Source: Roseinatronobacter alkalisoli
Lineage (GTDB): Bacteria > Pseudomonadota > Alphaproteobacteria > Rhodobacterales > Rhodobacteraceae
Length of the DNA: 64,000 nucleotides
Direction of reading: 5' to 3'
Assembly: GCF_028745735.1 (NCBI RefSeq)
Contig: NZ_JAQZSM010000007.1
Coordinates: 1 to 64,000, forward strand
Made by a program: the position numbers and the translations under genes
Notes under the pieces: generated by a model
Database searches by the model: none
The model's input: only the letters and a program-made list of their open reading frames with translations
Told to the model about the DNA's origin: nothing
Shown here: piece after piece, positions 1 to 64,000 of the stretch
Layout: every line of letters starts with the position of its first letter
Position numbering within the stretch: the first letter of the stretch is position 1

Positions 1-127
1 AATCATGTTTGGCAGGCTCAAGGACTGGCGGCGTGTCGCAACCCGCTATGATCGCTGCCCAAAAGTCTTCCTCTCAGCCATCGCGCTCGCCGCTACAGTC
101 ATCTATTGGCTATGAGTCCTGACCCTA
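1..127 (+). mobile_element. 3' end of an IS5-family insertion sequence
   Basis: The window opens inside an insertion sequence. The transposase tail ends at 115 and is followed at once by GAGTCCTGACCC (114-125), which looks like the terminal inverted repeat of IS5/IS427-type elements. The matching left end lies outside the window, so the full element and its target duplication cannot be checked. The neighbouring gene is AT-richer than the rest of the window, which fits an accessory insertion site. Confidence 0.7.
2..115 (+). CDS. IS5-family transposase, C-terminal fragment (truncated by window edge)
   Basis: The frame starting at base 2 encodes 37 residues before a TGA at 113-115. They include FGRLKDWRRVATRYDR and end in ALAATVIYWL, which is the characteristic C-terminus of IS5-family DDE transposases, where this basic stretch follows the catalytic glutamate region. 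The catalytic triad lies upstream of the window, so integrity of the gene is unknown. No downstream partner gene is needed for this single-protein family. Confidence 0.75.
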   Translation: MMFGRLKDWRRVATRYDRCPKVFLSAIALAATVIYWL

Positions 128-152
128 ACATCTACCAGTCTCATTTGAGAAC

Positions 153-845
153 ATGAGGAGATCACCTTTGGCTTGGTCGACTGTTATACAAACATTTTCG
201 GCAATGGTTGCCGCTATCTCAGTTTTATTTGGGGTTACTTCTTGGCGAAGGACGGAGCTTGGGAAACGGCGCGTTGATTTAGCGGAAGAAACGGTGGAGA
301 TTTTTGGCAAGCTCCGAGATGCCTTCCAACATATCCGGTCACCATTCAGTTTCTCAGGTGAAGGATCATCTCGAGAGCGTAATGAAGGAGAAACACCAGA
401 GGAATCCGAGATTCTTGATCGAGCGAATATAGTATTTGAAAGGTACAGAAAATACGAAAACACATTCAACAGGGCATACGCGCTGAAATTTCGAGCCAAG
501 GCGTATTTTGGCAAGGACGTTGGCAACTGCTTTGATGAAATGTTCATTATTAGAGCAGAAATTTTTTCTGCTGCTCAGAGTCTTGCTCGTTCTTGGCGAG
601 ATCAGGGGCGGAGAAAAATGAATCAAGGGCAACTTGCTCAGCATATAGAACGAATGCATAAGAACGAGGAGATATTCTGGGAGACCGGAGGTGAAGATGA
701 AATTAAAAAAAGAATTAACAATTCGGTTCAGCGGATAGAGGATGTTTGTACGGGAATCATTCAACCGCGACCAACGCTAAAGGTTCATGCAAAGTCTATC
801 TGTTGTGCGATCGCTCGATACATAGGCTTAGCTTCATATGAGTAA
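153..845 (+). CDS. Hypothetical membrane-anchored protein
   Basis: A 230-residue protein that I do not recognise. Residues about 8-30 form one hydrophobic segment that could anchor the protein; the remainder is charged and helix-rich (repeated K, E and R, for example GEDEIKKRINNSVQRIED), so a cytoplasmic coiled or helical domain is likely. The ATG at 153 has only a weak ribosome site. An AGGAG at 156-160 sits 7 bases before an in-frame TTG at 168, which may be the real start. The gene is visibly AT-richer than its neighbours and touches the IS end, so horizontal acquisition is likely. Function unknown. Confidence 0.55.
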   Translation: MRRSPLAWSTVIQTFSAMVAAISVLFGVTSWRRTELGKRRVDLAEETVEIFGKLRDAFQHIRSPFSFSGEGSSRERNEGETPEESEILDRANIVFERYRKYENTFNRAYALKFRAKAYFGKDVGNCFDEMFIIRAEIFSAAQSLARSWRDQGRRKMNQGQLAQHIERMHKNEEIFWETGGEDEIKKRINNSVQRIEDVCTGIIQPRPTLKVHAKSICCAIARYIGLASYE

Positions 846-953
846 CGTTGGTAATTGAGCATACCTCAATGCGATGACCATATCGCGTGCCCAAGGTGAT
901 TCAGCAACACCGTGAGGACATTGATTTGCGAATGCACACCCCCATCCCCCCGC

Positions 954-982
954 TTGACACCCGTCCCTGTTTCCCCCATAGG
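954..982 (+). promoter_or_regulatory. Candidate sigma-70 type promoter for rplU-rpmA
   Basis: TTGACA at 954-959 is followed after 17 bases by CATAGG (977-982), a weak -10. It lies about 137 bases before rplU, in the right orientation. The 846-1118 gap otherwise holds GC-rich sequence with no convincing gene. Confidence 0.4.
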
Positions 983-1118
983 ACAGCTTCCGTTCGGGCA
1001 TGCGGTCCGCGCGGGGTTATGGTATTGTCCGCGCAGGCGGGCACGCCGCCCGAGGCAGAGCAACGCCCGCATCAGCGCGGGGGCCACAGGGCGCGGCAGA
1101 TGATGAAGGAACAGACCG

Positions 1119-1826
1119 ATGTTTGCGGTCCTTAAAACTGGTGGCAAGCAATACCGCGTGCAGGCAGGCGATGTGCTGCGCGTGGAACGTATTGCTGCGC
1201 AAGCTGGCGACAAAGTCCAGTTCAACGAAATTCTCATGCTGGGCGGTGATGCGCCTGTGATCGGTGCGCCTGTTGTTGATGGCGCTGCCGTGCAGGCCGA
1301 AGTCATTGACCAGATCAAGGCCGACAAGGTCATCCATTATGTCAAGCGTCGCCGCAAGCACAGCTCGCAGCGCACCAAGGGCCACCGCCAGAAACTGACA
1401 CTGGTGCGTGTGACCGACATTCTGGCCTCCGGCGCGGATGCATCGGGCGTGATGGCCGCTATCGGCACCGGTTCGGTATCGGGCTTCGCTATTGAAGCGG
1501 CGGCTCCTGCGAAAGCGGCCAAACCTGCGAAAGCCAAACCCGCAAAAGCCGCCAAGGCAGACGCCCCAGCAGTTGAAGGCACCAAGCCCGCCAACCTGCT
1601 GAGCGAGGCCCGCGATGGCCAGCCTGATGACCTGAAAAAGATTTCCGGCGTCGGCCCCAAGCTGGAAGGTTTGCTGCATCAGAATGGCGTGTTCCATTTT
1701 GACCAGATTGCCGCTTGGAATACCGCAGAGATTGCCTATATGGATGATCAACTGTCATTCAAGGGCCGGATCGAACGTGATGGCTGGATTGATCAGGCCA
1801 AACAATTCGCAGCCGAGAAGGAGTAA
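1119..1826 (+). CDS. rplU: 50S ribosomal protein L21 with C-terminal extension
   Basis: A large-subunit ribosomal protein that binds 23S rRNA. Residues 1-102 are the canonical L21 domain, opening with MFAVLKTGGKQYRVQAGD and containing the KRRRKHSSQRTKGHRQ basic tail. It is 235 residues long, about twice the normal length. A lysine/alanine/proline linker (about 125-150) leads to a helix-hairpin-helix-like module (DDLKKISGVGPKLEGLLHQ) also seen in other Rhodobacteraceae L21 proteins. An AAGGA at 1106-1110 precedes the start. It is followed 6 bases later by rpmA, the usual L21-L27 operon. Confidence 0.95.
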   Translation: MFAVLKTGGKQYRVQAGDVLRVERIAAQAGDKVQFNEILMLGGDAPVIGAPVVDGAAVQAEVIDQIKADKVIHYVKRRRKHSSQRTKGHRQKLTLVRVTDILASGADASGVMAAIGTGSVSGFAIEAAAPAKAAKPAKAKPAKAAKADAPAVEGTKPANLLSEARDGQPDDLKKISGVGPKLEGLLHQNGVFHFDQIAAWNTAEIAYMDDQLSFKGRIERDGWIDQAKQFAAEKE

Positions 1827-1832
1827 AACCTC

Positions 1833-2102
1833 ATGGCACATAAGAAAGCAGGCGGTTCCTCCCGCAACGGTCGCGACTCTGCGGGTCGCCGTCTTGGCGT
1901 CAAGCTCTATGGTGGGCAGCACGCGATTCCCGGCAATATCATCGTGCGTCAGCGCGGCACCAAGCATTGGGCCGGCGATGGCGTGGGCATGGGCCGCGAT
2001 CACACCCTGTTTGCGCTGTCCGAAGGTCGCGTGACCTTCACCAAAGGTCTGAAGGGGCGCAGCTATGTGTCCGTGACCCCGATGGTGGATGCAGCAGAGT
2101 AA
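1833..2102 (+). CDS. rpmA: 50S ribosomal protein L27
   Basis: Ribosomal protein L27 (89 residues), whose N-terminal tail reaches the peptidyl transferase centre. The start [20 protein letters not shown] and the [15 protein letters not shown] stretch are diagnostic. No cleavable N-terminal extension of the Firmicutes type is present. It follows rplU with a 6-base gap and is closed by a hairpin terminator, so the two ribosomal genes form a discrete operon. Confidence 0.97.
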
Positions 2103-2129
2103 GCCGAACTTTTACATTTTGCATGTAGA

Positions 2130-2166
2130 ACAGGGTCGGCAGCAATGCCGGCCCTGTTTCTTTTCC
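2130..2166 (+). terminator. Rho-independent terminator after rplU-rpmA
   Basis: The arms ACAGGGTCGGCA and TGCCGGCCCTGT form a 12-bp stem with one G-T type mismatch and a short loop, followed by a T-rich run. It lies about 30 bases after the rpmA stop codon. Confidence 0.8.
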
Positions 2167-2230
2167 GGCATCCCACACGCCTGGAGGAGTGGGCAGTGGT
2201 ATCGCCAACCCCATGTTTTGGAGGAGTAGA

Positions 2231-2779
2231 ATGACCGTGACGACCCCAATTCTTGCAGATCAGCCGGTTCTGACATCGGAACGGCTGGTTCTGCGGCCCT
2301 TGCAGAAATCCGATTCCGCACTTCTGGCGATGCATTCGGGCGACAAGCGCGTGGCCGAAGGCACGCGGTCCATCCCGCACCCGTTGCCACCCGGCGCGAC
2401 AGAGCAATTCATCGAACGCGCCCTCTCGCCCAAGCGCGATGAAGATGTGTGGGTCATGGACGGGTCGGCCACGGGGTCTGCGCATGTGCTGGGCCTGTTG
2501 TCGCTGAAACCACTGGACCGCCAGCAAAGCCAGATCGGGTTCTGGGTCGCGCCCGCCTTCTGGAATGCAGGCTATGCCTCGGAGGCGCTGCGTTGCGTTA
2601 TCAAGGCCAACCCGCACCAGTCGCGCACGCTGTTTGCCGAAGTGTTTCAGGACAATACCGCATCCGCGCATGTGCTGACCAATGCCGCGTTCGATTATCT
2701 GGGCGATGCAGAGGCCTATTCCGTCGCGCGCCGCGCCAATGTGCCGACATGGACCTATCTGCGCCGGATGTCTGCCTGA
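2231..2779 (+). CDS. GNAT-family N-acetyltransferase (RimJ/RimL-like)
   Basis: A 182-residue acetyltransferase that would transfer an acetyl group from acetyl-CoA to an amine. It opens with TSERLVLRPLQKSD, the usual RimJ/RimL-type entry strand, and has the IGFWVAPAFWNAGYASEAL stretch that corresponds to the acetyl-CoA binding motif, followed by NTASAHVLTNAAFDYLG. The start at 2231 is chosen because GGAGGAG lies just before it (2219-2225); an upstream GTG is less likely. It sits 13 bases before a second, related acetyltransferase gene. The substrate cannot be told from sequence. Confidence 0.85.
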   Translation: MTVTTPILADQPVLTSERLVLRPLQKSDSALLAMHSGDKRVAEGTRSIPHPLPPGATEQFIERALSPKRDEDVWVMDGSATGSAHVLGLLSLKPLDRQQSQIGFWVAPAFWNAGYASEALRCVIKANPHQSRTLFAEVFQDNTASAHVLTNAAFDYLGDAEAYSVARRANVPTWTYLRRMSA

Positions 2780-2792
2780 CAGGGGGGCGGAA

Positions 2793-3341
2793 ATGCTGCC
2801 ACTCCCCCTGGCCATACCCCATGCGGCCTTGCCGGGCCTGCATCTGCGCCGGTTACAGCCGCAGGATGCAGGCCCGTTGCGCGCCATCGTCACCCGGCCC
2901 GAAGTCGGACGCATGTTGCTGGCCTTTCCCGCAGACTGGACGCTGGAACAGGCGCAGGCACTGATTGCGAAAACCGCGCCGCGCAACACGCCGCCCTTCC
3001 GGCTGGCGATTGATACGGGCAATGGCGCGCTGATCGGCACTGTGGGTTTCGTGCAGGGAAAGGCCGATGAAATCGCCTATTTCCTGGACCCCGCATGTCA
3101 GGGACAGGGCATCATGCGCGCCTGTCTGGCGGGGTTCATTGACATGATCTTCACGCAATTTGCGTGCGAAAACCTGCGTGCGGAAGTGTATCATGACAAT
3201 CCCGCGTCCATGGGGTTGCTGAAGGCGCTTGGGTTTGCGCAAACCGGCATCTATACCGGCACATGTTCAGCCCAGCGTGCCAGTGCCGAAAGCCTGCATG
3301 TTTTCGATCTGCCGCGCGCGGTGTGGCAGGCGGGCAGGTGA
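2793..3341 (+). CDS. GNAT-family N-acetyltransferase
   Basis: A second 182-residue GNAT protein directly downstream of the first. LRRLQPQDAGPLRAIV is the entry region, AYFLDPACQGQGIMRACL the acetyl-CoA pyrophosphate-binding loop (Q/R-x-x-G-x-G/A variant) and NPASMGLLKALGF the conserved C-terminal strand-helix. The two proteins share the fold order and length but differ in sequence, suggesting an old tandem duplication. The ATG at 2793 follows GGGGCGGAA. Substrate unknown; protein N-termini or small amines are typical of this branch. Confidence 0.82.
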   Translation: MLPLPLAIPHAALPGLHLRRLQPQDAGPLRAIVTRPEVGRMLLAFPADWTLEQAQALIAKTAPRNTPPFRLAIDTGNGALIGTVGFVQGKADEIAYFLDPACQGQGIMRACLAGFIDMIFTQFACENLRAEVYHDNPASMGLLKALGFAQTGIYTGTCSAQRASAESLHVFDLPRAVWQAGR

Positions 3342-3433
3342 TGAATTCTTTGGCGTTTTATGCGCTTTGGCCGCGTGCCCTCTCGACCTTTTGCCGGGGT
3401 TTGCTACAGTAGGCGTATCAGGCAACAGGACAT

Positions 3434-4210
3434 GTGATGCGCAGACCAGTCGTCGGAATCATTGGCAACGCTTTTCTGATCAATGATCAATACCCCGCCC
3501 ATGCCGGCGGCACCATGAATTCCGAAGCAGTGGCCGAAGTGTCCGGCTGCCTGCCGCTTCTGGTGCCGTCCGATCCGCGTTTTGTGTCGGTCGCGGAATT
3601 GCTGGATGTGTGCGACGGGTTCCTGCTGACCGGCGGGCGACCCAATGTCCACCCCGAAGAATATGGCGAAGACCCGACCCCCGCGCATGGCGAATTCGAC
3701 CGCGCGCGCGATGCGATTGCCCTGCCGCTGGTACGCGCCTGCGTGGAACGCGGCCAGCCGTTTTTCGGCGTCTGTCGCGGCTTTCAGGAAGTGAATGTGG
3801 CGATGGGCGGCACACTTTACCCCGAAATCCGCGACCTGCCGGGGCGGATGAACCACCGCATGCCGCCCGATGGCACGCTGGCGGAAAAATTTGCCCTGCG
3901 CCATAAGGTCCGCTTTTCCGAAGGCGGGGTATTTCACCGCCTGATGGGGGCCCCCGAAGTGATGACAAACACCCTGCACGGGCAGGGCATCAAGACAGCA
4001 GGACAGCGCGTGGTCATTGACGGACATGCCCCCGATGGTACGCCAGAGGCGATCTATATCGAGGGTGCGCAGGGCTTTACCCTGTCAGTGCAATGGCACC
4101 CCGAATGGCAGGCAGGGGCTGATCCTGTGTCGCGCCCGCTGTTCGAAGCCTTCGGCGATGCAGTGCGCGCCTGGGCAGACGGGCGCAGGGCATGGCCGCT
4201 CAGCGCATAA
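3434..4210 (+). CDS. Gamma-glutamyl-gamma-aminobutyrate hydrolase family protein (peptidase C26)
   Basis: A class I glutamine-amidotransferase-like hydrolase of the PuuD type, which cleaves gamma-glutamyl bonds such as that of gamma-Glu-GABA in putrescine breakdown. The catalytic triad is visible: Cys113 in FFGVCRGFQE, and His221 and Glu223 in SVQWHPEWQ. GFLLTGGRPNVHPEEYGE is the conserved oxyanion-side loop. Its 258 residues match the family length. No putrescine genes are adjacent, so the exact substrate is open. Confidence 0.88.
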   Translation: MMRRPVVGIIGNAFLINDQYPAHAGGTMNSEAVAEVSGCLPLLVPSDPRFVSVAELLDVCDGFLLTGGRPNVHPEEYGEDPTPAHGEFDRARDAIALPLVRACVERGQPFFGVCRGFQEVNVAMGGTLYPEIRDLPGRMNHRMPPDGTLAEKFALRHKVRFSEGGVFHRLMGAPEVMTNTLHGQGIKTAGQRVVIDGHAPDGTPEAIYIEGAQGFTLSVQWHPEWQAGADPVSRPLFEAFGDAVRAWADGRRAWPLSA

Positions 4211-4281
4211 GCGCCCCGGTGTCTGGCTGACTGAACCTGCATGGCGGGGTGTTTCACGGCGTGGAACGGTTGTTTGCGCAT

Positions 4282-4458
4282 CCAAAGGCGCGGAATCAAG
4301 GCCGCAAGGCTGGCCCACGCCATAGGCCCGGCCGTCCCGCGGCCTGCCGGTTCCGCTGGCGGTGACTCACGCCTTGAATGCCGGTGTATGCCGCCTGCAT
4401 AAAGTGAACCCCTATCACGCAGGACCGGCAGCCCCCGGCCCACCGCTGACGCGGGCTT
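4282..4458 (+). repeat. Structured intergenic element, copy A
   Basis: First of nine near-full copies of a roughly 175-bp element. Modules in order: a 5' block starting CCAAAGGCGCGGAATCAAGG, a GC hairpin around CGGCCGTCCCGCGGCC, the core GCCTGCATAAAGTGAACC, then a GGACCGGCAGCCCCCGGCCC block ending CGCGGGCTT. It fills most of the 4211-4506 gap between convergent genes. Confidence 0.85.
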
Positions 4459-4506
4459 GGTGCATAGGTCAACACCCACCCCCGTCGATAACCACCCCGG
4501 CCCGCC

Positions 4507-5223
4507 TCAGATGGTCACAACGCGGGTGCCGTTGGGCACACGGCCAAACAGGTCAATCACATCATGATCGACCATGCGGATACAGCCCGATGACACATAT
4601 TGCCCGATCAGCCACCATTCCGGCGTGCCGTGAATGCGGTAGCCCTGATCGCGCCCGCCGGTCATCAGGTAAAGTGCGCGCGCGCCCAGCGGGTTTCGTG
4701 GCCCGCCCGGCATGCCGCCCGCAAAACGCGCCAGCCATGGCTCGCGCCGGATCATGTTGGCGGTTGGTGTCCATGTCGGCCAATGCGCGCGCCGGTAAAT
4801 AGTGCCGGTGCCGCGCCAGGTGAACCCTTCGCGCCCGACCGCAATGCCATAGCGCAGCGCATGCCCGTCGGGCAGCACCAGAAACAGCTTCCGTTCCGGG
4901 TTGTCGATCACGATGGTCCCGGGGCGGAAGCGGGTGGCATAGGGCACCACATCGCGGTGGAATTCAGGGGGGATCATGCTCATGCCGATGGCGCGCAGGG
5001 AATGCGCACCATCAGGGCGGGCCTCATAGCTGAGGGGGGCAATACCATAGCGCGCGGCAATCGGGGACATCGGTTCAGTGCGCGTGGTGGCAATGGGACG
5101 GCCGTCTTCGGTCATGCGCGGGCTTGCCAAAGGGGCGGTGCTGGTGGATTCACATGCGCCAAGGGCCAGCGCAGATGCAGCTGCGCCCGTGGTCAGAAAT
5201 CCGCGTCGAGAAATCAAGTTCAT
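4507..5223 (-). CDS. L,D-transpeptidase (YkuD domain), Tat-exported lipoprotein
   Basis: A periplasmic peptidoglycan cross-linking or lipoprotein-attaching transpeptidase. The 238-residue protein has a twin-arginine signal (ISRRGFLTTGAAA) and a lipobox ending in Cys24 (LALGAC), so it is probably folded before export and then lipidated. The YkuD domain occupies about residues 103-238, with His198 in YRIHGTPEW and the nucleophile Cys214 in SSGCIRMVDHD. The ATG at 5223 is preferred over an upstream in-frame start because it places the Tat signal at the N-terminus. It lies 150 bases after eda on the same strand. Confidence 0.9.
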   Translation of the reverse strand: MNLISRRGFLTTGAAASALALGACESTSTAPLASPRMTEDGRPIATTRTEPMSPIAARYGIAPLSYEARPDGAHSLRAIGMSMIPPEFHRDVVPYATRFRPGTIVIDNPERKLFLVLPDGHALRYGIAVGREGFTWRGTGTIYRRAHWPTWTPTANMIRREPWLARFAGGMPGGPRNPLGARALYLMTGGRDQGYRIHGTPEWWLIGQYVSSGCIRMVDHDVIDLFGRVPNGTRVVTI

Positions 5224-5375
5224 GGTGCAACCTGTTATGGTTGCCTGTATTTTTATCTGCCTCTGATCACAGTGATACGCAGGCACCGCTTGCCGCGTCC
5301 AGCGTGCTGAGTGGCAAACAGGCCCGCATCCGGGGTTTCGGGGCGCAGTGTTGCCAATGCGCCACCGTTGTGGTG

Positions 5376-6017
5376 TCAGCGTGGCAGGCTGGCCGCGTCG
5401 CGCGCAAGTGCCGTGATCCCCGCCCAGTCGCCCGCATCCATCATGGATTTTGGTGCGACCCAACTGCCGCCGACACAGGCGACATTGGGCAGTTTCAGGT
5501 AATCTGGCGCAAGGGCAGGGGTAATGCTGCCGGTCGGGCAGAATGTGACCTGCGGCAATGGCCCGCCAATGGATTTCAGCGCGCCCGCCCCCCCGATGGA
5601 TTCGGCGGGAAAGAATTTCTGCACTGTATAGCCCAGTTCCAGCAGCGCCATCACCTCTGAGCAGGTCTGCGCGCCGGGCAGCAGCGCCATGTCATTCGCG
5701 CGCGCGGCGTCGGTCAGTGCAGGGGTGGACCCGGGAGAGACCGCAAAAACGGCGCCAGCGGCGCGCGCGGCTTCCATCTGCGCCGGGGTCAGCACTGTGC
5801 CCGCGCCCAGAATCGCCCCGTCAACCTGCGCCATCTGCGCGATTGCTTCCAGCGCGCAACTGGTGCGCAGGGTGACTTCCAGCACCGGCAGACCGCCCGC
5901 AACCAGCGCTTCGGCCAGCGGGCGCGCATGGGCCAGGTCATGAATGACCAGAACCGGAATGACAGGGGCCAACTGGCAGAGTTTCAGGGCGCGGTCGCTT
6001 TGTTCAGTGGGGGTCAT
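5376..6017 (-). CDS. eda: 2-dehydro-3-deoxy-phosphogluconate (KDPG/KHG) aldolase
   Basis: Cleaves KDPG to pyruvate and glyceraldehyde 3-phosphate, the last step of the Entner-Doudoroff pathway. The 213-residue protein has the class I aldolase features: Glu47 in [10 protein letters not shown], the [10 protein letters not shown] loop, and the Schiff-base Lys134 in [10 protein letters not shown]. Phosphate binding is by the GG/GS loops near the C-terminus. No edd gene is adjacent here. The length and motifs are all normal. Confidence 0.93.
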
Positions 6018-6149
6018 GTCGGTGGCTCCTGCGGGATGCTTGCGCTAACGGGAATAGCGCGAAGCAGTGGCCCGCGCAAGACCGGGCTGCGCCGCCCGGA
6101 CGAAACGGCAGGATGTTGCGGGGGGTGGGCGGAACCGGCAGTCGCGCGC

Positions 6150-6322
6150 CCCAAAGCGCGGAACAAGGGCGAAGCCCGCCGCGCCACAGGTCTGGCCGTC
6201 CCGCGGCCTGCCGGTTTCGCCAGCGCATTACCAAGCCAGGAATGCCGGAGTTATGCCGCCAGCATAAAGTGAACTTCTCCCATGCCGGACTGGCAGACCC
6301 CGGCCCACCGCTGGCGCGGCTC
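6150..6322 (+). repeat. Structured intergenic element, copy B
   Basis: Second copy, in the 6018-6353 gap between eda and the SLC13 permease gene (both on the minus strand). It has the CCAAAGCGCGGAACAAGG block, the CGTCCCGCGGCCTGCCGG hairpin, the GCCAGCATAAAGTGAACTTC core and the GCAGACCCCGGCCCACCGC 3' block. It is the only full copy whose upstream flank on the + strand is not the 3' end of a + strand gene. Confidence 0.85.
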
Positions 6323-6353
6323 CGTCTGTGGCCCCGACACGCTGCGCCCGCCC

Positions 6354-8189
6354 CTATAGCGGCCAGAAAATCGGGATGAAAAACGCAGCAGTCGGCGCCA
6401 TCACGAAATGCATCGGGATACCGACACGCATGAAATCGGTGAACTTATACCCGCCCGGCCCGTAAATCAGCGTGTTGGTCTGATACCCGATCGGCGTTGC
6501 AAATGCCGCCGATGCCCCGATCATCACCGCCACCACCAGCGGGCGCGGGTCCACCCCGATGGCCAGCCCCAGACCTATGACAATGGGCGTCAGCACCACC
6601 GCGACGGCATTATTCGTCACCAGTTCGGTCAGGGTTATCGTCAACAGATAGATTGTCAGAATCAACAGGAATGGCGGCAGATCAGCCAGCTTGGGGGCAA
6701 CACTGCCCACAATCAGCGACACCGCCCCAGACGCTTCCAGCCCCGCGCCCACAGCCAGCATGGAAAACACCAGCGCCAGCAACCGGCCATCGATGAAGCC
6801 AAAGGCCTCGTCCGCGTCAATGCAGCGCGTCAGCAGCACCACCGCCACACCGGCAAAGGCCATCAGCGAAATCGGGGCCAGATTCAGCGCCGAGAAGATG
6901 ACAATCGCCATCAATGTCGCAATCACAATCGGCGCATGCCCGCGCCGGTAGGCGCGTTCCGATGTCAGCGTCACATCGCCCAGATTCATGTCCTGTGCCA
7001 GCCGCTGGATGTCCTCTGGCGTTCCCTCCAGCAGCAGCGTGTCGCCCACGCGCACCACCAGATTTTCAAAATTTGTGCCGATATTCTGGTTCCTGCGATG
7101 CACTGCCAGCGGATAGACACCATAGCGCCTGCGCAACCGCATACCGCCCAGCGCGCGGCCCACCATCTTGCAGTCCGGCGCAATCAGCACCTCGACCGTG
7201 GTGGTCTGCACGGATGACAGGCGGTCCACATCATGCGCCGCCGCGGGGTCTGCGGGCAAAGCGCCTGCTTCGCGGGCTTCTTCCACCTGGGTGACATCCT
7301 TGTTGGCCTTCAGTCCCAGCACTTCGGAAATCTGGGTGCGCAGAACCACGCGGTCCCCCGCCTGCAACACCACCGCGCCCATATCCCAGCGCAAGGACGC
7401 ATCCCCGCGCAACACATCGATCACGCGCGCGCCCTCGCGCTGGAACAGATCAACATCGCGCAGGGGTTTGCCGATCAGCCCCGATGTTTCGGGAATGGCA
7501 ACTTCGGTGAAGAACTTGGTGCGCCCGCGATCGGCCATGATATCGCTCATGGAACTGCGTTCGGGCAGCAGGTGACGCCCGATCAACAGCAGATAGCCCA
7601 CCCCCACCACGGCCATGATCGCGCCCAGTTTGGTAATTTCAAACACCGTGAACGGGGCCAGCCCGTTGGCCCGCGCCACCCCGTCCACCAGCAGGTTGGT
7701 GGATGTGCCGATCAAGGTCAGCGTGCCGCCCATGATTGACAGATAACTTAGTGGAATCAACAGTTTAGATGACGTTGTTTTCAGCGTCTTGGCCAATGTG
7801 ATGAACACTGGAATCATCACAACCACAATCGGGGTGTTGTTCACGAAAGCCGACAGGCCCAGCACGGTCAGCGTCAGGATGGAAAGTGTCAGCACGGGGG
7901 CGGTCTTGACATGGCGGATGGCCAGTTGCGTGATCCAGTCCAGCGCGCCGGTGCGCACCAGCGCCCCCACAATGATGAACAATGCGCCGATGGTCCATGG
8001 CGCATGGTTCGACAGCGCCGCAAAGGCCGCATCGCGGGGCAGAATTCCCAGCACCAGCATTGCCACCGCACCGCCGATTGCGGTCACTTCAACAGGATAG
8101 ACTTCTTTCATGAAGGCAATGAACATGCCCACAACAATGCCCAAGGCAATGATGGCCTGCGCAGTCTGGCCCAGTTCCAAGCCCAGCAT
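6354..8189 (-). CDS. SLC13-family permease with two TrkA-C (RCK_C) domains
   Basis: An inner-membrane anion transporter of the divalent anion/sodium symporter superfamily; bacterial members with this layout carry sulfate or dicarboxylates. The 611-residue protein has membrane segments at about 10-200 and 405-611, separated by two cytoplasmic RCK_C domains (about 220-300 and 315-400, for example VRVGDTLLLEGTPEDI). The paired signature loops FVNNTPIVVVMIPV and ELVTNNAVAVVLTPI mark the two inverted halves. It stands alone; the ion specificity is not predictable here. Confidence 0.88.
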   Translation of the reverse strand: MLGLELGQTAQAIIALGIVVGMFIAFMKEVYPVEVTAIGGAVAMLVLGILPRDAAFAALSNHAPWTIGALFIIVGALVRTGALDWITQLAIRHVKTAPVLTLSILTLTVLGLSAFVNNTPIVVVMIPVFITLAKTLKTTSSKLLIPLSYLSIMGGTLTLIGTSTNLLVDGVARANGLAPFTVFEITKLGAIMAVVGVGYLLLIGRHLLPERSSMSDIMADRGRTKFFTEVAIPETSGLIGKPLRDVDLFQREGARVIDVLRGDASLRWDMGAVVLQAGDRVVLRTQISEVLGLKANKDVTQVEEAREAGALPADPAAAHDVDRLSSVQTTTVEVLIAPDCKMVGRALGGMRLRRRYGVYPLAVHRRNQNIGTNFENLVVRVGDTLLLEGTPEDIQRLAQDMNLGDVTLTSERAYRRGHAPIVIATLMAIVIFSALNLAPISLMAFAGVAVVLLTRCIDADEAFGFIDGRLLALVFSMLAVGAGLEASGAVSLIVGSVAPKLADLPPFLLILTIYLLTITLTELVTNNAVAVVLTPIVIGLGLAIGVDPRPLVVAVMIGASAAFATPIGYQTNTLIYGPGGYKFTDFMRVGIPMHFVMAPTAAFFIPIFWPL

Positions 8190-8454
8190 ACTACCCCCTG
8201 ATGGCCCCGGCCTTCTTCGCTGGCCGTTTTCCGAACTTATTGCGATTTACCCGCATCATTGCAAGCCCGCTTCCGCTGGCCAGGCGCGCGCAAGTGGCCG
8301 CATTGCAGGACTGCCGCGATATCGGGCACATCCCGCAGGCCGCAATCACGGGCCTGTGACTGCATCTGACCGCAATGCGCATTCATCCTGCCTGAAATAA
8401 GCCCGGAGCAGGGGCAGGGCGTGGATATCCGCGCGGTGGATATAGCGCCGCGTT

Positions 8455-9309
8455 TCAGCCGCCAAACCCGGCAACCCCCGACAGATCCAGCGGTTGCGGT
8501 CCCGCCTGCGCCAGCCGCCCGCCAATGCGCACCATTTCAATGCGGGTGGCCTGTCCGCTGCGGTCATCGGTTTCGACATAGGTGCCTGACACTGTGGCCG
8601 CCCCCTGCGCCGGTTCAAACCGCGCGCGCGGCATGCCGGTGATGAAGCGGCGCATTGGTTCATCCTTCTGCATACCGATGACGGAATCATAATCGCCGCA
8701 CATGCCCGCATCGGACTGAAACGCCGTGCCGCCTGCCAGAATCTGCGCATCCGCTGTGGGGATATGGGTATGCGTGCCCACCACAAGGCTCGCGCGTCCG
8801 TCGCACCACAGCCCCATCGCGGCCTTTTCCGATGTCGCTTCGCAATGAATATCGACAATCGCGGCCTGCACCATGCCGCCGCGCGGATGGGCGCGCAAAA
8901 CCGGGTCAATCGCGGAAAACGGGTCACCATAGGGCTGTTTCATGAAAACCTGCCCCAGTGCCTGCGCCACCAGCACGCGCCGCCCGTTTGGGGCATCAAA
9001 CACCCGCGCACCCGCGCCGGGGGCACCGGATTTGGCAATGTTCAGGGGCCGGATGATGCGCGGTTCCTGCACGCAGAATTCGCGCATGGTTTTCTGGTCG
9101 AACGCATGGTCCCCCAGCGTGATGACATCGGCCCCCGCATCCAGCAGCGCTTTCGCATGCTCGGGCGTCAGTCCCATACCGCCAGTTGCGTTCTCGCCGT
9201 TCACAACAGCGAAATCCAGCCGCCAGTCGCGGCGCATGACAGGCAGCAGCGCGGCTACCGCAGCGCGCCCGGCCCGTCCCATAACATCACCCAGAAACAA
9301 TATCCGCAT
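8455..9309 (-). CDS. TIGR00282-family metallophosphoesterase (YmdB-like)
   Basis: A calcineurin-like dinuclear metal phosphodiesterase; YmdB homologues hydrolyse 2',3'-cyclic nucleotides and influence RNA turnover. Metal-binding motifs are in order: FLGDVMGRAGR at the N-terminus, VVNGENATGGMG, TLGDHAFD and LVVGTHTHIPTAD. The 284-residue length matches the family. The 265-base gap between this gene and the SLC13 gene start contains nothing I can support. Confidence 0.88.
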   Translation of the reverse strand: MRILFLGDVMGRAGRAAVAALLPVMRRDWRLDFAVVNGENATGGMGLTPEHAKALLDAGADVITLGDHAFDQKTMREFCVQEPRIIRPLNIAKSGAPGAGARVFDAPNGRRVLVAQALGQVFMKQPYGDPFSAIDPVLRAHPRGGMVQAAIVDIHCEATSEKAAMGLWCDGRASLVVGTHTHIPTADAQILAGGTAFQSDAGMCGDYDSVIGMQKDEPMRRFITGMPRARFEPAQGAATVSGTYVETDDRSGQATRIEMVRIGGRLAQAGPQPLDLSGVAGFGG

Positions 9310-9362
9310 GGGCGCAGGTCATAGGGCTGCGCGCGCATCAGGGCAAGGCAAAACCGCTGCAA

Positions 9363-9836
9363 TCAGCGTGCAATTACCCGCAGCCGTACCAATTGCGTCA
9401 AGGGCACGCCAAGGGCGCGGAACCCGTCCAGCGACAACTGGCTGCCCGCGCCTGCCGCCCCACCGGACGGGCGCAGTTCGACCTGCGCGCTGGCACCGCC
9501 CGGCGCTTCTACCCGGCCGGGGGTGGTTTGTGTCACCAGACCTGTGCGCAGCCACAGGCCCGGCTCTGACGGTGCGCCCAGACTGGCCAGTGTTTCGCCA
9601 AGCACGCCGCCGGGGCCCGCGACCGTGACAGCCGTGCCTGCCTGCACATCCCCGTCAACCGCCGTGTCACCGGGGCGCGCTGCGGGGCGCGGGGTATCCG
9701 CATCGGCGGCGCGGGCCATGGCCGCAGGTTCACGCCCATCACTGCCTGCGCGCCCGAACGCGCCGGTCAGTTGTGCGCAGGCTGGCAGGACCAGCACAGG
9801 GATCAGGATCATCAGCGGATGCAATATGTATTTCAT
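9363..9836 (-). CDS. Putative lipoprotein of unknown function
   Basis: A 157-residue exported protein. The N-terminus is a hydrophobic signal ending in a lipobox (VLVLPACAQ), so it should be anchored to a membrane. The mature part is alanine/glycine rich, with a likely beta-rich C-terminus (LRTGLVTQTTPGRVEA, PLTQLVRLRVIAR). Similar Rhodobacteraceae proteins are sometimes named D-galactarate dehydratase, but I see no active-site features that justify an enzyme name. The start at 9836 is selected to expose the signal peptide. It is divergent from moaA. Confidence 0.6.
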   Translation of the reverse strand: MKYILHPLMILIPVLVLPACAQLTGAFGRAGSDGREPAAMARAADADTPRPAARPGDTAVDGDVQAGTAVTVAGPGGVLGETLASLGAPSEPGLWLRTGLVTQTTPGRVEAPGGASAQVELRPSGGAAGAGSQLSLDGFRALGVPLTQLVRLRVIAR

Positions 9837-9919
9837 ACGCCCCAACCTAGTGCGAAGAATACGGCAGGACAATCACCTTCACGCTTGCCGCGCGCGATAG
9901 TGATGGTTACCTTCCCCCC

Positions 9920-10924
9920 ATGACAGCGCCACTCATAGACCCTTTTGCCCGCCCGATTTCCTATCTGCGTGTCTCGGTCACGGACAGGTGCGATTTCCGC
10001 TGTGTCTATTGCATGGCCGAAAACATGACCTTCCTGCCGAAAAAGGAACTTCTGACACTGGAAGAACTGGACCGCATGTGTTCCACCTTCATCCGGCTGG
10101 GGGTGGAAAAGCTGCGCATCACCGGGGGCGAGCCGCTGGTGCGCAAGGGCATCATGACATTTTTTCAGGCCATGTCGCGCCATCTGGACGCGGGCACCCT
10201 GCGGGAGCTGACCCTGACCACCAATGGCAGCCAGCTGCGCCGTTTCGCAAAGGATCTGGTGGAGTGCGGGGTGCGGCGGGTCAATATTTCGCTGGATACG
10301 CTGGATGACCGGAAATTCGCCGATATTACCCGCTGGGGCCGCCTGGCCCAGGTGCTGGACGGCATTGACGCCGCGCAAACAGCGGGGCTGCGGGTGAAAA
10401 TCAACGCGGTGGCGCTGAAGGGTTTCAATGAAGATGAGTTGTTCACCATGGTTGAATGGTGCGGGCAACGCGACATGGACCTGACCTTCATTGAGGTCAT
10501 GCCAATGGGCGATCTGGGCAACGAGGACCGGCTGGACCAGTACTGGCCCCTGTCCGACCTGCGCGCCCGGCTGGCGGAGCGCTTTACCCTGACTGATCTG
10601 GATGAACGCTCGGGCGGGCCGGCGCGCTATGTCCGGCTGGATGAGACCGGCCAGAAAATCGGCTTCATCACGCCGCTGACGCATAATTTCTGCGAAAGCT
10701 GCAACCGCGTGCGCCTGACCTGCACGGGGGAATTGTATATGTGCCTTGGACAGGAAGACATGGCCGACCTGCGCGCGCCCTTGCGCGCCAGCGCGGATGA
10801 CGCGGCGCTGGAACAGGCGATCCGCCGCGCGATCTCGCATAAGCCCAAAGGGCATGATTTCGACTATTCCCGCCAGAAAGTGGACGGTCAGATGACCCGC
10901 CACATGAGCCATACCGGCGGCTGA
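9920..10924 (+). CDS. moaA: GTP 3',8-cyclase MoaA
   Basis: A radical SAM enzyme for the first step of molybdenum cofactor synthesis, converting GTP to the 3',8-cyclo precursor of cPMP. Two [4Fe-4S] sites are visible: the SAM cluster in [14 protein letters not shown] (Cys24, Cys28, Cys31) and the C-terminal cluster in [32 protein letters not shown] is the SAM-binding GGEP motif. The protein ends in Gly-Gly, the conserved tail that is functionally important in MoaA. Its 334 residues are normal. No other moa gene is adjacent. Confidence 0.96.
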
Positions 10925-10932
10925 AACCCGCC

Positions 10933-11108
10933 CCAAAGGCGCGGAATAAAGGGCGCAGCCTGGCCCACGCCACCGGCGGGCCGTCCTGCGGCCTGCCGGT
11001 TTGGCTGGCGTCGATTCAAGCTTTTGAGCTTAAGATTATGCCGCCAGCATAAAGTGAATTCCTCCCATATGGGACCGGCAGACCCCGGCCCACCACTGGC
11101 GCGGCTTT
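10933..11108 (+). repeat. Structured intergenic element, copy C
   Basis: Third copy, starting 8 bases after the moaA stop codon. It has CCAAAGGCGCGGAATAAAGG, the hairpin GGGCCGTCCTGCGGCC, the core GCCAGCATAAAGTGAATTCC and the 3' block GACCCCGGCCCACCACTGG. It stands head-to-tail with copy D; together they take up most of the 589-base gap before the GTA cluster. Confidence 0.85.
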
Positions 11109-11170
11109 ATGCCCGCCTCTGGCGCTGCGACTGGCCGCAACCTTTCAGTGCTGCAGACCCGCTCACGCCC

Positions 11171-11343
11171 CCAAAGGCGCGGAGCAAAGGGCGCAAGCCC
11201 GCCGCGCCACCGGCGGGCCGTCCGGCGGCCTGCTGGTTTTGCCGATGCTGATTCAAGTCTTGAATGGCGGAGTTATGCCGCTTGTATAAAGTGAACTCCT
11301 CCCACGCCGGACCGGCAGACCCCGGCCCACCACTGGCGCGGCG
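11171..11343 (+). repeat. Structured intergenic element, copy D
   Basis: Fourth copy, direct tandem partner of copy C with a 62-base spacer. It has CCAAAGGCGCGGAGCAAAGG, the hairpin GGGCCGTCCGGCGGCC, the core GCTTGTATAAAGTGAACTCC and the 3' block. The bases 11344-11513 before GTA gene g1 contain no other gene; a GTA promoter would be expected here but I cannot define it. Confidence 0.85.
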
Positions 11344-11513
11344 TCATGCCCGCCCCCCCCCCCGGAACAGGCAGCGCACGCGCCCTTAGCATGGCGCACA
11401 GGGTTTTGTCCTATGCTGATCATCCGTGTTTGGCGGGGTCCGGTGGGTGGGGCGCGCAGATCAAGGCGCGCACCACCCCCCATGCAGGGGCCGAGAGAGA
11501 CAGGCAGAACCAT

Positions 11514-11861
11514 ATGATCAACGACACGCAGCCCGACAGGGGGCCGACACCCGAAAACATGGTGTCCTATTCCGAGCAGTTGCTGAACCATTCCATCGCG
11601 CGGCTGACGCGCATTCTTGAAACCTATGATGACATGCCCGCTGTGCTGGCCGGCAAGGAACTCGCCGAAGAGTTCCGCAGCCTGCGCAAGGCATTGGAGA
11701 TTGCCTATCATGAACGTGCCCATATCCAGAAACTCCGGGGTGTCGAAGATGCCCAGTCCGCCAGCCTTGACCTTGGCGCCGCAAGGGACGAAATCGCCCG
11801 CCGGCTGGCTTGCCTGCGCGCCGCCGGAGATGGTGGCGCAATTTCTGGACAGCCTGAGTGA
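11514..11861 (+). CDS. GTA g1: small terminase subunit
   Basis: First gene of the gene transfer agent cluster, equivalent to RcGTA g1, which recognises DNA for packaging together with the large terminase. It has 115 residues, is mostly helical and charged (LNHSIARLTRILETYDD, AEEFRSLRKALEIAYHERAHIQ). The ATG at 11514 follows GGCAGAACCAT and removes an unlikely proline-rich extension. It overlaps the start of g2 by 32 bases. Recognition rests on position and on the length and composition typical of this gene. Confidence 0.75.
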   Translation: MINDTQPDRGPTPENMVSYSEQLLNHSIARLTRILETYDDMPAVLAGKELAEEFRSLRKALEIAYHERAHIQKLRGVEDAQSASLDLGAARDEIARRLACLRAAGDGGAISGQPE

Positions 11862-13131
11862 CGCGGCCCTGGCCGCTCTGCCATGGCTGTTCGAATTCTG
11901 GGCCGCCCCCCACCAACTGCCCCCCGAAGGGGACTGGCGCACATGGGTCTGCATGGGGGGGCGCGGCGCGGGCAAGACACGCGCAGGCGCGGAATGGGTG
12001 CGCGCACAGGTCGAAGGCGCGCGCCCGCTGGACACAGGGGCCGCGCGGCGCGTGGCGCTGGTGGCCGAAACCTATGATCAGGCGCGCGATGTCATGGTCT
12101 TTGGCGACAGCGGCATCATTGCCTGCTCGCCCGCTGACCGCGCGCCGCATTGGGAAGCGGGCAAGCGGCGTCTGGTCTGGCCCAACGGGGCGATTGCGCA
12201 ATGTTTCAGCGCCTCTGACCCCGAAGCGCTGCGCGGCCCGCAATTTGACGCGGCATGGTGTGACGAACTGGCAAAATGGCCCAAGGCCGAAGCCACCTGG
12301 GACATGTTGCAATTCGCGCTGCGTCTGGGCACCCATCCGCGCCAGCTTGTCACCACCACGCCGCGCAATCAGGCCACGCTGAAGGGCATTCTGCGCGCCC
12401 CGTCCACCGTGCTGACCCATGCCGCGACCGAAGCGAACCGCGCCTGGCTTGCGCCATCCTTTCTGGAAGAAATCCGCCACCGCTATCGCGGCACCCGGCT
12501 GGAACGGCAGGAACTGGACGGGCATCTGCTGGAAGATGCGCAAGGCACGCTCTGGCCGCAAACCCTGCTGGAAGGGGCGCGGGTGGCGCATGTGCCGGAT
12601 TTGTCGCGCGTGGTGGTCGCTGTGGACCCTGCGGTCAGCGGGCATGCGGGGTCTGACCTGTGCGGGATCGTGGTTGTGGGCGCAGTGACCGAAGGGCCGC
12701 CCGCTGACTGGCGCGCCTATGTGCTGGAAGATGCCAGCCTGCGCGCCACATCGCCCAGCGAATGGGCGCGCGCCGCCATTGACGCGCTGCACCGCCATGG
12801 TGGCGACCGCATCGTGGCCGAAGTCAATCAGGGCGGCAATCTGGTGGCCGAAGTGCTGCGCCATATCGACCCGCTGGTGCCGTTCCGCGCCGTGCATGCC
12901 AGCCGGGGCAAGGTGCTGCGCGCCGAACCGGTGGCGGCACTTTATGAACAGGGGCGGGTGTTTCATGCCGCCCGCCTTGGCCCGCTGGAGGACCAGATGG
13001 CGCAGATGACCGCGCAGGGGTTCGCAGGCACCGGCAGCCCCGACCGCGTGGATGCGCTGGTCTGGGCCTTGCATGATCTGGTGCTGGGCCCGGCGGCGCG
13101 CTGGTCGCGGCCCATGGTGCGAACGCTGTGA
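11830..13131 (+). CDS. GTA g2: large terminase subunit (packaging ATPase/nuclease)
   Basis: Packages host DNA into GTA heads. The 433-residue protein has a Walker A motif (CMGGRGAGKTRAGAEW), a Walker B/catalytic region (FDAAWCDELAKW), the coupling region LVTTTPRN, and a C-terminal RNase H-like nuclease (VVVAVDPAVSGHAG, GDRIVAEVNQGGN, SPDRVDALVWALHDL). The start at 11830 (GCCGGAGATG) gives the family length; in-frame ATGs further upstream lie inside g1 in another frame and are less likely. In RcGTA this enzyme packages about 4 kb fragments of random genomic DNA. Confidence 0.93.
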   Translation: MVAQFLDSLSDAALAALPWLFEFWAAPHQLPPEGDWRTWVCMGGRGAGKTRAGAEWVRAQVEGARPLDTGAARRVALVAETYDQARDVMVFGDSGIIACSPADRAPHWEAGKRRLVWPNGAIAQCFSASDPEALRGPQFDAAWCDELAKWPKAEATWDMLQFALRLGTHPRQLVTTTPRNQATLKGILRAPSTVLTHAATEANRAWLAPSFLEEIRHRYRGTRLERQELDGHLLEDAQGTLWPQTLLEGARVAHVPDLSRVVVAVDPAVSGHAGSDLCGIVVVGAVTEGPPADWRAYVLEDASLRATSPSEWARAAIDALHRHGGDRIVAEVNQGGNLVAEVLRHIDPLVPFRAVHASRGKVLRAEPVAALYEQGRVFHAARLGPLEDQMAQMTAQGFAGTGSPDRVDALVWALHDLVLGPAARWSRPMVRTL

Positions 13132-13279
13132 TAAGCGCGAATTCATCCCTTCGCGTTAGGGTCACTTTCAGACAGGCCGAAACGGGCGGCGGGACGACAG
13201 ACGCGGGCGCAAGGCCCGTTCGCAGCCGCCATAGCGTATTTTTGGCAAGAGGAAGGGTCAGGAATGGAGTGTATCCGAC

Positions 13280-14503
13280 ATGTTTGATATCTTTCGCAAG
13301 GCGCAGGCACCGGAAAACGCGGCGGGCGATCTGGCGCAGACCAAGGCCTCAGCCGTGGGACCACTGACCGCCGGGCGCATCGGCGCGAAAACCGCCAGCC
13401 TTGGCGTGGCCGGAACCGGTGCGGTGGCATGGACCATGCGCGATGGCGTGTCACTGGCGCGGGCGGGGTTTCTGGGCAATCCTATCGGGTTCCGTGCCGT
13501 GCGCCTGATATCCGAAGCCGCCAGCGCCCTGCCGCTGGTGGTGCAGGACAGCGCGCGCCGCTATGAATTGCACCCGCTGCTGGACCTCATCACCCAGCCC
13601 AACCCCGCACAGGGCCGCGCCGATTTCTTTGACGCGCTTTATGCGCAGCTTCTGCTGTCGGGCAATGCCTATGTCGAGGCTGTGACCGGCCCGGATGGCG
13701 GTGTGCAGGAGCTGCATGTCCTGCGGTCCGAGCGCATGAGCGTGGTGCCCGGTGCCGATGGCTGGCCCGTTGCATGGGATTACACCGTGGGCGCGAAAAA
13801 ACACCGCTTTCACATGCGCGACGGTCTGGCGCCCATCTGCCATATCCGGTCCTTTCACCCCCATGATGACCATTACGGCCTGTCGCCGCTGGCTGCGGCC
13901 GCGCGCGCGGTGGATGTGCATAATGCCGCATCGAACTGGTCCAAGGCGCTGCTGGACAATGCCGCGCGCCCGTCGGGTGCGATTGTCTATCGCGGCCCGG
14001 ACGGGCAGGGCAGCATGAGTGCGGAGCAGTTTGAGCGCCTGCAATCGGAAATTGAAACCAACCATCAGGGCGCGCGCAATGCGGGGCGGCCCATGTTGCT
14101 GGAAGGCGGGCTTGACTGGAAGCCGATGGGGTTTTCGCCCTCCGACATGGAATTTCACCGCACCAAGGAAGCAGCGGCGCGCGAAATCGCCATTGCTTTC
14201 GGGGTGCCGCCCATGTTGCTGGGCATCCCGGGCGATGCGACCTATGCCAATTATCAGGAAGCGAACCGCGCCTTTTACCGGCTGACAGTCCTGCCGATGG
14301 CGCAGCGGGTCGCTGCGGCAGTGGCGCATTGGCTGTCGGGTTTTGTGCCCGGTGACGTGACCCTGAAACCCGATCTGGATCAGGTGCCCGCCCTGGCGGA
14401 AGAACGCGAACAGCAATGGCGCCGCATCGGTCAGGCCGGTTTTTTAAGTGGCGCTGAAAAACGTGTCCTTCTGGGCCTGCCTGCCCATGTCGAGGGCGCA
14501 TGA
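13280..14503 (+). CDS. GTA g3: HK97-type portal protein
   Basis: A dodecameric portal through which DNA enters the capsid. The 407-residue protein has the HK97 portal features: RAVRLISEAASALPLVVQD, the LLLSGNAYVEAV strand, GLSPLAAAARAVDVHNAA, and the crown helix region with FGVPPMLLGIPGDATYANYQEANRAFY. It lies 148 bases downstream of g2, a gap without a gene, and overlaps g3.5 by 4 bases (ATGA). Confidence 0.93.
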   Translation: MFDIFRKAQAPENAAGDLAQTKASAVGPLTAGRIGAKTASLGVAGTGAVAWTMRDGVSLARAGFLGNPIGFRAVRLISEAASALPLVVQDSARRYELHPLLDLITQPNPAQGRADFFDALYAQLLLSGNAYVEAVTGPDGGVQELHVLRSERMSVVPGADGWPVAWDYTVGAKKHRFHMRDGLAPICHIRSFHPHDDHYGLSPLAAAARAVDVHNAASNWSKALLDNAARPSGAIVYRGPDGQGSMSAEQFERLQSEIETNHQGARNAGRPMLLEGGLDWKPMGFSPSDMEFHRTKEAAAREIAIAFGVPPMLLGIPGDATYANYQEANRAFYRLTVLPMAQRVAAAVAHWLSGFVPGDVTLKPDLDQVPALAEEREQQWRRIGQAGFLSGAEKRVLLGLPAHVEGA

Positions 14504-14742
14504 GCGCGCGCCGTCAGACAGGGGGGTCACGCTACCTGTATGACAGTTTTGAGGCAGCGCAAGCGCGGATCGATGCGCAGGAGCGCGTGTTCGAGGTCCG
14601 CAAGGAAGTGCTGGAATTCCGCATGACGCGGCTGGAAACCGCCGTGGAACGTCTGGAACGGCGCTTGTGGCTGGCGGTCTATGCCGTGGCGGCGGGCGTG
14701 CTGCTGCATGGCGCGCTGGCCTTGCTGGCGGCAACCCAATGA
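14500..14742 (+). CDS. GTA g3.5: small coiled-coil membrane-type protein
   Basis: An 80-residue protein at the position of RcGTA g3.5 between portal and protease. The middle is a charged helix likely to form a coiled coil (EAAQARIDAQERVFEVRKE, TRLETAVERLERRLW), and the C-terminus is a single hydrophobic segment (AVYAVAAGVLLHGALALL). The role in GTA particles is not well known. It starts with ATGA overlap to g3 and its stop overlaps the next gene's start region. Confidence 0.75.
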   Translation: MSARRQTGGSRYLYDSFEAAQARIDAQERVFEVRKEVLEFRMTRLETAVERLERRLWLAVYAVAAGVLLHGALALLAATQ

Positions 14743-14753
14743 AAGGGGTCGAT

Positions 14754-15284
14754 ATGGAGTATAAATTCTGCAAACCCGAAGCCGGTCTGACATTGCTGGA
14801 GGGGCACCGCATTGCGGGCTATGCCAGTGTGTTTGGGCGGCGCGACAAGGGGGGCGACACGGTTCTGCCCGGTGCCTATGGCGCATCGCTGCAAAAACTG
14901 GCCGCGCGCGGCGATAAGGTGCGCATGCTGTGGCAGCATGACCCCGCCCAGCCCATCGGCATCTGGGATGAAGTGTCCGAGGATGCCCATGGCCTGTTCG
15001 TCAAGGGCCGCCTTCTGCCCGATGTGGCGCGCGCGCGCGAAGCGCTGGCGCTGTTGCAGGCGGGCGCGCTGGACGGGTTGTCCATCGGCTACCGCACGGT
15101 GCGCGCGCAGGCGCTGGCCACAGGCGGGCGCAATCTGGTGGAACTGGACCTGTGGGAAGTCAGCCTTGTGACCTTTCCCATGCAGACAGAGGCCCGCATC
15201 AGCGCGAAATCCGACCTGCTGGCAGGGTTGCGGCACGCGACCGCCAGCATGCGCGACGCGCGCGAAGCTGTTGCGCGGCTCTAG
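14754..15284 (+). CDS. GTA g4: HK97-family prohead protease
   Basis: Serine protease that trims the capsid protein during head maturation. The 176-residue protein contains HRIAGYASVFGRRDKGGD, the catalytic His in MLWQHDPAQPIG, the catalytic Ser in DGLSIGYRTV, and the LWEVSLVTFPMQTEARI strand. The ATG at 14754 has AAGGGG 6-7 bases upstream; an alternative ATG at 14739 overlaps the g3.5 stop (ATGA) and would add five residues. Confidence 0.9.
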   Translation: MEYKFCKPEAGLTLLEGHRIAGYASVFGRRDKGGDTVLPGAYGASLQKLAARGDKVRMLWQHDPAQPIGIWDEVSEDAHGLFVKGRLLPDVARAREALALLQAGALDGLSIGYRTVRAQALATGGRNLVELDLWEVSLVTFPMQTEARISAKSDLLAGLRHATASMRDAREAVARL

Positions 15285-15384
15285 GTACAGCGCACGCTGC
15301 CTTCACCTGATCTTGGGCCATGCCCGCTATTCTGGCCCCTGATCGCACCACCCCAATCTTCATTTTCGCAAGAGAGAGAGCGAC

Positions 15385-16584
15385 ATGACAGACCCCGCGC
15401 CACTGGCTGCGGGCCGGACCGGCACATCCACGCCGGACGCGCCCGAACTGAAAACTGCCTTGCAGGATTTCACCACCGAATTCGGCACATTTCAGGCCGA
15501 AATCATCCGCAAATTCCAACAACAGGAAGAACGACTGACCATGCTGGACCGCAAGACCGCACTTTCCCCCGCCCGCCCCGTGCTCAGCAGCGCAGATGCA
15601 GGCGCGACCCTGCACCATAAGGCATTTGATGCCTATCTGCGTTCGGGCGATGACACGCCCATGCGCGGGCTGGATCTGGAAACCAAGGGCCTGAATACCC
15701 AGGTCTCCGCCGATGGGGGCTATCTGGTGGACCCCGAAACCGCGCAGGCCATCCGCGGGGTGCTGCACGCAACTGCATCCATCCGCGCGATTGCGTCTGT
15801 GGTGACAGTTGAATCGACCTCCTTCGATGTGCTGGTCGATCATACGGATGTGTCCACCGGCTGGGCAACCGAGGCGCTGGACACAATCGAATCCGACACC
15901 CCCAGGATTGACCGCATTCCCATCCGCCTGCATGAATTGTCGGCCATGCCAAAGGCCAGCCAGCGCCTGCTGGACGACAGCGCGTTTGACATCGAAGGCT
16001 GGCTTGCTGCGCGCATCGCGGGCAAATTCGCCCGCGCCGAAGCAGCCGCCTTCATCAATGGCGATGGGGTGGACAAGCCGCGCGGGTTCCTGATGCATTC
16101 CGATGTTCCTGATGAATTGTGGGAATGGGGCAATCTGGGCTATATCGCCACCGGTGCCGCAGGCGATTTTGCCGGCTCCAACGCGGCGGATGCGATTGTC
16201 GATCTGGTCTATGCGCTGGGCGCGACCTACCGCGCGAATGCTGTGTTTGTGATGAACTCCAAAACCGCAGGCGCGGTGCGCAAGATGAAAGATGCCGATG
16301 GCCGCTTCCTGTGGTCGGACGGGCTGGCAGCGGGCGAACCTGCGCGGCTGATGGGCTATCCGGTGCTGGTGGCCGAAGATATGCCCGATATCGCCAATGA
16401 AGCCTGCGCCATTGCCTTTGGCGATTTCGAGGCGGGCTATACCATCGCCGAACGCCCCGATATGCGCGTGTTACGCGACCCGTTCAGCGCGAAACCGCAT
16501 GTGCTGTTCTATGCCACCAAGCGTGTGGGCGGCGATGTGTCGGATTTCAAGGCCATCAAACTGCTGAAATTCGCCGAAAGCTGA
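15385..16584 (+). CDS. GTA g5: HK97-type major capsid protein
   Basis: Forms the GTA head. The 399-residue protein has a charged N-terminal scaffolding-like delta domain (about 1-100, with FQAEIIRKFQQQEERL), then the HK97 fold starting near STPDGG-equivalent NTQVSADGGYLVDPETAQAI. Later landmarks are LSAMPKASQRLLDDS, the AFINGDGVDKPRGFL stretch and the C-terminal YATKRVGGDVSDFKAIKLL. The delta domain is probably removed by the g4 protease. GAGAGAGAG precedes the start. In a 213-base gap after it I see no gene. Confidence 0.94.
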   Translation: MTDPAPLAAGRTGTSTPDAPELKTALQDFTTEFGTFQAEIIRKFQQQEERLTMLDRKTALSPARPVLSSADAGATLHHKAFDAYLRSGDDTPMRGLDLETKGLNTQVSADGGYLVDPETAQAIRGVLHATASIRAIASVVTVESTSFDVLVDHTDVSTGWATEALDTIESDTPRIDRIPIRLHELSAMPKASQRLLDDSAFDIEGWLAARIAGKFARAEAAAFINGDGVDKPRGFLMHSDVPDELWEWGNLGYIATGAAGDFAGSNAADAIVDLVYALGATYRANAVFVMNSKTAGAVRKMKDADGRFLWSDGLAAGEPARLMGYPVLVAEDMPDIANEACAIAFGDFEAGYTIAERPDMRVLRDPFSAKPHVLFYATKRVGGDVSDFKAIKLLKFAES

Positions 16585-16797
16585 TCACGGGTTTCGGGGC
16601 TGCGCGCCTGATCGCGCGGCCCTGTCGCCAACCCGTCCGGTTGCGCAATCGCGCATCCGGGCGGGCAGGGGGTGCGCGGGGTGCGGGTTCTGCCTGTCCG
16701 GTGTTCCCATTGCGCGCCCCTGCATGTGCAGGCAGGCCACGCTGCGCGTGCCCCCGATCCCCCATTTCCTTTGAACCCTGCGCAAAAGGCTGCTGTC

Positions 16798-17385
16798 ATG
16801 GACCTGCAAGCAACAAGCCCCATTCCCCTGTCTGCCCTGCCGCTGGCGGCGTTCCGGGATCATCTGCGCCTGTCGTCGGGATTTGCCGATGCCGTGACCG
16901 AAGATGCGCTTCTGGAACAGTATTTGCGCGCCGCGCTGGACGCGGTGGAAGGGCGGGTGTCGCGCGCGCTGCTCTTGCGCGATTACACCCTGCGCCTGAC
17001 GCGCTGGCGTGATGATTACGCGCAAACCCTGCCGCGCGCGCCTGTGGCGCAGGTCACAGCACTGGTGCTGATTGACCGGCTGGGCGCACAGTCTGTCGTG
17101 CCCCCGGACCGCTATATCCTGCAAGCCGATGGGGCGCGCCCGCGCATTATTGCTGCGGGGTCTGCGCTGCCCGCCATCCCGTCGCGCGGCGCGGTTGAAA
17201 TTACCTTCGCTGCCGGTTTCGGTGCCGCATGGGAGGACATTCCCGCCGATCTGCGCCAGGCCGTGCTGCTGCTGGCCGCGCAATATTATGAACACCGCGA
17301 TACTGGCCCCGCGCCGGATATGGATTTCGGCATCCGCGCCCTGCTGGAACGCTGGCGCGACATCCGCCTTGGGGGACGGGCATGA
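16798..17385 (+). CDS. GTA g6: head completion/adaptor protein (gp6-like)
   Basis: Connects portal to tail. The 195-residue protein corresponds to RcGTA g6: an N-terminal helical part (LSALPLAAFRDHLRLSSGFAD, EDALLEQYLRAALDAVEGR) typical of gp6-like connectors and a C-terminal part with DLRQAVLLLAAQYYEHRDTG. The ATG at 16798 is chosen over an upstream in-frame start because the preceding residues are cysteine- and alanine-rich and do not resemble the family. Overlaps g7 by 4 bases. Confidence 0.85.
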   Translation: MDLQATSPIPLSALPLAAFRDHLRLSSGFADAVTEDALLEQYLRAALDAVEGRVSRALLLRDYTLRLTRWRDDYAQTLPRAPVAQVTALVLIDRLGAQSVVPPDRYILQADGARPRIIAAGSALPAIPSRGAVEITFAAGFGAAWEDIPADLRQAVLLLAAQYYEHRDTGPAPDMDFGIRALLERWRDIRLGGRA

Positions 17386-17726
17386 GTGCGCGCGCACCCC
17401 GACTGACCCGCGCGCTGGTGCTGGAAACGCCGGTGACGGCCCCTGATGGCGCGGGCGGGTTTGCCACCACATGGCAGGCCCTTGGCACACTCTGGGCCGA
17501 AATCCGCGCGGGCAGCGGGCGCGAAAGGCTGGCGACACTTGGCCCCATGGGCGAAGTGCGGCTGCGCATCACCCTGCGCGCGGCCCCGCAAGGGGTGGGT
17601 CAGCGGCCCCGCCCGGACCAGCGCCTGCGCGAAGGGGCGCGTATTTTCCGCATTCTGGCAGTGGCCGAGGCTGACGCGCAGGGCCGCTACCTGATCTGCA
17701 CCGCCATAGAGGAGGCCCCAGCATGA
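17382..17726 (+). CDS. GTA g7: head-tail joining (stopper) protein
   Basis: A 114-residue protein at the g7 position, part of the neck that closes the head. It shows the head-tail adaptor pattern: RALVLETPVTAPDGAGGF, WAEIRAGSGRERL, LRITLRAAPQ and GARIFRILAVAEADAQGRYLIC, a compact beta-barrel fold in the family. It overlaps both neighbours by 4 bases, indicating translational coupling. Confidence 0.83.
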   Translation: MSARAPRLTRALVLETPVTAPDGAGGFATTWQALGTLWAEIRAGSGRERLATLGPMGEVRLRITLRAAPQGVGQRPRPDQRLREGARIFRILAVAEADAQGRYLICTAIEEAPA

Positions 17727-18136
17727 GCTATGCCATGGCACCCGCGCTGCAAGCTGCGATTTTCCAGCATCTGGCCAATGACGCCACGCTTCAGGCGGCC
17801 TTGCAGGGCGCGATTTATGACGCCATCCCGCCTGCCACACCGCCCGCAACCTATGCGCTGATCGGCACCGAAGACGCCATCGACCGGTCCGACAAGACCG
17901 GCGCGGGCGCGGAACACCGGCTGACAATTGCCGTGGTCACCAACGCCACCGGCTTTCTGGCCGCCAAGGATATTGCCGCGCGCATCTGCGATGTGCTGGC
18001 CACGCCCCTGCCTGCACTGGCACGCGGGCGTGTGGTGGGGCTGTGGTTTGAGCGTGCGCAGGCACGCAAGCTGGAAGGCAACCAGACCCGCCGCATCGAC
18101 CTGCGCTTTCGCGCGCGGCTTGAAGATAACGACTGA
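17723..18136 (+). CDS. GTA g8: tail terminator protein (DUF3168)
   Basis: A 137-residue DUF3168 protein that caps the tail tube and joins it to the neck. Key stretches are LQAAIFQHLANDATLQAALQG, AIYDAIPPATPPATYALIG and the TGAGAEHRLTIAVVTNATGF strand. Position between the g7 and g9 equivalents and the ATGA overlap with g7 support the call. Confidence 0.87.
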   Translation: MSYAMAPALQAAIFQHLANDATLQAALQGAIYDAIPPATPPATYALIGTEDAIDRSDKTGAGAEHRLTIAVVTNATGFLAAKDIAARICDVLATPLPALARGRVVGLWFERAQARKLEGNQTRRIDLRFRARLEDND

Positions 18137-18160
18137 TTTCCCATTCCCGGAGGTATCGCC

Positions 18161-18574
18161 ATGGGCGCACAAAACGGCAAAGACCTGCTGATCAAGGTCG
18201 ATATGACTGGCGACGGCCAGTTCGAAACAATGGCAGGGCTGCGCGCAACGCGCGTGTCCTTCAACGCCGAAACCATCGATGTCACATCGCTGTCGTCCCA
18301 AGGGGGGTGGCGTGAATTGCTGGGCGGCGCTGGCGCGAAATCTGCCAGTATTTCCGGCGCAGGCGTGTTTCGCGATGCAGGCACCGATGAACGCGCGCGC
18401 GCCATCTTCTTCAATGGCGAAACCCCGGATTTTCAGGTCATCATCCCTGATTTCGGCGTGATTGAAGGGCCGTTTATGCTGACCGGCCTTGATTACGCAG
18501 GCAGCCATAATGGCGAAGCCACGTTCGAGTTGTCGCTGGCATCTGCGGGCCGGCTTGATTTCGTGGCGGTATAG
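18161..18574 (+). CDS. GTA g9: major tail tube protein (TP901-1-like)
   Basis: Subunit of the tail tube (137 residues). AQNGKDLLIKVDMTGDGQFET and FNAETIDVTSLSSQGGWREL are characteristic of the TP901-1-type major tail protein family, as is the C-terminal YAGSHNGEATFELSLASAG. A CCGGAGG ribosome site precedes it, stronger than those of the overlapping neighbours, which fits a protein needed in many copies. Confidence 0.9.
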   Translation: MGAQNGKDLLIKVDMTGDGQFETMAGLRATRVSFNAETIDVTSLSSQGGWRELLGGAGAKSASISGAGVFRDAGTDERARAIFFNGETPDFQVIIPDFGVIEGPFMLTGLDYAGSHNGEATFELSLASAGRLDFVAV

Positions 18575-18576
18575 CC

Positions 18577-18891
18577 ATGGCCAACCCTTTCGCAGGCGAT
18601 GTGACCCTGACCATTGACGGGCGCGCGCATGTGCTGCGCCTGACCCTTGGCGCGCTGGCCGAACTGGAAACCGCCATGGGCACCGACACCATCCTTGCAC
18701 TCGTCGAACGGTTTGAAGGTGGGCAGTTTTCCAGCCGCGACGTGCTGGCGCTGGTGGTGGCCGGTCTGCGCGGTGGCGGCTGGCAGGGCAGCGCGGCTGA
18801 TCTGATGAGCGCTGAAATCGAAGGCGGGTTGCAAGGCGCTGCGCGCGTTGCCGCCAGTCTGCTGGCCCATGCCTTCACCCCGCCTGCATGA
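18577..18891 (+). CDS. GTA g10: tail assembly protein
   Basis: A 104-residue protein matching RcGTA g10 in place and length. It starts MANPFAGDVTLTIDGRAHVL and continues LTLGALAELETAMGTDTI, a pattern of GTA family tail proteins thought to act with g10.1 as tail assembly chaperones by analogy with phages. The functional assignment is inference. Overlaps g10.1 by 4 bases. Confidence 0.8.
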   Translation: MANPFAGDVTLTIDGRAHVLRLTLGALAELETAMGTDTILALVERFEGGQFSSRDVLALVVAGLRGGGWQGSAADLMSAEIEGGLQGAARVAASLLAHAFTPPA

Positions 18892-19094
18892 CCACCCCGC
18901 CGCACTTTGACTGGCCCGCGCTGATGCGCCTTGGCCTGCACCGGCTGCGCCTGCATCCGCGCGATTTCTGGGCGCTGACGCCGGTGGAACTGATGATCAT
19001 GCTGGGGCTGGACAGCGCCCCCGCCCCCCTGACACGCGCACGGCTGGAAGATCTGGCCGCGCGCTATCCCGACCAAGCGAAAGGGCCTGAGTGA
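18888..19094 (+). CDS. GTA g10.1: small tail assembly chaperone (rcc01693-like)
   Basis: A 68-residue protein with FDWPALMRLGLHRLRLHPRD and FWALTPVELMIMLGLD, the signature of the small gene between g10 and g11 in Rhodobacteraceae GTAs. Phage counterparts coat the tape measure protein before tail assembly. It overlaps the previous and next genes by a few bases. Confidence 0.85.
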   Translation: MTTPPHFDWPALMRLGLHRLRLHPRDFWALTPVELMIMLGLDSAPAPLTRARLEDLAARYPDQAKGPE

Positions 19095-19753
19095 TGAGCC
19101 GCATTTCCGAATTTGAAACCCAGCTGGACGCGCTGGAAACCCGCCTTGGCCAGTCTGCCGGGCTGGTCGCGGATTTCGACAGTGAATTGGCGCAACTGGG
19201 CCGCAGCCTGACATTTACCGGGCGCGAAGTGGACAGCCTGTCGCGCAATTTCGGGTCCGGGTTGCGCCGTGCCTTTGACGGGGTGGTACTTGACGGGACG
19301 CGCTTGCAGGACGCGCTGCGCAGTCTGGCGCAAAGCATGTCGCAATCGGTCTATAACACCGCCATGCGCCCGGTGCAGAATGCCTTTGGCTCGGCCTTGG
19401 CGCAAGGGGTTGCGGGGATGATGGGCGCGGTCATGCCGTTTGCCCAAGGCGGCGCGTTCAGCGCGGGTCGGGTGATGCCTTTTGCCAAGGGGGGGGTGGT
19501 CAGTCAGGCCACGGCATTTCCCATGCGCGGCGGGGCAACCGGTGTGATGGGCGAGGCGGGACCAGAAGCCATCATGCCACTGTCACGCGGGCCTGACGGG
19601 CGGTTGGGCGTGCGGGCGGCGGGCGGCGGGGGCGGCGCGGTCAATGTCACCATCCATGTCACCACCCCCGATGTTGCGGGGTTTGAACGCAGCCAGACCC
19701 AGATCGCCGCGCAGATGTCGCGCCTGTTGGCGCAGGGCCAGCGCAACCGTTGA
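19094..19753 (+). CDS. GTA g11: tail tape measure protein
   Basis: Sets tail length and is ejected ahead of DNA. The 219-residue protein begins with a coiled-coil segment (EFETQLDALETRLGQSAGL) and carries the glycine-rich stretch typical of lambda-type tape measure C-termini (GGAFSAGRVMPFAKGGVV, GEAGPEAIMPLSRGPDGR). It is very short compared with phage tape measures, as expected for the short GTA tail. The ATG at 19094 overlaps the g10.1 stop; a GTG at 19091 is an alternative. Confidence 0.87.
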   Translation: MSRISEFETQLDALETRLGQSAGLVADFDSELAQLGRSLTFTGREVDSLSRNFGSGLRRAFDGVVLDGTRLQDALRSLAQSMSQSVYNTAMRPVQNAFGSALAQGVAGMMGAVMPFAQGGAFSAGRVMPFAKGGVVSQATAFPMRGGATGVMGEAGPEAIMPLSRGPDGRLGVRAAGGGGGAVNVTIHVTTPDVAGFERSQTQIAAQMSRLLAQGQRNR

Positions 19754-19773
19754 CACGAAAGGACGCCGCATCA

Positions 19774-20406
19774 ATGGCATTTCATGACATCAGATTCCCC
19801 CCTGTGCTGAGTTTCGGCGCATTGGGCGGGCCGGAACGGCGCACAGAAATCGTGCGCCTTGCCAACGGGTATGAAGAACGCAACAGCCCATGGTCCGCAT
19901 CGCGCAGGCGCTATGATGCAGGCACCGGGCTGCGCGCGCTGGATGATCTGGAAACGCTGATCGCGTTCTTTGAGGCGCGACAGGGCATGCTGCATGCTTT
20001 CCGCTGGAAGGATTGGGGCGATTTCCGGTCTGCGCCAGCATCGGTGGCCATCACTGCGCAGGACCAGTTGCTGGGCCATGGTGACGGGCAGACGCGGGCA
20101 TTCGCCCTGCGCAAAGCCTATGCATCCGGCGCGCAGACCTATTGGCGCGCGGTGACCAAACCCGTTGCGGGCAGTGTGCTGGCCGCAGTGGGGCAGGACG
20201 GGCTGATTGCTGGCAATGATTACAGCGTGGATGCGGGCAGCGGCATTGTCACATTCCAGCGCCCGCCCGAAACCGGTGTGGAAATCCGCGCCGGGTTCGA
20301 ATTCGACGTGCCGGTGCGGTTTGACACTGATGTGCTGCAGATTTCCGTGGCCAGTTTCCGCGCGGGCGAAGTGCCCCGTGTGCCGGTGATCGAGGTGCGC
20401 TTATGA
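19774..20406 (+). CDS. GTA g12: distal tail protein (DUF2460)
   Basis: A 210-residue baseplate ring protein. It opens MAFHDIRFPPVLSFGALGGP and has RTEIVRLANGYEERNSPW and the FRWKDWGDFRSAP motif, all diagnostic of the DUF2460/TIGR02217 family. The ATG at 19774 is chosen because it gives the conserved N-terminus; a TTG at 19750 overlapping g11 is less likely. Overlaps g13 by 4 bases. Confidence 0.92.
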   Translation: MAFHDIRFPPVLSFGALGGPERRTEIVRLANGYEERNSPWSASRRRYDAGTGLRALDDLETLIAFFEARQGMLHAFRWKDWGDFRSAPASVAITAQDQLLGHGDGQTRAFALRKAYASGAQTYWRAVTKPVAGSVLAAVGQDGLIAGNDYSVDAGSGIVTFQRPPETGVEIRAGFEFDVPVRFDTDVLQISVASFRAGEVPRVPVIEVRL

Positions 20407-21281
20407 CCGGCGGCCTGCAGGACCACCTGCAAAGCGGCGCAACCACGGTTGCGCGCGCCTGGGCAGTGACGCGCGCGGATGGCGCGGTGCTGGGATTCAC
20501 CGATCATGATTGCGATCTGACTTTTGATGGCGTGACATTTGCGGCCAATGCGGGCCTGTCGGCGCGTGCGCTGGAACAGGTGACAGGGCTGGCGGTGGAC
20601 AATTCCGAAGCGGCGGGCGCGCTGGTGGATGCCGGCCTGAATGAGTCTGACATCATGGCGGGGCGCTATGACGGGGCTGGGCTGGTCATCTGGCAGGTGA
20701 ACTGGGCGGATGTGGCGCAGCGCCGGATTCTGTTTCGCGGCTCTCTGGGCGAGATTACCCGCGCGGGCGGGGCCTTCCGCGCCGAATTGCGCGGGTTGTC
20801 AGAGGCGCTGAATACCCAAGGGGGGCGCGTTTATCACGCGGCCTGCAATGCGGTGCTGGGCGACGGGGCCTGCGGATTCAACCTGAATAGCGCAGGGTAT
20901 TTTGCGCAGGTGCCACTGATCGCGATGGATGGCGCGGAACTGCGGTTTGCGCCAGTGCCGTCGGTCAGCGCGGGCTGGTTCGCGCAGGGCCGCGTCATTG
21001 TCCAGACCGGGCAGGCGGCAGGGCTGACCGGGCTGGTGCGGGCAGACCGGGCAGACGAGGGCGCGCGCGTCATCACGCTGTGGGACAGCATCCGCGCGCC
21101 GCTGGCTGCGGGGGACATGGTGCGGCTGGAAGCGGGGTGCGACAAACAGGCCGGAACCTGCCGGTTGAAATTCGCCAATTTCCTGAATTTCCGGGGCTTT
21201 CCCCATATTCCGGGCGAAGACTGGATGACCGCCTATCCCCGTCAGGGCCAGCCCAATCGTGGCGGCAGGATCAGGGGTTAG
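20403..21281 (+). CDS. GTA g13: tail hub protein (DUF2163/BR0599)
   Basis: A 292-residue baseplate hub component. The N-terminal DUF2163 part includes VTRADGAVLGFTDHDCDLTF and the ALEQVTGLAVDNSEAAGAL stretch. The C-terminal BR0599 part has the cysteines seen in the family (YHAACNAVLGDGACGFNL, GCDKQAGTCRLKFANFLNF) and ends with FPHIPGEDWMTAYPRQG. In RcGTA structural work this protein binds an iron-sulfur cluster; the cysteines needed are present here. Confidence 0.92.
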   Translation: MTGGLQDHLQSGATTVARAWAVTRADGAVLGFTDHDCDLTFDGVTFAANAGLSARALEQVTGLAVDNSEAAGALVDAGLNESDIMAGRYDGAGLVIWQVNWADVAQRRILFRGSLGEITRAGGAFRAELRGLSEALNTQGGRVYHAACNAVLGDGACGFNLNSAGYFAQVPLIAMDGAELRFAPVPSVSAGWFAQGRVIVQTGQAAGLTGLVRADRADEGARVITLWDSIRAPLAAGDMVRLEAGCDKQAGTCRLKFANFLNFRGFPHIPGEDWMTAYPRQGQPNRGGRIRG

Positions 21282-21285
21282 CGCG

Positions 21286-21732
21286 ATGATACCTGCACCC
21301 CCCCCGAATACCCGCGCGCTGGAAATTGCGCGCGGCTGGATCGGCACGCCCTACCGCCACCGCGCGGCAATGCGCGGTGCGGGCGCGGATTGTCTGGGGC
21401 TGGTGCGCGGGGTGTGGTGCGCGCTTTACGGCGGCGTGGGGCCGGATGTGCCGCCCTATGCGCCCGACTGGTCAGAGCGGGCTGGAACCGAACCGCTATT
21501 GCTGGCGCTTCGCGCGCATCTGCTTGAAACCACGCGGGTTTCTGACGGGCAGGTGTTGCTGTTTCGCATGGGGCCGAATGCGATGGCCAAACATCTGGGG
21601 CTGCAATCGGGCGGCGGGGGCGCACTGGTCCATGCCTGCCCGCGCGCCGGCGTGATTGAAGCCCCCCTTTCGGCCCCCTGGGCGCGGCGCATTGTGGCGC
21701 GGTTTGATTTTCCCGCCCTGCCAAAGGGCTGA
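21286..21732 (+). CDS. GTA g14: NlpC/P60-family tail peptidase
   Basis: Cell-wall peptidase of the tail tip, thought to open the recipient's peptidoglycan. The 148-residue protein has ALEIARGWIGTPYRHRAAMR, the catalytic Cys in GAGADCLGLVRGVW, and the catalytic His region AKHLGLQSGGGGALVHACPR. The ATG at 21286 follows GCGCG and lies 4 bases after the g13 stop; no strong ribosome site is visible. Confidence 0.92.
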   Translation: MIPAPPPNTRALEIARGWIGTPYRHRAAMRGAGADCLGLVRGVWCALYGGVGPDVPPYAPDWSERAGTEPLLLALRAHLLETTRVSDGQVLLFRMGPNAMAKHLGLQSGGGGALVHACPRAGVIEAPLSAPWARRIVARFDFPALPKG

Positions 21733-21749
21733 AAACGGAGTAGTAAGAC

Positions 21750-24700
21750 ATGGCAACCATAGTGCTTGCAGCGGCCGGTGCGGCCATCGGATCAGGGTTT
21801 GGCGGGGCCGTCCTTGGCCTGTCGGGCATGGTGATCGGCCGTGCGGTCGGCGCAACGGTCGGGCGCATGATCGACCAGCGCCTGATGGGCGGCGGCTCGC
21901 AGATTATTGAAGGGGGGCGCATTGAACGCCTGCGCCTGACCGGCGCATCTGAAGGGACACCTGTTGCGCAGGTCTGGGGCCGGGTGCGGCTGGGCGGGCA
22001 GGTGATCTGGGCCAGCGATTTTCTGGAAGATATACGCATCTCCGGGGGGGGTGGCGGCGGCAAGAAACCCCGGCAACCGACAATGCGCGAATACAGCTAT
22101 TCGGTGTCGCTGGCGGTTGCGCTGTGCGAAGGCCCCATTCTGGGGGTCGGGCGCATCTGGGCGGACGGGCAGGAAATTGCGCCTGCGGATCTGAACCTGC
22201 GCGTTTATACCGGGCAGGAGGACCAGTTGCCCGACCCGCTGATTGATGCCGTGCAGGGCGCGGGGCACGCACCCGCCTATCGCGGGGTTGCCTATGTCGT
22301 GATCGAGGATCTGGAACTTGGTGCCTATGGCAACCGCGTGCCGCAATTCAGTTTCGAAGTGATCCGCGCCACGCCCGACGGGTCGCTGACCGATCATCTG
22401 CGCGCTGTGGCGCTGATGCCCGGCAGCGGGGATTTCGTTCTGTCCACCACGCCGGTTTATACAACGACGGATGCGGGCACTAGTGCGGCGGTGCCAGGGT
22501 GGGGCCTGCTGGGTCTGGGCCTGACGAATGCGGTTGAAGTGCCGCAAAACCTGAATTCTCCGACGGGCCGCGTTGATCTGGATGCATCGCTGGACGCATT
22601 GACGCGCGAATTGCCCAATTGCGAATCCGCGTTGCTGATTGTGGCATGGTTTGGCGATGATCTGCGCGCGGGGGAATGCCGGATTGAACCCAAGGTCGAA
22701 TATTCCGACCGCAACGCCCCTGCCGCGCCATGGTCCGTGGCCGGGCGCAGTGCAGAAGAAACCCCGCAGGTAGCACGGCAGGACGGGCGGCCCGTTTATG
22801 GCGGCACGCCGTCGGATGCATCAGTGCTGCAGGCGATTGCGGGGCTGAAATCGCGCGGGCAGAAGGTGGTCTATTACCCGTTCGTGCTGATGGAAATCCT
22901 GCAAGGCAACGCCTTGCCAGACCCGTGGTCGGATGCGGATGGCCAGCCGCATCTGCCATGGCGCGGGCGCATTACCACGGCAAAAGCCCCCGGCGAAAGC
23001 GGCAGCCCCGACGGCACCGTGCAGGCTGCGGATGAAGTCGCGGCATTTTTCGGCACCGCGCAGGCCAGTGATTTCACCATTTCGGGCAATGTGGTCAGCT
23101 ATGCCGGCCCGCAGGACTGGCGCTACCGGCGCTTCATCCTGCATCAGGCGGCACTATGCGCGGCAGCGGGCGGGGTGGATGCGTTCTGCATCGGGTCGGA
23201 AATGCGCGCGTTGACGCAGATTCGCGGACCGGGCAACAGCTTTCCCGCTGTGGCCGCGTTGATTGCGCTGGCGGCAGAGGTGCGCGCGATCCTTGGGCCG
23301 GATACCAAACTGACCTATGCCGCCGACTGGTCGGAATATTTCGGCTATATCACCGAAAATGGCGACCGGTTTTTCCATCTGGACCCGCTTTGGGCCGATG
23401 ACAACATCGATGTCATCGGCATCGACAATTACATGCCGCTGTCGGATTGGCGCGATGGCACCGACCATCTGGATGCGCCTTGGGGGGATGTGCATGATCT
23501 GGCTTATCTGAAGGCCAATATCGCAGGCGGCGAAGGGTATGACTGGTATTATGCCAGCGATCTGGACCGCAAGGCACAGAACCGCACCCCGATTGTGGAT
23601 GCAAGCGAATGGCAGGAACACTGGATCTGGCGCACCAAGGATCTGGCGGGCTGGTGGGGCAATGACCATCATGACCGCGTGGGCGGGGTGCGCAGCGTGC
23701 AGCCCACGGCATGGGTGCCACGGTCCAAACCCTTCTGGTTTACTGAATATGGCTGCGCCGCGATTGACCGGGGCACCAACCAGCCGAATGTATTTACTGA
23801 CCCCAAATCCAGCGAAAGCGCTGTGCCGCATTTTTCGCGCGGCTGGCGCGATGATGCGATCCAGATGCAGTATTTCCGCGCCATGGGCGAGTATTGGGGC
23901 GATCGGGCGCATAACCCGGTGTCGGAACTTTATGACGGGCCGATGGTGGATATGTCGCGCGCCCATGCCTGGGCCTGGGACGCGCGGCCTTATCCGTGGT
24001 TTCCGGGCAATCTTGCGCTGTGGGAAGATGGCGCGAACTGGGCGCGCGGGCATTGGCTGACCGGGCGCGCGACAGGCCAGCCGCTGGACGCGGTGATTAC
24101 TGCGATCTGCGCGCAGGCGGGTGTTATGGATGTGGATGTGTCGCGCGTCTATGGTGTGGTGCGCGGTTTCGCGGCCCCGTCCACCGACAGCGCGCGGGCC
24201 ATGCTGCAATCGCTGATGCTGGCATATGGGGTGGAGGCGGCGGAACGTGACGGAAAGCTGATATTCGCCATGCGCCATGCCCGGCCCCTTGCGCGGCTGA
24301 CAGGTGATGATCTGGTGGAGGGGCAGGGGGGCGATCTGACGTTGGTGCGCGCGCCGGAAGCTGACCTGACCGGACGCATCCGGCTGGGCTATGTCGAGGA
24401 AGGTGCGGATTTCGACATGCGGCTGGCGGAAGCGGCCTTTCCCGATGACAGCGCGCAGCGGGCGGCGGGGTCGGACCTGCCGCTGGTGATGACGGCCGGC
24501 GAGGCGCAGCTGATCGCGCAGCGCTGGCTGGCGGAAGCGCGTGTCGCGCGCGACACAGCGCGTTTTGCGCTGCCCCCGTCCAGTGCGCTTGGCGCGGGCG
24601 ATGTGGTCGCGCTGGACGGCACGGACGGGGCGACAGGGCTGTGGCGGATTGACCGCGCGACACTGTCGGATGCGCGGGCCGTGGAAGCCACGCGCGTGGA

Positions 24701-25697
24701 ACCCGGCCTTTATGGCTGGGGGGATGCCGCGCGCGAGGCCCCGTTGCTGACCGGCTATGAAGCGCCCGCGCCGGTGCAGGCGCTGTTTCTGGACCTGCCG
24801 CTGATTACGGGCGAGGAAGTGGCGCAGGCGCCCTGGCTGGCCGTAACCGCGCAGCCCTGGCGCGGCGCGGTGGCGGTGCACCGCGCGGGCATTGGCGGCG
24901 CGTTTGAGCTGGAAGCCATGATCGGTGCGCCCGCACGGGTGGGGATAAGCGAAACCGCGCTGCCCGCCGCGCCAGCGGGGCTGTGGGACCGGGGCGTGGC
25001 GCTGCGGGTGCGGATGCTGGCAGGGGAGCTGACATCGGTTGCGCCTGCTGATGTGCTGGCAGGGGCGAACCTGATGGCCATCGGCACTGGCGGGGCGTGG
25101 GAGCTGTTTCAGTTTGCGCAGGCTGAACTGGTTGCGCCTGATACATATGAATTGCGCCTGCGGTTACGCGGCCAGCAGGGCACGGATGGGGTGATGCCGA
25201 CGGTCTGGCCTGCGGGCGCGGTGGTGGTGATGCTGGACGCGCGGCTTGCGCAGCTTGGCCTGCCGCTGGACGGCCTGGGGCTGGCGCGCAGCTACCGCAT
25301 TGGCCCGGCCAGCCGCCCGCTGAGCGATCCCAGCCACCGCGACCATGAACAGGTTTTCGCGGGCGTCGGGCTGCGGCCTTACCGGCCTGCGCATCTGCGC
25401 GCCACTGTGCAGGCGGGGGGTGATGTTGCGCTGCATTGGGTGCGGCGCACGCGGCGCGGCGGCGATGGCTGGGGCGCGGCAGAAGTGCCGTTGTCGGAAG
25501 TGGCGGAACGCTATGTGCTGCGCGTGCGCGACGGGGCGCAGGTGCTGCGCGAGCAGGTGCTGGACGCGCCCTTCTGGACCTACGCACTGGCAGAGCAGCA
25601 GGCGGATGGCGCGGGGGCGGCCTTCGCCATTGAGGTGGCGCAGTTGTCGGATATTGTTGGGCCAGGACCGTTTGCACGGCTGGAGGTGGCGCTGTGA
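21750..25697 (+). CDS. GTA g15: megatron tail fibre/hub protein
   Basis: The largest GTA gene (1315 residues), forming the tail tip that contacts the cell. A glycine-rich N-terminus (GAAIGSGFGGAVLGLSG) is followed by a beta-rich hub part, a TIM-barrel-like GTA domain (about 430-740, with YAADWSEYFGYI, DNIDVIGIDNYMPLSDWR and KPFWFTEYGC) and a phage-tail_3 domain (about 790-950, with DVDVSRVYGVVRGF). The C-terminal third is a beta-sandwich region likely to bind receptors. GAGTAGTAAG precedes the start. It closes the structural cluster; no lysis or regulator gene follows in this window. Confidence 0.94.
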   Translation: MATIVLAAAGAAIGSGFGGAVLGLSGMVIGRAVGATVGRMIDQRLMGGGSQIIEGGRIERLRLTGASEGTPVAQVWGRVRLGGQVIWASDFLEDIRISGGGGGGKKPRQPTMREYSYSVSLAVALCEGPILGVGRIWADGQEIAPADLNLRVYTGQEDQLPDPLIDAVQGAGHAPAYRGVAYVVIEDLELGAYGNRVPQFSFEVIRATPDGSLTDHLRAVALMPGSGDFVLSTTPVYTTTDAGTSAAVPGWGLLGLGLTNAVEVPQNLNSPTGRVDLDASLDALTRELPNCESALLIVAWFGDDLRAGECRIEPKVEYSDRNAPAAPWSVAGRSAEETPQVARQDGRPVYGGTPSDASVLQAIAGLKSRGQKVVYYPFVLMEILQGNALPDPWSDADGQPHLPWRGRITTAKAPGESGSPDGTVQAADEVAAFFGTAQASDFTISGNVVSYAGPQDWRYRRFILHQAALCAAAGGVDAFCIGSEMRALTQIRGPGNSFPAVAALIALAAEVRAILGPDTKLTYAADWSEYFGYITENGDRFFHLDPLWADDNIDVIGIDNYMPLSDWRDGTDHLDAPWGDVHDLAYLKANIAGGEGYDWYYASDLDRKAQNRTPIVDASEWQEHWIWRTKDLAGWWGNDHHDRVGGVRSVQPTAWVPRSKPFWFTEYGCAAIDRGTNQPNVFTDPKSSESAVPHFSRGWRDDAIQMQYFRAMGEYWGDRAHNPVSELYDGPMVDMSRAHAWAWDARPYPWFPGNLALWEDGANWARGHWLTGRATGQPLDAVITAICAQAGVMDVDVSRVYGVVRGFAAPSTDSARAMLQSLMLAYGVEAAERDGKLIFAMRHARPLARLTGDDLVEGQGGDLTLVRAPEADLTGRIRLGYVEEGADFDMRLAEAAFPDDSAQRAAGSDLPLVMTAGEAQLIAQRWLAEARVARDTARFALPPSSALGAGDVVALDGTDGATGLWRIDRATLSDARAVEATRVEPGLYGWGDAAREAPLLTGYEAPAPVQALFLDLPLITGEEVAQAPWLAVTAQPWRGAVAVHRAGIGGAFELEAMIGAPARVGISETALPAAPAGLWDRGVALRVRMLAGELTSVAPADVLAGANLMAIGTGGAWELFQFAQAELVAPDTYELRLRLRGQQGTDGVMPTVWPAGAVVVMLDARLAQLGLPLDGLGLARSYRIGPASRPLSDPSHRDHEQVFAGVGLRPYRPAHLRATVQAGGDVALHWVRRTRRGGDGWGAAEVPLSEVAERYVLRVRDGAQVLREQVLDAPFWTYALAEQQADGAGAAFAIEVAQLSDIVGPGPFARLEVAL

Positions 25698-25715
25698 GAG
25701 GGCGCAGCTATGCGG

Positions 25716-25788
25716 CCCGCGCGCAGGTGGCCCACCCACCCGCCCCGCTGCGGCGCATGCGCGCCACAGCTTGCCACCCGCGCGCGGG
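25716..25788 (+). repeat. Palindromic repeat, left arm of an inverted pair
   Basis: A 73-base sequence just after the g15 stop. Its ends CCCGCGCGCAGGTGG and CCACCCGCGCGCGGG pair with each other in 14 of 15 positions. The whole unit is about 85 percent identical to the reverse complement of 26104-26177, including the shared CACAGCTTGCCA. It resembles REP-type palindromes. Confidence 0.75.
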
Positions 25789-25812
25789 CCGCCCCCGCTG
25801 GCGGGTGCGCTG

Positions 25813-26247
25813 ATGCGCGAGATCACCCATGGCGATATCCGCGCCGCCGCCCGTGTGCTGATGGCGCGCACGCAGGCGGCATGGCCGCAGGTGATGGGCG
25901 ATATGCTGCGCGACGCCCATCACGCCGACCGCTACCGCAAGGTATTCGGGCGGGTGCATCCGCGCCTTGGCAATGGCACATTGATGGCCGTGGCGCTGGC
26001 GCGCGCCCCGGTGCAGGAGCCGCGCGCGTCTGATCCGCGCTATCTGGAAGCGATTGCTGCGGCGATCATGGCCGTGCTGGACTGGCGCGCAGACCGTGTT
26101 TGCCCCGCCCGCGGATGGCAAGCTGTGCTGCGCAGGCAGCGCAGCGGGGATGGGTGGGCGGGCCATCTGCGGGCGGGGCAGATGCCGGGGGCAGGCGGGG
26201 ACAAGATTTCGCTTTTCCCGGCGCGCGCCGCCCCCTATACCGCGCGC
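25813..26247 (+). CDS. Conserved-looking small protein frame, open into the ABC-F gene
   Basis: From the ATG at 25813 the frame reads MREITHGDIRAAARVLMART and later HHADRYRKVFGRVHPRLGNG and DPRYLEAIAAAIMAVLDWR. This resembles a small uncharacterised Rhodobacterales protein of about 95-110 residues often found near GTA genes, which I recall only loosely. The frame then crosses the right palindromic arm (26104-26177) and has no stop before the ABC-F start at 26248 in the same frame. Either the gene lost its stop codon when the repeat arrived, or a 751-residue fusion is made. Function unknown. Confidence 0.45.
26104..26177 (-). repeat. Palindromic repeat, right arm of an inverted pair
   Basis: A 74-base copy of 25716-25788 in opposite orientation. 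Its ends CCCGCCCGCGGATGGC and GCCATCTGCGGGCGGG pair in 15 of 16 positions. Several differences from the left arm are matched on both sides of its own stem, as expected if the hairpin is maintained. Confidence 0.75.
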
Positions 26248-28068
26248 ATGGCACAGGCACCCCTTCTTCAGTTATCCGGCATTTCCCTGACTTTCGGGGG
26301 CGACCCTGTTTTCGCCGGGCTTGATATGGTGATCCAGCCCGGCGACCGTGTGGCGCTGGTCGGGCGCAACGGGTCCGGAAAATCCACCCTGATGAAAATC
26401 ATGGCCGGTCTGGCGGAAGCCGATCGCGGCACGCGCGCGCTCTCGCCCGGTGTGTCGGTGGGGTATATGGAACAGGATCCTGATTTCTCGGGCTTTGCGA
26501 CTTTGGGGGCCTATGCCACGCAGGCGCTGGACCCGGCGGAGCATTACAAGGTTGAAATGGCCGCCGAAGGGCTGGATTTCGACCCGGCACTTGACCCCGC
26601 CCTTGCATCAGGTGGCGAGCGTCGCCGCGCGGCGCTGGCCAAGCTGCTGGCCGAAGCGCCGGAACTGATGCTGCTGGATGAGCCGACGAACCATCTGGAC
26701 ATTTCCGCCATTGGCTGGCTGGAAGCGCGGTTGCGTGAAACCCGCGCGGCGTTCGTGCTGATCAGCCATGACCGCGCCTTTCTGCGCGCGCTGAGCCGCG
26801 CCACGCTATGGGTGGATCGCGGGCAGGTGCGCAGGCGCGAGGCCGGTTTCGACGGGTTCGAAGACTGGCGCGACAAGATCTGGTCCGAAGAAGATGATGC
26901 GCGCCACAAGCTGAACCGCAAGATCAAGGCGGAAGCGCGCTGGGCGGTGGAAGGGATCAGCGCGCGGCGCAAGCGCAATCAGGGCCGTGTGCGCGCGCTG
27001 GCTGCGCTGCGCGATGAACGCGCAGGCCAGATCCGGCGTCAGGGCGTGGCCGCGATGGCGTTGGAAACCGCCGCCCCCTCTGGCAAGCTGGTGGCTGAAC
27101 TTGAGGGCGTGAACAAAGCCTATGACGGGCGGGTGATCCTGCGTGATTTTTCGCTGCGGGTGATGCGCGGGGAACGGGTGGCCTTTGTCGGCCCGAATGG
27201 CGTGGGCAAGACCACGCTGCTGCGTCTGATCACGGGCAGCGAAGACCCCGACAGCGGGACTATCCGGCGCGGCACCAATCTGGAAATGGCGGTATTCGAC
27301 CAGTCCCGCGCGCAGCTGGACCCCAATGCCAGCCTGTGGGAAAACCTGACCGGGGATCCGCTGATGCGCGTGTCCGGGCAGGCCGATCAGGTCATGGTGC
27401 GGGGCACGCCCAAGCATGTTGTGGGGTATCTGAAGGAATTCCTGTTCGACGAAGCGCAGGCGCGCGCGCCGGTGCGGTCGCTGTCGGGCGGCGAAAAGGC
27501 GCGTCTGTTGCTGGCGCGGATCATGGCGCAACCGGCCAATCTGCTGGTGCTGGATGAACCGACCAATGATCTGGATGTGGAAACGCTGGATCTGTTGCAG
27601 GATCTGCTGGGGGATTTTGACGGCACTGTGCTGCTGGTCAGCCATGACCGCGATTTCATTGACCGTGTGGCCAGCACCACATTGGTGTTTGACGGGGACG
27701 GGCAGGTGACGGCCTATGCCGGTGGCTGGTCGGATTACCTGGCACAGCGCCCTGACAGCGCGCCAGTCGCCGGGGCCACCACCCCTGCGGCGCGCGGCAG
27801 CGAGAAGGGCAAGCCCCGCGCCAAGCAGGCGCAAAGCAAACCCGCGCTGAGCTATACAGAAGCGCATCGGCTGGAAAAACTGCCCGCAGAGATTGCGCGG
27901 CTGGAAGCAGAGATTGCGAAGCTGGCGGAATTGCTGTCGGACCCGGCGTTGTTCACGCGCGAGCCTGTGAAATTCCGCAAGGCGACAGAGGCATTGTCCG
28001 AGCGTCAGGCAAAGCTGGCCGCTGCCGAGGAAGACTGGCTGGCACTGGCGGAAAAGGCGGAAGGCTAG
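26248..28068 (+). CDS. ABC-F family ATPase (Uup-like)
   Basis: A soluble ATPase with two nucleotide-binding domains and no membrane part; ABC-F proteins act on ribosomes or, for Uup, also on DNA-related processes. The 606-residue protein has Walker A motifs GRNGSGKST and GPNGVGKTT, signature motifs ASGGERRRAAL and LSGGEKARLLL, and Walker B segments LMLLDEPTNHLDIS and LLVLDEPTNDLDVE. A charged linker between domains and a C-terminal coiled coil (LEKLPAEIARLEAEIAKLAE) match Uup rather than EttA. The start at 26248 gives the family N-terminus. Confidence 0.92.
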   Translation: MAQAPLLQLSGISLTFGGDPVFAGLDMVIQPGDRVALVGRNGSGKSTLMKIMAGLAEADRGTRALSPGVSVGYMEQDPDFSGFATLGAYATQALDPAEHYKVEMAAEGLDFDPALDPALASGGERRRAALAKLLAEAPELMLLDEPTNHLDISAIGWLEARLRETRAAFVLISHDRAFLRALSRATLWVDRGQVRRREAGFDGFEDWRDKIWSEEDDARHKLNRKIKAEARWAVEGISARRKRNQGRVRALAALRDERAGQIRRQGVAAMALETAAPSGKLVAELEGVNKAYDGRVILRDFSLRVMRGERVAFVGPNGVGKTTLLRLITGSEDPDSGTIRRGTNLEMAVFDQSRAQLDPNASLWENLTGDPLMRVSGQADQVMVRGTPKHVVGYLKEFLFDEAQARAPVRSLSGGEKARLLLARIMAQPANLLVLDEPTNDLDVETLDLLQDLLGDFDGTVLLVSHDRDFIDRVASTTLVFDGDGQVTAYAGGWSDYLAQRPDSAPVAGATTPAARGSEKGKPRAKQAQSKPALSYTEAHRLEKLPAEIARLEAEIAKLAELLSDPALFTREPVKFRKATEALSERQAKLAAAEEDWLALAEKAEG

Positions 28069-28137
28069 GGCGGCGTGATCGCGGCGGGCGGGCGCGCGAC
28101 GGGTTGATTCCGGTATGATGCGGTGGCTGGTGCATCC

Positions 28138-28315
28138 CCAAAAGCGCGGAGCAAAGGCCGCAAGGCTGGCCCACGCTATCGGCGGGCCGTCTTGCTGCCT
28201 GCCGGTGCCGCCCGCGTCAGTTCAGTCCTTTGATGCCGGAGTATTCCGCCTGCATAAAGTGAACTTCTCCGGGCGTGGGACCGGCAACCCCCGGCCCGCC
28301 GATAGCGCGGGCTTT
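28138..28315 (+). repeat. Structured intergenic element, copy E
   Basis: Fifth copy, in the 310-base gap between the convergent ABC-F and DUF2383 genes. It carries a variant CACGCTATCGGCGGGCC in its 5' half that is matched by GGCCCGCCGATAGCG at its 3' end, so 19 of 20 positions can pair. The core is GCCTGCATAAAGTGAACTTC. Confidence 0.87.
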
Positions 28316-28378
28316 ATGTGCCGGTCAGCGATTGTTTCAGGCCGCCCGTCAAGGGCCGCCTGAAATTACGCCACCCTA

Positions 28379-28885
28379 TCAGCCCGCGTGTTTCTGCATC
28401 AGCCGGTCGAGTTCCGACATATGGCGTGTCAGCAGCGCGTTTGCTTCGACGGTCTGTCCGACATTGCGGGCATTTTCATAGGCGTCCAGCACATGTTTTT
28501 CGCCCTGAATGATGCGGTCCATGACAGCGTCATCGACCTCTTCAAACCAGGACCGCATTTCGACCAATGCCCGGTTGACCGCGCCGAAAAATGATCCGTC
28601 ATTATCCGGTTCATGCCCGCATTGCCGCAGATATGCCGCCAGTTCGGCTTCATGTTTGCGGTGCATGAACAGATATGTTTCGGCAACAGGTCTGAAGTCC
28701 GGTTCGGCCTTCTCGGTTAGTTTTTCAAACCCCTCGGTGATGTCCAGAACGCGGGTATGCGCTTCGGCAATCAATGCGACCCGGTCTTCGCCCGGATTGA
28801 TTCCGGGGTCGGGGGATGTTGTGACCGTTTCACCCGCCGCAGCATCAAGTTTTGGATGAAGGTGTTTTATTTCAGTGGGTTTCAT
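28379..28885 (-). CDS. DUF2383/PA2169-family ferritin-like helical protein
   Basis: A 168-residue four-helix-bundle type protein of the PA2169 family (DUF2383), often linked to stress regulons. Recognisable stretches are ITEGFEKLTEKAEPDFRPVA, MHRKHEAELAAYLRQCGHEP and GSFFGAVNRALVEMRSWFEE. Ferritin-like Glu and His residues are present (KHEAEL) but metal binding is not proven. The ATG at 28885 follows AGGAAG and gives a normal N-terminus. It lies 29 bases after the DUF1328 gene and likely shares its EcfG-type promoter. Confidence 0.85.
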   Translation of the reverse strand: MKPTEIKHLHPKLDAAAGETVTTSPDPGINPGEDRVALIAEAHTRVLDITEGFEKLTEKAEPDFRPVAETYLFMHRKHEAELAAYLRQCGHEPDNDGSFFGAVNRALVEMRSWFEEVDDAVMDRIIQGEKHVLDAYENARNVGQTVEANALLTRHMSELDRLMQKHAG

Positions 28886-28914
28886 GGCGTTCTTCCTGTG
28901 GAAAAGAGGGGGGC

Positions 28915-29088
28915 CTACATAGGCGGTCGACCCTGAACTGCGCGTGCGATCATCGCAACGACGAACAGGATGATGAAGATCACAAACAGGATCTGCGCGA
29001 TGGATGATGCGGCGCCCGCGATGCCTGAGAAACCAAGTGCCGCGGCAATAAGTGCGACGATCAGAAAAGTCAGTGCCCAACCTAGCAT
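28915..29088 (-). CDS. DUF1328 small membrane protein (YtjA family)
   Basis: A 57-residue protein made of two membrane helices: [20 protein letters not shown] and [18 protein letters not shown]. This is the DUF1328 pattern, common in stress-induced genes of Alphaproteobacteria; function unknown. The start at 29088 has GGAAGGA about 9 bases upstream; an ATG 15 bases earlier is an alternative. A perfect EcfG-type promoter lies about 50 bases upstream, and the gene probably leads an operon with the DUF2383 gene. Confidence 0.88.
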
Positions 29089-29137
29089 GTTTTTTCCTTC
29101 CATTGATGTGGTGCCGTCTTGCAGCATCTGACAGAAA

Positions 29138-29162
29138 AACGGATGAAGGCGGGTTCGGTTCC
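29138..29162 (-). promoter_or_regulatory. EcfG-type promoter for DUF1328-DUF2383 genes
   Basis: On the minus strand GGAAC (29162-29158) is followed after 16 bases by CGTT (29141-29138). This is an exact match to the known GGAAC-N16/17-CGTT pattern of alphaproteobacterial general stress promoters. Predicted transcription would begin about 43 bases before the DUF1328 start codon. Confidence 0.85.
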
Positions 29163-29254
29163 GGTTTAATCTGCGCATGAGCGGTTTTCTGACGCATTCG
29201 ATGTCGATGCGCGAAGAAAATGACTGCCGGAAAACGCATGCGGGCCGGAATGGC

Positions 29255-29280
29255 AAAGGCCCGGACATGTCCGGGCCTTT
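29255..29280 (-). terminator. Bidirectional terminator after phyR
   Basis: A perfect 26-base palindrome reading AAAGGCCCGGACAT and its complement, just 3' of phyR on the minus strand. The flanking A and T runs allow it to work in either direction; it isolates phyR from the DUF1328 promoter. Confidence 0.75.
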
Positions 29281-29326
29281 GTGCGCGCGGCGGCGGGTGC
29301 TGCGCGAGGTTCTGGCTGATCTGCGT

Positions 29327-30121
29327 TCAGGCGTTCAGTGTTGTTGTGGATGCAAAGAACATTGCCTGTGACACCGCAGAACGGACCTGTTCTTCCTCAA
29401 ATGGTTTGGTGATCAGGAAGGCGGGTTCAGGTTTTTCACCTGTCAGCAGGCGTTCGGGATAGGCGGTGATGAAGATGACCGGAATATCGGCATTGTCTCG
29501 TAGCAGTTCTGCCACCGCTTCCACGCCTGATGAATCATCGGCAAGGTGGATATCGGCCAGAATAAGGTCCGGGCGCGTGCGGTTGCCCAGTGCCACGGCT
29601 TCGGTATGGGTGCGCGCGATCCCTGTCACCTCATGGCCCATTTCGGTGACAATGCTTTTGATATCCAGCGCGATCAGCGGTTCATCTTCGATGATCTGGA
29701 TGCGGCCCTGCACCGAACGGGACATTTCGGTATAGGCAATGGATACCAGTTCCTGAGCCTCTGCTTCAGTGACCTGAATGATCTGCGCGATGTCGCCATA
29801 GCTGAATTCTTCCAACGAGCGCAGCAGCAGGGCTTCGCGGGTATTGGTGGTCAGATTGGCAAGCAGTGATTGCGCGCGCGCTTCGGGCGCGGTGGCGGGG
29901 TCGTCGTTGACAGGGGAACCCGTTGTCTGCCAGACCGTGTGAAAGGCCCGGAACAACCCCAGTTTCGGGGTAATGTCGCTGTCAAGCAGGGATCTGTCTT
30001 CAAGTATTGCTTCCAGTGTTGCGGCTGCGTATCTGTCGCCTGTCTGCTGGCTGCCCGTCAGTGCGCGCGCGTAACGGCGCAGATATGGCAGCTCTTTTGC
30101 TATACGCATGGACATAGACAT
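29327..30121 (-). CDS. phyR: General stress response anti-anti-sigma regulator PhyR
   Basis: PhyR releases the sigma factor EcfG by binding the anti-sigma factor NepR when phosphorylated. The 264-residue protein has an N-terminal sigma-like domain (1-135, with [20 protein letters not shown] resembling region 4) and a C-terminal receiver domain (140-264) with acidic residues in [11 protein letters not shown], the phospho-acceptor Asp190 in [10 protein letters not shown], Thr219 and Lys239. The ATG at 30121 follows GGAGAGAAG. It is divergent from nepR-ecfG, and the shared intergenic region holds overlapping EcfG-type promoters. Confidence 0.96.
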
Positions 30122-30218
30122 CTTCTCTCCTTGAGATTGCGGCATCATCTGCAGGTTCCAATCAGTGCCCGCCGTGGCGCAGCGTCCATCGGGCAGGGCA
30201 AAAAAACATACTTTCCTT

Positions 30219-30243
30219 GGAACCGAACGCATGTGCCCGCGTT
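30219..30243 (+). promoter_or_regulatory. EcfG-type promoter for nepR-ecfG
   Basis: GGAAC at 30219-30223, 16 bases, then CGTT at 30240-30243: an exact match to the EcfG promoter pattern, about 87 bases before nepR. It implies positive autoregulation of the sigma factor operon. It overlaps the phyR promoter almost completely. Confidence 0.9.
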
Positions 30244-30251
30244 TTGGTTCC
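30226..30251 (-). promoter_or_regulatory. EcfG-type promoter for phyR
   Basis: On the minus strand GGAAC (30251-30247), 17 bases, then CGTT (30229-30226). It would start transcription about 100 bases before phyR. Its -35 and the -35 of the nepR promoter form the ends of a palindrome (CTTGGAACC and GGTTCCAAG). Confidence 0.85.
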
Positions 30252-30329
30252 AAGCTCGTTGCGATCAGTGCCATACTTGCGCGGTGCAACGTAAAATGCC
30301 AAGTTGGAATTTGTGGAGCAAAAGGCTGT

Positions 30330-30518
30330 ATGGCTATAATGAGTGGCAAGGAACATGGAAACAGGAAGGGCATTCCGCCATCGGTTTCCCAGCAAATCGA
30401 CGAAAACCTGAAGCGGTTGTATAGTGATGCTGAAGCAGAAGAGCTGCCGAAATCCCTGACCGACCTGCTGGAGGCGTTGCGAAAGCAGGATGCCCAGAAG
30501 GCAACGGACAAGCAATGA
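30330..30518 (+). CDS. nepR: Anti-sigma factor NepR
   Basis: A 62-residue anti-sigma factor that holds EcfG inactive until phosphorylated PhyR sequesters it. The conserved NepR core is present: SVSQQIDENLKRLYSDAEAE followed by ELPKSLTDLLEALRKQD. The start at 30330 has AAAGG 5 bases upstream; an in-frame ATG at 30339 would shorten it by three residues. Its end overlaps ecfG by 4 bases (ATGA), so the sigma factor and its inhibitor are translationally coupled. Confidence 0.93.
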   Translation: MAIMSGKEHGNRKGIPPSVSQQIDENLKRLYSDAEAEELPKSLTDLLEALRKQDAQKATDKQ

Positions 30519-31093
30519 GTGGCGCACAAACGCCTGACGGCCCCGCTGTTGACCCGCGCGACGAAATCGTTACCCATCTGCCCGCCCTGCGTGCCTTCGC
30601 GCGTGGTCTGTCGGGGGATGTGTCCGCCGCCGATGATCTGGTTCAGGAAACGGTGCTGAAAGCATGGACCAAGTTTTCCCAGTATAATGCGGGCACGAAT
30701 ATGCGTGCCTGGCTGTTTACCATTCTGCGCAACACCTATCTGTCGAAGCGCCGCAAGCAGTCGCGCGAAGTGTCCGATGGCGAAGGGGTGTTTACCGCGC
30801 GTATGGCATCCAAGCCCGACCATGACGGCCGCCTTGCCCTGCAGGAACTGAATGCCGCAATGAAATTCCTGCCGGTCGAACAGCGCGAGGCGCTGATTCT
30901 GGTTGGCGCTATGGGGTTTTCCATCGAGGAAGCCGCAGAAACCTGCAACTGCGCCCCCGGCACCATCAAAAGCCGTGCGAACAGGGCGCGCAAGGCGTTG
31001 GCGGAAATGCTGCATCTGGAAAAGGGTGAAAATCCGACGACGACAGACAAATCCGTTGCGATGGTGATGGCGGGCGCACCGAACGGGTTCTGA
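30515..31093 (+). CDS. ecfG: ECF sigma factor EcfG (general stress response)
   Basis: The sigma factor that directs RNA polymerase to GGAAC-N16/17-CGTT promoters. The 192-residue protein has region 2 (ADDLVQETVLKAWTKF, MRAWLFTILRNTYLSKRRK) and region 4 (LPVEQREALILVGAMGFS, EEAAETCNCAPGTIKSRANR). It lacks any extra C-terminal domain, as expected for the ECF15 group. It forms an operon with nepR and is followed 60 bases later by a kinase gene. Confidence 0.95.
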   Translation: MSGAQTPDGPAVDPRDEIVTHLPALRAFARGLSGDVSAADDLVQETVLKAWTKFSQYNAGTNMRAWLFTILRNTYLSKRRKQSREVSDGEGVFTARMASKPDHDGRLALQELNAAMKFLPVEQREALILVGAMGFSIEEAAETCNCAPGTIKSRANRARKALAEMLHLEKGENPTTTDKSVAMVMAGAPNGF

Positions 31094-31153
31094 TCGCAGG
31101 CGGGCTGTGTGCGTATTCTTCATGCCGCGCAGAATCCGCAAGTGTAGGGTCAG

Positions 31154-32935
31154 ATGCAGAAACGCGGTGCGCGTATATTGCGCGGACCTGCAATGACGAG
31201 GGTGAAACAGAGATTGGCAATATTCGATATCAGTGACCGGTTGGCAACGCGGCTGGCGATATTGATGACGCTGGCGCTTGCCCCTTTGGGGGCGATCTCG
31301 ATCTATTCCGAATACCAGTCGCTGCGCGCGCAGGCCCGGTCAAATGACGCGATGCTGATCAGGCGGACGATCGATGCGGTTGCGGGGCAACGCGGGTTGC
31401 TGGAAAGTGCCATGCTGTCGGCGCACCGCCTGACGCCGCTGGTGCTGGAACAGCTGGATGATTCCGCCGCCTGTTCGGATTTCCTGCGGGAATTTGTCAG
31501 CGCCGCCGATCTTTTTGCCTTTGCCGGTTTTGTTCCGCGCGACGGGACGATGACCTGCGCGTCGCAAGGCGAGCCTGTGGATTTCAGCAATTCGGAACGC
31601 ATGCAGTCGAGCATGGCAAACGCGCGCAGTTTTTTCAGCTTTCAGCCCAATGGCGCGATTACCGGCCGGCCTGTTGTCGTCGCCAGCAGGCCGGTTTTCG
31701 TGGATGGCGCGTTGCTGGGGTATATGAGCATCTCTGTCTCGCAGCATACATTCGCGCTGATTGCCGCTGAACTGGACCAGCAAAGCGGCCTGCGCGCAAC
31801 CTATCTGGTGAACCCTGCCGGGGAAACACTGACCAGCGCAGATATTCCCGATGCCGCCGAACGATTGCCCGGCCGCAGCGAATTGCTGTCGATCCTTGCG
31901 CAGCGCAACGGGGTTTTCCGCGAAGTCAGCGAAGACGGCGAAAGGCGCATGTTCACGTTGGCGGAATTGATCCCCGGCCAGCTTTATGCGCTTGGCAGCT
32001 GGTCCACGGATCAATGGCCATCCGGGGCGGTGATAAATTTCTGGCGGCTGAGTTTTCCTGTGCTGATGTGGTTTGCATCATTGGCGGTTGTCATGTTCGC
32101 GGTTGATTACATGGTGGTGCGCCATCTGAAACGCCTGAATTCGCAACTGCGCCGCTTTGCACTGGGCAACAGGGCCGAATTCCAACGCCTGCCAGAGAGA
32201 GCGCCAAGCGAGTTGCGCGAGATTGATTCGACATTTTCCAAGATGGCCTTGCTGATCCGGCGCGATGAACGCGAACGCGAAGAAGCGCTGACAGAGAAGA
32301 CCATTCTGCTGAAGGAAATTCACCATCGGGTAAAGAATAACCTGCAGCTTATCGGTTCTATCCTGAATCTTCAGATGCGTCGCCTGCAGGACCGCGAAGC
32401 GCGCTCGATCCTGAAAGGGGTTCAGTCACGGGTGCGGTCGCTGGCGACAATTCACCGCACGCTTTATGAACAGGACCGCATTTCCGAACGTTATGCTGCC
32501 AGTTTTTTTGACAGCATCCTGCAGGAAACCTTGTCGATTGCCAGTACCGATTCCACTGATATGCAGATCACCAAGCAGTTTGATGCTGTGGATCTGCCGC
32601 ATCACAAGATCATTCCGGCATCGCTGCTTTTTGCCGAAGCCCTGACCAACGCGCTGAAATATGCCATGGCACCCGCGGGCGCGCAGGGCACGCAACTGGA
32701 TATCCGCCTGACCAGCATTGACCGGGTTGCGGAACTGACCGTGTGGAATTCGGTGTCGGATACCTGTTCTGAACAGATGGACAATGGGCTGGGGCAGGAA
32801 TTGATGACTGCGTTTGCGTTGCAGATACACGGGGATATCGAAATAGGACCAGCACAGCGCGATGGCGTACCGGGATGGCAGGTGCGGTTGCGCATTGCCG
32901 AACAGACCCCGTCGCAACCCGCTGCCGTGGCCTGA
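31154..32935 (+). CDS. Membrane sensor histidine kinase, HisKA_2 type (PhyK-like)
   Basis: A likely input kinase for PhyR. The 593-residue protein has a membrane helix near 30-55, a periplasmic sensor region (about 60-285, cache-like: LGYMSISVSQHTFALIAAEL), a second membrane helix near 298-318 and a HAMP-like stretch. The HisKA_2 box EIHHRVKNNLQLIGSILNLQ has the phospho-acceptor His391, and the N-box is AEALTNALKYAM. AGGG at 31146-31149 supports the start. Position beside ecfG and the HisKA_2/HWE type match PhyK kinases, but the signal is unknown. Confidence 0.88.
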   Translation: MQKRGARILRGPAMTRVKQRLAIFDISDRLATRLAILMTLALAPLGAISIYSEYQSLRAQARSNDAMLIRRTIDAVAGQRGLLESAMLSAHRLTPLVLEQLDDSAACSDFLREFVSAADLFAFAGFVPRDGTMTCASQGEPVDFSNSERMQSSMANARSFFSFQPNGAITGRPVVVASRPVFVDGALLGYMSISVSQHTFALIAAELDQQSGLRATYLVNPAGETLTSADIPDAAERLPGRSELLSILAQRNGVFREVSEDGERRMFTLAELIPGQLYALGSWSTDQWPSGAVINFWRLSFPVLMWFASLAVVMFAVDYMVVRHLKRLNSQLRRFALGNRAEFQRLPERAPSELREIDSTFSKMALLIRRDEREREEALTEKTILLKEIHHRVKNNLQLIGSILNLQMRRLQDREARSILKGVQSRVRSLATIHRTLYEQDRISERYAASFFDSILQETLSIASTDSTDMQITKQFDAVDLPHHKIIPASLLFAEALTNALKYAMAPAGAQGTQLDIRLTSIDRVAELTVWNSVSDTCSEQMDNGLGQELMTAFALQIHGDIEIGPAQRDGVPGWQVRLRIAEQTPSQPAAVA

Positions 32936-32967
32936 CCGCGCGCAGCATCAAGGCCGGAGGATGCGAT

Positions 32968-33477
32968 ATGACACAGAAACACACTGGTTTCACTGACCCG
33001 GTTGAAGAACACCGCGCCCTGCATCCCACGGAATCGCTTATTGCTATTTCGGGGCACCCGCTGCATGCGATGCTGGTGGCCTTTCCCATTGCGCTTACGA
33101 TGTCGGTGCTGGGGGCCGATCTGCTGTATTGGTGGACCGGGGATGCATTCTGGGCGCGCGCGGCGGGCTGGGCTGCGTTCGGGGCGTTTGTGATGGGTGT
33201 GCTGGCGGGGGTGACCGGCACGGTGGAATTGCTGCTGGTGCGCGGCATACGCAACCGTTCATCCAGCTGGACGCATTTCATTCTGGCGGTCATGCTGCTG
33301 TCGCTGATCGGGGCGAACTGGGTCTACCGCATTGGCCAGCCCGAAGAGGCGGTGCTGCCGCTGGGCCTGTGCCTGTCACTGGTGGCGGCAGGGCTGACGG
33401 CGGTGACCGGCTGGCATGGCGGCAAACTGGTCTTCGACTACCAGATCGGCACGAAAGCGCCTGATACCCCGTCATGA
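32968..33477 (+). CDS. DUF2231 membrane protein
   Basis: A 169-residue integral membrane protein with four predicted helices. The family motif HPLHAMLVAFPIALTMSVL includes the paired histidines that might bind heme or metal in DUF2231 proteins. GGAGGATGCGAT places a ribosome site before the ATG. It follows the kinase by 32 bases and precedes a ferric-reductase-like gene, so a membrane redox role is plausible but unproven. Confidence 0.85.
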   Translation: MTQKHTGFTDPVEEHRALHPTESLIAISGHPLHAMLVAFPIALTMSVLGADLLYWWTGDAFWARAAGWAAFGAFVMGVLAGVTGTVELLLVRGIRNRSSSWTHFILAVMLLSLIGANWVYRIGQPEEAVLPLGLCLSLVAAGLTAVTGWHGGKLVFDYQIGTKAPDTPS

Positions 33478-33529
33478 GTGTGGCGCGGCGGGAACCCGCA
33501 TGCCGTTGGCGCGTTGCGCAAGGATGAAC

Positions 33530-34942
33530 ATGCTTCGTCCCGAGCCAGACCCCGACCAGGATTCCGGCAAGAACAGCACTGCGACCGCGCAAGCGCACCA
33601 GTCACCCCATGACCGCCCTTGGGCGGTTGTCCTGCATGCGGGGGCGGTGTTCGGTCTGGGTATTCTGGCCCTGGGCCTGCCTTTTGCCGCGATCCTGCTG
33701 ATGGGCGAGGCAGTGCCTTCGGGCGGGCCGAGCTGGGATTTCAGCATGGGGCTAGGGTTTGGCGCGCTGGCCATGGTGACATTGCAATTCGCGCTGACAG
33801 GTCGGCTGCGCTGGATCACGCATCCTTTCGGGGCCGATATTGTCTATCTGGCGCATCGCTATCTCAGCTGGGGGGCGCTGGTGCTGATGGGTGCGCATTT
33901 TGCGTTGCTTTATGTGTTTCATGAACCGGCCCTTGGGCAATTGAACCCGCTTGAAGCGCGGTGGGAACTGACGGCGGGGCGCGTGGCGCTGGTGTGTTTT
34001 GCCGGGCTGGTCATCACCTCGCAATGGCGCGGGGCGCTGCGCCTGCCATATGAATGGTGGCGCAGGCTGCATCTGGCGCTGGCGATCATCGGCTTTCTTG
34101 CTGCGATTGCGCATGTGCTGGGGGTGGGGAACCTGGCGGATACGCCGCAAAAGCGCGTGGTCTGGCTGGGCGCGACGCTGGGCTGGGCAGGAATTCTGCT
34201 GTTCACGCGGCTGATCCGCCCCTGGTGGCAGTCGCGTAACCCGTGGCGCGTGATTGCCAACCATGACGAAGGCGGCGGTGTGCACCGGCTGGAACTGGCC
34301 CCCGAAGGGCAGGCGCTGAAACGCTGGAAGCCGGGGCAGTTCGCATGGCTGAAGGTTGAGCGTTCCCCCTATGCCCTGACCGAGCACCCCTTCACCATAT
34401 CCGCAGCCCCCGAACATGGCCCGAACCTGTCATTTTCCATCAAGGCGCTGGGTGACCACAGCGCCACGCTGGCGCAGACACAGATCGGCGCGCGGGCTTA
34501 TGTGGACGGGCCGTATGGCGCGTTTTCCGTGGACCGGATGGCCCGCGCCAAGGGGTTCGTGATGATTGCGGGCGGGGTAGGCATTACGCCGATCCTGTCG
34601 AACCTGCATGCGCTGGACGCGCGCGACGACCCGCGCCCGGTCATTCTGATCTATGCCAACCCGATCTGGGACAAGGTTGCCTTCCGCGATGAACTGGAGG
34701 TGTTGCGCAGGCGGCTGAACCTGACACTGGTGCATGTGCTGGAAGACCCCCCCGATGACTGGGACGGCGAAAGCGGGCATATTGATTTCGACATGCTGAC
34801 GCGCCAGCTGGCGGCGGATACGCGCGAATGGCCGCATCTTCTGTGTGGTCCCGGCCCGATGCTGGCAGCCTTGCGCCGTGATCTGCACAGGCTTGGGGTG
34901 CGCGAGCGGCATATCGATTACGAAATATTTGAACTGGTGTGA
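33530..34942 (+). CDS. Ferric reductase-like transmembrane NAD(P)H oxidoreductase
   Basis: A membrane flavocytochrome-type protein (470 residues). About six N-terminal helices carry spaced histidines for heme (LAHRYLSWGALVLMGAHFAL, WWRRLHLALAIIGFLAAIAH). The C-terminal half has an FAD-binding domain with TEHPFTIS and an NAD(P) domain with GGVGITPILSNL and CGPGPMLAALRR. It would move electrons from cytosolic NAD(P)H across the membrane to iron, oxygen or another acceptor. AAGGA at 33519-33523 favours the ATG at 33530 over 33524. It probably shares a transcript with the DUF2231 gene. Confidence 0.87.
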   Translation: MLRPEPDPDQDSGKNSTATAQAHQSPHDRPWAVVLHAGAVFGLGILALGLPFAAILLMGEAVPSGGPSWDFSMGLGFGALAMVTLQFALTGRLRWITHPFGADIVYLAHRYLSWGALVLMGAHFALLYVFHEPALGQLNPLEARWELTAGRVALVCFAGLVITSQWRGALRLPYEWWRRLHLALAIIGFLAAIAHVLGVGNLADTPQKRVVWLGATLGWAGILLFTRLIRPWWQSRNPWRVIANHDEGGGVHRLELAPEGQALKRWKPGQFAWLKVERSPYALTEHPFTISAAPEHGPNLSFSIKALGDHSATLAQTQIGARAYVDGPYGAFSVDRMARAKGFVMIAGGVGITPILSNLHALDARDDPRPVILIYANPIWDKVAFRDELEVLRRRLNLTLVHVLEDPPDDWDGESGHIDFDMLTRQLAADTREWPHLLCGPGPMLAALRRDLHRLGVRERHIDYEIFELV

Positions 34943-34943
34943 C

Positions 34944-35036
34944 ATGCGCCCGAAACTCGCCCTTGTTTATGCGTTGCTGATGACTGCCTTAGCGGTCGCG
35001 CTGGCGGCATGGCTGGCCTTGTCGCTGGCGCTGTAG
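34944..35036 (+). CDS. Possible 30-residue membrane peptide
   Basis: A short frame starting one base after the oxidoreductase stop. It encodes MRPKLALVYALL followed by a second hydrophobic run rich in Ala and Leu, enough for one membrane helix. There is no clear ribosome site except through coupling to the upstream gene. It may be an accessory subunit of the oxidoreductase or a chance frame. Confidence 0.35.
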   Translation: MRPKLALVYALLMTALAVALAAWLALSLAL

Positions 35037-35054
35037 GGCTGGGGGGTACGCATC

Positions 35055-35232
35055 CCAAAGGCGCGGAATCAAGGCCGCGAGGCTGGCCCGCGCCATAGGT
35101 CTGGCCGTCCCGCGACCTGCCGGTTACGCTGGTGTCTTGCCAGGCCTTGAATGTCAGGATTGTGCCGCGTGGATAAAGGAAATTCCTATGACGCCGGACC
35201 GGCAGACCCCGGCCCAACGCTGGCGCGGGCTT
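35055..35232 (+). repeat. Structured intergenic element, copy F
   Basis: Sixth copy, between the oxidoreductase region and the PLDc_N-like gene. It is the most diverged in the core (GCGTGGATAAAGGAAATTCC instead of ATAAAGTGAAC), but the 5' block CCAAAGGCGCGGAATCAAGG and the 3' block GACCGGCAGACCCCGGCCC are intact. Confidence 0.83.
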
Positions 35233-35285
35233 GGGAAGCGCAACAACCGTTTCCGCCCGTTTTATCCCGCACCGTAATTTTTCCG

Positions 35286-35310
35286 GGAACCAACTGCGCG
35301 GACGCGCGTT
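35286..35310 (+). promoter_or_regulatory. EcfG-type promoter for the PLDc_N-like gene
   Basis: GGAAC (35286-35290), 16 bases, CGTT (35307-35310), an exact match. The predicted start is about 31 bases before the gene at 35348. Confidence 0.88.
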
Positions 35311-35347
35311 TGGGTTCTGGTAGTTTGCACAACAGGGTCAGAAATAC

Positions 35348-35530
35348 ATGAATACGAACTTTACCGGTTTTCTGGGCATCGTCCATCTGGCGCTGGTCAT
35401 CTGGGCGGCTGTGGCCATTCTGGGGTCGCGGACCAGTGATGGCAAAAAGGTGTTGTGGATATTGCTTGTCCTTCTGTTTCCGGTGGTCGGACTGATCATC
35501 TGGTTCATTGCCGGACCCCGCAAGGCTTAG
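35348..35530 (+). CDS. PLDc_N domain small membrane protein
   Basis: A 60-residue protein with two hydrophobic helices: FLGIVHLALVIWAAVAILGS and VLWILLVLLFPVVGLIIWFI, ending in AGPRKA. This is the PLDc_N pattern, the membrane anchor found at the N-terminus of cardiolipin synthases and as a free-standing small protein in stress regulons. It carries an exact EcfG promoter upstream and a terminator downstream, so it is a single-gene unit. Confidence 0.85.
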   Translation: MNTNFTGFLGIVHLALVIWAAVAILGSRTSDGKKVLWILLVLLFPVVGLIIWFIAGPRKA

Positions 35531-35586
35531 GCCGGGCGGGTCTGAACTTTCCCTCTGTCGAATGATGAAGCTTTGTTCGGCAAACT

Positions 35587-35616
35587 CCGCTGGTCCTCGG
35601 GTCAGCGGTTTTTTTG
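35587..35616 (+). terminator. Rho-independent terminator after the PLDc_N-like gene
   Basis: CCGCTG and CAGCGG form the stem, which can extend inward, followed by seven T residues (35609-35616). It lies about 57 bases after the stop codon. Confidence 0.75.
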
Positions 35617-35722
35617 TGGCGACTGGTGCGAAGATCACGGTTGGTTTGCAGGTGCCGGATATGCTTCGTGTTAAGGTTCCTGTGTTCAAGTAATTGTTAT
35701 ATTTAATATTTTCAGAATATTT

Positions 35723-35747
35723 GGAACTTTCCCTTCATAGCGTTGTT
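35723..35747 (+). promoter_or_regulatory. Weak EcfG-like promoter for the PRC-barrel gene
   Basis: GGAAC (35723-35727), 16 bases, TGTT (35744-35747): one mismatch to CGTT. The predicted start is about 43 bases before the gene at 35797. A CGTT also occurs at 35741 but with only 13 bases of spacing. Confidence 0.5.
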
Positions 35748-35796
35748 GTGTGTGCAGAGCCTTTGAATAGGTCAATGACACTAAAGGAGAGACGAG

Positions 35797-36807
35797 ATGA
35801 ATAAGCTTATGCTGACCACCGCCATTGTTGCCATCACCGCGACGGGCGCAGTTGCACAGACGACCGGTGCCACCGGAGAAGGCGATGCCACTGCAATGGC
35901 TGGGGGCGACAACCAGTTTGTGCCTGCCTTCCTGTCATCGGACTTCACGGGCAAGAATCTTTACACACTTGATACCGAACACACCCGCACCCTGACCGAG
36001 GACCGCGCGGCCGAAGACCACAGTATCTGGGACCGCACAAGGATGCGCTGGGAAAGCAATGACGCCTTCATCCCCAACCGCGACGCATGGGAGAATATCG
36101 GCAATATCGACGATATCGTCATGACCAAGGACGGCGAAATCCGTGGCATTCTTATTGATGTCGGTGGTTTCCTGGGCCTGGGCGCGCGCACGGTCATGGT
36201 TGACATCAACGAATTGTATTTCGTGGCTGATGACACCGCGCCTGAAGATCTGTCCGATTTCTTCGTCGTGGCCGCCATGAGTCAGGAACAGCTGGAAGCC
36301 CTGCCGGAATGGGATGAAGCACAACTTTCCATCGGCTATGAAGCGCAGATATATGATGACGCGGCAGCCGGGCAGGATATCGGCATGCTGGATGACGACG
36401 GTGACATGGTGCAGAATGATGCTACCATGACCGGCCAGACAGACATGACCGGCACTGACCCGGCGCTGGGCGAACAGTCCGACATGGCAGGCGCTGACCC
36501 CGCCGCACAGGACGGTTACACCGCGATGGGGGAACAGGATCTTACAGCCGATAACCTGCTGGGGGCCAGTGTCCACGGCGCCGAAGGTGACAATATCGCC
36601 ACTGTCGATGATGTGGTTCTGGCAGATGATGGCGTCGTCACCCATATCATCATCGATGTGGGCGGGTTTCTGGGACTGGGAAGCCATACAGTCGCCCTTG
36701 AACCCAATGACATCGAAATCATGTGGGACGATGCAACCGGCAATGTGCGTGTTCAGGTTCCGATGACGCAGGAGCAGCTGGAAACCCTGCCTGAATATCA
36801 AGGGTAA
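35797..36807 (+). CDS. Exported protein with two PRC-barrel domains
   Basis: A 336-residue secreted protein. Residues 1-20 (MNKLMLTTAIVAITATGAVA) are a signal peptide. Two PRC-barrel domains follow, at about 90-165 and 250-330, each with a matching core: VTDKDGE-like EIRGILIDVGGFLGLGARTV and VVTHIIIDVGGFLGLGSHTV. Both end in MTQEQLETLP or MSQEQLEALP, so they come from internal duplication. Between them is an acidic, Met- and Asp-rich linker. Such proteins are common in stress regulons; the ligand is unknown. AAAGGAGAG precedes the start. Confidence 0.85.
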   Translation: MNKLMLTTAIVAITATGAVAQTTGATGEGDATAMAGGDNQFVPAFLSSDFTGKNLYTLDTEHTRTLTEDRAAEDHSIWDRTRMRWESNDAFIPNRDAWENIGNIDDIVMTKDGEIRGILIDVGGFLGLGARTVMVDINELYFVADDTAPEDLSDFFVVAAMSQEQLEALPEWDEAQLSIGYEAQIYDDAAAGQDIGMLDDDGDMVQNDATMTGQTDMTGTDPALGEQSDMAGADPAAQDGYTAMGEQDLTADNLLGASVHGAEGDNIATVDDVVLADDGVVTHIIIDVGGFLGLGSHTVALEPNDIEIMWDDATGNVRVQVPMTQEQLETLPEYQG

Positions 36808-36860
36808 TCCCCGCCTGCCGCAGCGGGACTTCCACCGCAGCGCGTATGAATGAAGCAATG

Positions 36861-36895
36861 TGCCCCGCCGGTTTCCGGCGGGGCGTTTTTTATTA
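36861..36895 (+). terminator. Rho-independent terminator after the PRC-barrel gene
   Basis: GCCCCGCCGG and CCGGCGGGGC form a 10-bp stem with a TTT loop, followed by a run of T. It lies about 55 bases after the stop codon. Confidence 0.9.
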
Positions 36896-36921
36896 ATTTA
36901 TCAACTAGTTATTGAATTTTC

Positions 36922-36946
36922 GGAACCTTGATCCGGTTTGCCCGTT
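36922..36946 (+). promoter_or_regulatory. EcfG-type promoter for a 25-residue membrane peptide
   Basis: GGAAC (36922-36926), 16 bases, CGTT (36943-36946), an exact match. The predicted start is about 43 bases before the small gene at 36996. Confidence 0.88.
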
Positions 36947-36995
36947 AAGTATCAGAGGTAACGAAAACCTGTTCTGACCATGAAAGGAAGATCGC

Positions 36996-37073
36996 ATGCG
37001 TGGTATATTGCTTTGGGTAATCGGCATACCGATACCGATAATAATTCTGCTATTTCTGTTTGGCGTTTTCTGA
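36996..37073 (+). CDS. 25-residue hydrophobic peptide
   Basis: A tiny gene: MRGILLWVIGIPIPIIILLF and a short LFGVF tail, one membrane helix with the IGIPIPIIILL pattern seen in short peptides of rhizobial and related genomes. GAAAGGAAGATCGC gives a good ribosome site before the ATG. It has its own exact EcfG promoter and a hairpin terminator after it, so it is very likely expressed under stress. Function unknown. Confidence 0.75.
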   Translation: MRGILLWVIGIPIPIIILLFLFGVF

Positions 37074-37095
37074 ACTGTCCTGATGGATCAGGCTG

Positions 37096-37126
37096 AAAAG
37101 GGCGCGGGCATCTGCTGCGCCCTTTT
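37096..37126 (+). terminator. Hairpin terminator after the 25-residue peptide
   Basis: AAAAGGGCGC and GCGCCCTTTT form a perfect 10-bp stem with an 11-base loop; the A and T runs allow termination in both directions. It separates the peptide gene from the oxidase promoter at 37148. Confidence 0.75.
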
Positions 37127-37147
37127 CAATTTCCTGCGCGACGGTCC

Positions 37148-37172
37148 GGAACCGGCGTCTGCCCGGCGCGTT
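37148..37172 (+). promoter_or_regulatory. EcfG-type promoter for the terminal-oxidase operon
   Basis: GGAAC (37148-37152), 16 bases, CGTT (37169-37172), an exact match. Transcription would start about 26 bases before the first gene at 37205, making the oxidase operon part of the general stress response. Confidence 0.85.
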
Positions 37173-37204
37173 GGGTGAGTGGACATGATCAACAACGGAA
37201 TGTG

Positions 37205-37930
37205 ATGGAACCCGATTTTCCCTATTGCGGCCCGGCCCCCGACCCGCAGGCATGGCTTATGGCCTGGAACCTGGACCCTGTGCTGCTGACCTGCCTTGGC
37301 GGGGCGGCATGGGCCGGGGTCTGGCTGTTGCGCGGGCAAGGCCCCATGCGGCAGCGCGCCTTCGCCGTGGCGGTATTCGCGGCGGTGCTGGCATTTGTGT
37401 CGCCGTTATGTGCGATGACAGTTGCGCTGTTTTCGGCGCGCACGCTGCATCATCTGGTGGTGATTGCCGTGCTGGCCCCGGCGCTGGCCATGGCGTTTCC
37501 GTGGCGGCGCGGCCCGCAGGCATTGGCGTTTCTTGGCCTGTCGGCGGCATTGTGGCTGTGGCACCTGCCGGTTGTCTATAGCGCGGCATGGGACAGCGCG
37601 GCGGTTTATTGGGGGTTGCAGATGGCGCTGATCCTGCCGGGCTGGGCGTTCTGGTCAGCGGTGCTGGGCAAACAGGGGCGCGGTAGTGTTCCGGGGCTGG
37701 TCTGGCTGGTGTCGCTGGTGGGGCAGATGGGCGTTCTTGGCGCGCTGCTGACCTTCGCGCCGCGCGCGTTTTATGCCGAACATCTGGCCCATGCGCCGCG
37801 CTTTGGCCTGAACGCGCTGGAAGATCAGCAACTGGCCGGGCTGATCATGTGGGTGCCGGGCATGGTGCCGCTGGCGGTTCTCGCCGCGATCATCGCATGG
37901 CGGACCCTGTGGCAGGGGGCGCGTGTATGA
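37205..37930 (+). CDS. CtaG-type cytochrome c oxidase assembly protein (caa3_CtaG)
   Basis: A multi-pass membrane protein (241 residues) of the caa3_CtaG family, involved in copper delivery or assembly of caa3-type oxidases. It has about six or seven helices; AVLAFVSPLCAMTVALFSAR and TLHHLVVIAVLAPALAMAFP contain the conserved His pair, and ALWLWHLPVVYSAAWDSAAV the third. The ATG at 37205 is chosen over a GTG at 37175 that would lie at the promoter's transcription start. It is the first gene of an operon of five, ending with an ATGA overlap to the next. Confidence 0.85.
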   Translation: MEPDFPYCGPAPDPQAWLMAWNLDPVLLTCLGGAAWAGVWLLRGQGPMRQRAFAVAVFAAVLAFVSPLCAMTVALFSARTLHHLVVIAVLAPALAMAFPWRRGPQALAFLGLSAALWLWHLPVVYSAAWDSAAVYWGLQMALILPGWAFWSAVLGKQGRGSVPGLVWLVSLVGQMGVLGALLTFAPRAFYAEHLAHAPRFGLNALEDQQLAGLIMWVPGMVPLAVLAAIIAWRTLWQGARV

Positions 37931-38433
37931 TTGCCATGTTCAAGGCGCTGCATATCGCGGCCCTGTCCGTCTGGTGCGCGGGGCTGATCCTGTTGCCGGT
38001 CATTATCCAGACCTACAGGCATGCGCATGCATCGCGCAATCAGGCCGGTTTCAGTGAATTCCGCTGGTTGACGCATTACAGCTATCAGCTTGTCCTGACG
38101 CCTGCGGCGGTGATCGCGGTGATCGCGGGAACCGTGCTGATTTTCGCCCAGGAGGTGCTGGATACCTGGTTGCTGGTCAAGCTGGTTGCCGTGTCGGGCA
38201 TGGTGCTGGTGCATGCCTGGTTGGGGCATGTCGTTGTGCAGGCGGGCGAGCGGCGCGAAGCCTATCGCCTGCCGCCCGCTGCCTTTGCGCTGGTGGCGCT
38301 GCTGCCGTTGATGGGGCTGGTGCTGTGGCTGGTGCTGGCCAAACCCGCGCTGGATGACCTGATCGCGCTGTTCCCGGAATTCCTGCGGGAACCGCGCGGG
38401 AATGCCATTCCGGCGCGGTTTGACCCGCTATGA
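37927..38433 (+). CDS. CopD-like integral membrane protein
   Basis: A 168-residue protein with four helices. FKALHIAALSVWCAGLILLP is typical of CopD/HemJ-type proteins, with a conserved His near the N-terminus; VKLVAVSGMVLVHAWLGHVV carries further histidines. Roles in copper or heme handling are known for such families; here the place between assembly factor and oxidase subunits suggests help in cofactor insertion. Overlaps both neighbours by 4 bases. Confidence 0.65.
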   Translation: MIAMFKALHIAALSVWCAGLILLPVIIQTYRHAHASRNQAGFSEFRWLTHYSYQLVLTPAAVIAVIAGTVLIFAQEVLDTWLLVKLVAVSGMVLVHAWLGHVVVQAGERREAYRLPPAAFALVALLPLMGLVLWLVLAKPALDDLIALFPEFLREPRGNAIPARFDPL

Positions 38434-39143
38434 CAGGGCGGGCGTTGATATGGGTCGCGCCACTGGCGCTGGCGGCATGTGCGGGGCCATTGTCCACACT
38501 GGACCCCGGCGGGCATATCGCGCGCGACATTGCCTTGCTGTGGTGGGTCATGCTGGCGGGCGCGGGGGTGATAACCGCGTTTGTGCTGGTCCTGCTGGGT
38601 TTTGCATGGGGTGCCCCCCGCCGGACGGCGCAGGGGCGTTGGGTTTACGGGCTGGGCCTGTGGTTTCCGCTGGCGGTTCTGACAGCACTTCTGGGGGTCG
38701 GGCTATGGGTGGGCGAACGGATTTTACCGCGCGATGATGGCGCGGTCACAGTGCATGCGCATGCATTCCAGTGGGGATGGCAGTTCACCCATGACGGCGC
38801 AGACGGTCAGCCGGTGGAAAGCGACGGCGTGCTGCATATCCCTGCGGGCCAGCCCGTGGATATTCTGGTGTCATCACAGGACGTGATTCATTCCTTCTGG
38901 GTGCCGCGCCTTGGCGGCAAGATGGATGCCATTCCCGGCCGTGTAAACCGGTTGCGCGTGCAGACCGATGGCGCGGGCCGCTTTGACGGGCTGTGCGCGG
39001 AATTCTGCGGGCTGGGCCATGCGGGCATGCGGTTTGTGGTGGTCGCGCATGACGACTGGCCCCCCGCTGACCCCGATACTGACCCTGATACTGGCCCCGA
39101 CACCACCCCCGAAACTGACACCAATGGGCAGGAGTTTCCATGA
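38430..39143 (+). CDS. Cytochrome c oxidase subunit II (CuA)
   Basis: Receives electrons through the CuA centre. The 237-residue protein begins with a lipoprotein-type signal (LALAACAG), has two membrane helices, and a periplasmic cupredoxin domain with FQWGWQF, DVIHSFWVPRLGGKMDAIPG and the CuA ligands in CAEFCGLGHAGMRF. The C-terminus is an odd Asp-Pro-Thr repeat tail (DPDTDPDTGPDTTPETDT). There is no fused cytochrome c domain, so the electron donor must be separate. ATGA overlaps on both sides. Confidence 0.92.
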   Translation: MTGRALIWVAPLALAACAGPLSTLDPGGHIARDIALLWWVMLAGAGVITAFVLVLLGFAWGAPRRTAQGRWVYGLGLWFPLAVLTALLGVGLWVGERILPRDDGAVTVHAHAFQWGWQFTHDGADGQPVESDGVLHIPAGQPVDILVSSQDVIHSFWVPRLGGKMDAIPGRVNRLRVQTDGAGRFDGLCAEFCGLGHAGMRFVVVAHDDWPPADPDTDPDTGPDTTPETDTNGQEFP

Positions 39144-41689
39144 CAGACCTGGCGCATCCCGAACCTGTGGCCGTGGGCGGATCGTCTGATCTGCCGCCCA
39201 ACCCGCCGCAGCGCGCGCTGCGGCTGCACCGCGAACTGGCGCGGGTCTGGGCCAATGACCGGGGGTGGTGGGGGCAGGTCACAGCGGTCAGTCATACCAC
39301 ACTGGGCCTGCGCTTCATGGCAACGGCGTTTGTGTTCTTTGCCATTGGCGGGATTCTGTCGATGCTGATCCGCACGCAGCTTGCCACCCATCAGGGCGCG
39401 TTTCTGGACACGGAACTTTATAACCAGATCTTCACCATGCATGGCAGTATCATGATGTTCCTGTTCGCCATTCCGATGCTGGAGGGGTTGGGCATCTGGC
39501 TGTTGCCGAAACTGCTGGGCACGCGCGACATGGCATTCCCGCGCCTGACCGCGCTGGGGTACTGGTGCTATCTGTTCGGCGGGCTGATCATGCTGGGCGC
39601 CCTTCTGTTCGGGGTGGCGCCGCGGGATGGCTGGTTCATGTATACGCCCCTGTCGGATGCCACCCACAGCCCCGGCATCAATGCCGATGTGTGGTTGCTG
39701 GGGGTTACTTTCGTCGAAATCTCGGCGATTGCGGCGGCAGTGGAAATTACCGTCACCATCCTGCGTCAGCGTGCGCCGGGGATGAAGCTGACGGAAATGC
39801 CGCTGTTTGCGTGGTATATGCTGGGCACGGCTGCGATGATGCTGGTGGGGTTCCCGCCGCTGATTGCAGGATCAGTGCTGCTGGAGGTGGAGCGCGCCTT
39901 CGACTGGCCGTTTTTCGATGTGGCGCGCGGCGGTGACCCGCTGCTGTGGCAGCACCTGTTCTGGCTGTTCGGCCACCCGGAAGTGTATATCATTTTCCTG
40001 CCCGCAGCGGGGGCCATGTCCACCATCATCCCGGTCATGTGCCGCACGCCCATTCTGGGCTATGGCGCGATTGTTGCGGCCATTCTGGGGCTGGTGTTCC
40101 TGTCTTTCGGGTTATGGGTGCATCATATGTTTACAGTGGGCATTCCGCATATGGCGCTGGCCTTCTTTTCTGCCGCGTCCGTTCTGGTGGCCGTGCCGAC
40201 GGCCGTGCAGGTCTTTGCCTGGATCGGCACGATGTGGAAGGGGCGGCCGGAACTGCATTTGCCGATGCTGCATATTCTGGGGTTTTTCCTGACCTTCGTG
40301 ATGGGGGGGCTGACGGGTGTAATGCTGGCCATCGTGCCGTTCAACTGGCAGGCGCATGACACGGCCTTTGTGACCGCGCATCTGCATTATGTGCTGATTG
40401 GCGGTTTTGTGTTCCCGATGATGGCGGCGGCCACGTACTGGATGCCGCTGATCACTGGCAAGGCGCGCGTCAAGGGGCTGGGGGAGGCCGCGTTCTGTGT
40501 CATCCTGATCGGGTTTCATGGTACGTTTTTCATCATGCATCTGACCGGGTTGCTGGGTATGCCGCGCCGGATTGATGTCTATCCCGACAATCCCGAATGG
40601 GTGGCGCTGAACCTGACATCCTCTATTTTCGGGTTCGTGCTGACCATTGGGTTTGCCATGTTCGCGGTGGACCTGATCCTGCAGGCCACCCTTGGCCAGC
40701 GCGCGCGCCGTGACCCGTGGCGCGCGCCGACACTGGACTGGGCAATGCCGGTGCCGTCGCCCAATTACAATTTTGCGTCCCTGCCATTGCGGCGTCATCA
40801 GGGCGGACCCGCGCGAGAGGTGATCCATGCGCTGGCGCGGGGTGTGGGCGCGCTGCCCGGTGCGCCGCGCGGGCGGCGTGAAGTGCTGGTCACGACTGCG
40901 GGCAATGCGCGTCCCTGCCATGTGGCGGTCCTGCCGGGCAACACCGCGCTACCACTGGTGCTGTCGGCATGTATCGCGGTGTTTGTGCTGTTGATGCTGG
41001 CCAGTCTGTATGCGTTGGCGGCTGTCGCGCTGGCACCGGTCGCAGGGCTGGTCTGGGTCTGGGCGCGGGGCATGGCCCCGGTGGGTGATCTGGCCCCGGT
41101 GACGATTGCGCCGGGCGTCGATATGCCGGTGCATCACCGGGCGACACCCCCGACATTGGCGCAAAGCGGGTTGCATGCACTTCTGGTGGCGGATGGGGCG
41201 CTGTTTGCATCGCTTCTGTTCGGGCTGGGGTTCCTGAGCGTGGTGACACAAGGACCGCCGCCGCCGCCTGCACTGGTGCAGAACCCGGCGGCAGGTATTG
41301 CGCTGGTCATTGGCCTTGCTGCGGTCGCAGGGGCGGCGGTTTTTGCGCGGCTACTCGCTGCGGGATATGCCGGGCGCGGGGCAAGCTGGGCGGGGCTGGG
41401 CTGCAATCTGGTGGCCCTGGTGGCGCTGGCATGGCTGGCTGTGCAACTTGATGACCCAAGGGCGCATGCGCGCGATGCGCTGCGCGCCGCCATGCTGGGC
41501 TATGTGGGGCTGCATGTGCTGGTGGGGGCGGCGATGGCGGCATTCACGGCTGACCAGTTCCGGCGCGGCGAGATTGCACCGCAGACCGGGCGCGGGGCCA
41601 TCGCTGCGTGGGGGAACTGGCAGATGTTCACGGCGGTGACAGCGGGCATTACCGTGGCGGTCGTGCTGGTGCAGGCAGGTGCGCCATGA
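39140..41689 (+). CDS. Cytochrome c oxidase subunit I-III fusion
   Basis: The catalytic subunit of a heme-copper oxidase fused to a subunit III-like part. In the first 535 residues the heme and CuB ligands are clear: FTMHGSIMMF (low-spin heme), FGHPEVYIIFLPAAG (CuB His, cross-linked Tyr and the D-channel Glu), WVHHMFTVG (CuB) and TAHLHYVLIGG (hemes). Residues about 600-849 form further helices resembling subunit III (GLHALLVADGALFASLLFGL). The 849-residue length matches CtaD-CtaE fusions. It reduces oxygen to water and pumps protons. Confidence 0.9.
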   Translation: MTDLAHPEPVAVGGSSDLPPNPPQRALRLHRELARVWANDRGWWGQVTAVSHTTLGLRFMATAFVFFAIGGILSMLIRTQLATHQGAFLDTELYNQIFTMHGSIMMFLFAIPMLEGLGIWLLPKLLGTRDMAFPRLTALGYWCYLFGGLIMLGALLFGVAPRDGWFMYTPLSDATHSPGINADVWLLGVTFVEISAIAAAVEITVTILRQRAPGMKLTEMPLFAWYMLGTAAMMLVGFPPLIAGSVLLEVERAFDWPFFDVARGGDPLLWQHLFWLFGHPEVYIIFLPAAGAMSTIIPVMCRTPILGYGAIVAAILGLVFLSFGLWVHHMFTVGIPHMALAFFSAASVLVAVPTAVQVFAWIGTMWKGRPELHLPMLHILGFFLTFVMGGLTGVMLAIVPFNWQAHDTAFVTAHLHYVLIGGFVFPMMAAATYWMPLITGKARVKGLGEAAFCVILIGFHGTFFIMHLTGLLGMPRRIDVYPDNPEWVALNLTSSIFGFVLTIGFAMFAVDLILQATLGQRARRDPWRAPTLDWAMPVPSPNYNFASLPLRRHQGGPAREVIHALARGVGALPGAPRGRREVLVTTAGNARPCHVAVLPGNTALPLVLSACIAVFVLLMLASLYALAAVALAPVAGLVWVWARGMAPVGDLAPVTIAPGVDMPVHHRATPPTLAQSGLHALLVADGALFASLLFGLGFLSVVTQGPPPPPALVQNPAAGIALVIGLAAVAGAAVFARLLAAGYAGRGASWAGLGCNLVALVALAWLAVQLDDPRAHARDALRAAMLGYVGLHVLVGAAMAAFTADQFRRGEIAPQTGRGAIAAWGNWQMFTAVTAGITVAVVLVQAGAP

Positions 41690-41988
41690 GGTGGCTTGCC
41701 CTGTCATTGGCTGGCCCGACGCTGTGGGCCGTCATGTTCACGTTGCTTTATGCGGTGCATGGGACCGTTTGTGCGGGCAGCCCCGGCCCTGAAAGCCTGA
41801 CTTTGCGCGCGCATATGCTGCTGGTCGCGCTATGGGGGGGCGGGCTGCTGGCGCATGGGCTGTTGTTTCGCGCGCTGCCTGCGGGGGGGCAGGGCGTGTC
41901 ACGTTATCTGCCACGCGCAGGCGCATGGATCGGACTGGTGGCCACAGCGTTTACGCTGTTTCCGGTGTTGATGATCACCAGTTGCTAG
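41686..41988 (+). CDS. Small membrane protein of the oxidase operon
   Basis: A 100-residue protein with three hydrophobic segments (LALSLAGPTLWAVMFTLLYA, AHMLLVALWGGGLLAHGLLF, AWIGLVATAFTLFPVLMITS). It starts with an ATGA overlap to the oxidase gene and ends the operon. I do not recognise a named family; an accessory or assembly role is inferred from position only. Confidence 0.7.
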   Translation: MRWLALSLAGPTLWAVMFTLLYAVHGTVCAGSPGPESLTLRAHMLLVALWGGGLLAHGLLFRALPAGGQGVSRYLPRAGAWIGLVATAFTLFPVLMITSC

Positions 41989-42041
41989 TGTTCTGCACCT
42001 CACACAAGATTCCCAACGGAAGCAAGGAGCGCTAAGCGGAT

Positions 42042-42073
42042 AGATGTGGAATACCACAAGGTCTTCCACATCT
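42042..42073 (+). terminator. Inverted repeat between convergent oxidase and lysE genes
   Basis: AGATGTGGAA and TTCCACATCT are perfect 10-base arms around a 12-base loop, located between two genes that end here. There is no T run, so termination would be factor-dependent, or the repeat may serve another purpose. Confidence 0.5.
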
Positions 42074-42080
42074 GTCTATG

Positions 42081-42719
42081 TCATGCTGCGGCCCGCTTCC
42101 AGCTCGCCGCCAGAGCACCAGCGCCGATCATCAAGGACCCACCAACACGGTTGACAGCCCTCTGCACGCTTGGCTTGCGGATCGATTTCCGGGCCATCGA
42201 TGCCAGTAATGCGTAGAAAGCCGCATTCAGGGTCGCCAGGACCAAAAACGTTGTCTCGAAAATGATCATCTGGGGCAGTAAGGGCTGCGCCGGATTCATG
42301 AACTGAGGGAGGAAGGCCACGAAGAAGATGATGCTTTTCGGGTTGAGCGCCGTGATGACATAGGTGTGCAGAAAAATCCGCAGCGGCCGTTCTTTCGGAA
42401 GGTTTTCTGTATCTGCACCAGCTTCGCTGATCGATACCGGGGCGCGCCAGAGTTTTATCCCAAGGTAGATCAGGTAGGCTGCACCGATCCATTTCAACAC
42501 AGTGAACAAAGTGGCCGAAGTCGCGAGCAGCACCCCGAGGCCGAGCATGGAAGCGGTCATTGCGGTGAAATCACCAAGTGCGACGCCCGCAACTGTTGCG
42601 CGTGCCGCCTTTCTACCATGTCCGAGCGCATATGAAATTACCAACAGGATCGTGGGGCCAGGAATTGCCAGCAAGACCGCGGATGCTGCTGCAAAGGCCA
42701 GCCAAAGTTCAAAAGACAT
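42081..42719 (-). CDS. LysE-family amino acid exporter
   Basis: A 212-residue membrane exporter of the LysE/RhtB type, which expels amino acids or their derivatives. The N-terminal LAFAAASAVLLAIPGPTILL is the family hallmark (conserved PGP), followed by ISYALGHGRKAARATVAGVA and, later, VITALNPKSIIFFVAFLPQF. Six helices are predicted. The ATG at 42719 follows GGAGAAACG. The gene interrupts the stress island and has no EcfG promoter, so it is likely an independent insertion. Confidence 0.88.
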   Translation of the reverse strand: MSFELWLAFAAASAVLLAIPGPTILLVISYALGHGRKAARATVAGVALGDFTAMTASMLGLGVLLATSATLFTVLKWIGAAYLIYLGIKLWRAPVSISEAGADTENLPKERPLRIFLHTYVITALNPKSIIFFVAFLPQFMNPAQPLLPQMIIFETTFLVLATLNAAFYALLASMARKSIRKPSVQRAVNRVGGSLMIGAGALAASWKRAAA

Positions 42720-42902
42720 GTCGTTTCTCCATTCTGATTGACGAAGCAATCCACAGGCCCGGAGATGACGCAAGCACTTTTCGGAACGTCCGCACCGTCC
42801 CGCATCGCCGACCATCGTCACTGATTGGCGGAACCTTGTGTCAGATGCGGAACACCAGGGCCGTGTGATGTCGGGGGCGTGGGGGTGATGTCTTCACGAA
42901 GC

Positions 42903-42931
42903 CCGCGCCACTGGCGCGACGGTCCCTTCAA
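42903..42931 (-). repeat. 29-bp repeat R2, copy 1
   Basis: On the minus strand this reads TTGAAGGGACCGTCGCGCCA and continues GTGGCGCGG. The same 29 bases occur on the + strand at 62594-62622 inside structured element copy I. The unit holds a small CGCGCCA-GT-GGCGCG hairpin. It lies right after the candidate small RNA terminator. Confidence 0.7.
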
Positions 42932-43031
42932 ATGAAAAAGCCCATCCTGCGCGGGAAGAGGGCGCGGGATGGGCAAGTCATAGTTGGAAGACATCGGGCG
43001 GGACAAAACCCCGATGTCTCAACAGGGACAA
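42932..43031 (-). ncRNA. Candidate stress-induced small RNA
   Basis: A roughly 100-base transcript is predicted between an EcfG-like promoter and a terminator. Stem 1 pairs GACATCGGG with CCCGATGTC (42990-43018). The 3' hairpin (42938-42975) pairs GCCCATCC and CGCG with CGCG and GGATGGGC, with a loop reading CCCTCTTCC, and ends in TTTTTC. The pyrimidine-rich loop resembles the anti-Shine-Dalgarno loops of alphaproteobacterial small RNAs. No credible reading frame is present. The 42720-43163 gap otherwise holds repeat R2 and a terminator. Confidence 0.55.
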
Positions 43032-43037
43032 TGATGA

Positions 43038-43062
43038 AACCCGCTTTGGCCGTTTTGGTTCC
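43038..43062 (-). promoter_or_regulatory. EcfG-like promoter for the candidate small RNA
   Basis: On the minus strand GGAAC (43062-43058), 16 bases, then GGTT (43041-43038), one mismatch to CGTT. The extended -35 context TGGAACCAAAACG resembles that of the phyR promoter. Confidence 0.55.
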
Positions 43063-43102
43063 AGGGAAAATGCGATCTGACTGAGCTGTGATGCAGGCGG
43101 AA

Positions 43103-43133
43103 GAAAAGGCCCCCGCAGTGCTGCAGGGGCCTT
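43103..43133 (-). terminator. Rho-independent terminator after the membrane-anchored protein gene
   Basis: On the minus strand AAGGCCCCTGCAG and CTGCGGGGGCCTT form the stem, followed by TTCTT. It lies about 31 bases after the stop codon at 43164. Confidence 0.8.
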
Positions 43134-43163
43134 GAACGCGCATATGATCCTGTCAGTTGCGGA

Positions 43164-43451
43164 TCAGTTCTGGTCCCCCGGTGCCGGGGGGGTCGGTTCG
43201 TCAATGATTTCGGGGTTCTCGGTCGGCTGGTTTACCGGGCCGGTGACGGTGCCATCGGCGGGAATGCCGGTGCCGTCTTCAATCTGTCCGACAGGTGCTT
43301 CCTGCTGCGGCGGTTCAGGTTCCACAACCATTGTTCTGATCAGCAGCCAACCCAGAAACCCGGTCGCCAGAATAACCACGACAGCCATGCCGACCAGCGG
43401 TCCGCGATGGCGCCATGCCTGTTTCTTCACGTTCGTATCGGGTGCACTCAT
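43164..43451 (-). CDS. Small membrane-anchored proline-rich protein
   Basis: A 95-residue protein with a basic N-terminus (TNVKKQAWRHRG), one membrane helix (LVGMAVVVILATGFLGWLLI) and an acidic, proline-rich tail facing the periplasm (PEPPQQEAPVGQIEDGTG). No family recognised. CGGAAAGGAG is a strong ribosome site. An EcfG-type promoter with 17-base spacing lies upstream and a terminator follows, so this is a single-gene stress unit. Confidence 0.75.
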   Translation of the reverse strand: MSAPDTNVKKQAWRHRGPLVGMAVVVILATGFLGWLLIRTMVVEPEPPQQEAPVGQIEDGTGIPADGTVTGPVNQPTENPEIIDEPTPPAPGDQN

Positions 43452-43582
43452 GTCTGCTCCTTTCCGGTTCGCGGATCGCAGGATTTGCCGGTCCGCTTGC
43501 CGTTTTGCACCCCGCTAAACACCCCGGAAACGCAGAATGCGTGTCGCAAGGGGGGGCAGGGCGCGGTTGCGTCTGTCAACTC

Positions 43583-43608
43583 AACGCGCGGGGGCGGGGT
43601 ATGGTTCC
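43583..43608 (-). promoter_or_regulatory. EcfG-type promoter (N17) for the membrane-anchored protein
   Basis: On the minus strand GGAAC (43608-43604), 17 bases, CGTT (43586-43583). The leader would be about 125 bases. The rest of the 43452-43768 gap holds nothing else I can support. Confidence 0.7.
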
Positions 43609-43768
43609 GGCATCTTTGTGCAATGCGCAATACGCATTCCCTTGCCGACAGACCAGACAGGGCCGGCAAGGGGAAAGCTTGTTCAGGCCCATATGCAAAA
43701 CACCGCATCATCGGCCAGTCAATCATCACGCACCATGGCAGCCCGGCGCCGATTCCGCAGATCGCGGG

Positions 43769-44155
43769 CTATTCGCGGCGACGCGGGCGGTTTTTCAACT
43801 GCACATAAGTATTTATCCCGAACAGGAACGCTTCAATCAGGGCGGGAAATTCGCCTTGCGGCGGGGAACTGCGCCCTGCTGCGGCTTCGGCGCGCAACTG
43901 CGCATCAAGGGATGGCACCTGCGGCGCGGGCCTTATGCGCCTGATCAGCAACAAGACCGCTGCCAGACCAAGAAAGATCAGCGCGATCACATAGTTCGCG
44001 ATCAGGGCGGAAAACTGCTGCGCAAGCAACATCCAGCCCGCCGCAACCAGAAAGCCAAGCCCGATGGCCAGCATCGCGCCTGCGCAAACCGCAAGCGCGA
44101 CATTGCCGCTATGCCAGCGCGCCTTGCGCTGCAGATGATATACAGTTCGCAGCAT
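43769..44155 (-). CDS. Holin-X-like (DUF1469) membrane protein
   Basis: A 128-residue protein with two membrane helices: LAVCAGAMLAIGLGFLVAAG and FSALIANYVIALIFLGLAAV. It fits the Actinobacterial Holin-X/DUF1469 type (phage holin family by name), which in Proteobacteria is usually found beside DUF883/ElaB-type genes and is not a true phage holin. Its start overlaps the stop of the DUF883-like gene (ATGA), so the two are co-translated. Confidence 0.78.
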   Translation of the reverse strand: MLRTVYHLQRKARWHSGNVALAVCAGAMLAIGLGFLVAAGWMLLAQQFSALIANYVIALIFLGLAAVLLLIRRIRPAPQVPSLDAQLRAEAAAGRSSPPQGEFPALIEAFLFGINTYVQLKNRPRRRE

Positions 44156-44556
44156 CAGCGACGCGACAGCGCCAGGGCCAGCAGGAAACCTGCCCCTGCG
44201 GCAATGCCCATCGCCATGGCCGGGCGTTCCTTGGCAAAGGTTTCGGCGCCTTCCAGCGCTTCATCAAGCTGGTCAGTGGCATAATCATAGCCATCCTCTG
44301 CCATTTTGACAGCACGGCGACCAGTGCGCCGGGCGCTGGCCTTGGCCTGATTCGCTGTGGCAATGCCAGCTTGCCGCGTGGCTTCTGTCAGATCGGCCAG
44401 ATCGGATTTGACAAGGGCGAGTTGCTCTTTCAACTCCTCATATGTCTTATCAGCCAGATCAGCGACATCATGGGCTGCGGCATCAGCATGCGCTTTCACG
44501 CTTTGTGCTGTTTCCTTGCCTTCCTGTTTCAGCTTCGACACAGGTTGTCGTGACAT
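44155..44556 (-). CDS. DUF883 family protein (YqjD/ElaB-like)
   Basis: A 133-residue protein: a long amphipathic, Ala- and Lys-rich helical part (SKLKQEGKETAQSVKAHADA, YEELKEQLALVKSDLADLTE) and a C-terminal membrane helix (MAMGIAAGAGFLLALALSRR), the arrangement of YqjD/ElaB, which are membrane-anchored, ribosome-associated proteins of stationary phase. The ATG at 44556 is preferred to an upstream in-frame start. Coupled to the Holin-X-like gene. I see no good EcfG promoter directly upstream. Confidence 0.83.
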   Translation of the reverse strand: MSRQPVSKLKQEGKETAQSVKAHADAAAHDVADLADKTYEELKEQLALVKSDLADLTEATRQAGIATANQAKASARRTGRRAVKMAEDGYDYATDQLDEALEGAETFAKERPAMAMGIAAGAGFLLALALSRR

Positions 44557-44680
44557 TTTAACCCCCTTTTGCGGTGCGGGACCATGTCCTCGCCCCTTTT
44601 TGGATTTCATTGCAGAAAGATTCCGGTGCGCGGTAAATCAGCGGTTCCGCGTGCCCGCAGAACCGCATCTGTACCGGAGC

Positions 44681-44878
44681 TCAGAGTTTGGACGACCAGG
44701 AATCGACCTGCTTTTCGGCCTCATCCTTTGCGATGCCGTATTTTTCCTGGATCTTGCCCACAAGCTTGTCGCGCTTGCCTGCCGCCTGATCCAGATCATC
44801 ATTGGTCAGCTTGCCCCAGTTTTCCTTGGCGGAACCGGTGAACTGCTTCCATTTACCTTCAAGAATATCCCAGTTCAT
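44681..44878 (-). CDS. CsbD family stress protein
   Basis: A 65-residue soluble protein of the CsbD family, strongly stress-induced in many bacteria, function unknown. MNWDILEGKWKQFTGSAKEN and the WGKLTNDDLDQAAGKRDKLV stretch are diagnostic, as is GKIQEKYGIAKDEAEKQVD. AGGAGTTCACA gives the ribosome site. It has an exact EcfG promoter about 40 bases upstream. Confidence 0.93.
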   Translation of the reverse strand: MNWDILEGKWKQFTGSAKENWGKLTNDDLDQAAGKRDKLVGKIQEKYGIAKDEAEKQVDSWSSKL

Positions 44879-44919
44879 TGTGAACTCCTGTGTGTTATTG
44901 GGTGTAGTCATGCAAACAG

Positions 44920-44944
44920 AACGCAAGAGTCGGGATAGGGTTCC
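44920..44944 (-). promoter_or_regulatory. EcfG-type promoter for csbD-like gene
   Basis: On the minus strand GGAAC (44944-44940), 16 bases, CGTT (44923-44920), an exact match. The predicted start lies about 35 bases before the start codon. Confidence 0.88.
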
Positions 44945-45077
44945 GCGACGCCTGCACGGGATCGGGGGGGATTGCCGGTCTGGATGTGCGTGATGCGACA
45001 CACCTGACGATTGCGCGAGCGGGTTTGTCATTTTCATATGATGATTGTAAGGACATTGGGGTTACAGGGGTGCCCGA

Positions 45078-45773
45078 ATGCCTTGGCTTGCAGAAAACGC
45101 GAATAATGAAGCAGTTGCCCGGATATGCGACCGGGTGTGGCTGGCTGTGGTGCAGCGCAGCCTGCGCCCCGGCACGCGCCTGAAGGAAGAAGACCTTGCC
45201 GAAGTGTTCGGTGTTTCACGCGCGCGGGTGCGTCAGGCGCTTTCGCTTCTGGAAAAGGACGGGCTGGTGTCGCTGGTGCCCAATCGCGGGGCCTGTATTG
45301 CCGAACCCAGCGTCAGCGAGGCGCGCGACGCCTTCTATACGCGCGGCTTCATTGAAAAACGTCTGGTGGAACGGCTGTGCCACACCGCCACGGATGCCGA
45401 TATTGCAGCGCTGCGCGCGCATATCGCGCGCGAACGCGCCGCGCATGCGGGGCAGGACAGCGAAGCGATTATCCGCCTGTCAGGGGAATTTCATCTGTTG
45501 ATCGCGCGGTTGACCGATGCAGAGTTTCTGACGAAAATCCTGCGCACGCTGACCACCCGGACATCGCTGATTACCGCGATGTATCAAAGTGAAACCACCC
45601 AGACATGCGGCCCCGACGAACATGAAGCCATTGTCACCGCCATCGAATCGCGCGACGTGGTGCGGGCGGCGGAAATGATGGAACATCATCTGCATCATCT
45701 GGAATCGGCATTGCAGCTGAATGACGCCAAATCCCCCGCTGCCGGATTGCGCGAAGCATTGCGTCTGGATTGA
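45078..45773 (+). CDS. GntR-family transcriptional regulator with FCD domain
   Basis: A 231-residue DNA-binding repressor or activator. The winged helix occupies about 10-80 (LKEEDLAEVFGVSRARVRQA, LEKDGLVSLVPNRGACIAEP). The C-terminal FCD ligand domain (about 85-220) has the metal-binding histidines in GEFHLLIARLTD and in EMMEHHLHHLESAL. FCD-GntR proteins usually sense carboxylates. It is followed by the FMN riboswitch and ribH, but on a separate unit, so its target is unclear. Confidence 0.9.
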   Translation: MPWLAENANNEAVARICDRVWLAVVQRSLRPGTRLKEEDLAEVFGVSRARVRQALSLLEKDGLVSLVPNRGACIAEPSVSEARDAFYTRGFIEKRLVERLCHTATDADIAALRAHIARERAAHAGQDSEAIIRLSGEFHLLIARLTDAEFLTKILRTLTTRTSLITAMYQSETTQTCGPDEHEAIVTAIESRDVVRAAEMMEHHLHHLESALQLNDAKSPAAGLREALRLD

Positions 45774-45802
45774 CAACCGCGCCGGAACGCCCTAGCAAAT
45801 TG

Positions 45803-45933
45803 CCATTCTCAGGGCGGGGTGAGATTCCCCACCGGCGGTTATAGCCCGCGAGCGCCTTTCTTGTCTGAAAGGGTCAGCAGATCCGGTGAAATTCCGGGGC
45901 CGACGGTCATAGTCCGGATGGAAGAGAAAAGGG
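45803..45933 (+). promoter_or_regulatory. FMN riboswitch (RFN element)
   Basis: The conserved RFN blocks are all present in order: CTCAGGGCGGGGTGAGATTC, CCCACCGGCGG, a variable arm around GCGCCTTTCTTGTCTGAAAG, GTCAGCAGATCCGGTGA, then GGGGCCGACGGTCATAGTCC and GGATGGAAGAGAA. It lies about 70 bases before ribH. FMN binding is expected to lower ribH expression, probably by blocking translation since I see no terminator after it. Confidence 0.95.
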
Positions 45934-46003
45934 GGACGGTCAGGCGCAGGTCTGTCCGGCCTTGGCGCTCTGGGATTCTGTCATGTTGAAAGGATCCGGA
46001 GCT

Positions 46004-46474
46004 ATGACAAAATCCCCTAAATTTGCCTTCATCAAGGCGCGCTGGCACGCGGATATCGTGGATCAGGCGCTGGTCGGTTTCCGCGCGCGGCTGGCCGACC
46101 TGGGCGTTGATGCTGAAATTGACTGTTTCGATGTGCCCGGTGCGTTTGAAATGCCGCTTCTGGCGCAACAGCTGGCCGCAACCGGCGGGTATGACGCGAT
46201 TGCTGCTGCCGCACTGGTGGTGGATGGCGGCATTTACCGGCATGATTTCGTGGCGCAGGCGGTGGTTTCCGGCCTGATGGATGCGGGTCTGAAAACCGGT
46301 GTGCCGGTGCTGTCTGTGTCGCTGACGCCGCATCATTTCCAGCCATCTGCGGAACATGAAGCGTTTTTCCACGACCATTTCGTGAAAAAAGGCCGCGAAG
46401 CCGCCGATGCTGCGGTGCAGTTGGTGCAGTTGCATGGCGGGCTGGCAAGGCTGGGGGAAAGCGCCGCTGCCTGA
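46004..46474 (+). CDS. ribH: 6,7-dimethyl-8-ribityllumazine synthase, type II
   Basis: Condenses the ribityl-amino-uracil and the four-carbon butanone phosphate in riboflavin synthesis. The 156-residue protein is of the RibH2 type: Trp14 in KARWHADIVDQ, VPGAFEMPLLAQQL, and VVDGGIYRHDFVAQAV, where type I enzymes have RGxTxHxE. LSVSLTPHHFQ is the phosphate/active-site loop. The ATG at 46004 follows AGGATCCGGAG. Control by the upstream FMN riboswitch resembles the arrangement known for RibH2 in Brucella and rhizobia. Confidence 0.92.
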   Translation: MTKSPKFAFIKARWHADIVDQALVGFRARLADLGVDAEIDCFDVPGAFEMPLLAQQLAATGGYDAIAAAALVVDGGIYRHDFVAQAVVSGLMDAGLKTGVPVLSVSLTPHHFQPSAEHEAFFHDHFVKKGREAADAAVQLVQLHGGLARLGESAAA

Positions 46475-46620
46475 GGTGGTCGCGGGCAGGCGCGGGCTTG
46501 GTACCCGCGCCTGCCCGCAAAAGAATATTCACCCGGTTCCTTGCCGTCCATATCCGGCACAGGCCCCCCCCGGGCCGGACCGGCCCAAAGGGGGGGTGAT
46601 GCTGTGCCTTCCGGCGCGGT

Positions 46621-48570
46621 TCAGTAATTGCTGAACGTGATTTCGGTATTGCACTGACCGGATGACCAGCGCCCGACCCAGACAAGGATATCGCCACTGT
46701 CGACATGGCCCATATTCACCCGCGCATTGTAGTTCCAGCTACTGATGTCTTCGTTGAAATGCCACTGGCCATAAGGGTCGCGTATCAGCAACGCGGAATC
46801 GCAGCTTGCGCCGGAATTGCCGTCATTGGTTTCGATCCGAAGGCGGCTGCCATTCCAGTTTGTGTTCTGTTTGTCGTAATTGATGACAAATGTGGGGTTT
46901 GCATCGAAATGGCTGCTATAGGGGCTGAACCAGCCGCCAAAGCCCGAACAATTGGTCAGACGCTGCCCGCCGCCTGCACGGGCGAGGTGACGTAGTGCGG
47001 GAGTCGACAGTTCATCGACACTGAAACTGTGGGTTTTGGCGGACAGGCGATGATCGGGGCAGCCGGCATAGCGGGGGAATTTATTGGTGGCGTTCAGCCC
47101 GATATTCGCAGGCGGGATGAAATGACTGCCGGGTTGGCCGCGTTCCGCTGTCAGCCTGAAATTCAGCAGGCCGAAGGATTCATTGTCGATTGCCTCGTCC
47201 AGATTGGCGCTGAAGCCCAGGGTGAAGGTGGTTGCAGGGTTTTCCACTTCGACCACGACGCGCCAGATCTGGTCGGTCCAGCCAGCGCCCCAGTGGTTCT
47301 GGTTGCTTTCCAGCAGGGTCATGGTGGTGGTGAACTTTCCTTCCGCGCGCGATGCGACAGTGCGGCGTGTGGCGGCCATATTGCCCACCGGACCCGACTG
47401 AAAGACTTCAGAGGCGATGGACTGGCCATTGACTGTCAGGGCGAACATTTCGCCTTCGGGGCGTGCCCATGACGGGCTGTATCCGTCCCAGCTGTCGATG
47501 ATGAACAGGTCGAATTCAATCAGCGCTGTTTCCGACTGCTCGCCCAGATTGACCGCATAGGTGACAGGCGCGGTCCATGTGTTGCCGCCAAACGGGCCAA
47601 GGAAATTGCCGATCGCCGGGTTTGCCGTCTGCGTAACCGTGTCGCTGGACCAGCCTGCGGTGTTTCCGCTGGTGAAATCGGTGTCAGTGATCGTGACATT
47701 GGTTTCGGGTTCGGCCTGTTCTTCTTCCTCTTCTTCTTCGACCGGGGCTTCGGGTTCACCCACTTCGGGCAGGATTTCAGGCAGCCCTTCGGGGAAGTTT
47801 TCGGCATTGCCTTCGTAATTGATGAAGGGCGAAAAGCGCGGGCGGGTTATGGCAATCGGGGTCAGCCGTGTGGCGGGCAGTATCTCCGTTATTAGGGGGT
47901 GCCACATGGCGAAACTTTCAACCAGCAGCAGCGCTTCGCCCGGCAGAATAGGGGGGATGCGGTCGCCCAGACTGGCCACAGGCGCATGCATATCCGCAGA
48001 TGTGAACCGGCCATGACTGGTGCCGCTGGGTGGGGTGCCACTGTCCATACTGCCAAGGCGGGCATCGATCCGTGCCTGCGCAACGCTGACGCCGTTGCCG
48101 TTTGCCTGCGCGGCCGATGGGTTTGTCAGACCCCGGTATGCGGCATAATCTGCGGCGCGGTCGTCATCTGCGGTCACGGCGGCATAATCTTCAAGTGACA
48201 GAAAACCGCGCGTACCATAGGACCACATGACCGTCGGTTCTTCGGCCGTATGGTCCCACATGACAGACGACATGCGCAGCCGGGTTTCCTGATTGCCTGA
48301 TGTCAGGAAATCATACACTTCGTTCAGCCCGTCCATATAGGCCGTGCTGACAGCTTCGGTGTTGCGTGACAGCAGGTCGGCGACGGTCAATGCGGCGGCT
48401 TGCGCATCCTTGCGGGCGCGGAAGGCGTCAAAAAACACCAGCGAGGCCACATAGGCGAAAATCAGCAACGGCAGAACCAGTACCAGTTCCATACTGACAG
48501 ACCCGCGTATATCGGCGTGGAACCGCGCGAAAGGGCGGGTCAGACGGGCGAGCACGGATGGGCAGGTCAT
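46621..48570 (-). CDS. TadE-like pseudopilin with large C-terminal surface domains
   Basis: A 649-residue minor pilin-like protein, much longer than usual TadE/F proteins. Residues 20-50 hold the pseudopilin region (GSVSMELVLVLPLLIFAYVA). A TadE-type domain extends to about 240, then an acidic linker (278-289, eleven of twelve residues Glu or Gln). Residues about 291-480 look like a jelly-roll binding domain (TDTDFTSGNTAGWSSDTV start), and 555-649 resemble a PPC-type beta domain (FVINYDKQNTNWNGSRLRIE). It is the last gene of the tad operon, probably exposed at the cell surface. Confidence 0.75.
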   Translation of the reverse strand: MTCPSVLARLTRPFARFHADIRGSVSMELVLVLPLLIFAYVASLVFFDAFRARKDAQAAALTVADLLSRNTEAVSTAYMDGLNEVYDFLTSGNQETRLRMSSVMWDHTAEEPTVMWSYGTRGFLSLEDYAAVTADDDRAADYAAYRGLTNPSAAQANGNGVSVAQARIDARLGSMDSGTPPSGTSHGRFTSADMHAPVASLGDRIPPILPGEALLLVESFAMWHPLITEILPATRLTPIAITRPRFSPFINYEGNAENFPEGLPEILPEVGEPEAPVEEEEEEEQAEPETNVTITDTDFTSGNTAGWSSDTVTQTANPAIGNFLGPFGGNTWTAPVTYAVNLGEQSETALIEFDLFIIDSWDGYSPSWARPEGEMFALTVNGQSIASEVFQSGPVGNMAATRRTVASRAEGKFTTTMTLLESNQNHWGAGWTDQIWRVVVEVENPATTFTLGFSANLDEAIDNESFGLLNFRLTAERGQPGSHFIPPANIGLNATNKFPRYAGCPDHRLSAKTHSFSVDELSTPALRHLARAGGGQRLTNCSGFGGWFSPYSSHFDANPTFVINYDKQNTNWNGSRLRIETNDGNSGASCDSALLIRDPYGQWHFNEDISSWNYNARVNMGHVDSGDILVWVGRWSSGQCNTEITFSNY

Positions 48571-48576
48571 GACGTG

Positions 48577-49128
48577 TTACCTCGGTTCATTGACGAACGC
48601 ACTTCTGCTGGTCAGCACAAGTTGTCCCTCAGGATTGATGTCCAGACCGGAAAACAGGCCGGTCACGCGCAGGAAGGGTTCGGCGACAACACAGATGCGC
48701 AGCAGCATCAGTTCCTGCGCAGCCCCCCCCATGCCGGGGTTGAAGGTCACGGCGGGCGTGATCTCCTGCTCGGAGTCGATGCAGGTGAACGGACCGTCAA
48801 GGCCAGTGAAATCCGATGTGTTCACGGGCATCATTTCCACGGAAATATTGCCAATGCAGTCAGGCAGCAGCATGCTGTTGGCGCAGATCAGGTCCGACAT
48901 GCGCGCCGACCCGTTCGCGCCGATCTTGCCAAGGCGCACATCGCGCACAGTAATGTCCACGGCGCGGTCCAGCATGACCTGGCGCACCATGGTAATTCCC
49001 AGATCGATGGCCCCCAGCATCAGCGCCAGAACCAGCGGGAACAGGATGACAAATTCGACTGTGGCCGCGCCATCGTCATTGCGGCGAAAGCGGCGCAGCC
49101 AGTGTACGGGGCGTGATGTCCGGGTCAT
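48577..49128 (-). CDS. TadE-family pilus assembly protein
   Basis: A 183-residue minor pseudopilin. The N-terminus has a basic leader and the conserved cleavage and helix region (DDGAATVEFVILFPLVLALM), with the Glu at position +5 of the mature protein. The remainder is a small domain with several cysteines (ICANSMLLPDCIGN, GPFTCIDSE). It belongs to a three-gene tad operon: its ATG overlaps the stop of the upstream VWA gene, and the next gene follows 6 bases after its stop. Confidence 0.85.
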   Translation of the reverse strand: MTRTSRPVHWLRRFRRNDDGAATVEFVILFPLVLALMLGAIDLGITMVRQVMLDRAVDITVRDVRLGKIGANGSARMSDLICANSMLLPDCIGNISVEMMPVNTSDFTGLDGPFTCIDSEQEITPAVTFNPGMGGAAQELMLLRICVVAEPFLRVTGLFSGLDINPEGQLVLTSRSAFVNEPR

Positions 49129-50450
49129 TGTGTCAACCGTAGCGAAAATGTCTGGACATGGGTGGCGATGGACTGGAAGGCCGCGATCAGATCTGCACCA
49201 CTGCTGTTGAAGAAATGGTTGGGCGATGAGGCGCAGTTTTCCATCAGCGCGACGCCACCGGCGGGGGCTTCGAATGCGACACCATAGATATGCACATTCT
49301 GGGCCTTCAGTGCGTTGCAAACGGACACAGTGTCGGCATCCTGTATCTCGACATTGGGTTTGCGCGTGGCCGCGTGGCCCGCGGTAAAGCAGCAGTTTTC
49401 GCCATCGGTCATCAGGATCATGGCGCGCGCTATGGCGGGGCGATCCCAGTCATGCGGGCGGTTGGCGAAGATCGAATCCACCTGGCCATTGTCGATCAGG
49501 TGGTTGATGATCGGGCGCAGGGTCGGGTCAAAGAACATTGCCCCCGCACGCACGCCCAGATCAATGGATGTGCCCCAGTTCGGACCCAGCGCATTGATAT
49601 AGTTGGTCGCGGTGCTGACATCGCGCACATAAGGCCGGATCGGCATGTCGGTGATCAGGTAACTGGTGTTTGACCCCAGATCGCAGTTGCGGCGGAACAT
49701 GGGGGCGTTGATGCTGTCGGTCACGCTGTCCCAGGTCGAGAAATCAATGCAGAACGCATTGTGCATCGACCCGGAATGCGGATCGGCCAGGTTGTTGAAA
49801 TAGCCCAGCGTGCCTGCGGGCATGATGACTTCGGTACTGTAGGGAACGAATGTGATGGCGACATTGCCGTTCTGGCTGTCGGCCAGCATTTCCTCGACGA
49901 AATCGATGGCGGCGGCGCGCAGGTTTTCCATGCGGTTGTGCTGCATCATCGACCCGGACACATCCAGTACCATGACGATTTCGATATCGACCATGGCCAG
50001 CCCTTCGCTGGCGGCGGCGGGGGTTGACATGTCCAGCGTATTGACCCCGCTCCAGCGCATGAAGAAGGTGTTCAGATGCCCTTCGGGGATGACAGTGACT
50101 GTGCGCCCCTGGGTGTTGCTTTGCTCTACAGTGATGCGCCCGTCGGCGCGCACATGATCGCCCAGCCCCTCTGCGTCGAAATAGGCCTGAACAATGTCGC
50201 GGGGGTTGGGGTTGGCGGGGTTGTCCCGCAGCATGGCGGCGGCCAGAACGGCGCGGTCGGCAGTGCCCTGCATATGCACGCGATGCGCTTCATAGCGCAT
50301 CAGGTCGACAGCGATCCCGCCCACCATCAGCATGATAACGAAGGCAAACAGCCCGAAAATAAGGATCGCCCCTTCCTCTGCCTGCCGGAACAGCGCCAGA
50401 CGGTGCCGAAACGAAAGAACTGCATGGGGGGGGCGGATTTTTCCAAGCAT
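49125..50450 (-). CDS. TadG-like pilus protein with VWA domain
   Basis: A 441-residue membrane-tethered protein. The N-terminal helix region (EEGAILIFGLFAFVIMLMVG) is the TadG/Flp-type anchor, and a von Willebrand A domain follows with the MIDAS motif in VMVLDVSGSMMQ. Tad genes build adhesive pili; TadG-type VWA proteins are envelope components. The ATG at 50450 is chosen to give the short basic leader. It is the first gene of the operon; the 182-base upstream gap (50451-50632) must hold its promoter, which I cannot define. Confidence 0.85.
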   Translation of the reverse strand: MLGKIRPPHAVLSFRHRLALFRQAEEGAILIFGLFAFVIMLMVGGIAVDLMRYEAHRVHMQGTADRAVLAAAMLRDNPANPNPRDIVQAYFDAEGLGDHVRADGRITVEQSNTQGRTVTVIPEGHLNTFFMRWSGVNTLDMSTPAAASEGLAMVDIEIVMVLDVSGSMMQHNRMENLRAAAIDFVEEMLADSQNGNVAITFVPYSTEVIMPAGTLGYFNNLADPHSGSMHNAFCIDFSTWDSVTDSINAPMFRRNCDLGSNTSYLITDMPIRPYVRDVSTATNYINALGPNWGTSIDLGVRAGAMFFDPTLRPIINHLIDNGQVDSIFANRPHDWDRPAIARAMILMTDGENCCFTAGHAATRKPNVEIQDADTVSVCNALKAQNVHIYGVAFEAPAGGVALMENCASSPNHFFNSSGADLIAAFQSIATHVQTFSLRLTQ

Positions 50451-50632
50451 AATTCTGCACCTGTTACCAACCAGGCGGCTGCAATACAGCGCGCCTGCAC
50501 CGTCCATGACGGACGGCGCTATCTACATCTGAATATTTGTAAAATTAGCTGTATATTGTGGCGGGATTTGGGCTTCATTACGCCCAAATCGGTGCTTTCC
50601 CGCCGAACCTGACTGCGCTACGGCGCGCGCGT

Positions 50633-51301
50633 CTAAGCGCGCAGCAGCAGCGCAAGGCGGGCCGCTTCATCTGCGCAAGTGGTCAGCTGCGCGCGGTCCT
50701 CGCCGGGGAAGAAACGCGCGCGGGTGGCTGTGGGCATGGGCGCGCAAGACTCGATCAGCACGCGCGGGCCGGTTTTGGTGCTTTCGTCCTGCCAGGCGCG
50801 TGCCAGCGCCATCTGCGCGGATTTGGAGGCACCATAGGCCCCCATGAACCGCCCTGTTGCTGCCGGGTCATCCACAAACAGCGCGGTGCCACGCCCGGCA
50901 CTGGCCGCCAGCAAGGGTGCGATCATGGGAATCAGGAACCCCGTGGCGCGGATATTCACGCCCAGGCATTTTTCCCAGTCCTTCAGCGGTACATGGTCCG
51001 CCGGGGTCATGGGCGGGGCATAGATGGCCATATGCGCCCACAGATCCAGCGCGCCCCAGCGGTCATGAATGTCGCGGCACAAATGGCGCATGGCGTCATC
51101 ATTGGTGATGTCCAGCGCCGCCAGTGTGGCACTGCCGCCCGCTGCCTGAATGCGGTCATCCAGTTCTTCCAGCGCGCCCAGCGTGCGCCCGACCGCGACA
51201 ATATGCCAGCCCGCGCGTGCAAGATATTCCGCCAATGCAGCGCCAAGGCCGCGCGATGCGCCCGTGATCAGGGCAAGTTTCTTGGGGTGTTCCTGTGTCA
51301 T
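50633..51301 (-). CDS. Short-chain dehydrogenase/reductase
   Basis: An NAD(P)-dependent oxidoreductase (222 residues). The Rossmann motif is LITGASRGLGAALAEYLARA, with DITNDDAM marking the adenine-binding Asp. The catalytic Tyr and Lys lie in YGASKSAQM. The protein is slightly shorter than the usual 250 residues. It stands alone, divergent from nrdR, so the substrate is unknown. Confidence 0.88.
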   Translation of the reverse strand: MTQEHPKKLALITGASRGLGAALAEYLARAGWHIVAVGRTLGALEELDDRIQAAGGSATLAALDITNDDAMRHLCRDIHDRWGALDLWAHMAIYAPPMTPADHVPLKDWEKCLGVNIRATGFLIPMIAPLLAASAGRGTALFVDDPAATGRFMGAYGASKSAQMALARAWQDESTKTGPRVLIESCAPMPTATRARFFPGEDRAQLTTCADEAARLALLLRA

Positions 51302-51516
51302 GGGCGTTCATTGCCACTGGTTTGCCGCCATGGCAAGGGCCAGCTTGCCGCATGCGACAGCGCAGCGAAGATGCATGCCCCTGCAGCCCTGCCTGAGTCC
51401 TGCCTGCAACAGCGCGGCGTCCTTATCTGGTGGGGCGAAATTCGCGCTACCCAAGCCGTCGGGGTTTGCCTATAGTCCTTGGGGTAAGGCACCCGAACAA
51501 ACCCGAGGGAGAGGTC

Positions 51517-51984
51517 ATGCGCTGTCCGTTCTGTGGCAATACCGACACCCAGGTGAAGGATTCACGCCCTGCCGAGGATCATGGCGCCATCCGGCGGCGG
51601 CGCTTCTGTCCGGCCTGCGGGGGGCGATTCACCACCTATGAGCGCGTGCAGCTGCGCGATCTGGTTGTGGTGAAAACCAATGGCCGTCGCGAAGCTTTCG
51701 ACCGCGAGAAGCTGGAACGCTCTATCCGGATTGCGATGCAGAAACGCCCGATTGAACATGAACGCATCGATCAGATGATTTCGGGCATGGTGCGGCGGCT
51801 GGAATCGCTGGGGGATACTGATATCCCGTCCAAGATGATCGGCGAGATTGTCATGGAAACGCTGGCGCGGATCGACACCGTTGCCTATGTGCGTTTTGCC
51901 AGTGTTTACAAGAATTTCCAGGAAGCGGATGATTTCGACAAATTCGTTTCCGAACTGCGCCCCGAACCGAAAGAGGCCCAGTAG
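51517..51984 (+). CDS. nrdR: Transcriptional repressor NrdR
   Basis: Represses ribonucleotide reductase genes in response to ATP/dATP. The 155-residue protein has the N-terminal zinc ribbon (Cys3, Cys6, Cys31, Cys34 in MRCPFCGN and [10 protein letters not shown]) and an ATP-cone ([20 protein letters not shown]). GAGGGAGAGG precedes the start. It is followed directly by ribD, a common order in Alphaproteobacteria. Confidence 0.96.
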
Positions 51985-51987
51985 ACC

Positions 51988-53088
51988 TTGACCGACCGGA
52001 TTGACCCCGCCTTCATGCGGCAGGCCATTGCGCTGGGGCAGCGCGGGCTTGGCCGGGTCTGGCCCAATCCGGCGGTGGGCTGTGTGATTGTGAAGGGCGG
52101 GCGCATTCTGGCGCGCGGCTGGACGCAACCGGGCGGGCGTCCCCATGCCGAAGCGATGGCGCTGGCCGCCTGCGATGCGCGCGGCGCTACGGTCTATGTC
52201 AGTCTGGAACCCTGCGCGCATCACGGCAAAACACCCCCCTGTTCGGAAGCCCTGATCACCGCAGGCGTGGCGCGTGTGGTCACAGCACTGACCGACCCTG
52301 ACCCGCGCGTGGCCGGGCGCGGGCATGCCATGCTGCGCGCCGCAGGAATTGATGTGGTCGAAGGGGTGGAAGCGGATGCCGCCCATGCCGCCAATGCGGG
52401 CTTTTTGCTGCGCGTGACGCAGAACCGCCCGTTTGTGACATTGAAACTGGCGCTGACACTGGACGGGCGTATTGCCACCGCCAGTGGCGAAAGCCGCTGG
52501 ATCACCGGGCCGGAGGCGCGCCGCATGGTCCATGCGATGCGCGCGCGCCATGATGCGGTGCTGGTGGGGGCGGGCACAGCGCGCGCTGATGATCCTGACC
52601 TGCGGGTGCGGGGGCTGGGCGTGGGGCATCAGCCGGTGCGGGTGGTGGCCCTGCCGCAGCTGGATCTGGACACGGACAGCCGGTTGGGGCGCACTGCGCG
52701 CGATGCCCCGGTCTGGGTGTTGCACGGCCCGCAGACCACTGCGGAACGGGTGGCGGCATGGCAGGGCACGGGCGCGCGCGCGCTGGCCTGCCCGGTGGCG
52801 CAGGGCGGGCAGGGGCTGGACCCTGCCGCGATGATGCAGGCCCTTGCCGGTCAGGGGCTGACGCGGGTGTTCTGCGAAGGGGGCGGGATGCTGGCGGCCA
52901 GCCTGCTGCGCGCAGGGCTGGTGGACCAGATGGTTGTGTTCAGCGCAGGCAGACTTATCGGTGCCGACGGGCGGGCCGGGCTGGGCGCGCTGGGGCTGAC
53001 CCGGCTGGAGGACGCGCCGCGATTTCGCCTGATGCAGGTGCAGCCTGTGGGCGGCGATGTCATGCAGGTCTGGACGCGCGCGGGGTGA
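51988..53088 (+). CDS. ribD: Riboflavin biosynthesis bifunctional deaminase/reductase RibD
   Basis: Carries out the second and third steps of riboflavin synthesis. The N-terminal deaminase (1-145) binds zinc through His53 and Glu55 in RPHAEAMALAAC, Cys76 and Cys85 in LEPCAHHGKTPPCSEA. The C-terminal reductase (150-366) has VTLKLALTLDGRIATASGES and the FCEGGGMLAASLLRAGLVDQ stretch. It starts with TTG at 51988, three bases after the nrdR stop. Unlike many relatives it is not followed by ribE; element copy G comes next. Confidence 0.94.
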   Translation: MTDRIDPAFMRQAIALGQRGLGRVWPNPAVGCVIVKGGRILARGWTQPGGRPHAEAMALAACDARGATVYVSLEPCAHHGKTPPCSEALITAGVARVVTALTDPDPRVAGRGHAMLRAAGIDVVEGVEADAAHAANAGFLLRVTQNRPFVTLKLALTLDGRIATASGESRWITGPEARRMVHAMRARHDAVLVGAGTARADDPDLRVRGLGVGHQPVRVVALPQLDLDTDSRLGRTARDAPVWVLHGPQTTAERVAAWQGTGARALACPVAQGGQGLDPAAMMQALAGQGLTRVFCEGGGMLAASLLRAGLVDQMVVFSAGRLIGADGRAGLGALGLTRLEDAPRFRLMQVQPVGGDVMQVWTRAG

Positions 53089-53117
53089 TCCGAACTGTAG
53101 CAGTCCTTCGCGGTTTT

Positions 53118-53289
53118 AAAGGCGCGGAGTAAGGCCGCAGGCCGCCGCGCCACCGGCGGGCCGTCCCGCGGCCTGCCGGTTTCGCTGATGGTAATTCAGT
53201 CCTTGAATGCCGGAGTTATGCCGCCGGCATAAAGTGAACATCTCCAACGCCGGACCGGCAGACCCCGGCCCGCCGCTGGCGCGGGCTTT
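53118..53289 (+). repeat. Structured intergenic element, copy G
   Basis: Seventh copy, in the 341-base gap between ribD and tadA. It has AAAGGCGCGGAGTAAGGCCG, the hairpin CGGGCCGTCCCGCGGCCTG, the core GCCGGCATAAAGTGAACATC and the 3' end GGCCCGCCGCTGGCGCGGGC, which pairs well with its own 5' GCCGCGCCACCGGCGGGCC. The rest of the gap (53290-53429) has no recognisable feature. Confidence 0.87.
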
Positions 53290-53429
53290 GTGCATTCCGC
53301 CACCTGTTTCACACGGCCCCCCATGCACAAAATGCTCCGCCCCGATCCGGACCCCTGTGCGGGGCGCAGGACGGCATCCGCATGTCATTCTTCTTGCATC
53401 GCGCAGCGTCACGGGCCATCTGAAAGCGC

Positions 53430-53882
53430 ATGAGTCCCTTTCGCAGTCATATGCAACTGGCGCTGGATGAAGCGCAGGCCGCCGCCCTGCGCGGCGAGGT
53501 GCCGGTGGGCGCCGTGATTGCCCATCCCGACGGGCGGGTCATTGCCGCAGCAGGCAATCGCACGCGCGAATTGAATGACCCGACTGCCCATGCCGAAATG
53601 CTGGTCATCCGCGCGGCCTGTGCGGCGTTGGGGCAGGAACGGCTGACAGGCTATGATCTGTATGTCACGCTGGAACCTTGTCCCATGTGCGCGATGGCGA
53701 TGTCGCATGCGCGGATTGCACGGCTGTATTACGGCGCATCGGACCCGAAATCGGGCGGGGTTGCGCAGGGGCCGCGGGTGTTTTCGCATGCGCAATGTCA
53801 TCATGTGCCCGAAATCTATGATGGCTTGCGCGCGGGGGACGCGGGCGCGCTGCTGAAATCGTTTTTTGACAGGCTGCGGTAG
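53430..53882 (+). CDS. tadA: tRNA(adenosine(34)) deaminase TadA
   Basis: Converts adenosine 34 of tRNA-Arg(ACG) to inosine. The 150-residue cytidine-deaminase-fold protein has the zinc site His54-Ala-Glu56 in TAHAEMLVIRAAC and Cys84/Cys87 in LEPCPMCAMAMSHARI. ARLYYGASDPKSGGV is the following conserved loop. The essential gene is alone, with a ceramidase-like gene 6 bases downstream on the same strand. Confidence 0.95.
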   Translation: MSPFRSHMQLALDEAQAAALRGEVPVGAVIAHPDGRVIAAAGNRTRELNDPTAHAEMLVIRAACAALGQERLTGYDLYVTLEPCPMCAMAMSHARIARLYYGASDPKSGGVAQGPRVFSHAQCHHVPEIYDGLRAGDAGALLKSFFDRLR

Positions 53883-53888
53883 GACCAG

Positions 53889-54542
53889 ATGTGGAATGAA
53901 CAGATCATTGCCTATTGCGAAAGAACGGATTTTTCCTATTGGTCCGAACCCGTCAATGCAGTGACAAATCTGGCCTTCGTGATTGCGGCGCTGGTGGTCT
54001 GGCCGCGCACGCGCGGGCTGGTGCTGGCGCGGGGCATGGCCGTTGTGCTGATGGCGGTCGGGGTGGGGTCGTTCCTGTGGCACACGCATGCCACCGACTG
54101 GGCGGGGCTGATGGATGTGGTGTTTATTCTGGTGTTCATTCTGCTGTATCTGTTTGCTGCGACGCGGGATTTTCTGTACGCGCCCGGCTGGCTGGCGGCT
54201 TTGGCGACAGTGATGTTCCTGCCCTATGCGGCGGGGTTTTCATGGGCGGCGGGTCTGGTTTTGCCGGGGCTGGGCGCGAATGCGGCGTATTTCAGCGTGG
54301 CGGTGCTGATTGCGGGATACGGGGTCTGGCTGCGCAACAGGCCTGTTGGCAAGGGGTTGCTGGTGGGGGCAGGGATTTTATGTGTGTCGCTGGGGTTCCG
54401 TATGGCGGACGAGGCTGTATGCGCTGCCTTCCCGACGGGTACGCATTTCATGTGGCATATCCTGAATGCGGTCATGCTGGGCTGGATGATCCATATCTAT
54501 TGTCGGCATGTGGCAGATGCGCGCGGGACGGCACGCCGATAG
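53889..54542 (+). CDS. Ceramidase-domain membrane protein
   Basis: A 217-residue protein with about seven membrane helices, of the alkaline ceramidase/PAQR-like superfamily. Metal-site histidines and acidic residues are in VGSFLWHTHATDWAGLMDVV and ALFPTGTH-like AFPTGTHFMWHILNAVMLGW; SYWSEPVNAVTNLAFVIAAL is the conserved N-terminal segment. A hydrolase acting on lipid amides is the family expectation; the substrate in this bacterium is unknown. The last dozen codons and the stop lie in an inverted partial copy of the structured element (54512-54580). Confidence 0.85.
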   Translation: MWNEQIIAYCERTDFSYWSEPVNAVTNLAFVIAALVVWPRTRGLVLARGMAVVLMAVGVGSFLWHTHATDWAGLMDVVFILVFILLYLFAATRDFLYAPGWLAALATVMFLPYAAGFSWAAGLVLPGLGANAAYFSVAVLIAGYGVWLRNRPVGKGLLVGAGILCVSLGFRMADEAVCAAFPTGTHFMWHILNAVMLGWMIHIYCRHVADARGTARR

Positions 54543-54580
54543 CGCGGGCCAGCCTTGCGCCCTTTGTTCCGCGCCTTTGG
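54512..54580 (-). repeat. Structured intergenic element, truncated inverted copy J
   Basis: On the minus strand this reads CCAAAGGCGCGGAACAAAGG, then GGCTGGCCCGCGCTATCGGC and TGCCGTCCCGCG, matching the 5' half of the element. The core and 3' block are missing. It overlaps the end of the ceramidase gene. It is the only copy I find on the minus strand. Confidence 0.7.
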
Positions 54581-54622
54581 ATGCATAACGACGGCTTCAC
54601 GCAGGGGGCAAGGCGTGTCGGA

Positions 54623-54901
54623 TCACTTTGTCAGGACAAGATCGAAATCCTCGTCATAATAGCTGTGGACCGCGATGAAGGGCCTCTCGCCCTCGGCCTC
54701 GAATACATAGACATGCAGCGCGTCGTCATTCATCGTGACGCGGCAGATCACATCGCCTGTGGCCAGCCCGTCCGGGCATTCTGCCAGATCGATATGCGGC
54801 ACCGATACTTCGAAATCGGCATAGACATAGCGGCCATGCTCATCCGCCAGCGCGGGCAGAGCGATCAGGCAGCTTGCGGCGGCGATCAGGGTACGGGTCA
54901 T
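54623..54901 (-). CDS. Small exported protein of unknown function
   Basis: A 92-residue protein with a clear signal peptide (MTRTLIAAASCLIALPALA). The mature 73 residues are acidic, with two cysteines (LAECPDGLATGDVICRVTMN) that could form a disulfide in the periplasm. No family recognised. It overlaps the upstream gene by 4 bases and is probably the third gene of a small operon. Confidence 0.7.
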   Translation of the reverse strand: MTRTLIAAASCLIALPALADEHGRYVYADFEVSVPHIDLAECPDGLATGDVICRVTMNDDALHVYVFEAEGERPFIAVHSYYDEDFDLVLTK

Positions 54902-55452
54902 GTGACATCTCCTTTTGTCGGGTCAATGGTGGGGTCGAAAACGGAACCGGGATATGCGTGATGGGTCAGCAGAACCTGCATGCCCGACAGCAGTGCCGTA
55001 TCGGGCACGCCATCGCACAGGAGCTGGGCAATGATATGCGCCTGTCCGTGCTGACCCCTGCGCAGCGCTTCCAGCAATTCCAGAAGGCGGCGTTCATCGG
55101 GTGTCAGCCAGACACGGCAACAGGCGCAGGCTTCGGAATTGAAACTGACAGGGGTGGCGCGCGCCATGCGCAGGGTTTGCACAATGGCCACGATGTCAAA
55201 GCACAACCCGCCCGCCCGGCGTGATCCGACCTGCGCCGAGGCAAGGCGCAGCGCGGTCAGCCAGCTATGGCTGTCGGGCCGGGCGAAATTCTGGAAATGC
55301 CAGCGCAGCAGCGCCAGTGTCAGGCGTGCGAAAGGGTCGGGGGCCATCTGGTCCAGATGCACCTCGTCGGGTCGGCCTGCGCGGGCGGGGCTATGTGGTG
55401 CTGCGCTGTGGGGGCAATGCGGGTGGGCGCTGCCGCGGTTACGGCCGCGCAT
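54898..55452 (-). CDS. Cysteine-containing protein of unknown function
   Basis: A 184-residue protein, second in a three-gene set. The N-terminal part is basic and histidine-rich; the rest looks helical (FARLTLALLRWHFQNF, DERRLLELLEALRRGQHG) with a cysteine cluster SEACACCRVWLTPDE that could bind metal. No signal peptide is evident. The ATG at 55452 overlaps the 70-residue gene by 14 bases; an earlier in-frame ATG exists at 55512. No family recognised. Confidence 0.6.
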   Translation of the reverse strand: MRGRNRGSAHPHCPHSAAPHSPARAGRPDEVHLDQMAPDPFARLTLALLRWHFQNFARPDSHSWLTALRLASAQVGSRRAGGLCFDIVAIVQTLRMARATPVSFNSEACACCRVWLTPDERRLLELLEALRRGQHGQAHIIAQLLCDGVPDTALLSGMQVLLTHHAYPGSVFDPTIDPTKGDVT

Positions 55453-55651
55453 GGCGCAGCCCTTCAGGTGTGGCATGGCCTGCCGGGCCATCATGCCGGA
55501 TTGGCAGGTCAAGTGCGGGAATGCCGGGGTGGCGGGCGTGGCGGTCCAGAAGCATGTCGCGCAGGCGCGGATTCAGCCCGCAACCATGGGCGCTGGCCTG
55601 CGCATTCATGGCCAGCATGTCGATCAGGAAGGGATGGCTTGGGGTGGTCAT
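55439..55651 (-). CDS. 70-residue protein of unknown function
   Basis: A short gene with a strong ribosome site (CCGGAGGTTTC) right before its ATG. It encodes MTTPSHPFLIDMLAMNAQAS and an Arg/His-rich remainder (LNPRLRDMLLDRHARHPGIP). No family recognised. It is the first gene of the minus-strand set and is divergent from the secreted-protein gene at 55836. Confidence 0.55.
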   Translation of the reverse strand: MTTPSHPFLIDMLAMNAQASAHGCGLNPRLRDMLLDRHARHPGIPALDLPIRHDGPAGHATPEGLRHARP

Positions 55652-55740
55652 GAAACCTCCGGCAACAACAGGGGGCATTGGGGTCTGTCCTGCCGGGCTG
55701 CCGGGGCACGGGGGGTGACCGGCGGCTGGGTTTGCAATAC

Positions 55741-55769
55741 TTGACAAAAATACTAGGCATTGTAAAGAT
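55741..55769 (+). promoter_or_regulatory. Candidate sigma-70 promoter for the secreted-protein gene
   Basis: TTGACA (55741-55746) followed by 16-17 AT-rich bases and a TAAAGAT -10-like sequence. It lies about 70 bases before the gene at 55836, in an unusually AT-rich stretch. Confidence 0.5.
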
Positions 55770-55835
55770 ATTTCTTGCCCATATGACCGCCAGCCGCGCG
55801 CCAGCAAGGAACCTTTTTATTTCAGGAGCTTGCCC

Positions 55836-56810
55836 ATGCGTAAAACCACTGCCCTTGTTGCCGCCATCGGCCTGGCCGTCGTCAGCCTTCCCGTCCGGAC
55901 CCAGGCATCGGATGACTGGCAGCTTGCCCATGGCGGGTTCGTCACTGCATCAGATGTCCGCCCGCATAACGGACTGGCGCAGGACCGCGCCGATATTCTG
56001 GCCGCGCTGTCGGGTGATACCCCCGACTGGGCGCAGGCGCTGGCGCTTTACACCTGGGGGGCGAATTTCCCGTGGCGGGACATGACCCATTCGCTGGGCC
56101 GTTTTGCCGACAATTACAACGGCGCGATGCCTGCGGTTTTGCCGCTGTCGGTCGCGCATTGGGGTGATGGCGCTTTTGCCTTGGCGCCGGTCTATTCGGC
56201 GCTTGCGGGGACGGGGGCGTTCAGCCCGCTTGCGCCCGATGCGCGCGTTGCCTTCATCGATGGGGCGAGTTTGGCGACGATCTTGAACTGGACGCGGTTT
56301 GAACTGGCCATGTCTGAACGCAAGGCGCTGGCGTCTGAACCCAACTGGGCGCTGAGCAATGGCAGCCCCAAGAACTGGAATGAAATCTTCGCCTTTCATT
56401 GGGGGCCGGAAGGGCAGCATTCGGTGCATGCCGCGCTGGAACAGGTGCCAGACGGGGCGCAGGTGAATGCGGCACTTTATGCCGCATTGGCCGAAGGGCA
56501 GCCGCAGCTGTTGCAGGAACGCTGGGCCGCAGCAGAGGCCGCGCGCGTTGAAACACTGCTGCATGAAGGGGCCTTGCGCCTGTTCCTCGCGGCATTGATG
56601 GATGCGGATACAGCCAGCGATGATGACAGCCGCACGCGCGCGGTGATGCGGGCGCGGGGGCTGTGGCTGGCGGCGGCGGAAGCCCTGCTGAGCGTGACCC
56701 CGGCAGAAGCTGACGGGATCGAGGCCGCATTGGCGGGCACAGGCGATGCCGACCTGCTGCCCTTCGCGGTGCAAGCTGTTGCGGATGCGCTGGCGCAATT
56801 GCACGGATGA
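55836..56810 (+). CDS. Secreted protein of unknown function
   Basis: A 324-residue exported protein. Residues 1-23 are a signal peptide (RKTTALVAAIGLAVVSLPVR) with cleavage near QAS. The mature part is helical and rich in Trp and Ala, with NWALSNGSPKNWNEIFAFHW and GPEGQHSVHAALEQVPDG. It might belong to the family of algal iron-induced FEA1/H43 proteins that has bacterial members, but I hold this only as a weak idea. AGGAG at 55824-55828 supports the ATG at 55836. It is divergent from the small unknown operon. Confidence 0.65.
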   Translation: MRKTTALVAAIGLAVVSLPVRTQASDDWQLAHGGFVTASDVRPHNGLAQDRADILAALSGDTPDWAQALALYTWGANFPWRDMTHSLGRFADNYNGAMPAVLPLSVAHWGDGAFALAPVYSALAGTGAFSPLAPDARVAFIDGASLATILNWTRFELAMSERKALASEPNWALSNGSPKNWNEIFAFHWGPEGQHSVHAALEQVPDGAQVNAALYAALAEGQPQLLQERWAAAEAARVETLLHEGALRLFLAALMDADTASDDDSRTRAVMRARGLWLAAAEALLSVTPAEADGIEAALAGTGDADLLPFAVQAVADALAQLHG

Positions 56811-56931
56811 GCGGGCGGTATGATTGCCGCAACGAAAAGATGCAGGAAATGAGACCGGTCCGCACGCTGCTGTTTTTGCAGCATGGCGTTTGCGGGCGGT
56901 TGCCGAGCTGAAGCGCAGGTTTCGGAAATCC

Positions 56932-57109
56932 CCAACGCGCGTGGAACAACGGCCGCGAGGCTGGCCCACGCCACCGGCGGGCCGTCCCGCGGCCTGCCGG
57001 GTACCCCAGAGACACGCCAGGCCTTGAATGGCGGAGTAACGCCGCTTGCATAAAGTGATCCCCTCACATGTCGGACCGGCAGACCCCGGCCCGCCGACAG
57101 CGCGGGCTT
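56932..57109 (+). repeat. Structured intergenic element, copy H
   Basis: Eighth copy, in the 590-base gap between the secreted-protein gene and the ABC transporter. The first bases (CCAACGCGCGTGGAACAACG) are diverged; the hairpin GGGCCGTCCCGCGGCCTGCC, the core GCTTGCATAAAGTGATCCCC and the 3' block GACCGGCAGACCCCGGCCC are clear. The rest of the gap (56811-56931 and 57110-57401) shows no gene. Confidence 0.84.
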
Positions 57110-57401
57110 GATGCGTGGCCTGACCCCTGTTTCACACCCTCACCGACCGCCACCTGACGGCCTGATTGCGTGGATTGGGGCGATCACAACGGGCCGCCCC
57201 TGTCCAAAGCCCGTCCCGGTAATCCTGCAATAACCCACTATTAACCCTATGCTGCGTCTTGACGGCATGTTTTCTTTCGGTTCTTGTCGAAGAAGTCAGG
57301 CGCATGGGACAATCCGTTATTACAATGCGCCGGTAAACAGCGGTTATACTCTGCGGATTTCCGGCAAGAGCGAACCAACACCGCGAACAGGGAGACAGAA
57401 C

Positions 57402-58964
57402 ATGCATAATAAACCCACCCGTAACAGCGTGACGCGCCGGGGGTTGCTGAAGGGTGCCACAGCGCTTGGCGCGGCAGGGCTGATCCTGCCCGCAAGCTAC
57501 CGCGCGGCGCAGGCAACCCCAAATCAGGGCGGCACGTTTCGCATTGGTCTGGGCCATGGCAATTCGACCGATGGCTATGATCCGGGGCTTTGGGATAACC
57601 TGTATGCCCAGGTTTTTGCCGCATCGCGCCATAACCAGCTGATCGAAGTGGACGCAGACGGCCAGCTTGCCCCAGAAATTGCCGAAAGCTGGGAATCCCC
57701 GGATGGGAAAACCTGGGTGTTCCGTATCCGCGAAGGTGTCAGCTTTCATTCCGGCAAGACAGTGACCGTGGAAGATGTGATTGCCTCGCTCAACCATCAC
57801 CGCGGCGATGATGCGACATCGGCCATCAAGCAGTTCTTCGACCCGGTGACAGATATCAGCGCGGATGGGCAGAATGTGGTTGTCACGCTGGATGCGCCCA
57901 ATGGTGACTTTGCCTATCTGATGTCGGATTACCATCTTGCGATCATGCCGTCTGTGGATGGCCGGATTGACCCGGCCTCGACCGATGGCTGCGGTCCTTA
58001 TGTGGTGGAAAGCTATGAACCGGGCGTGCAGGCGTCGCTGACGCGCAACCCCGATTACTGGAAATCCGACCGCGCGCATTTCGACCGTGTGGAAATTCTG
58101 GCGATCCTTGATTCAGCCGCACGCCTGAATGCGCTGATGACAGGGCAGGTGGACCTGATCGACCAGATCGACCCGGCCACCATCGGCATGCTGGAAGCGC
58201 GCAATGTCGCCAATATCCTGTCGATTCCGGGCAATGCGCATTATGTCTTTCCGATGGACAGCCGCGCCGCGCCCTTCAACGACAACAATGTGCGGCTGGC
58301 GCTGAAATATGCTATCGACCGGCAGGAAATGGTGGACAAGATCCTTGGTGGTCATGGTGCCGTGTCCAATGACAACCCGATCGGCCCGGCCAACCGCTAT
58401 TTCCATGCCGATATGGAAGCCAAGACATTTGACCCCGACCGCGCGCGCTTTCACCTGCGCGAGGCCGGAATGGAAAGCCTGAGTGTTGATCTGCATGTCG
58501 CGGATGCGGCGTTTTCGGGCGCGGTTGATGCGGGTGCGCTGTTTGCGGAAACCGCAGCGCAATCGGGGATCAACATCAATCTGGTGCGCGAACCCAATGA
58601 CGGCTACTGGGACAATGTCTGGATGCAGAAACCCTTCTGCGCCAGCTATTGGGGCGGGCGCGCGGTCGAAGACCACATGTTCACCACCGGTTATGCCACC
58701 GGCGCGTCATGGAATGACAGTTTCTGGTCGAATGAACGGTTTGACGAATTGCTGGTCATGGCGCGGTCCGAAATCAACGAAGACCTGCGCCGCGAGATGT
58801 ATCAGGAAATGCAGCAGATCGTGTCGTTCGAAGGGTCGGTCATCATTCCGATGAACAACAACTTCGTCATGGCCACCGCGCAGAATGTTGTCACGCCCGA
58901 ACAGGTTTCGGCCAACTGGAACCTTGACGGGTTCCGCTGTGTCGAACGCTGGTGGTTCGCCTGA
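57402..58964 (+). CDS. ABC transporter substrate-binding protein, peptide family (SBP_bac_5)
   Basis: Periplasmic receptor of a peptide- or opine-type importer. The 520-residue protein has a Tat signal (VTRRGLLKGATALGAAGLIL). Typical family segments are PEIAESWESPDGKTWVFRIR, the VSFHSGKTVTVEDVIASLNH stretch, and later RLALKYAIDRQEMVDKILGG. AGGGAGACAGAAC precedes the ATG. It heads an operon with two permeases and a double ATPase, separated from them by a hairpin that probably lowers downstream expression relative to the receptor. Confidence 0.92.
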   Translation: MHNKPTRNSVTRRGLLKGATALGAAGLILPASYRAAQATPNQGGTFRIGLGHGNSTDGYDPGLWDNLYAQVFAASRHNQLIEVDADGQLAPEIAESWESPDGKTWVFRIREGVSFHSGKTVTVEDVIASLNHHRGDDATSAIKQFFDPVTDISADGQNVVVTLDAPNGDFAYLMSDYHLAIMPSVDGRIDPASTDGCGPYVVESYEPGVQASLTRNPDYWKSDRAHFDRVEILAILDSAARLNALMTGQVDLIDQIDPATIGMLEARNVANILSIPGNAHYVFPMDSRAAPFNDNNVRLALKYAIDRQEMVDKILGGHGAVSNDNPIGPANRYFHADMEAKTFDPDRARFHLREAGMESLSVDLHVADAAFSGAVDAGALFAETAAQSGININLVREPNDGYWDNVWMQKPFCASYWGGRAVEDHMFTTGYATGASWNDSFWSNERFDELLVMARSEINEDLRREMYQEMQQIVSFEGSVIIPMNNNFVMATAQNVVTPEQVSANWNLDGFRCVERWWFA

Positions 58965-58974
58965 TCCTGCCTTG

Positions 58975-58999
58975 CCCCGCCCCTTTCGGGCGGGGTTTT
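58975..58999 (+). terminator. Hairpin between receptor and permease genes
   Basis: CCCCGCCC and GGGCGGGG form an 8-bp stem with a 5-base loop, followed by TTTT. It lies 10 bases after the receptor gene stop, inside the operon, and likely acts as a partial terminator or mRNA stabiliser. Confidence 0.75.
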
Positions 59000-59062
59000 C
59001 GCCTGTCGTCACAACTGTCACGGCGCAGGCGCAACGAAGAATAACAATAAGAGGGGGGGACA

Positions 59063-60016
59063 ATGCACGCAGTCCTCATGATGATCCTGCAGCGGCTTGG
59101 GCTGGGGATACTAACACTTTTCGTGGTATCGGTCGTCATTTTCGGCGCAACTGAATTGTTGCCGGGTGATCTGGCCTCGTCGCTGCTGGGCCAGTCGGCC
59201 ACGCCGGAAACGGTGGCCGCGCTGCGCCAGCAGATGGGCCTGGATCAACCCGCGCCGGTGCGCTACTGGACATGGCTGACAGGGGTGGTGCAGGGCGATT
59301 TCGGTGTGTCGCTGGCCACGCGCAGGCCGATCAGTGACATGATGTCGATGCGGCTGGGCAACACGGTTTTCCTGGCGCTTTACGCCGCCGCGATTGCTGT
59401 GCCGCTGTCGCTGGTTCTGGGCATTCTGGCCGCACTGTGGCGCAATTCGCTGTTTGACCGTGTGGCCAATGCGGGCGCGCTGTCGGCGATTTCCTTTCCG
59501 GAATTCTTTGTCGCCTATATCCTGATTTTCCTGCTGGCTCAAAGTGGTGTGTTCCCGTCCATGGTGCGGATTTCGCCTGCGATGGGGCTGACGGACAAGC
59601 TGTATGTCACTTTCCTGCCCGCGCTGACACTGACGCTGGTGGTCACGGCGCATATGATGCGCATGACGCGCGCCGCGATCATCAACCTGATGGCCAGCCC
59701 CTATATTGAAATGGCGCGGCTGAAGGGGGTTTCGCCCCTGCGCATTGTGCTGCGCCATGCGTTGCCGAATGCACTGGCGCCGATCATCAATGTGGTGGCG
59801 CTGAACCTGGCCTATCTGATCACCGGTGTGGTCGTGGTTGAAGTGGTGTTCGTCTATCCCGGTCTGGGGCAGTTGATGGTCGACTCGGTCGCCAAGCGTG
59901 ACATTGCGGTTGTGCAGGCCATCGCGCTGATCTTTGCCTCGGCCTATGTGTTGCTGAACCTGACGGCGGATGTGCTTTCGACCCTGACCAATCCCCGCCT
60001 GATGCGGAGGAAATAG
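59063..60016 (+). CDS. ABC transporter permease (DppB-type)
   Basis: First membrane subunit (317 residues, about six helices). The N-terminus MILQRLGLGILTLFVVSVVI and the LPGDLASSLLGQSATPETVA stretch are typical of DppB/OppB. The cytoplasmic EAA loop that contacts the ATPase is YIEMARLKGVSPLRIVLRHA. AGAGGGGGG precedes the start. It lies 3 bases before the second permease. Confidence 0.93.
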   Translation: MHAVLMMILQRLGLGILTLFVVSVVIFGATELLPGDLASSLLGQSATPETVAALRQQMGLDQPAPVRYWTWLTGVVQGDFGVSLATRRPISDMMSMRLGNTVFLALYAAAIAVPLSLVLGILAALWRNSLFDRVANAGALSAISFPEFFVAYILIFLLAQSGVFPSMVRISPAMGLTDKLYVTFLPALTLTLVVTAHMMRMTRAAIINLMASPYIEMARLKGVSPLRIVLRHALPNALAPIINVVALNLAYLITGVVVVEVVFVYPGLGQLMVDSVAKRDIAVVQAIALIFASAYVLLNLTADVLSTLTNPRLMRRK

Positions 60017-60019
60017 GCA

Positions 60020-60940
60020 ATGAATGTTCTGATCTTTCTTGTTCTGGCCATCGCCGCCAGCATTCCGTTGTCCTATGCCTTTCGTGCGGGGCTTGTCCGT
60101 GTCCTGCCACATGAAAAAGCGCTGGTGGCGCGGGATATGCCGCTGACGGCGGCCTTCGGAATCATGGTTATCGGGGTCTATGTTATTGTGGCGTTTGCCG
60201 CACCCCTTCTGGCCCCGTTTCCCGAACGTGCCGTGGTGGGCAGCCAGTTTCAGCCATGGGACAGCACCTATCTTCTGGGCACTGACCGGCTGGGGCGCGA
60301 TATGCTGTCGCGGCTGATCTATGGCGCGCGCAACACGGTCGGCATTGCCTTTGCCACCACGGCGCTTGCCTTCGTTGTCGGCGCGCTTCTGGGGATTTGG
60401 GCTGCGTTGCGTGGCGGGTGGCTGGACCAGCTGCTGTCGCGCTTTGTCGATGCGCTGATGGCCATTCCGTCGTTGATTTTTTCGCTGCTGCTGCTGACAA
60501 TCTTCGGCACCTCCGTTCTGACGCTGATCCTTGTGATTGCGGCAGTGGATGCGACCCGCGTTTACCGTATTGCGCGGTCTGTGTCGCAAGGCGTGGTGGT
60601 GATGGATTACATCGAGGCCGCGCGCCTGCGGGGCGAAGGCAACTGGTATCTGATCCGGCATGAAATCCTGCCCAACGCGCTGGCACCGCTGGTGGCGGAA
60701 TTCGGGCTACGCTTCTGCTTCGTGTTCCTGACGATTTCATCGCTGTCCTTCCTTGGGCTTGGCATTCAGCCGCCCACGGCGGACTGGGGCAGCATGGTGC
60801 GCGACAATGCCACGCTGATCACCTTTGGCGACATGACGCCGCTTATGCCGGCGGGGGCGATTGCACTTCTGACAGTGGCGGTGAATTTCGTGGTGGACTG
60901 GCAGCTTTACCGCGCCTCTGGCCTGAAGGAGCAGGGATAA
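60020..60940 (+). CDS. ABC transporter permease (DppC-type)
   Basis: Second membrane subunit (306 residues). LLGTDRLGRDMLSRLIYGAR is the DppC/OppC signature, and the EAA loop is YIEAARLRGEGNWYLIRHEI. The N-terminus carries two extra hydrophobic segments (residues 1-25 and 50-75) before the conserved core, slightly longer than typical. Its stop overlaps the ATPase gene start by one base. Confidence 0.93.
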   Translation: MNVLIFLVLAIAASIPLSYAFRAGLVRVLPHEKALVARDMPLTAAFGIMVIGVYVIVAFAAPLLAPFPERAVVGSQFQPWDSTYLLGTDRLGRDMLSRLIYGARNTVGIAFATTALAFVVGALLGIWAALRGGWLDQLLSRFVDALMAIPSLIFSLLLLTIFGTSVLTLILVIAAVDATRVYRIARSVSQGVVVMDYIEAARLRGEGNWYLIRHEILPNALAPLVAEFGLRFCFVFLTISSLSFLGLGIQPPTADWGSMVRDNATLITFGDMTPLMPAGAIALLTVAVNFVVDWQLYRASGLKEQG

Positions 60941-62541
60941 TGAGCAGCGATGTGCTATTGCAGATCCGTGACTTGCAGATCGAAGGTCGCGCGGGCGAGG
61001 ACTGGTTGCCGATCATCAAGGGCGTGAACCTGACCCTGAAGCGTGGCGAGGTTCTGGGGCTGATCGGTGAATCCGGGGCGGGAAAATCCACGCTCGGACT
61101 GGCCGCGATGGGCTTTGCGCGCGATGGCTGCCGCATTTCGGGGGGGGAGATCAATTTCGACGGGATTGACCTGCGCACCGCATCCGAACGCGCGAAGCGC
61201 AATCTGCGCGGGCAGCGCATTGCTTATGTCGCACAATCGGCGGCGGCCAGTTTCAACCCTGCGCATAAGCTGATCGACCAGTATTGCGAAGTGCCGGTCC
61301 TTGGTGGCATGTCCCGCAGCAAGGCCGCGGATGAGGCAGTGACCCTTTATCGCAAGATGCAGTTGCCGGACCCCGAAGATATCGGTTTTCGTTATCCGCA
61401 TCAGGTGTCCGGCGGGCAGTTGCAGCGCGCCATGACCGCGATGGCGATGGCCTGTCATCCCGACCTGATCATCTTTGATGAACCCACCACCGCGCTGGAT
61501 GTGACAACCCAGATAGAGGTGCTGGCCGCCATCCGCGATATCGTGCGCGATTTCAACACTGCCGCGATCTATATCACCCATGATCTGGCCGTGGTGGCGC
61601 AGATGGCCGACCGCATAAAAATCCTGCTGCGCGGCGACGAAGTGGAAGAGGCCGACACCCGCGCCATGCTGGCCGCGCCAAAGGCGGAGTACACCAAAAG
61701 CCTGTGGGCCGTGCGCAGTTTCACGCGCCCCGAACAGCCCCCCGCCGAAGGCGCGCCGCTGGTGTCCGTGCAGGGTGTCACGGCGGGTTACGGCAAGGCG
61801 CAGATCCTGCATGATGTCAGTTTTGACATTCATCCGGGGCGCACTGTGGCCGTGGTGGGCGAAAGCGGGTCGGGGAAATCTACCGTCGCGCGGGTGATTA
61901 CCGGCCTTTTGCCGCCGCGCGAAGGGCAGGTGGTGTTCGACGGCCAGCCTTTGCCGCCTGATTACCGCGCGCGGACCCGCGACCAGTTGCGCCAGTGCCA
62001 GATGATCTATCAGATGGCGGATACGGCGCTGAACCCGAAACTGCCGCTACGGGAACTGATCGGCCGTCCGGCGCAGATGTATCTGGGGCTGAAGGGGCGC
62101 GCGCTGGACGCGCGCGTGCGCGATCTGCTGGCACTGATCGAACTGGAACCGGATCAATATATCGACCGCCTGCCATCTGAATTGTCGGGGGGCCAGAAAC
62201 AGCGTATCGGCATCGCGCGTGCGCTGGCCGCAGAACCGCGCCTGATCATCTGCGATGAAGTGACAAGCGCGCTTGACCAGATCGTGCAGGAAGGCATTCT
62301 GAAACTGCTGGACCGGCTGCAACGTGAATTCGGGCTGGCCTATATGTTCATCACGCATGATCTGTCGACAGTGCGTGCCATTGCCGATGATGTGGTGGTG
62401 ATGCAACTTGGCCGCGTGGTCGAACAAGGCCCGAAACCAGAGATGTTCACCCCCCCGCATGCGCCCTATACCGATCTGTTGCTGTCATCGGTTCCCGAAA
62501 TGGACCCCGACTGGCTGACCCGCCTGCTGGCGGCGCGGTAG
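60940..62541 (+). CDS. Dipeptide-type ABC transporter ATP-binding protein, double NBD
   Basis: A 533-residue ATPase that fuses the DppD- and DppF-type subunits. NBD1 (about 1-255) has Walker A GESGAGKST and signature SGGQLQRAM; NBD2 (about 270-533) has GESGSGKST and SGGQKQRIG, with Walker B segments LIIFDEPTTALDV and LIICDEVTSALDQ. In NBD2 the residue after the Walker B Glu is Val instead of Pro, a common variant. It powers import of the substrate bound by the 57402 receptor. Substrate class is inferred only. Confidence 0.93.
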   Translation: MSSDVLLQIRDLQIEGRAGEDWLPIIKGVNLTLKRGEVLGLIGESGAGKSTLGLAAMGFARDGCRISGGEINFDGIDLRTASERAKRNLRGQRIAYVAQSAAASFNPAHKLIDQYCEVPVLGGMSRSKAADEAVTLYRKMQLPDPEDIGFRYPHQVSGGQLQRAMTAMAMACHPDLIIFDEPTTALDVTTQIEVLAAIRDIVRDFNTAAIYITHDLAVVAQMADRIKILLRGDEVEEADTRAMLAAPKAEYTKSLWAVRSFTRPEQPPAEGAPLVSVQGVTAGYGKAQILHDVSFDIHPGRTVAVVGESGSGKSTVARVITGLLPPREGQVVFDGQPLPPDYRARTRDQLRQCQMIYQMADTALNPKLPLRELIGRPAQMYLGLKGRALDARVRDLLALIELEPDQYIDRLPSELSGGQKQRIGIARALAAEPRLIICDEVTSALDQIVQEGILKLLDRLQREFGLAYMFITHDLSTVRAIADDVVVMQLGRVVEQGPKPEMFTPPHAPYTDLLLSSVPEMDPDWLTRLLAAR

Positions 62542-62564
62542 GCCGGGGGCAGCGGTCAGGATTC

Positions 62565-62782
62565 CCAAAGGCGCGGAGCAAAGGCCGCAGGGCTTGAAGG
62601 GACCGTCGCGCCAGTGGCGCGGCGAAAGCCCGGAAAACGCGCCACCGGCGGGCCGTCCCGCGGCCCGCCGGTGGCGCTGATGACACGCCAAGCCAATGAT
62701 GCAGGAATTATGCCGCCTGCATAAAGTGAACTTATCCCACGTCGGACCGGCAGACCCCGGCCCGACCTGTGTCGCGGGCTTT
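62565..62782 (+). repeat. Structured intergenic element, copy I with insertion
   Basis: Ninth copy, between the convergent ATPase and aldehyde dehydrogenase genes. It is 218 bases long because about 45 bases starting TTGAAGGGACCGTCG are inserted in the 5' half, just before GCGCCACCGGCGGGCC. The insertion includes the 29-bp repeat R2 also found at 42903-42931. The core GCCTGCATAAAGTGAACTTA and the 3' block are intact. Confidence 0.85.
62594..62622 (+). repeat. 29-bp repeat R2, copy 2
   Basis: Identical to the minus-strand sequence at 42903-42931 over 29 bases (TTGAAGGGACCGTCGCGCCA then GTGGCGCGG). Here it sits within structured element copy I. Confidence 0.7.
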
Positions 62783-62815
62783 GTGTGTCGTCGCCCCACC
62801 GGATGCCACGACAGC

Positions 62816-64000
62816 CTATTGCGCTGCGTTGTCCCAGCCGGAAACGGATTTCACTTCCAGAAAGTCCTCGATGCCCCAGATGCCGCCTTCGCGCCCGTTG
62901 CCCGAATGTTTCATCCCGCCGAAGGGCGCGCCTGCGCCGCGTGACTTGCCGTTCATCTCAACCATGCCCGCGCGCAATTGCCGCGCCAGCCGGTTGCGGC
63001 GCGCGCCGTCACTGCTCTGGACATAATTGGTCAGGCCATAAACCGTATCATTGGCGATGCGCAGCGCGTCGGCTTCTGAATCGAACGGAATGATCGACAG
63101 GACCGGCCCGAAAATTTCCTCTCGGGCGATGGTCATGTCATTGCTGACATCGGCAAACACGGTCGGGCGCACGAAATAGCCGCGATTCATGCCCTCTGGC
63201 CGTCCCAGCCCGCCCGCGACCAGCCGCGCGCCTTCGGATATGCCCTTGGCGATCAGGTCCTGAATCTTGTTGAACTGCGCTTCGCTGACCACCGGGCCGA
63301 TGTGGCGGCCCTGCGCGCTGGCGGGGCCGACAGGGGTGGCCATGGCCACCTCGCGCGCCGTGTCCACAGCGCGGTCATAGGCGCTGCGTTCCACCAGCAT
63401 ACGGGTGGGGGCGTTGCAGGACTGGCCTGAATTGTTGAAGCAATGCTGCACGCCGCGCTTCACTGCCGCGTCATCGGCATCCGCGAAAATCAGGTTTGCG
63501 CCCTTGCCACCCAGTTCCAGATGCACCCGTTTCAGCGTGTCGGCGGCATTCTTGGAAATCGCAATGCCCGCGCGGGTGGACCCGGTGAAGCTGACCATAT
63601 CGACATCCCGGTGGGTGGAAAGCTGCGTGCCCACACCCGCGCCATCGCCGTTGACCATATTGTAAACCCCCGGCGGGGTTCCGGCCTCGTGCAGGATTTC
63701 CGACCAGATAATTGATGACAGCGGCGCAATTTCAGACGGTTTCAGCACCATGGTGCAGCCCGCCAGCAGGGCCGGGATCACCTTCAGGGTGACCTGATTC
63801 ATCGGCCAGTTCCAGGGCGTGATCAGCGCGCAGACGCCGACAGCTTCGCGGATGATGCGGTCATCGGGGGCATGCTCGCCAAGCGGTTCGATAAAACGGA
63901 TATGGTCAAACGCTGTGATGAAATTGCCGATATGGCTGGCCCCCGCGCCGACCTGCGAATTGCGCGCCATATCGATGGGCGCGCCCATTTCAAGGCTGAT
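62816..64000 (-). CDS. NAD(P)-dependent aldehyde dehydrogenase (5' end outside window)
   Basis: Oxidises an aldehyde to a carboxylate. The window holds the C-terminal 394 residues; the frame is open to the window edge, entering as ISLEMGAPIDMARNSQVGAG. Landmarks: TPWNWPMNQVTLKVIPALLA (cofactor binding), the catalytic Glu in HLELGGKGANLIF, the catalytic Cys in NNSGQSCNAPTRMLVE, and the NAD-binding EEIFGPVLSIIPF. The full protein should be about 470-490 residues. Substrate cannot be told; the family includes betaine, succinate-semialdehyde and general aldehyde enzymes. Confidence 0.93.
   Translation of the reverse strand: MSLEMGAPIDMARNSQVGAGASHIGNFITAFDHIRFIEPLGEHAPDDRIIREAVGVCALITPWNWPMNQVTLKVIPALLAGCTMVLKPSEIAPLSSIIWSEILHEAGTPPGVYNMVNGDGAGVGTQLSTHRDVDMVSFTGSTRAGIAISKNAADTLKRVHLELGGKGANLIFADADDAAVKRGVQHCFNNSGQSCNAPTRMLVERSAYDRAVDTAREVAMATPVGPASAQGRHIGPVVSEAQFNKIQDLIAKGISEGARLVAGGLGRPEGMNRGYFVRPTVFADVSNDMTIAREEIFGPVLSIIPFDSEADALRIANDTVYGLTNYVQSSDGARRNRLARQLRAGMVEMNGKSRGAGAPFGGMKHSGNGREGGIWGIEDFLEVKSVSGWDNAAQ

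What the first reader, a model, noticed from the sequence alone, without database searches (positions are those of the whole stretch)
4282..62782. A dispersed family of roughly 175-bp structured intergenic elements
Nine near-full copies (4282, 6150, 10933, 11171, 28138, 35055, 53118, 56932, 62565) and one truncated copy (54512) share a modular layout: a 5' block with AAAGGCGCGGAAC, a strong hairpin around CGGGCCGTCCCGCGGCCTG, a variable spacer, a core around GCCGCCTGCATAAAGTGAAC, and a 3' block GGACCGGCAGACCCCGGCCC ending in CGCGGGCTT. That is one copy per about 6.5 kb. I do not know a described family with this structure. It could be a non-autonomous mobile element, an RNA structure acting in 3' UTRs, or a binding site for a nucleoid or processing factor.
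Basis: seen in the sequence. Interest (0 to 1): 0.85.

Follow-up and report, generated by a model that had tools for sequence, protein, structure and literature searches.

The report
Palindromic mobile repeats of Rhodobacteraceae
The window holds nine copies of a short, hairpin-forming DNA element that is scattered between genes in many bacteria of one family, sits mostly where two genes end facing each other, behaves like a mobile element without its own enzyme, and was not found named in the sources searched.

Summary
Nine near-full copies and one remnant lie at the stated places. The same genome, probably a Roseinatronobacter, has at least 141 matching places, partial ones included. A family-wide model matches 146 of 295 sampled family genomes; a class-wide sample of 190 gave 3 matches, all in this family. 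Fifty copies, mostly from other genera, show strong compensatory change in a stem joining both ends. Outer inverted arms lengthen the unit. Copies crowd between convergent genes: 37 of 61, against 78 of 496 gaps. One copy reads as a derived insertion at a LysR-uraH junction. At other sites the core was swapped or turned round between relatives. No Rfam family reaches threshold on it, the genome has no Y1 transposase, and no description was found. Best reading: a non-autonomous palindromic mobile repeat, closest in style to CIR and ERIC. Most copies sampled from five other genera carry a GANTC (CcrM) site in the first hairpin loop, as CIR does. What moves it is unknown; a terminator or mRNA role is untested.

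The parts
4282..4459 (+). full copy, between convergent genes (Peptidase_C26 3437-4210 and YkuD 4507-5463)
   Evidence: (165.9 bits)
6150..6324 (+). full copy; upstream and downstream genes both on -
   Evidence: (171.7 bits)
10933..11109 (+). full copy, 8 bp after a gene with Radical_SAM and Mob_synth_C domains (9920-10924)
   Evidence: (176.8 bits)
11171..11346 (+). full copy, second of a pair
   Evidence: 185.7 bits
28138..28315 (+). full copy, between convergent genes
   Evidence: (160.6 bits)
28106..28123 (+). left outer arm motif of the 28138 copy, 13 of 18 bases (weak)
35055..35233 (+). full copy
   Evidence: 160.5 bits
53116..53289 (+). full copy, best R1 score in the window
   Evidence: 199.5 bits
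53121..53151 (+). H1 of the 53116 copy: GGCGCGG ... CCGCGCC (no GANTC in its loop in this copy)
53145..53163 (+). 5' arm of the long end-to-end stem of the 53116 copy
53173..53180 (+). 3' arm of H2, also inner 5' arm of the long stem
53254..53261 (+). inner 3' arm of the long stem, also 5' arm of H3
53266..53284 (+). 3' arm of the long end-to-end stem
54514..54580 (-). truncated copy (first hairpin and part of the second)
   Evidence: 29.8 bits
56933..57110 (+). full copy
   Evidence: 147.5 bits
62565..62782 (+). full copy with an extra ~39-bp hairpin inside H1; core aligned from 62611
   Evidence: 128.4 bits

Best explanation
A Rhodobacteraceae-wide family of non-autonomous palindromic mobile repeats of the MITE/foldback type. 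Unit: inverted outer arms (inward GGCCTGAAGSGG-type motif) around a 175-bp core of hairpin H1, hairpin H2, a linker with conserved ATAAAG, and H3, an inverted copy of H2, so that both ends can pair. SHOWN: dispersal, covarying structure, arms, preference for gene 3' ends (mostly convergent pairs), one presence/absence difference that reads as a derived insertion, replacement of cores at fixed sites. INFERRED: an unknown enzyme acting in trans, or copying between repeats, spreads it; copies survive where they break neither promoters nor reading frames; replication stalling and template switching at the hairpin, using the arms in either direction, swaps and flips cores. GUESS: when transcribed, the hairpin helps to end or protect transcripts from both sides; where the GANTC site is present, CcrM methylation may time its activity.
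For: Copy number: 141 places in this genome; R2 finds 135, 96, 138, 93, 31 and 24 matches in six genomes examined. Distribution: 146 of 295 family genomes; 3 of 190 across the class, all in this family, one of them the window's own genome. Structure: 50 copies aligned without a structure model; long stem 91.7% paired, 133 cells changed on both sides against 35 in shuffles, covariation 0.264 against 0.067; local hairpins 0.149 against 0.037. Arms: 46% of left and 46% of right flanks hold at least 12 of 18 motif bases against 6% of random stretches; 22 of 24 genome-wide pattern matches lie within 40 bp of an R1 match, reversed-pattern control 1. Context: 37 of 61 copies between convergent genes against 78 of 496 gaps (p 3e-13), 3 of 61 divergent against 104 of 496. 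Insertion: a 288-bp gap with the element between LysR and uraH in Pseudosulfitobacter SC33-90, a 4-bp overlap in SMR1, and 62 other genomes with both genes in one stretch of 1234-1315 bp. Turnover.
Against: No target-site duplication is visible at the one insertion examined. No autonomous partner was found: no Y1 transposase in the genome and no large element with these arms recognised. At the one mapped site where G012 lacks the copy that G020 has, G012 has a gene-like stretch, not a clean empty site. A genome with an insertion at LysR-uraH would give split matches, so the 62 contiguous cases do not count how many have one; at least one listed genome (G303) has the two genes about 220 bp apart, not examined. 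Swaps could be gene conversion with little or no transposition. The covariation could mean selection on a function rather than on mobility.
Confidence: 0.73

Rival explanations
1. A functional RNA or bidirectional terminator kept at gene 3' ends: the transcribed palindrome folds into a long hairpin that stops RNA polymerase or blocks 3' exonucleases on both sides.
For: 37 of 61 copies lie between convergent genes and 35 of 80 convergent gaps read hold one; RNA folds of the 53116 copy are -91 and -99 kcal/mol on the two strands; terminator-like hairpins outside the element are less frequent in gaps with it (10 of 35 against 21 of 45; 0 of 17 against 6 of 13 in short gaps); strong covariation.
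Against: T-runs after the outer hairpins are mostly 2-3 bases; the terminator difference is not significant overall (p 0.11) and short gaps leave little room for one; R1 found no copy in 8 of 35 same-genus genomes (some incomplete, strict filters, and divergent copies may be missed) while others have over 100; one copy sits beside an ordinary-looking terminator (by eye).
Confidence: 0.3
2. A Rhodobacteraceae branch of the CcrM-associated CIR repeats: two inverted-repeat arms joined by a linker, with the CcrM site GANTC exposed in a hairpin loop and read by the cell-cycle methylation system.
For: GANTC in the H1 loop in 17 of 20 high-scoring copies from five genomes, taken from model match lists and not by that motif; a CcrM-type methylase (N6_N4_Mtase plus RAMA) encoded in this genome and a RAMA domain in the three others tested; CIR layout as described in PMC2229807 section 7.
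Against: GANTC at that place in only 21 of 101 Roseinatronobacter copies, although copies are abundant there; R2 was itself built from an alignment in which 38 of 50 rows have the site, which may favour it; core length 175, not ~110; no R2 match outside the family in the class sample. The original CIR paper is not held, so sequences were not compared.
Confidence: 0.25
3. REP/REPIN-type elements mobilised by a RAYT (Y1) transposase.
For: H3 is an inverted copy of H2, giving two hairpins in opposite orientation around a spacer, as in REPINs as I recall them.
Against: No Y1_Tnp match in this genome; 26 of 295 family genomes have one, 15 of these 26 have the element against 146 of 295 overall, no association (p 0.42); no GT(A/G)G head seen at the hairpin foot in the alignments.
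Confidence: 0.05
4. Ancient fixed repeats that spread long ago and now evolve only by gene conversion between copies.
For: Seven of 8 G020 sites mapped in G012 are shared, while cores or core tracts are replaced at some; positional pairs between the window's genome and its relatives rank a little better than random, as partly overwritten descent would give.
Against: Presence against absence at the LysR-uraH junction, with 62 contiguous cases elsewhere; five mapped gaps occupied in only one of the window's genome and a relative, although at least one of these holds a degenerate remnant.
Confidence: 0.22

Closest known systems
CIR (Caulobacter CcrM-associated intergenic repeats), known here only from PMC2229807; the original paper is not held
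   Same: Intergenic, alphaproteobacterial, two inverted-repeat arms joined by a linker, GANTC in a terminal hairpin loop in most copies sampled outside Roseinatronobacter.
   Different: Longer (175-bp core plus arms against ~110), more copies per genome than I recall for Caulobacter, ends also pair with each other, GANTC mostly absent in this genus, no relative detected outside the family in the class sample.
ERIC/IRU (PMC2229807, passages)
   Same: Intergenic imperfect palindrome with 5'-3' end pairing; effects on mRNA when at a gene's 3' end are reported.
   Different: ERIC is 127 bp, enterobacterial, with TA ends and target duplication; no such duplication was seen here.
Correia/NEMIS (PMC10969869 and PMC2229807, passages)
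   Same: Inverted terminal repeats of about 24 bp, two sizes, inversion in place reported.
   Different: Different host, and no sequence was compared; Correia copies are described as predominantly upstream of genes, these lie mostly downstream.
REPIN/BIME with RAYT (PMC2817692, passages; rest recalled)
   Same: Hairpins in opposite orientation, high copy number, extragenic.
   Different: No RAYT in the genome, no GT(A/G)G head seen.
Br-REP1/2 of Bradyrhizobium (PMC5082802, passages)
   Same: Alphaproteobacterial repeats with several stem-loops, in overlapping 3' UTRs of convergent genes.
   Different: Short palindromes of about 20 and 40 nt with another consensus, reported in Bradyrhizobium and Rhodopseudomonas.

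Membership tests
MITE (non-autonomous transposon) | terminal inverted repeats | tested here: met
   outer arms on both sides, 46% and 46% of flanks against 6% background at 12 of 18 bases; 22 of 24 pattern matches next to an R1 match. Many copies have weak arms.
MITE (non-autonomous transposon) | target-site duplication | tested here: inconclusive
   none visible at the one insertion examined
MITE (non-autonomous transposon) | presence/absence difference between relatives | tested here: met
   LysR-uraH junction
MITE (non-autonomous transposon) | autonomous parent with the same ends | tested here: inconclusive
   none recognised in the 847 kb read or among 24 genome-wide arm matches; weaker ends or other genomes were not examined
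CIR | two inverted-repeat arms joined by a linker | tested here: met
CIR | conserved GANTC at a terminal loop | tested here: inconclusive
   17 of 20 copies from five genomes, but 21 of 101 in Roseinatronobacter
CIR | length about 110 bp | tested here: not met
   core 175 bp, unit longer
CIR | sequence relationship to CIR1-4 | not testable with these tools
   original paper not held; R2 matches in the class sample all lie in one family
REP/REPIN | associated Y1 (RAYT) transposase | tested here: not met
   0 matches in this genome
REP/REPIN | GT(A/G)G head at the hairpin | tested here: not met
   absent by eye from the aligned hairpin feet; feature from PMC2817692
ERIC | 127-bp enterobacterial consensus | not tested
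   no ERIC sequence was compared; named hosts here are Rhodobacterales
any Rfam family | score at or above the curated threshold on a copy | tested here: not met
   hits above threshold (FMN riboswitch, SorX) lie outside the copies

The most novel reading that the evidence does not exclude
The sites act as docking places: the outer arms stay while the core between them is exchanged for another family member in either orientation, a cassette-like replacement at palindromes driven by replication template switching or an unknown recombinase, possibly timed by CcrM methylation of the GANTC in the first hairpin loop. That would explain why the same gaps are occupied in related species by cores that are not each other's best match and often point the other way.
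Probability: 0.25. Interest if true: 0.8.

Novelty: new variant of a known kind. Interest (0 to 1): 0.62.

Why it matters
An element matched in about half of the Rhodobacteraceae genera sampled (145 of 294), with over 100 copies in some genomes and a strongly covarying structure, appears unnamed in the sources searched. If the reading holds, it is an alphaproteobacterial counterpart to ERIC and CIR, marks 35 of 80 convergent gene junctions in the part of this genome that was read, supplies markers for strain typing, lies at the ends of observed inversions, and makes it testable how palindromic repeats spread and are replaced without an obvious transposase.

Tried and rejected
REPIN/RAYT was rejected because the genome has no Y1 transposase. 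A strand-specific RNA was tested by comparing A-C with G-U cells in the long stem: 56 against 12 in 50 family copies and 125 against 34 in 101 Roseinatronobacter copies, column sign tests p 0.08 and 0.05. This leans towards folding of the reverse strand but rests on a few columns, and local H2 leans the other way, so no claim is made. An autonomous parent was sought by arm motif and with one arm in plasmids (no match). One query against phage records gave no match. A clean empty site between G020 and G012 was sought and not found. Three further Pseudosulfitobacter sites gave no usable empty site. The GANTC count (4 of 20) used a misplaced window; one search replaces it (17 of 20). At low score the arm motif is mostly chance: 75 of 534 hits near a copy at 9 bits, 18 of 24 at 18 bits.
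Full report
OBSERVATION. The window is the start of contig C98 of an assembly of 4.84 Mb. A covariance model R1, built from 32 copies of this genome, finds 143 matches there, on both strands. Two are antisense echoes of a listed copy, leaving 141 places, of which 115 rows are 150-200 bp, 9 at least 205 bp and 17 only 60-85 bp. Only 150 of 4879 candidates were scored, so this is a lower bound. The window is denser than the genome average.

WHOSE GENOME. A genus mate, G020, corresponds to Roseinatronobacter sp. S2: a plasmid record of that strain has the element at the same place as G020 contig 3. So the genus is most likely Roseinatronobacter; this is an inference.

SPREAD. R1 matched 28 of 60 genomes, the window's own included, all of the same genus, and 89 of 295 genomes of the family, mostly one per genus. 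R2, built from 50 copies, mostly from other genera, matched 146 of 295; only 9 candidates were scored per genome. In a class-wide sample 3 of 190 matched, all in the same family, one of them the window's own genome; how many of the other 187 lie outside the family is not fully listed. R2 counts in six genomes: 135, 96, 138, 93, 31, 24, with 150 candidates scored in each. Ninety-five plasmid records of Pseudosulfitobacter (91), Salipiger (3) and Roseinatronobacter (1) match one copy, mostly over part of it; the six of these loci examined were confirmed with R2. One query gave no match in phage records.

ANATOMY. The 175-bp core has H1 (GCGCGG...CCGCGC with an inner stem), H2, a linker with conserved ATAAAG, and H3, which is an inverted copy of H2. 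The 3' end repeats GCGCGG, so the ends can pair. In an alignment made without any structure model, the long stem has 91.7% of 1332 cells paired, 14 of 27 pairs with changes on both sides, 133 doubly changed cells against 35 in shuffles, and a covariation score of 0.264 against 0.067; no slid version exceeds 0.062. Local hairpins also covary (0.149 against 0.037). Three long-range pairs (columns 48-171, 49-170, 50-169) carry 43 double changes and 3 unpaired cells in 150. Relatedness of the rows inflates such scores somewhat, as the tool warns. The H2 arms and the 5' arm of H3 change together, so two alternative folds are possible. The sequences do not say whether RNA or single-stranded DNA folds.

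OUTER ARMS. Aligning flanks revealed an inverted motif reading inward, GGTTCYGGCCTGAAGSGG, mostly 4-17 bp from the core; 46% of left and 46% of right flanks of 61 copies hold at least 12 of 18 bases, against 6% of random stretches. Twenty-two of 24 genome-wide matches with up to two mismatches lie within 40 bp of an R1 match, against one match of the reversed control pattern. In the 847 kb read, 18 of 24 hits of at least 18 bits are near a full copy and four of the other six are beside weak R1 matches; at lower scores most hits are chance. Homology fades outward through a GATCRGGTTGAAACA-like block (by eye). Similar arms are seen by eye in other genera.

PLACE IN THE GENOME. In 847 kb of this genome (five contigs chosen because they hold many copies), with genes called by a script of my own, 61 copies of at least 94 bits were examined; the other 68 of 129 matches, partial, weak or antisense, were dropped. 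Thirty-seven lie between convergent genes (78 of 496 gaps of at least 30 bp are convergent), 3 between divergent genes (104 of 496), and 1 overlaps a gene call by more than 40 bp (p 3e-13 and 0.002). Thirty-five of 80 convergent gaps hold one. Terminator-like hairpins are found beside 10 of these 35 and in 21 of the 45 others, not a significant difference.

MOBILITY. In Pseudosulfitobacter strain SC33-90 a 288-bp gap with the element separates LysR and uraH; in strain SMR1 these genes overlap by 4 bp. Of 177 family genomes with a match to the SMR1 pair, 62 show both genes in one stretch of 1234-1315 bp, against 1268 in SMR1, and Tropicibacter has them 11 bp apart. So the insertion reads as derived. 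The count is one-sided: genomes with a long gap would give split matches; one such, G303, has the genes about 220 bp apart and was not examined. No target duplication is visible. No Y1 transposase is in the window's genome, and its presence is not associated with the element (15 of 26 Y1 genomes have it, 146 of 295 overall, p 0.42).

TURNOVER IN PLACE. G020 and G012 are 91-98% identical where long stretches align. Of 8 G020 sites mapped to G012, 7 hold the element in both, in the same orientation; the eighth (the 4282 site) has a gene-like stretch in G012. Of seven pairs whose cores were compared (one mapped pair fell on a tile border, one further pair was matched by hand), five are 92-98% identical and two are 87%; at the two, differences cluster in core and arms rather than in the far flanks. 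Between the window's genome and G020 or G012, 7 mapped gaps are occupied in both, 3 in the same and 4 in the opposite orientation, and 5 gaps are occupied in one only; two more copies travel inside an inverted segment. Eleven positional pairs are 72-84% identical, against a median of 77% for all pairs. None is the best match: ten rank 2-7 and one 21 among 18-22, and reverse ranks are 8-51 of 61. That is a little better than random, so partly overwritten descent is as possible as new insertion. At one flipped site the flank is alignable right up to an arm (by eye), which favours turning in place. In Pseudosulfitobacter, two plasmids agree over 1601 bp (98.1%) on one side and 1822 bp (90.7%) on the other, but the core between is a different variant in the opposite orientation. 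Remnants with deleted cores exist. Two inversions have copies at or near their ends.

CcrM. In 20 high-scoring copies from five genomes, taken from R1 and R2 match lists and not by the motif, 17 have GANTC in the H1 loop, and one other GANTC occurs in the rest of the cores. R2 itself was built from rows of which 38 of 50 have the site, part of them found with a pattern that admits it; among 15 rows not found that way it is 10. In Roseinatronobacter it is 21 of 101. The genome encodes a CcrM-type methylase (N6_N4_Mtase plus RAMA; NCBIfam CcrM model at 633 bits, below its cut-off of 830).

KNOWN KINDS. No Rfam family reaches its threshold on a copy (window, 11 loci with all hits to E 5, where one sub-threshold hit, mir-557 at E 0.24, overlaps a copy). 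Paper searches found no description; the library holds only open-licence papers. Passages were read in PMC5082802, PMC10969869, PMC2817692 and PMC2229807 (and section 7); other papers were seen only in search listings. CIR, as summarised in PMC2229807, is the closest in layout; whether this is a distant CIR could not be tested because the original paper is not held.

VERDICT. A real, widespread, structured and mobile-looking repeat family of a known general kind, with two unusual traits: replacement of the core at fixed sites in either orientation, and a GANTC in one hairpin loop in most copies sampled outside this genus. How it moves and whether hosts use it remain open. After checking, the odds of the main reading were lowered slightly (0.75 to 0.73) because the positional pairs rank better than random and the LysR-uraH count is one-sided.

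Noticed in passing
window 45801-45933: FMN riboswitch, the only Rfam hit above threshold in the window.
   Followed up: no
window about 6150-11346 against L087 and L088: A segment of about 5 kb is inverted between this genome and G020/G012, with copies of the element at or near the ends.
   Followed up: partly
L149 about 12776-17608 and L157 about 649-5702: A 4.7-kb inversion between G012 and G020 with a full copy, a partial copy and a core-deleted remnant at its ends.
   Followed up: partly
own genome, e.g. C98:107693-107908 and C98:111261-111477; window 62565-62782: Nine R1 matches are at least 205 bp long; the window copy at 62565 owes its length to an extra hairpin of about 39 bp inside H1, and the others may too.
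   Followed up: no
own genome, e.g. C38:76405-76482, C54:182953-183029, C55:27494-27572: Seventeen R1 matches are only 60-85 bp long, many spanning both model ends, so repeated loss of the middle or a separate mini-form.
   Followed up: no
L088 about 17074-17487: At the site of the 4282 copy, G012 has instead a stretch with what looks by eye like a haem-binding CxxCH motif.
   Followed up: no
window 2-127: The first bases of the window match three contigs of G018 and one of G021, perhaps another repeat at which assemblies break.
   Followed up: no
G000 contig C98 about 66920-68023, just beyond the window: The CcrM-type methylase gene lies about 3 kb past the window end (position worked out from the locus layout).
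   Followed up: partly
L079 2862-2936: SorX small RNA about 1.2 kb from an element copy in a family member.
   Followed up: no
L185, L190, L234: Other genera have further small hairpins inserted in the H2 arm, seen by eye, which suggests modular growth of the element.
   Followed up: no
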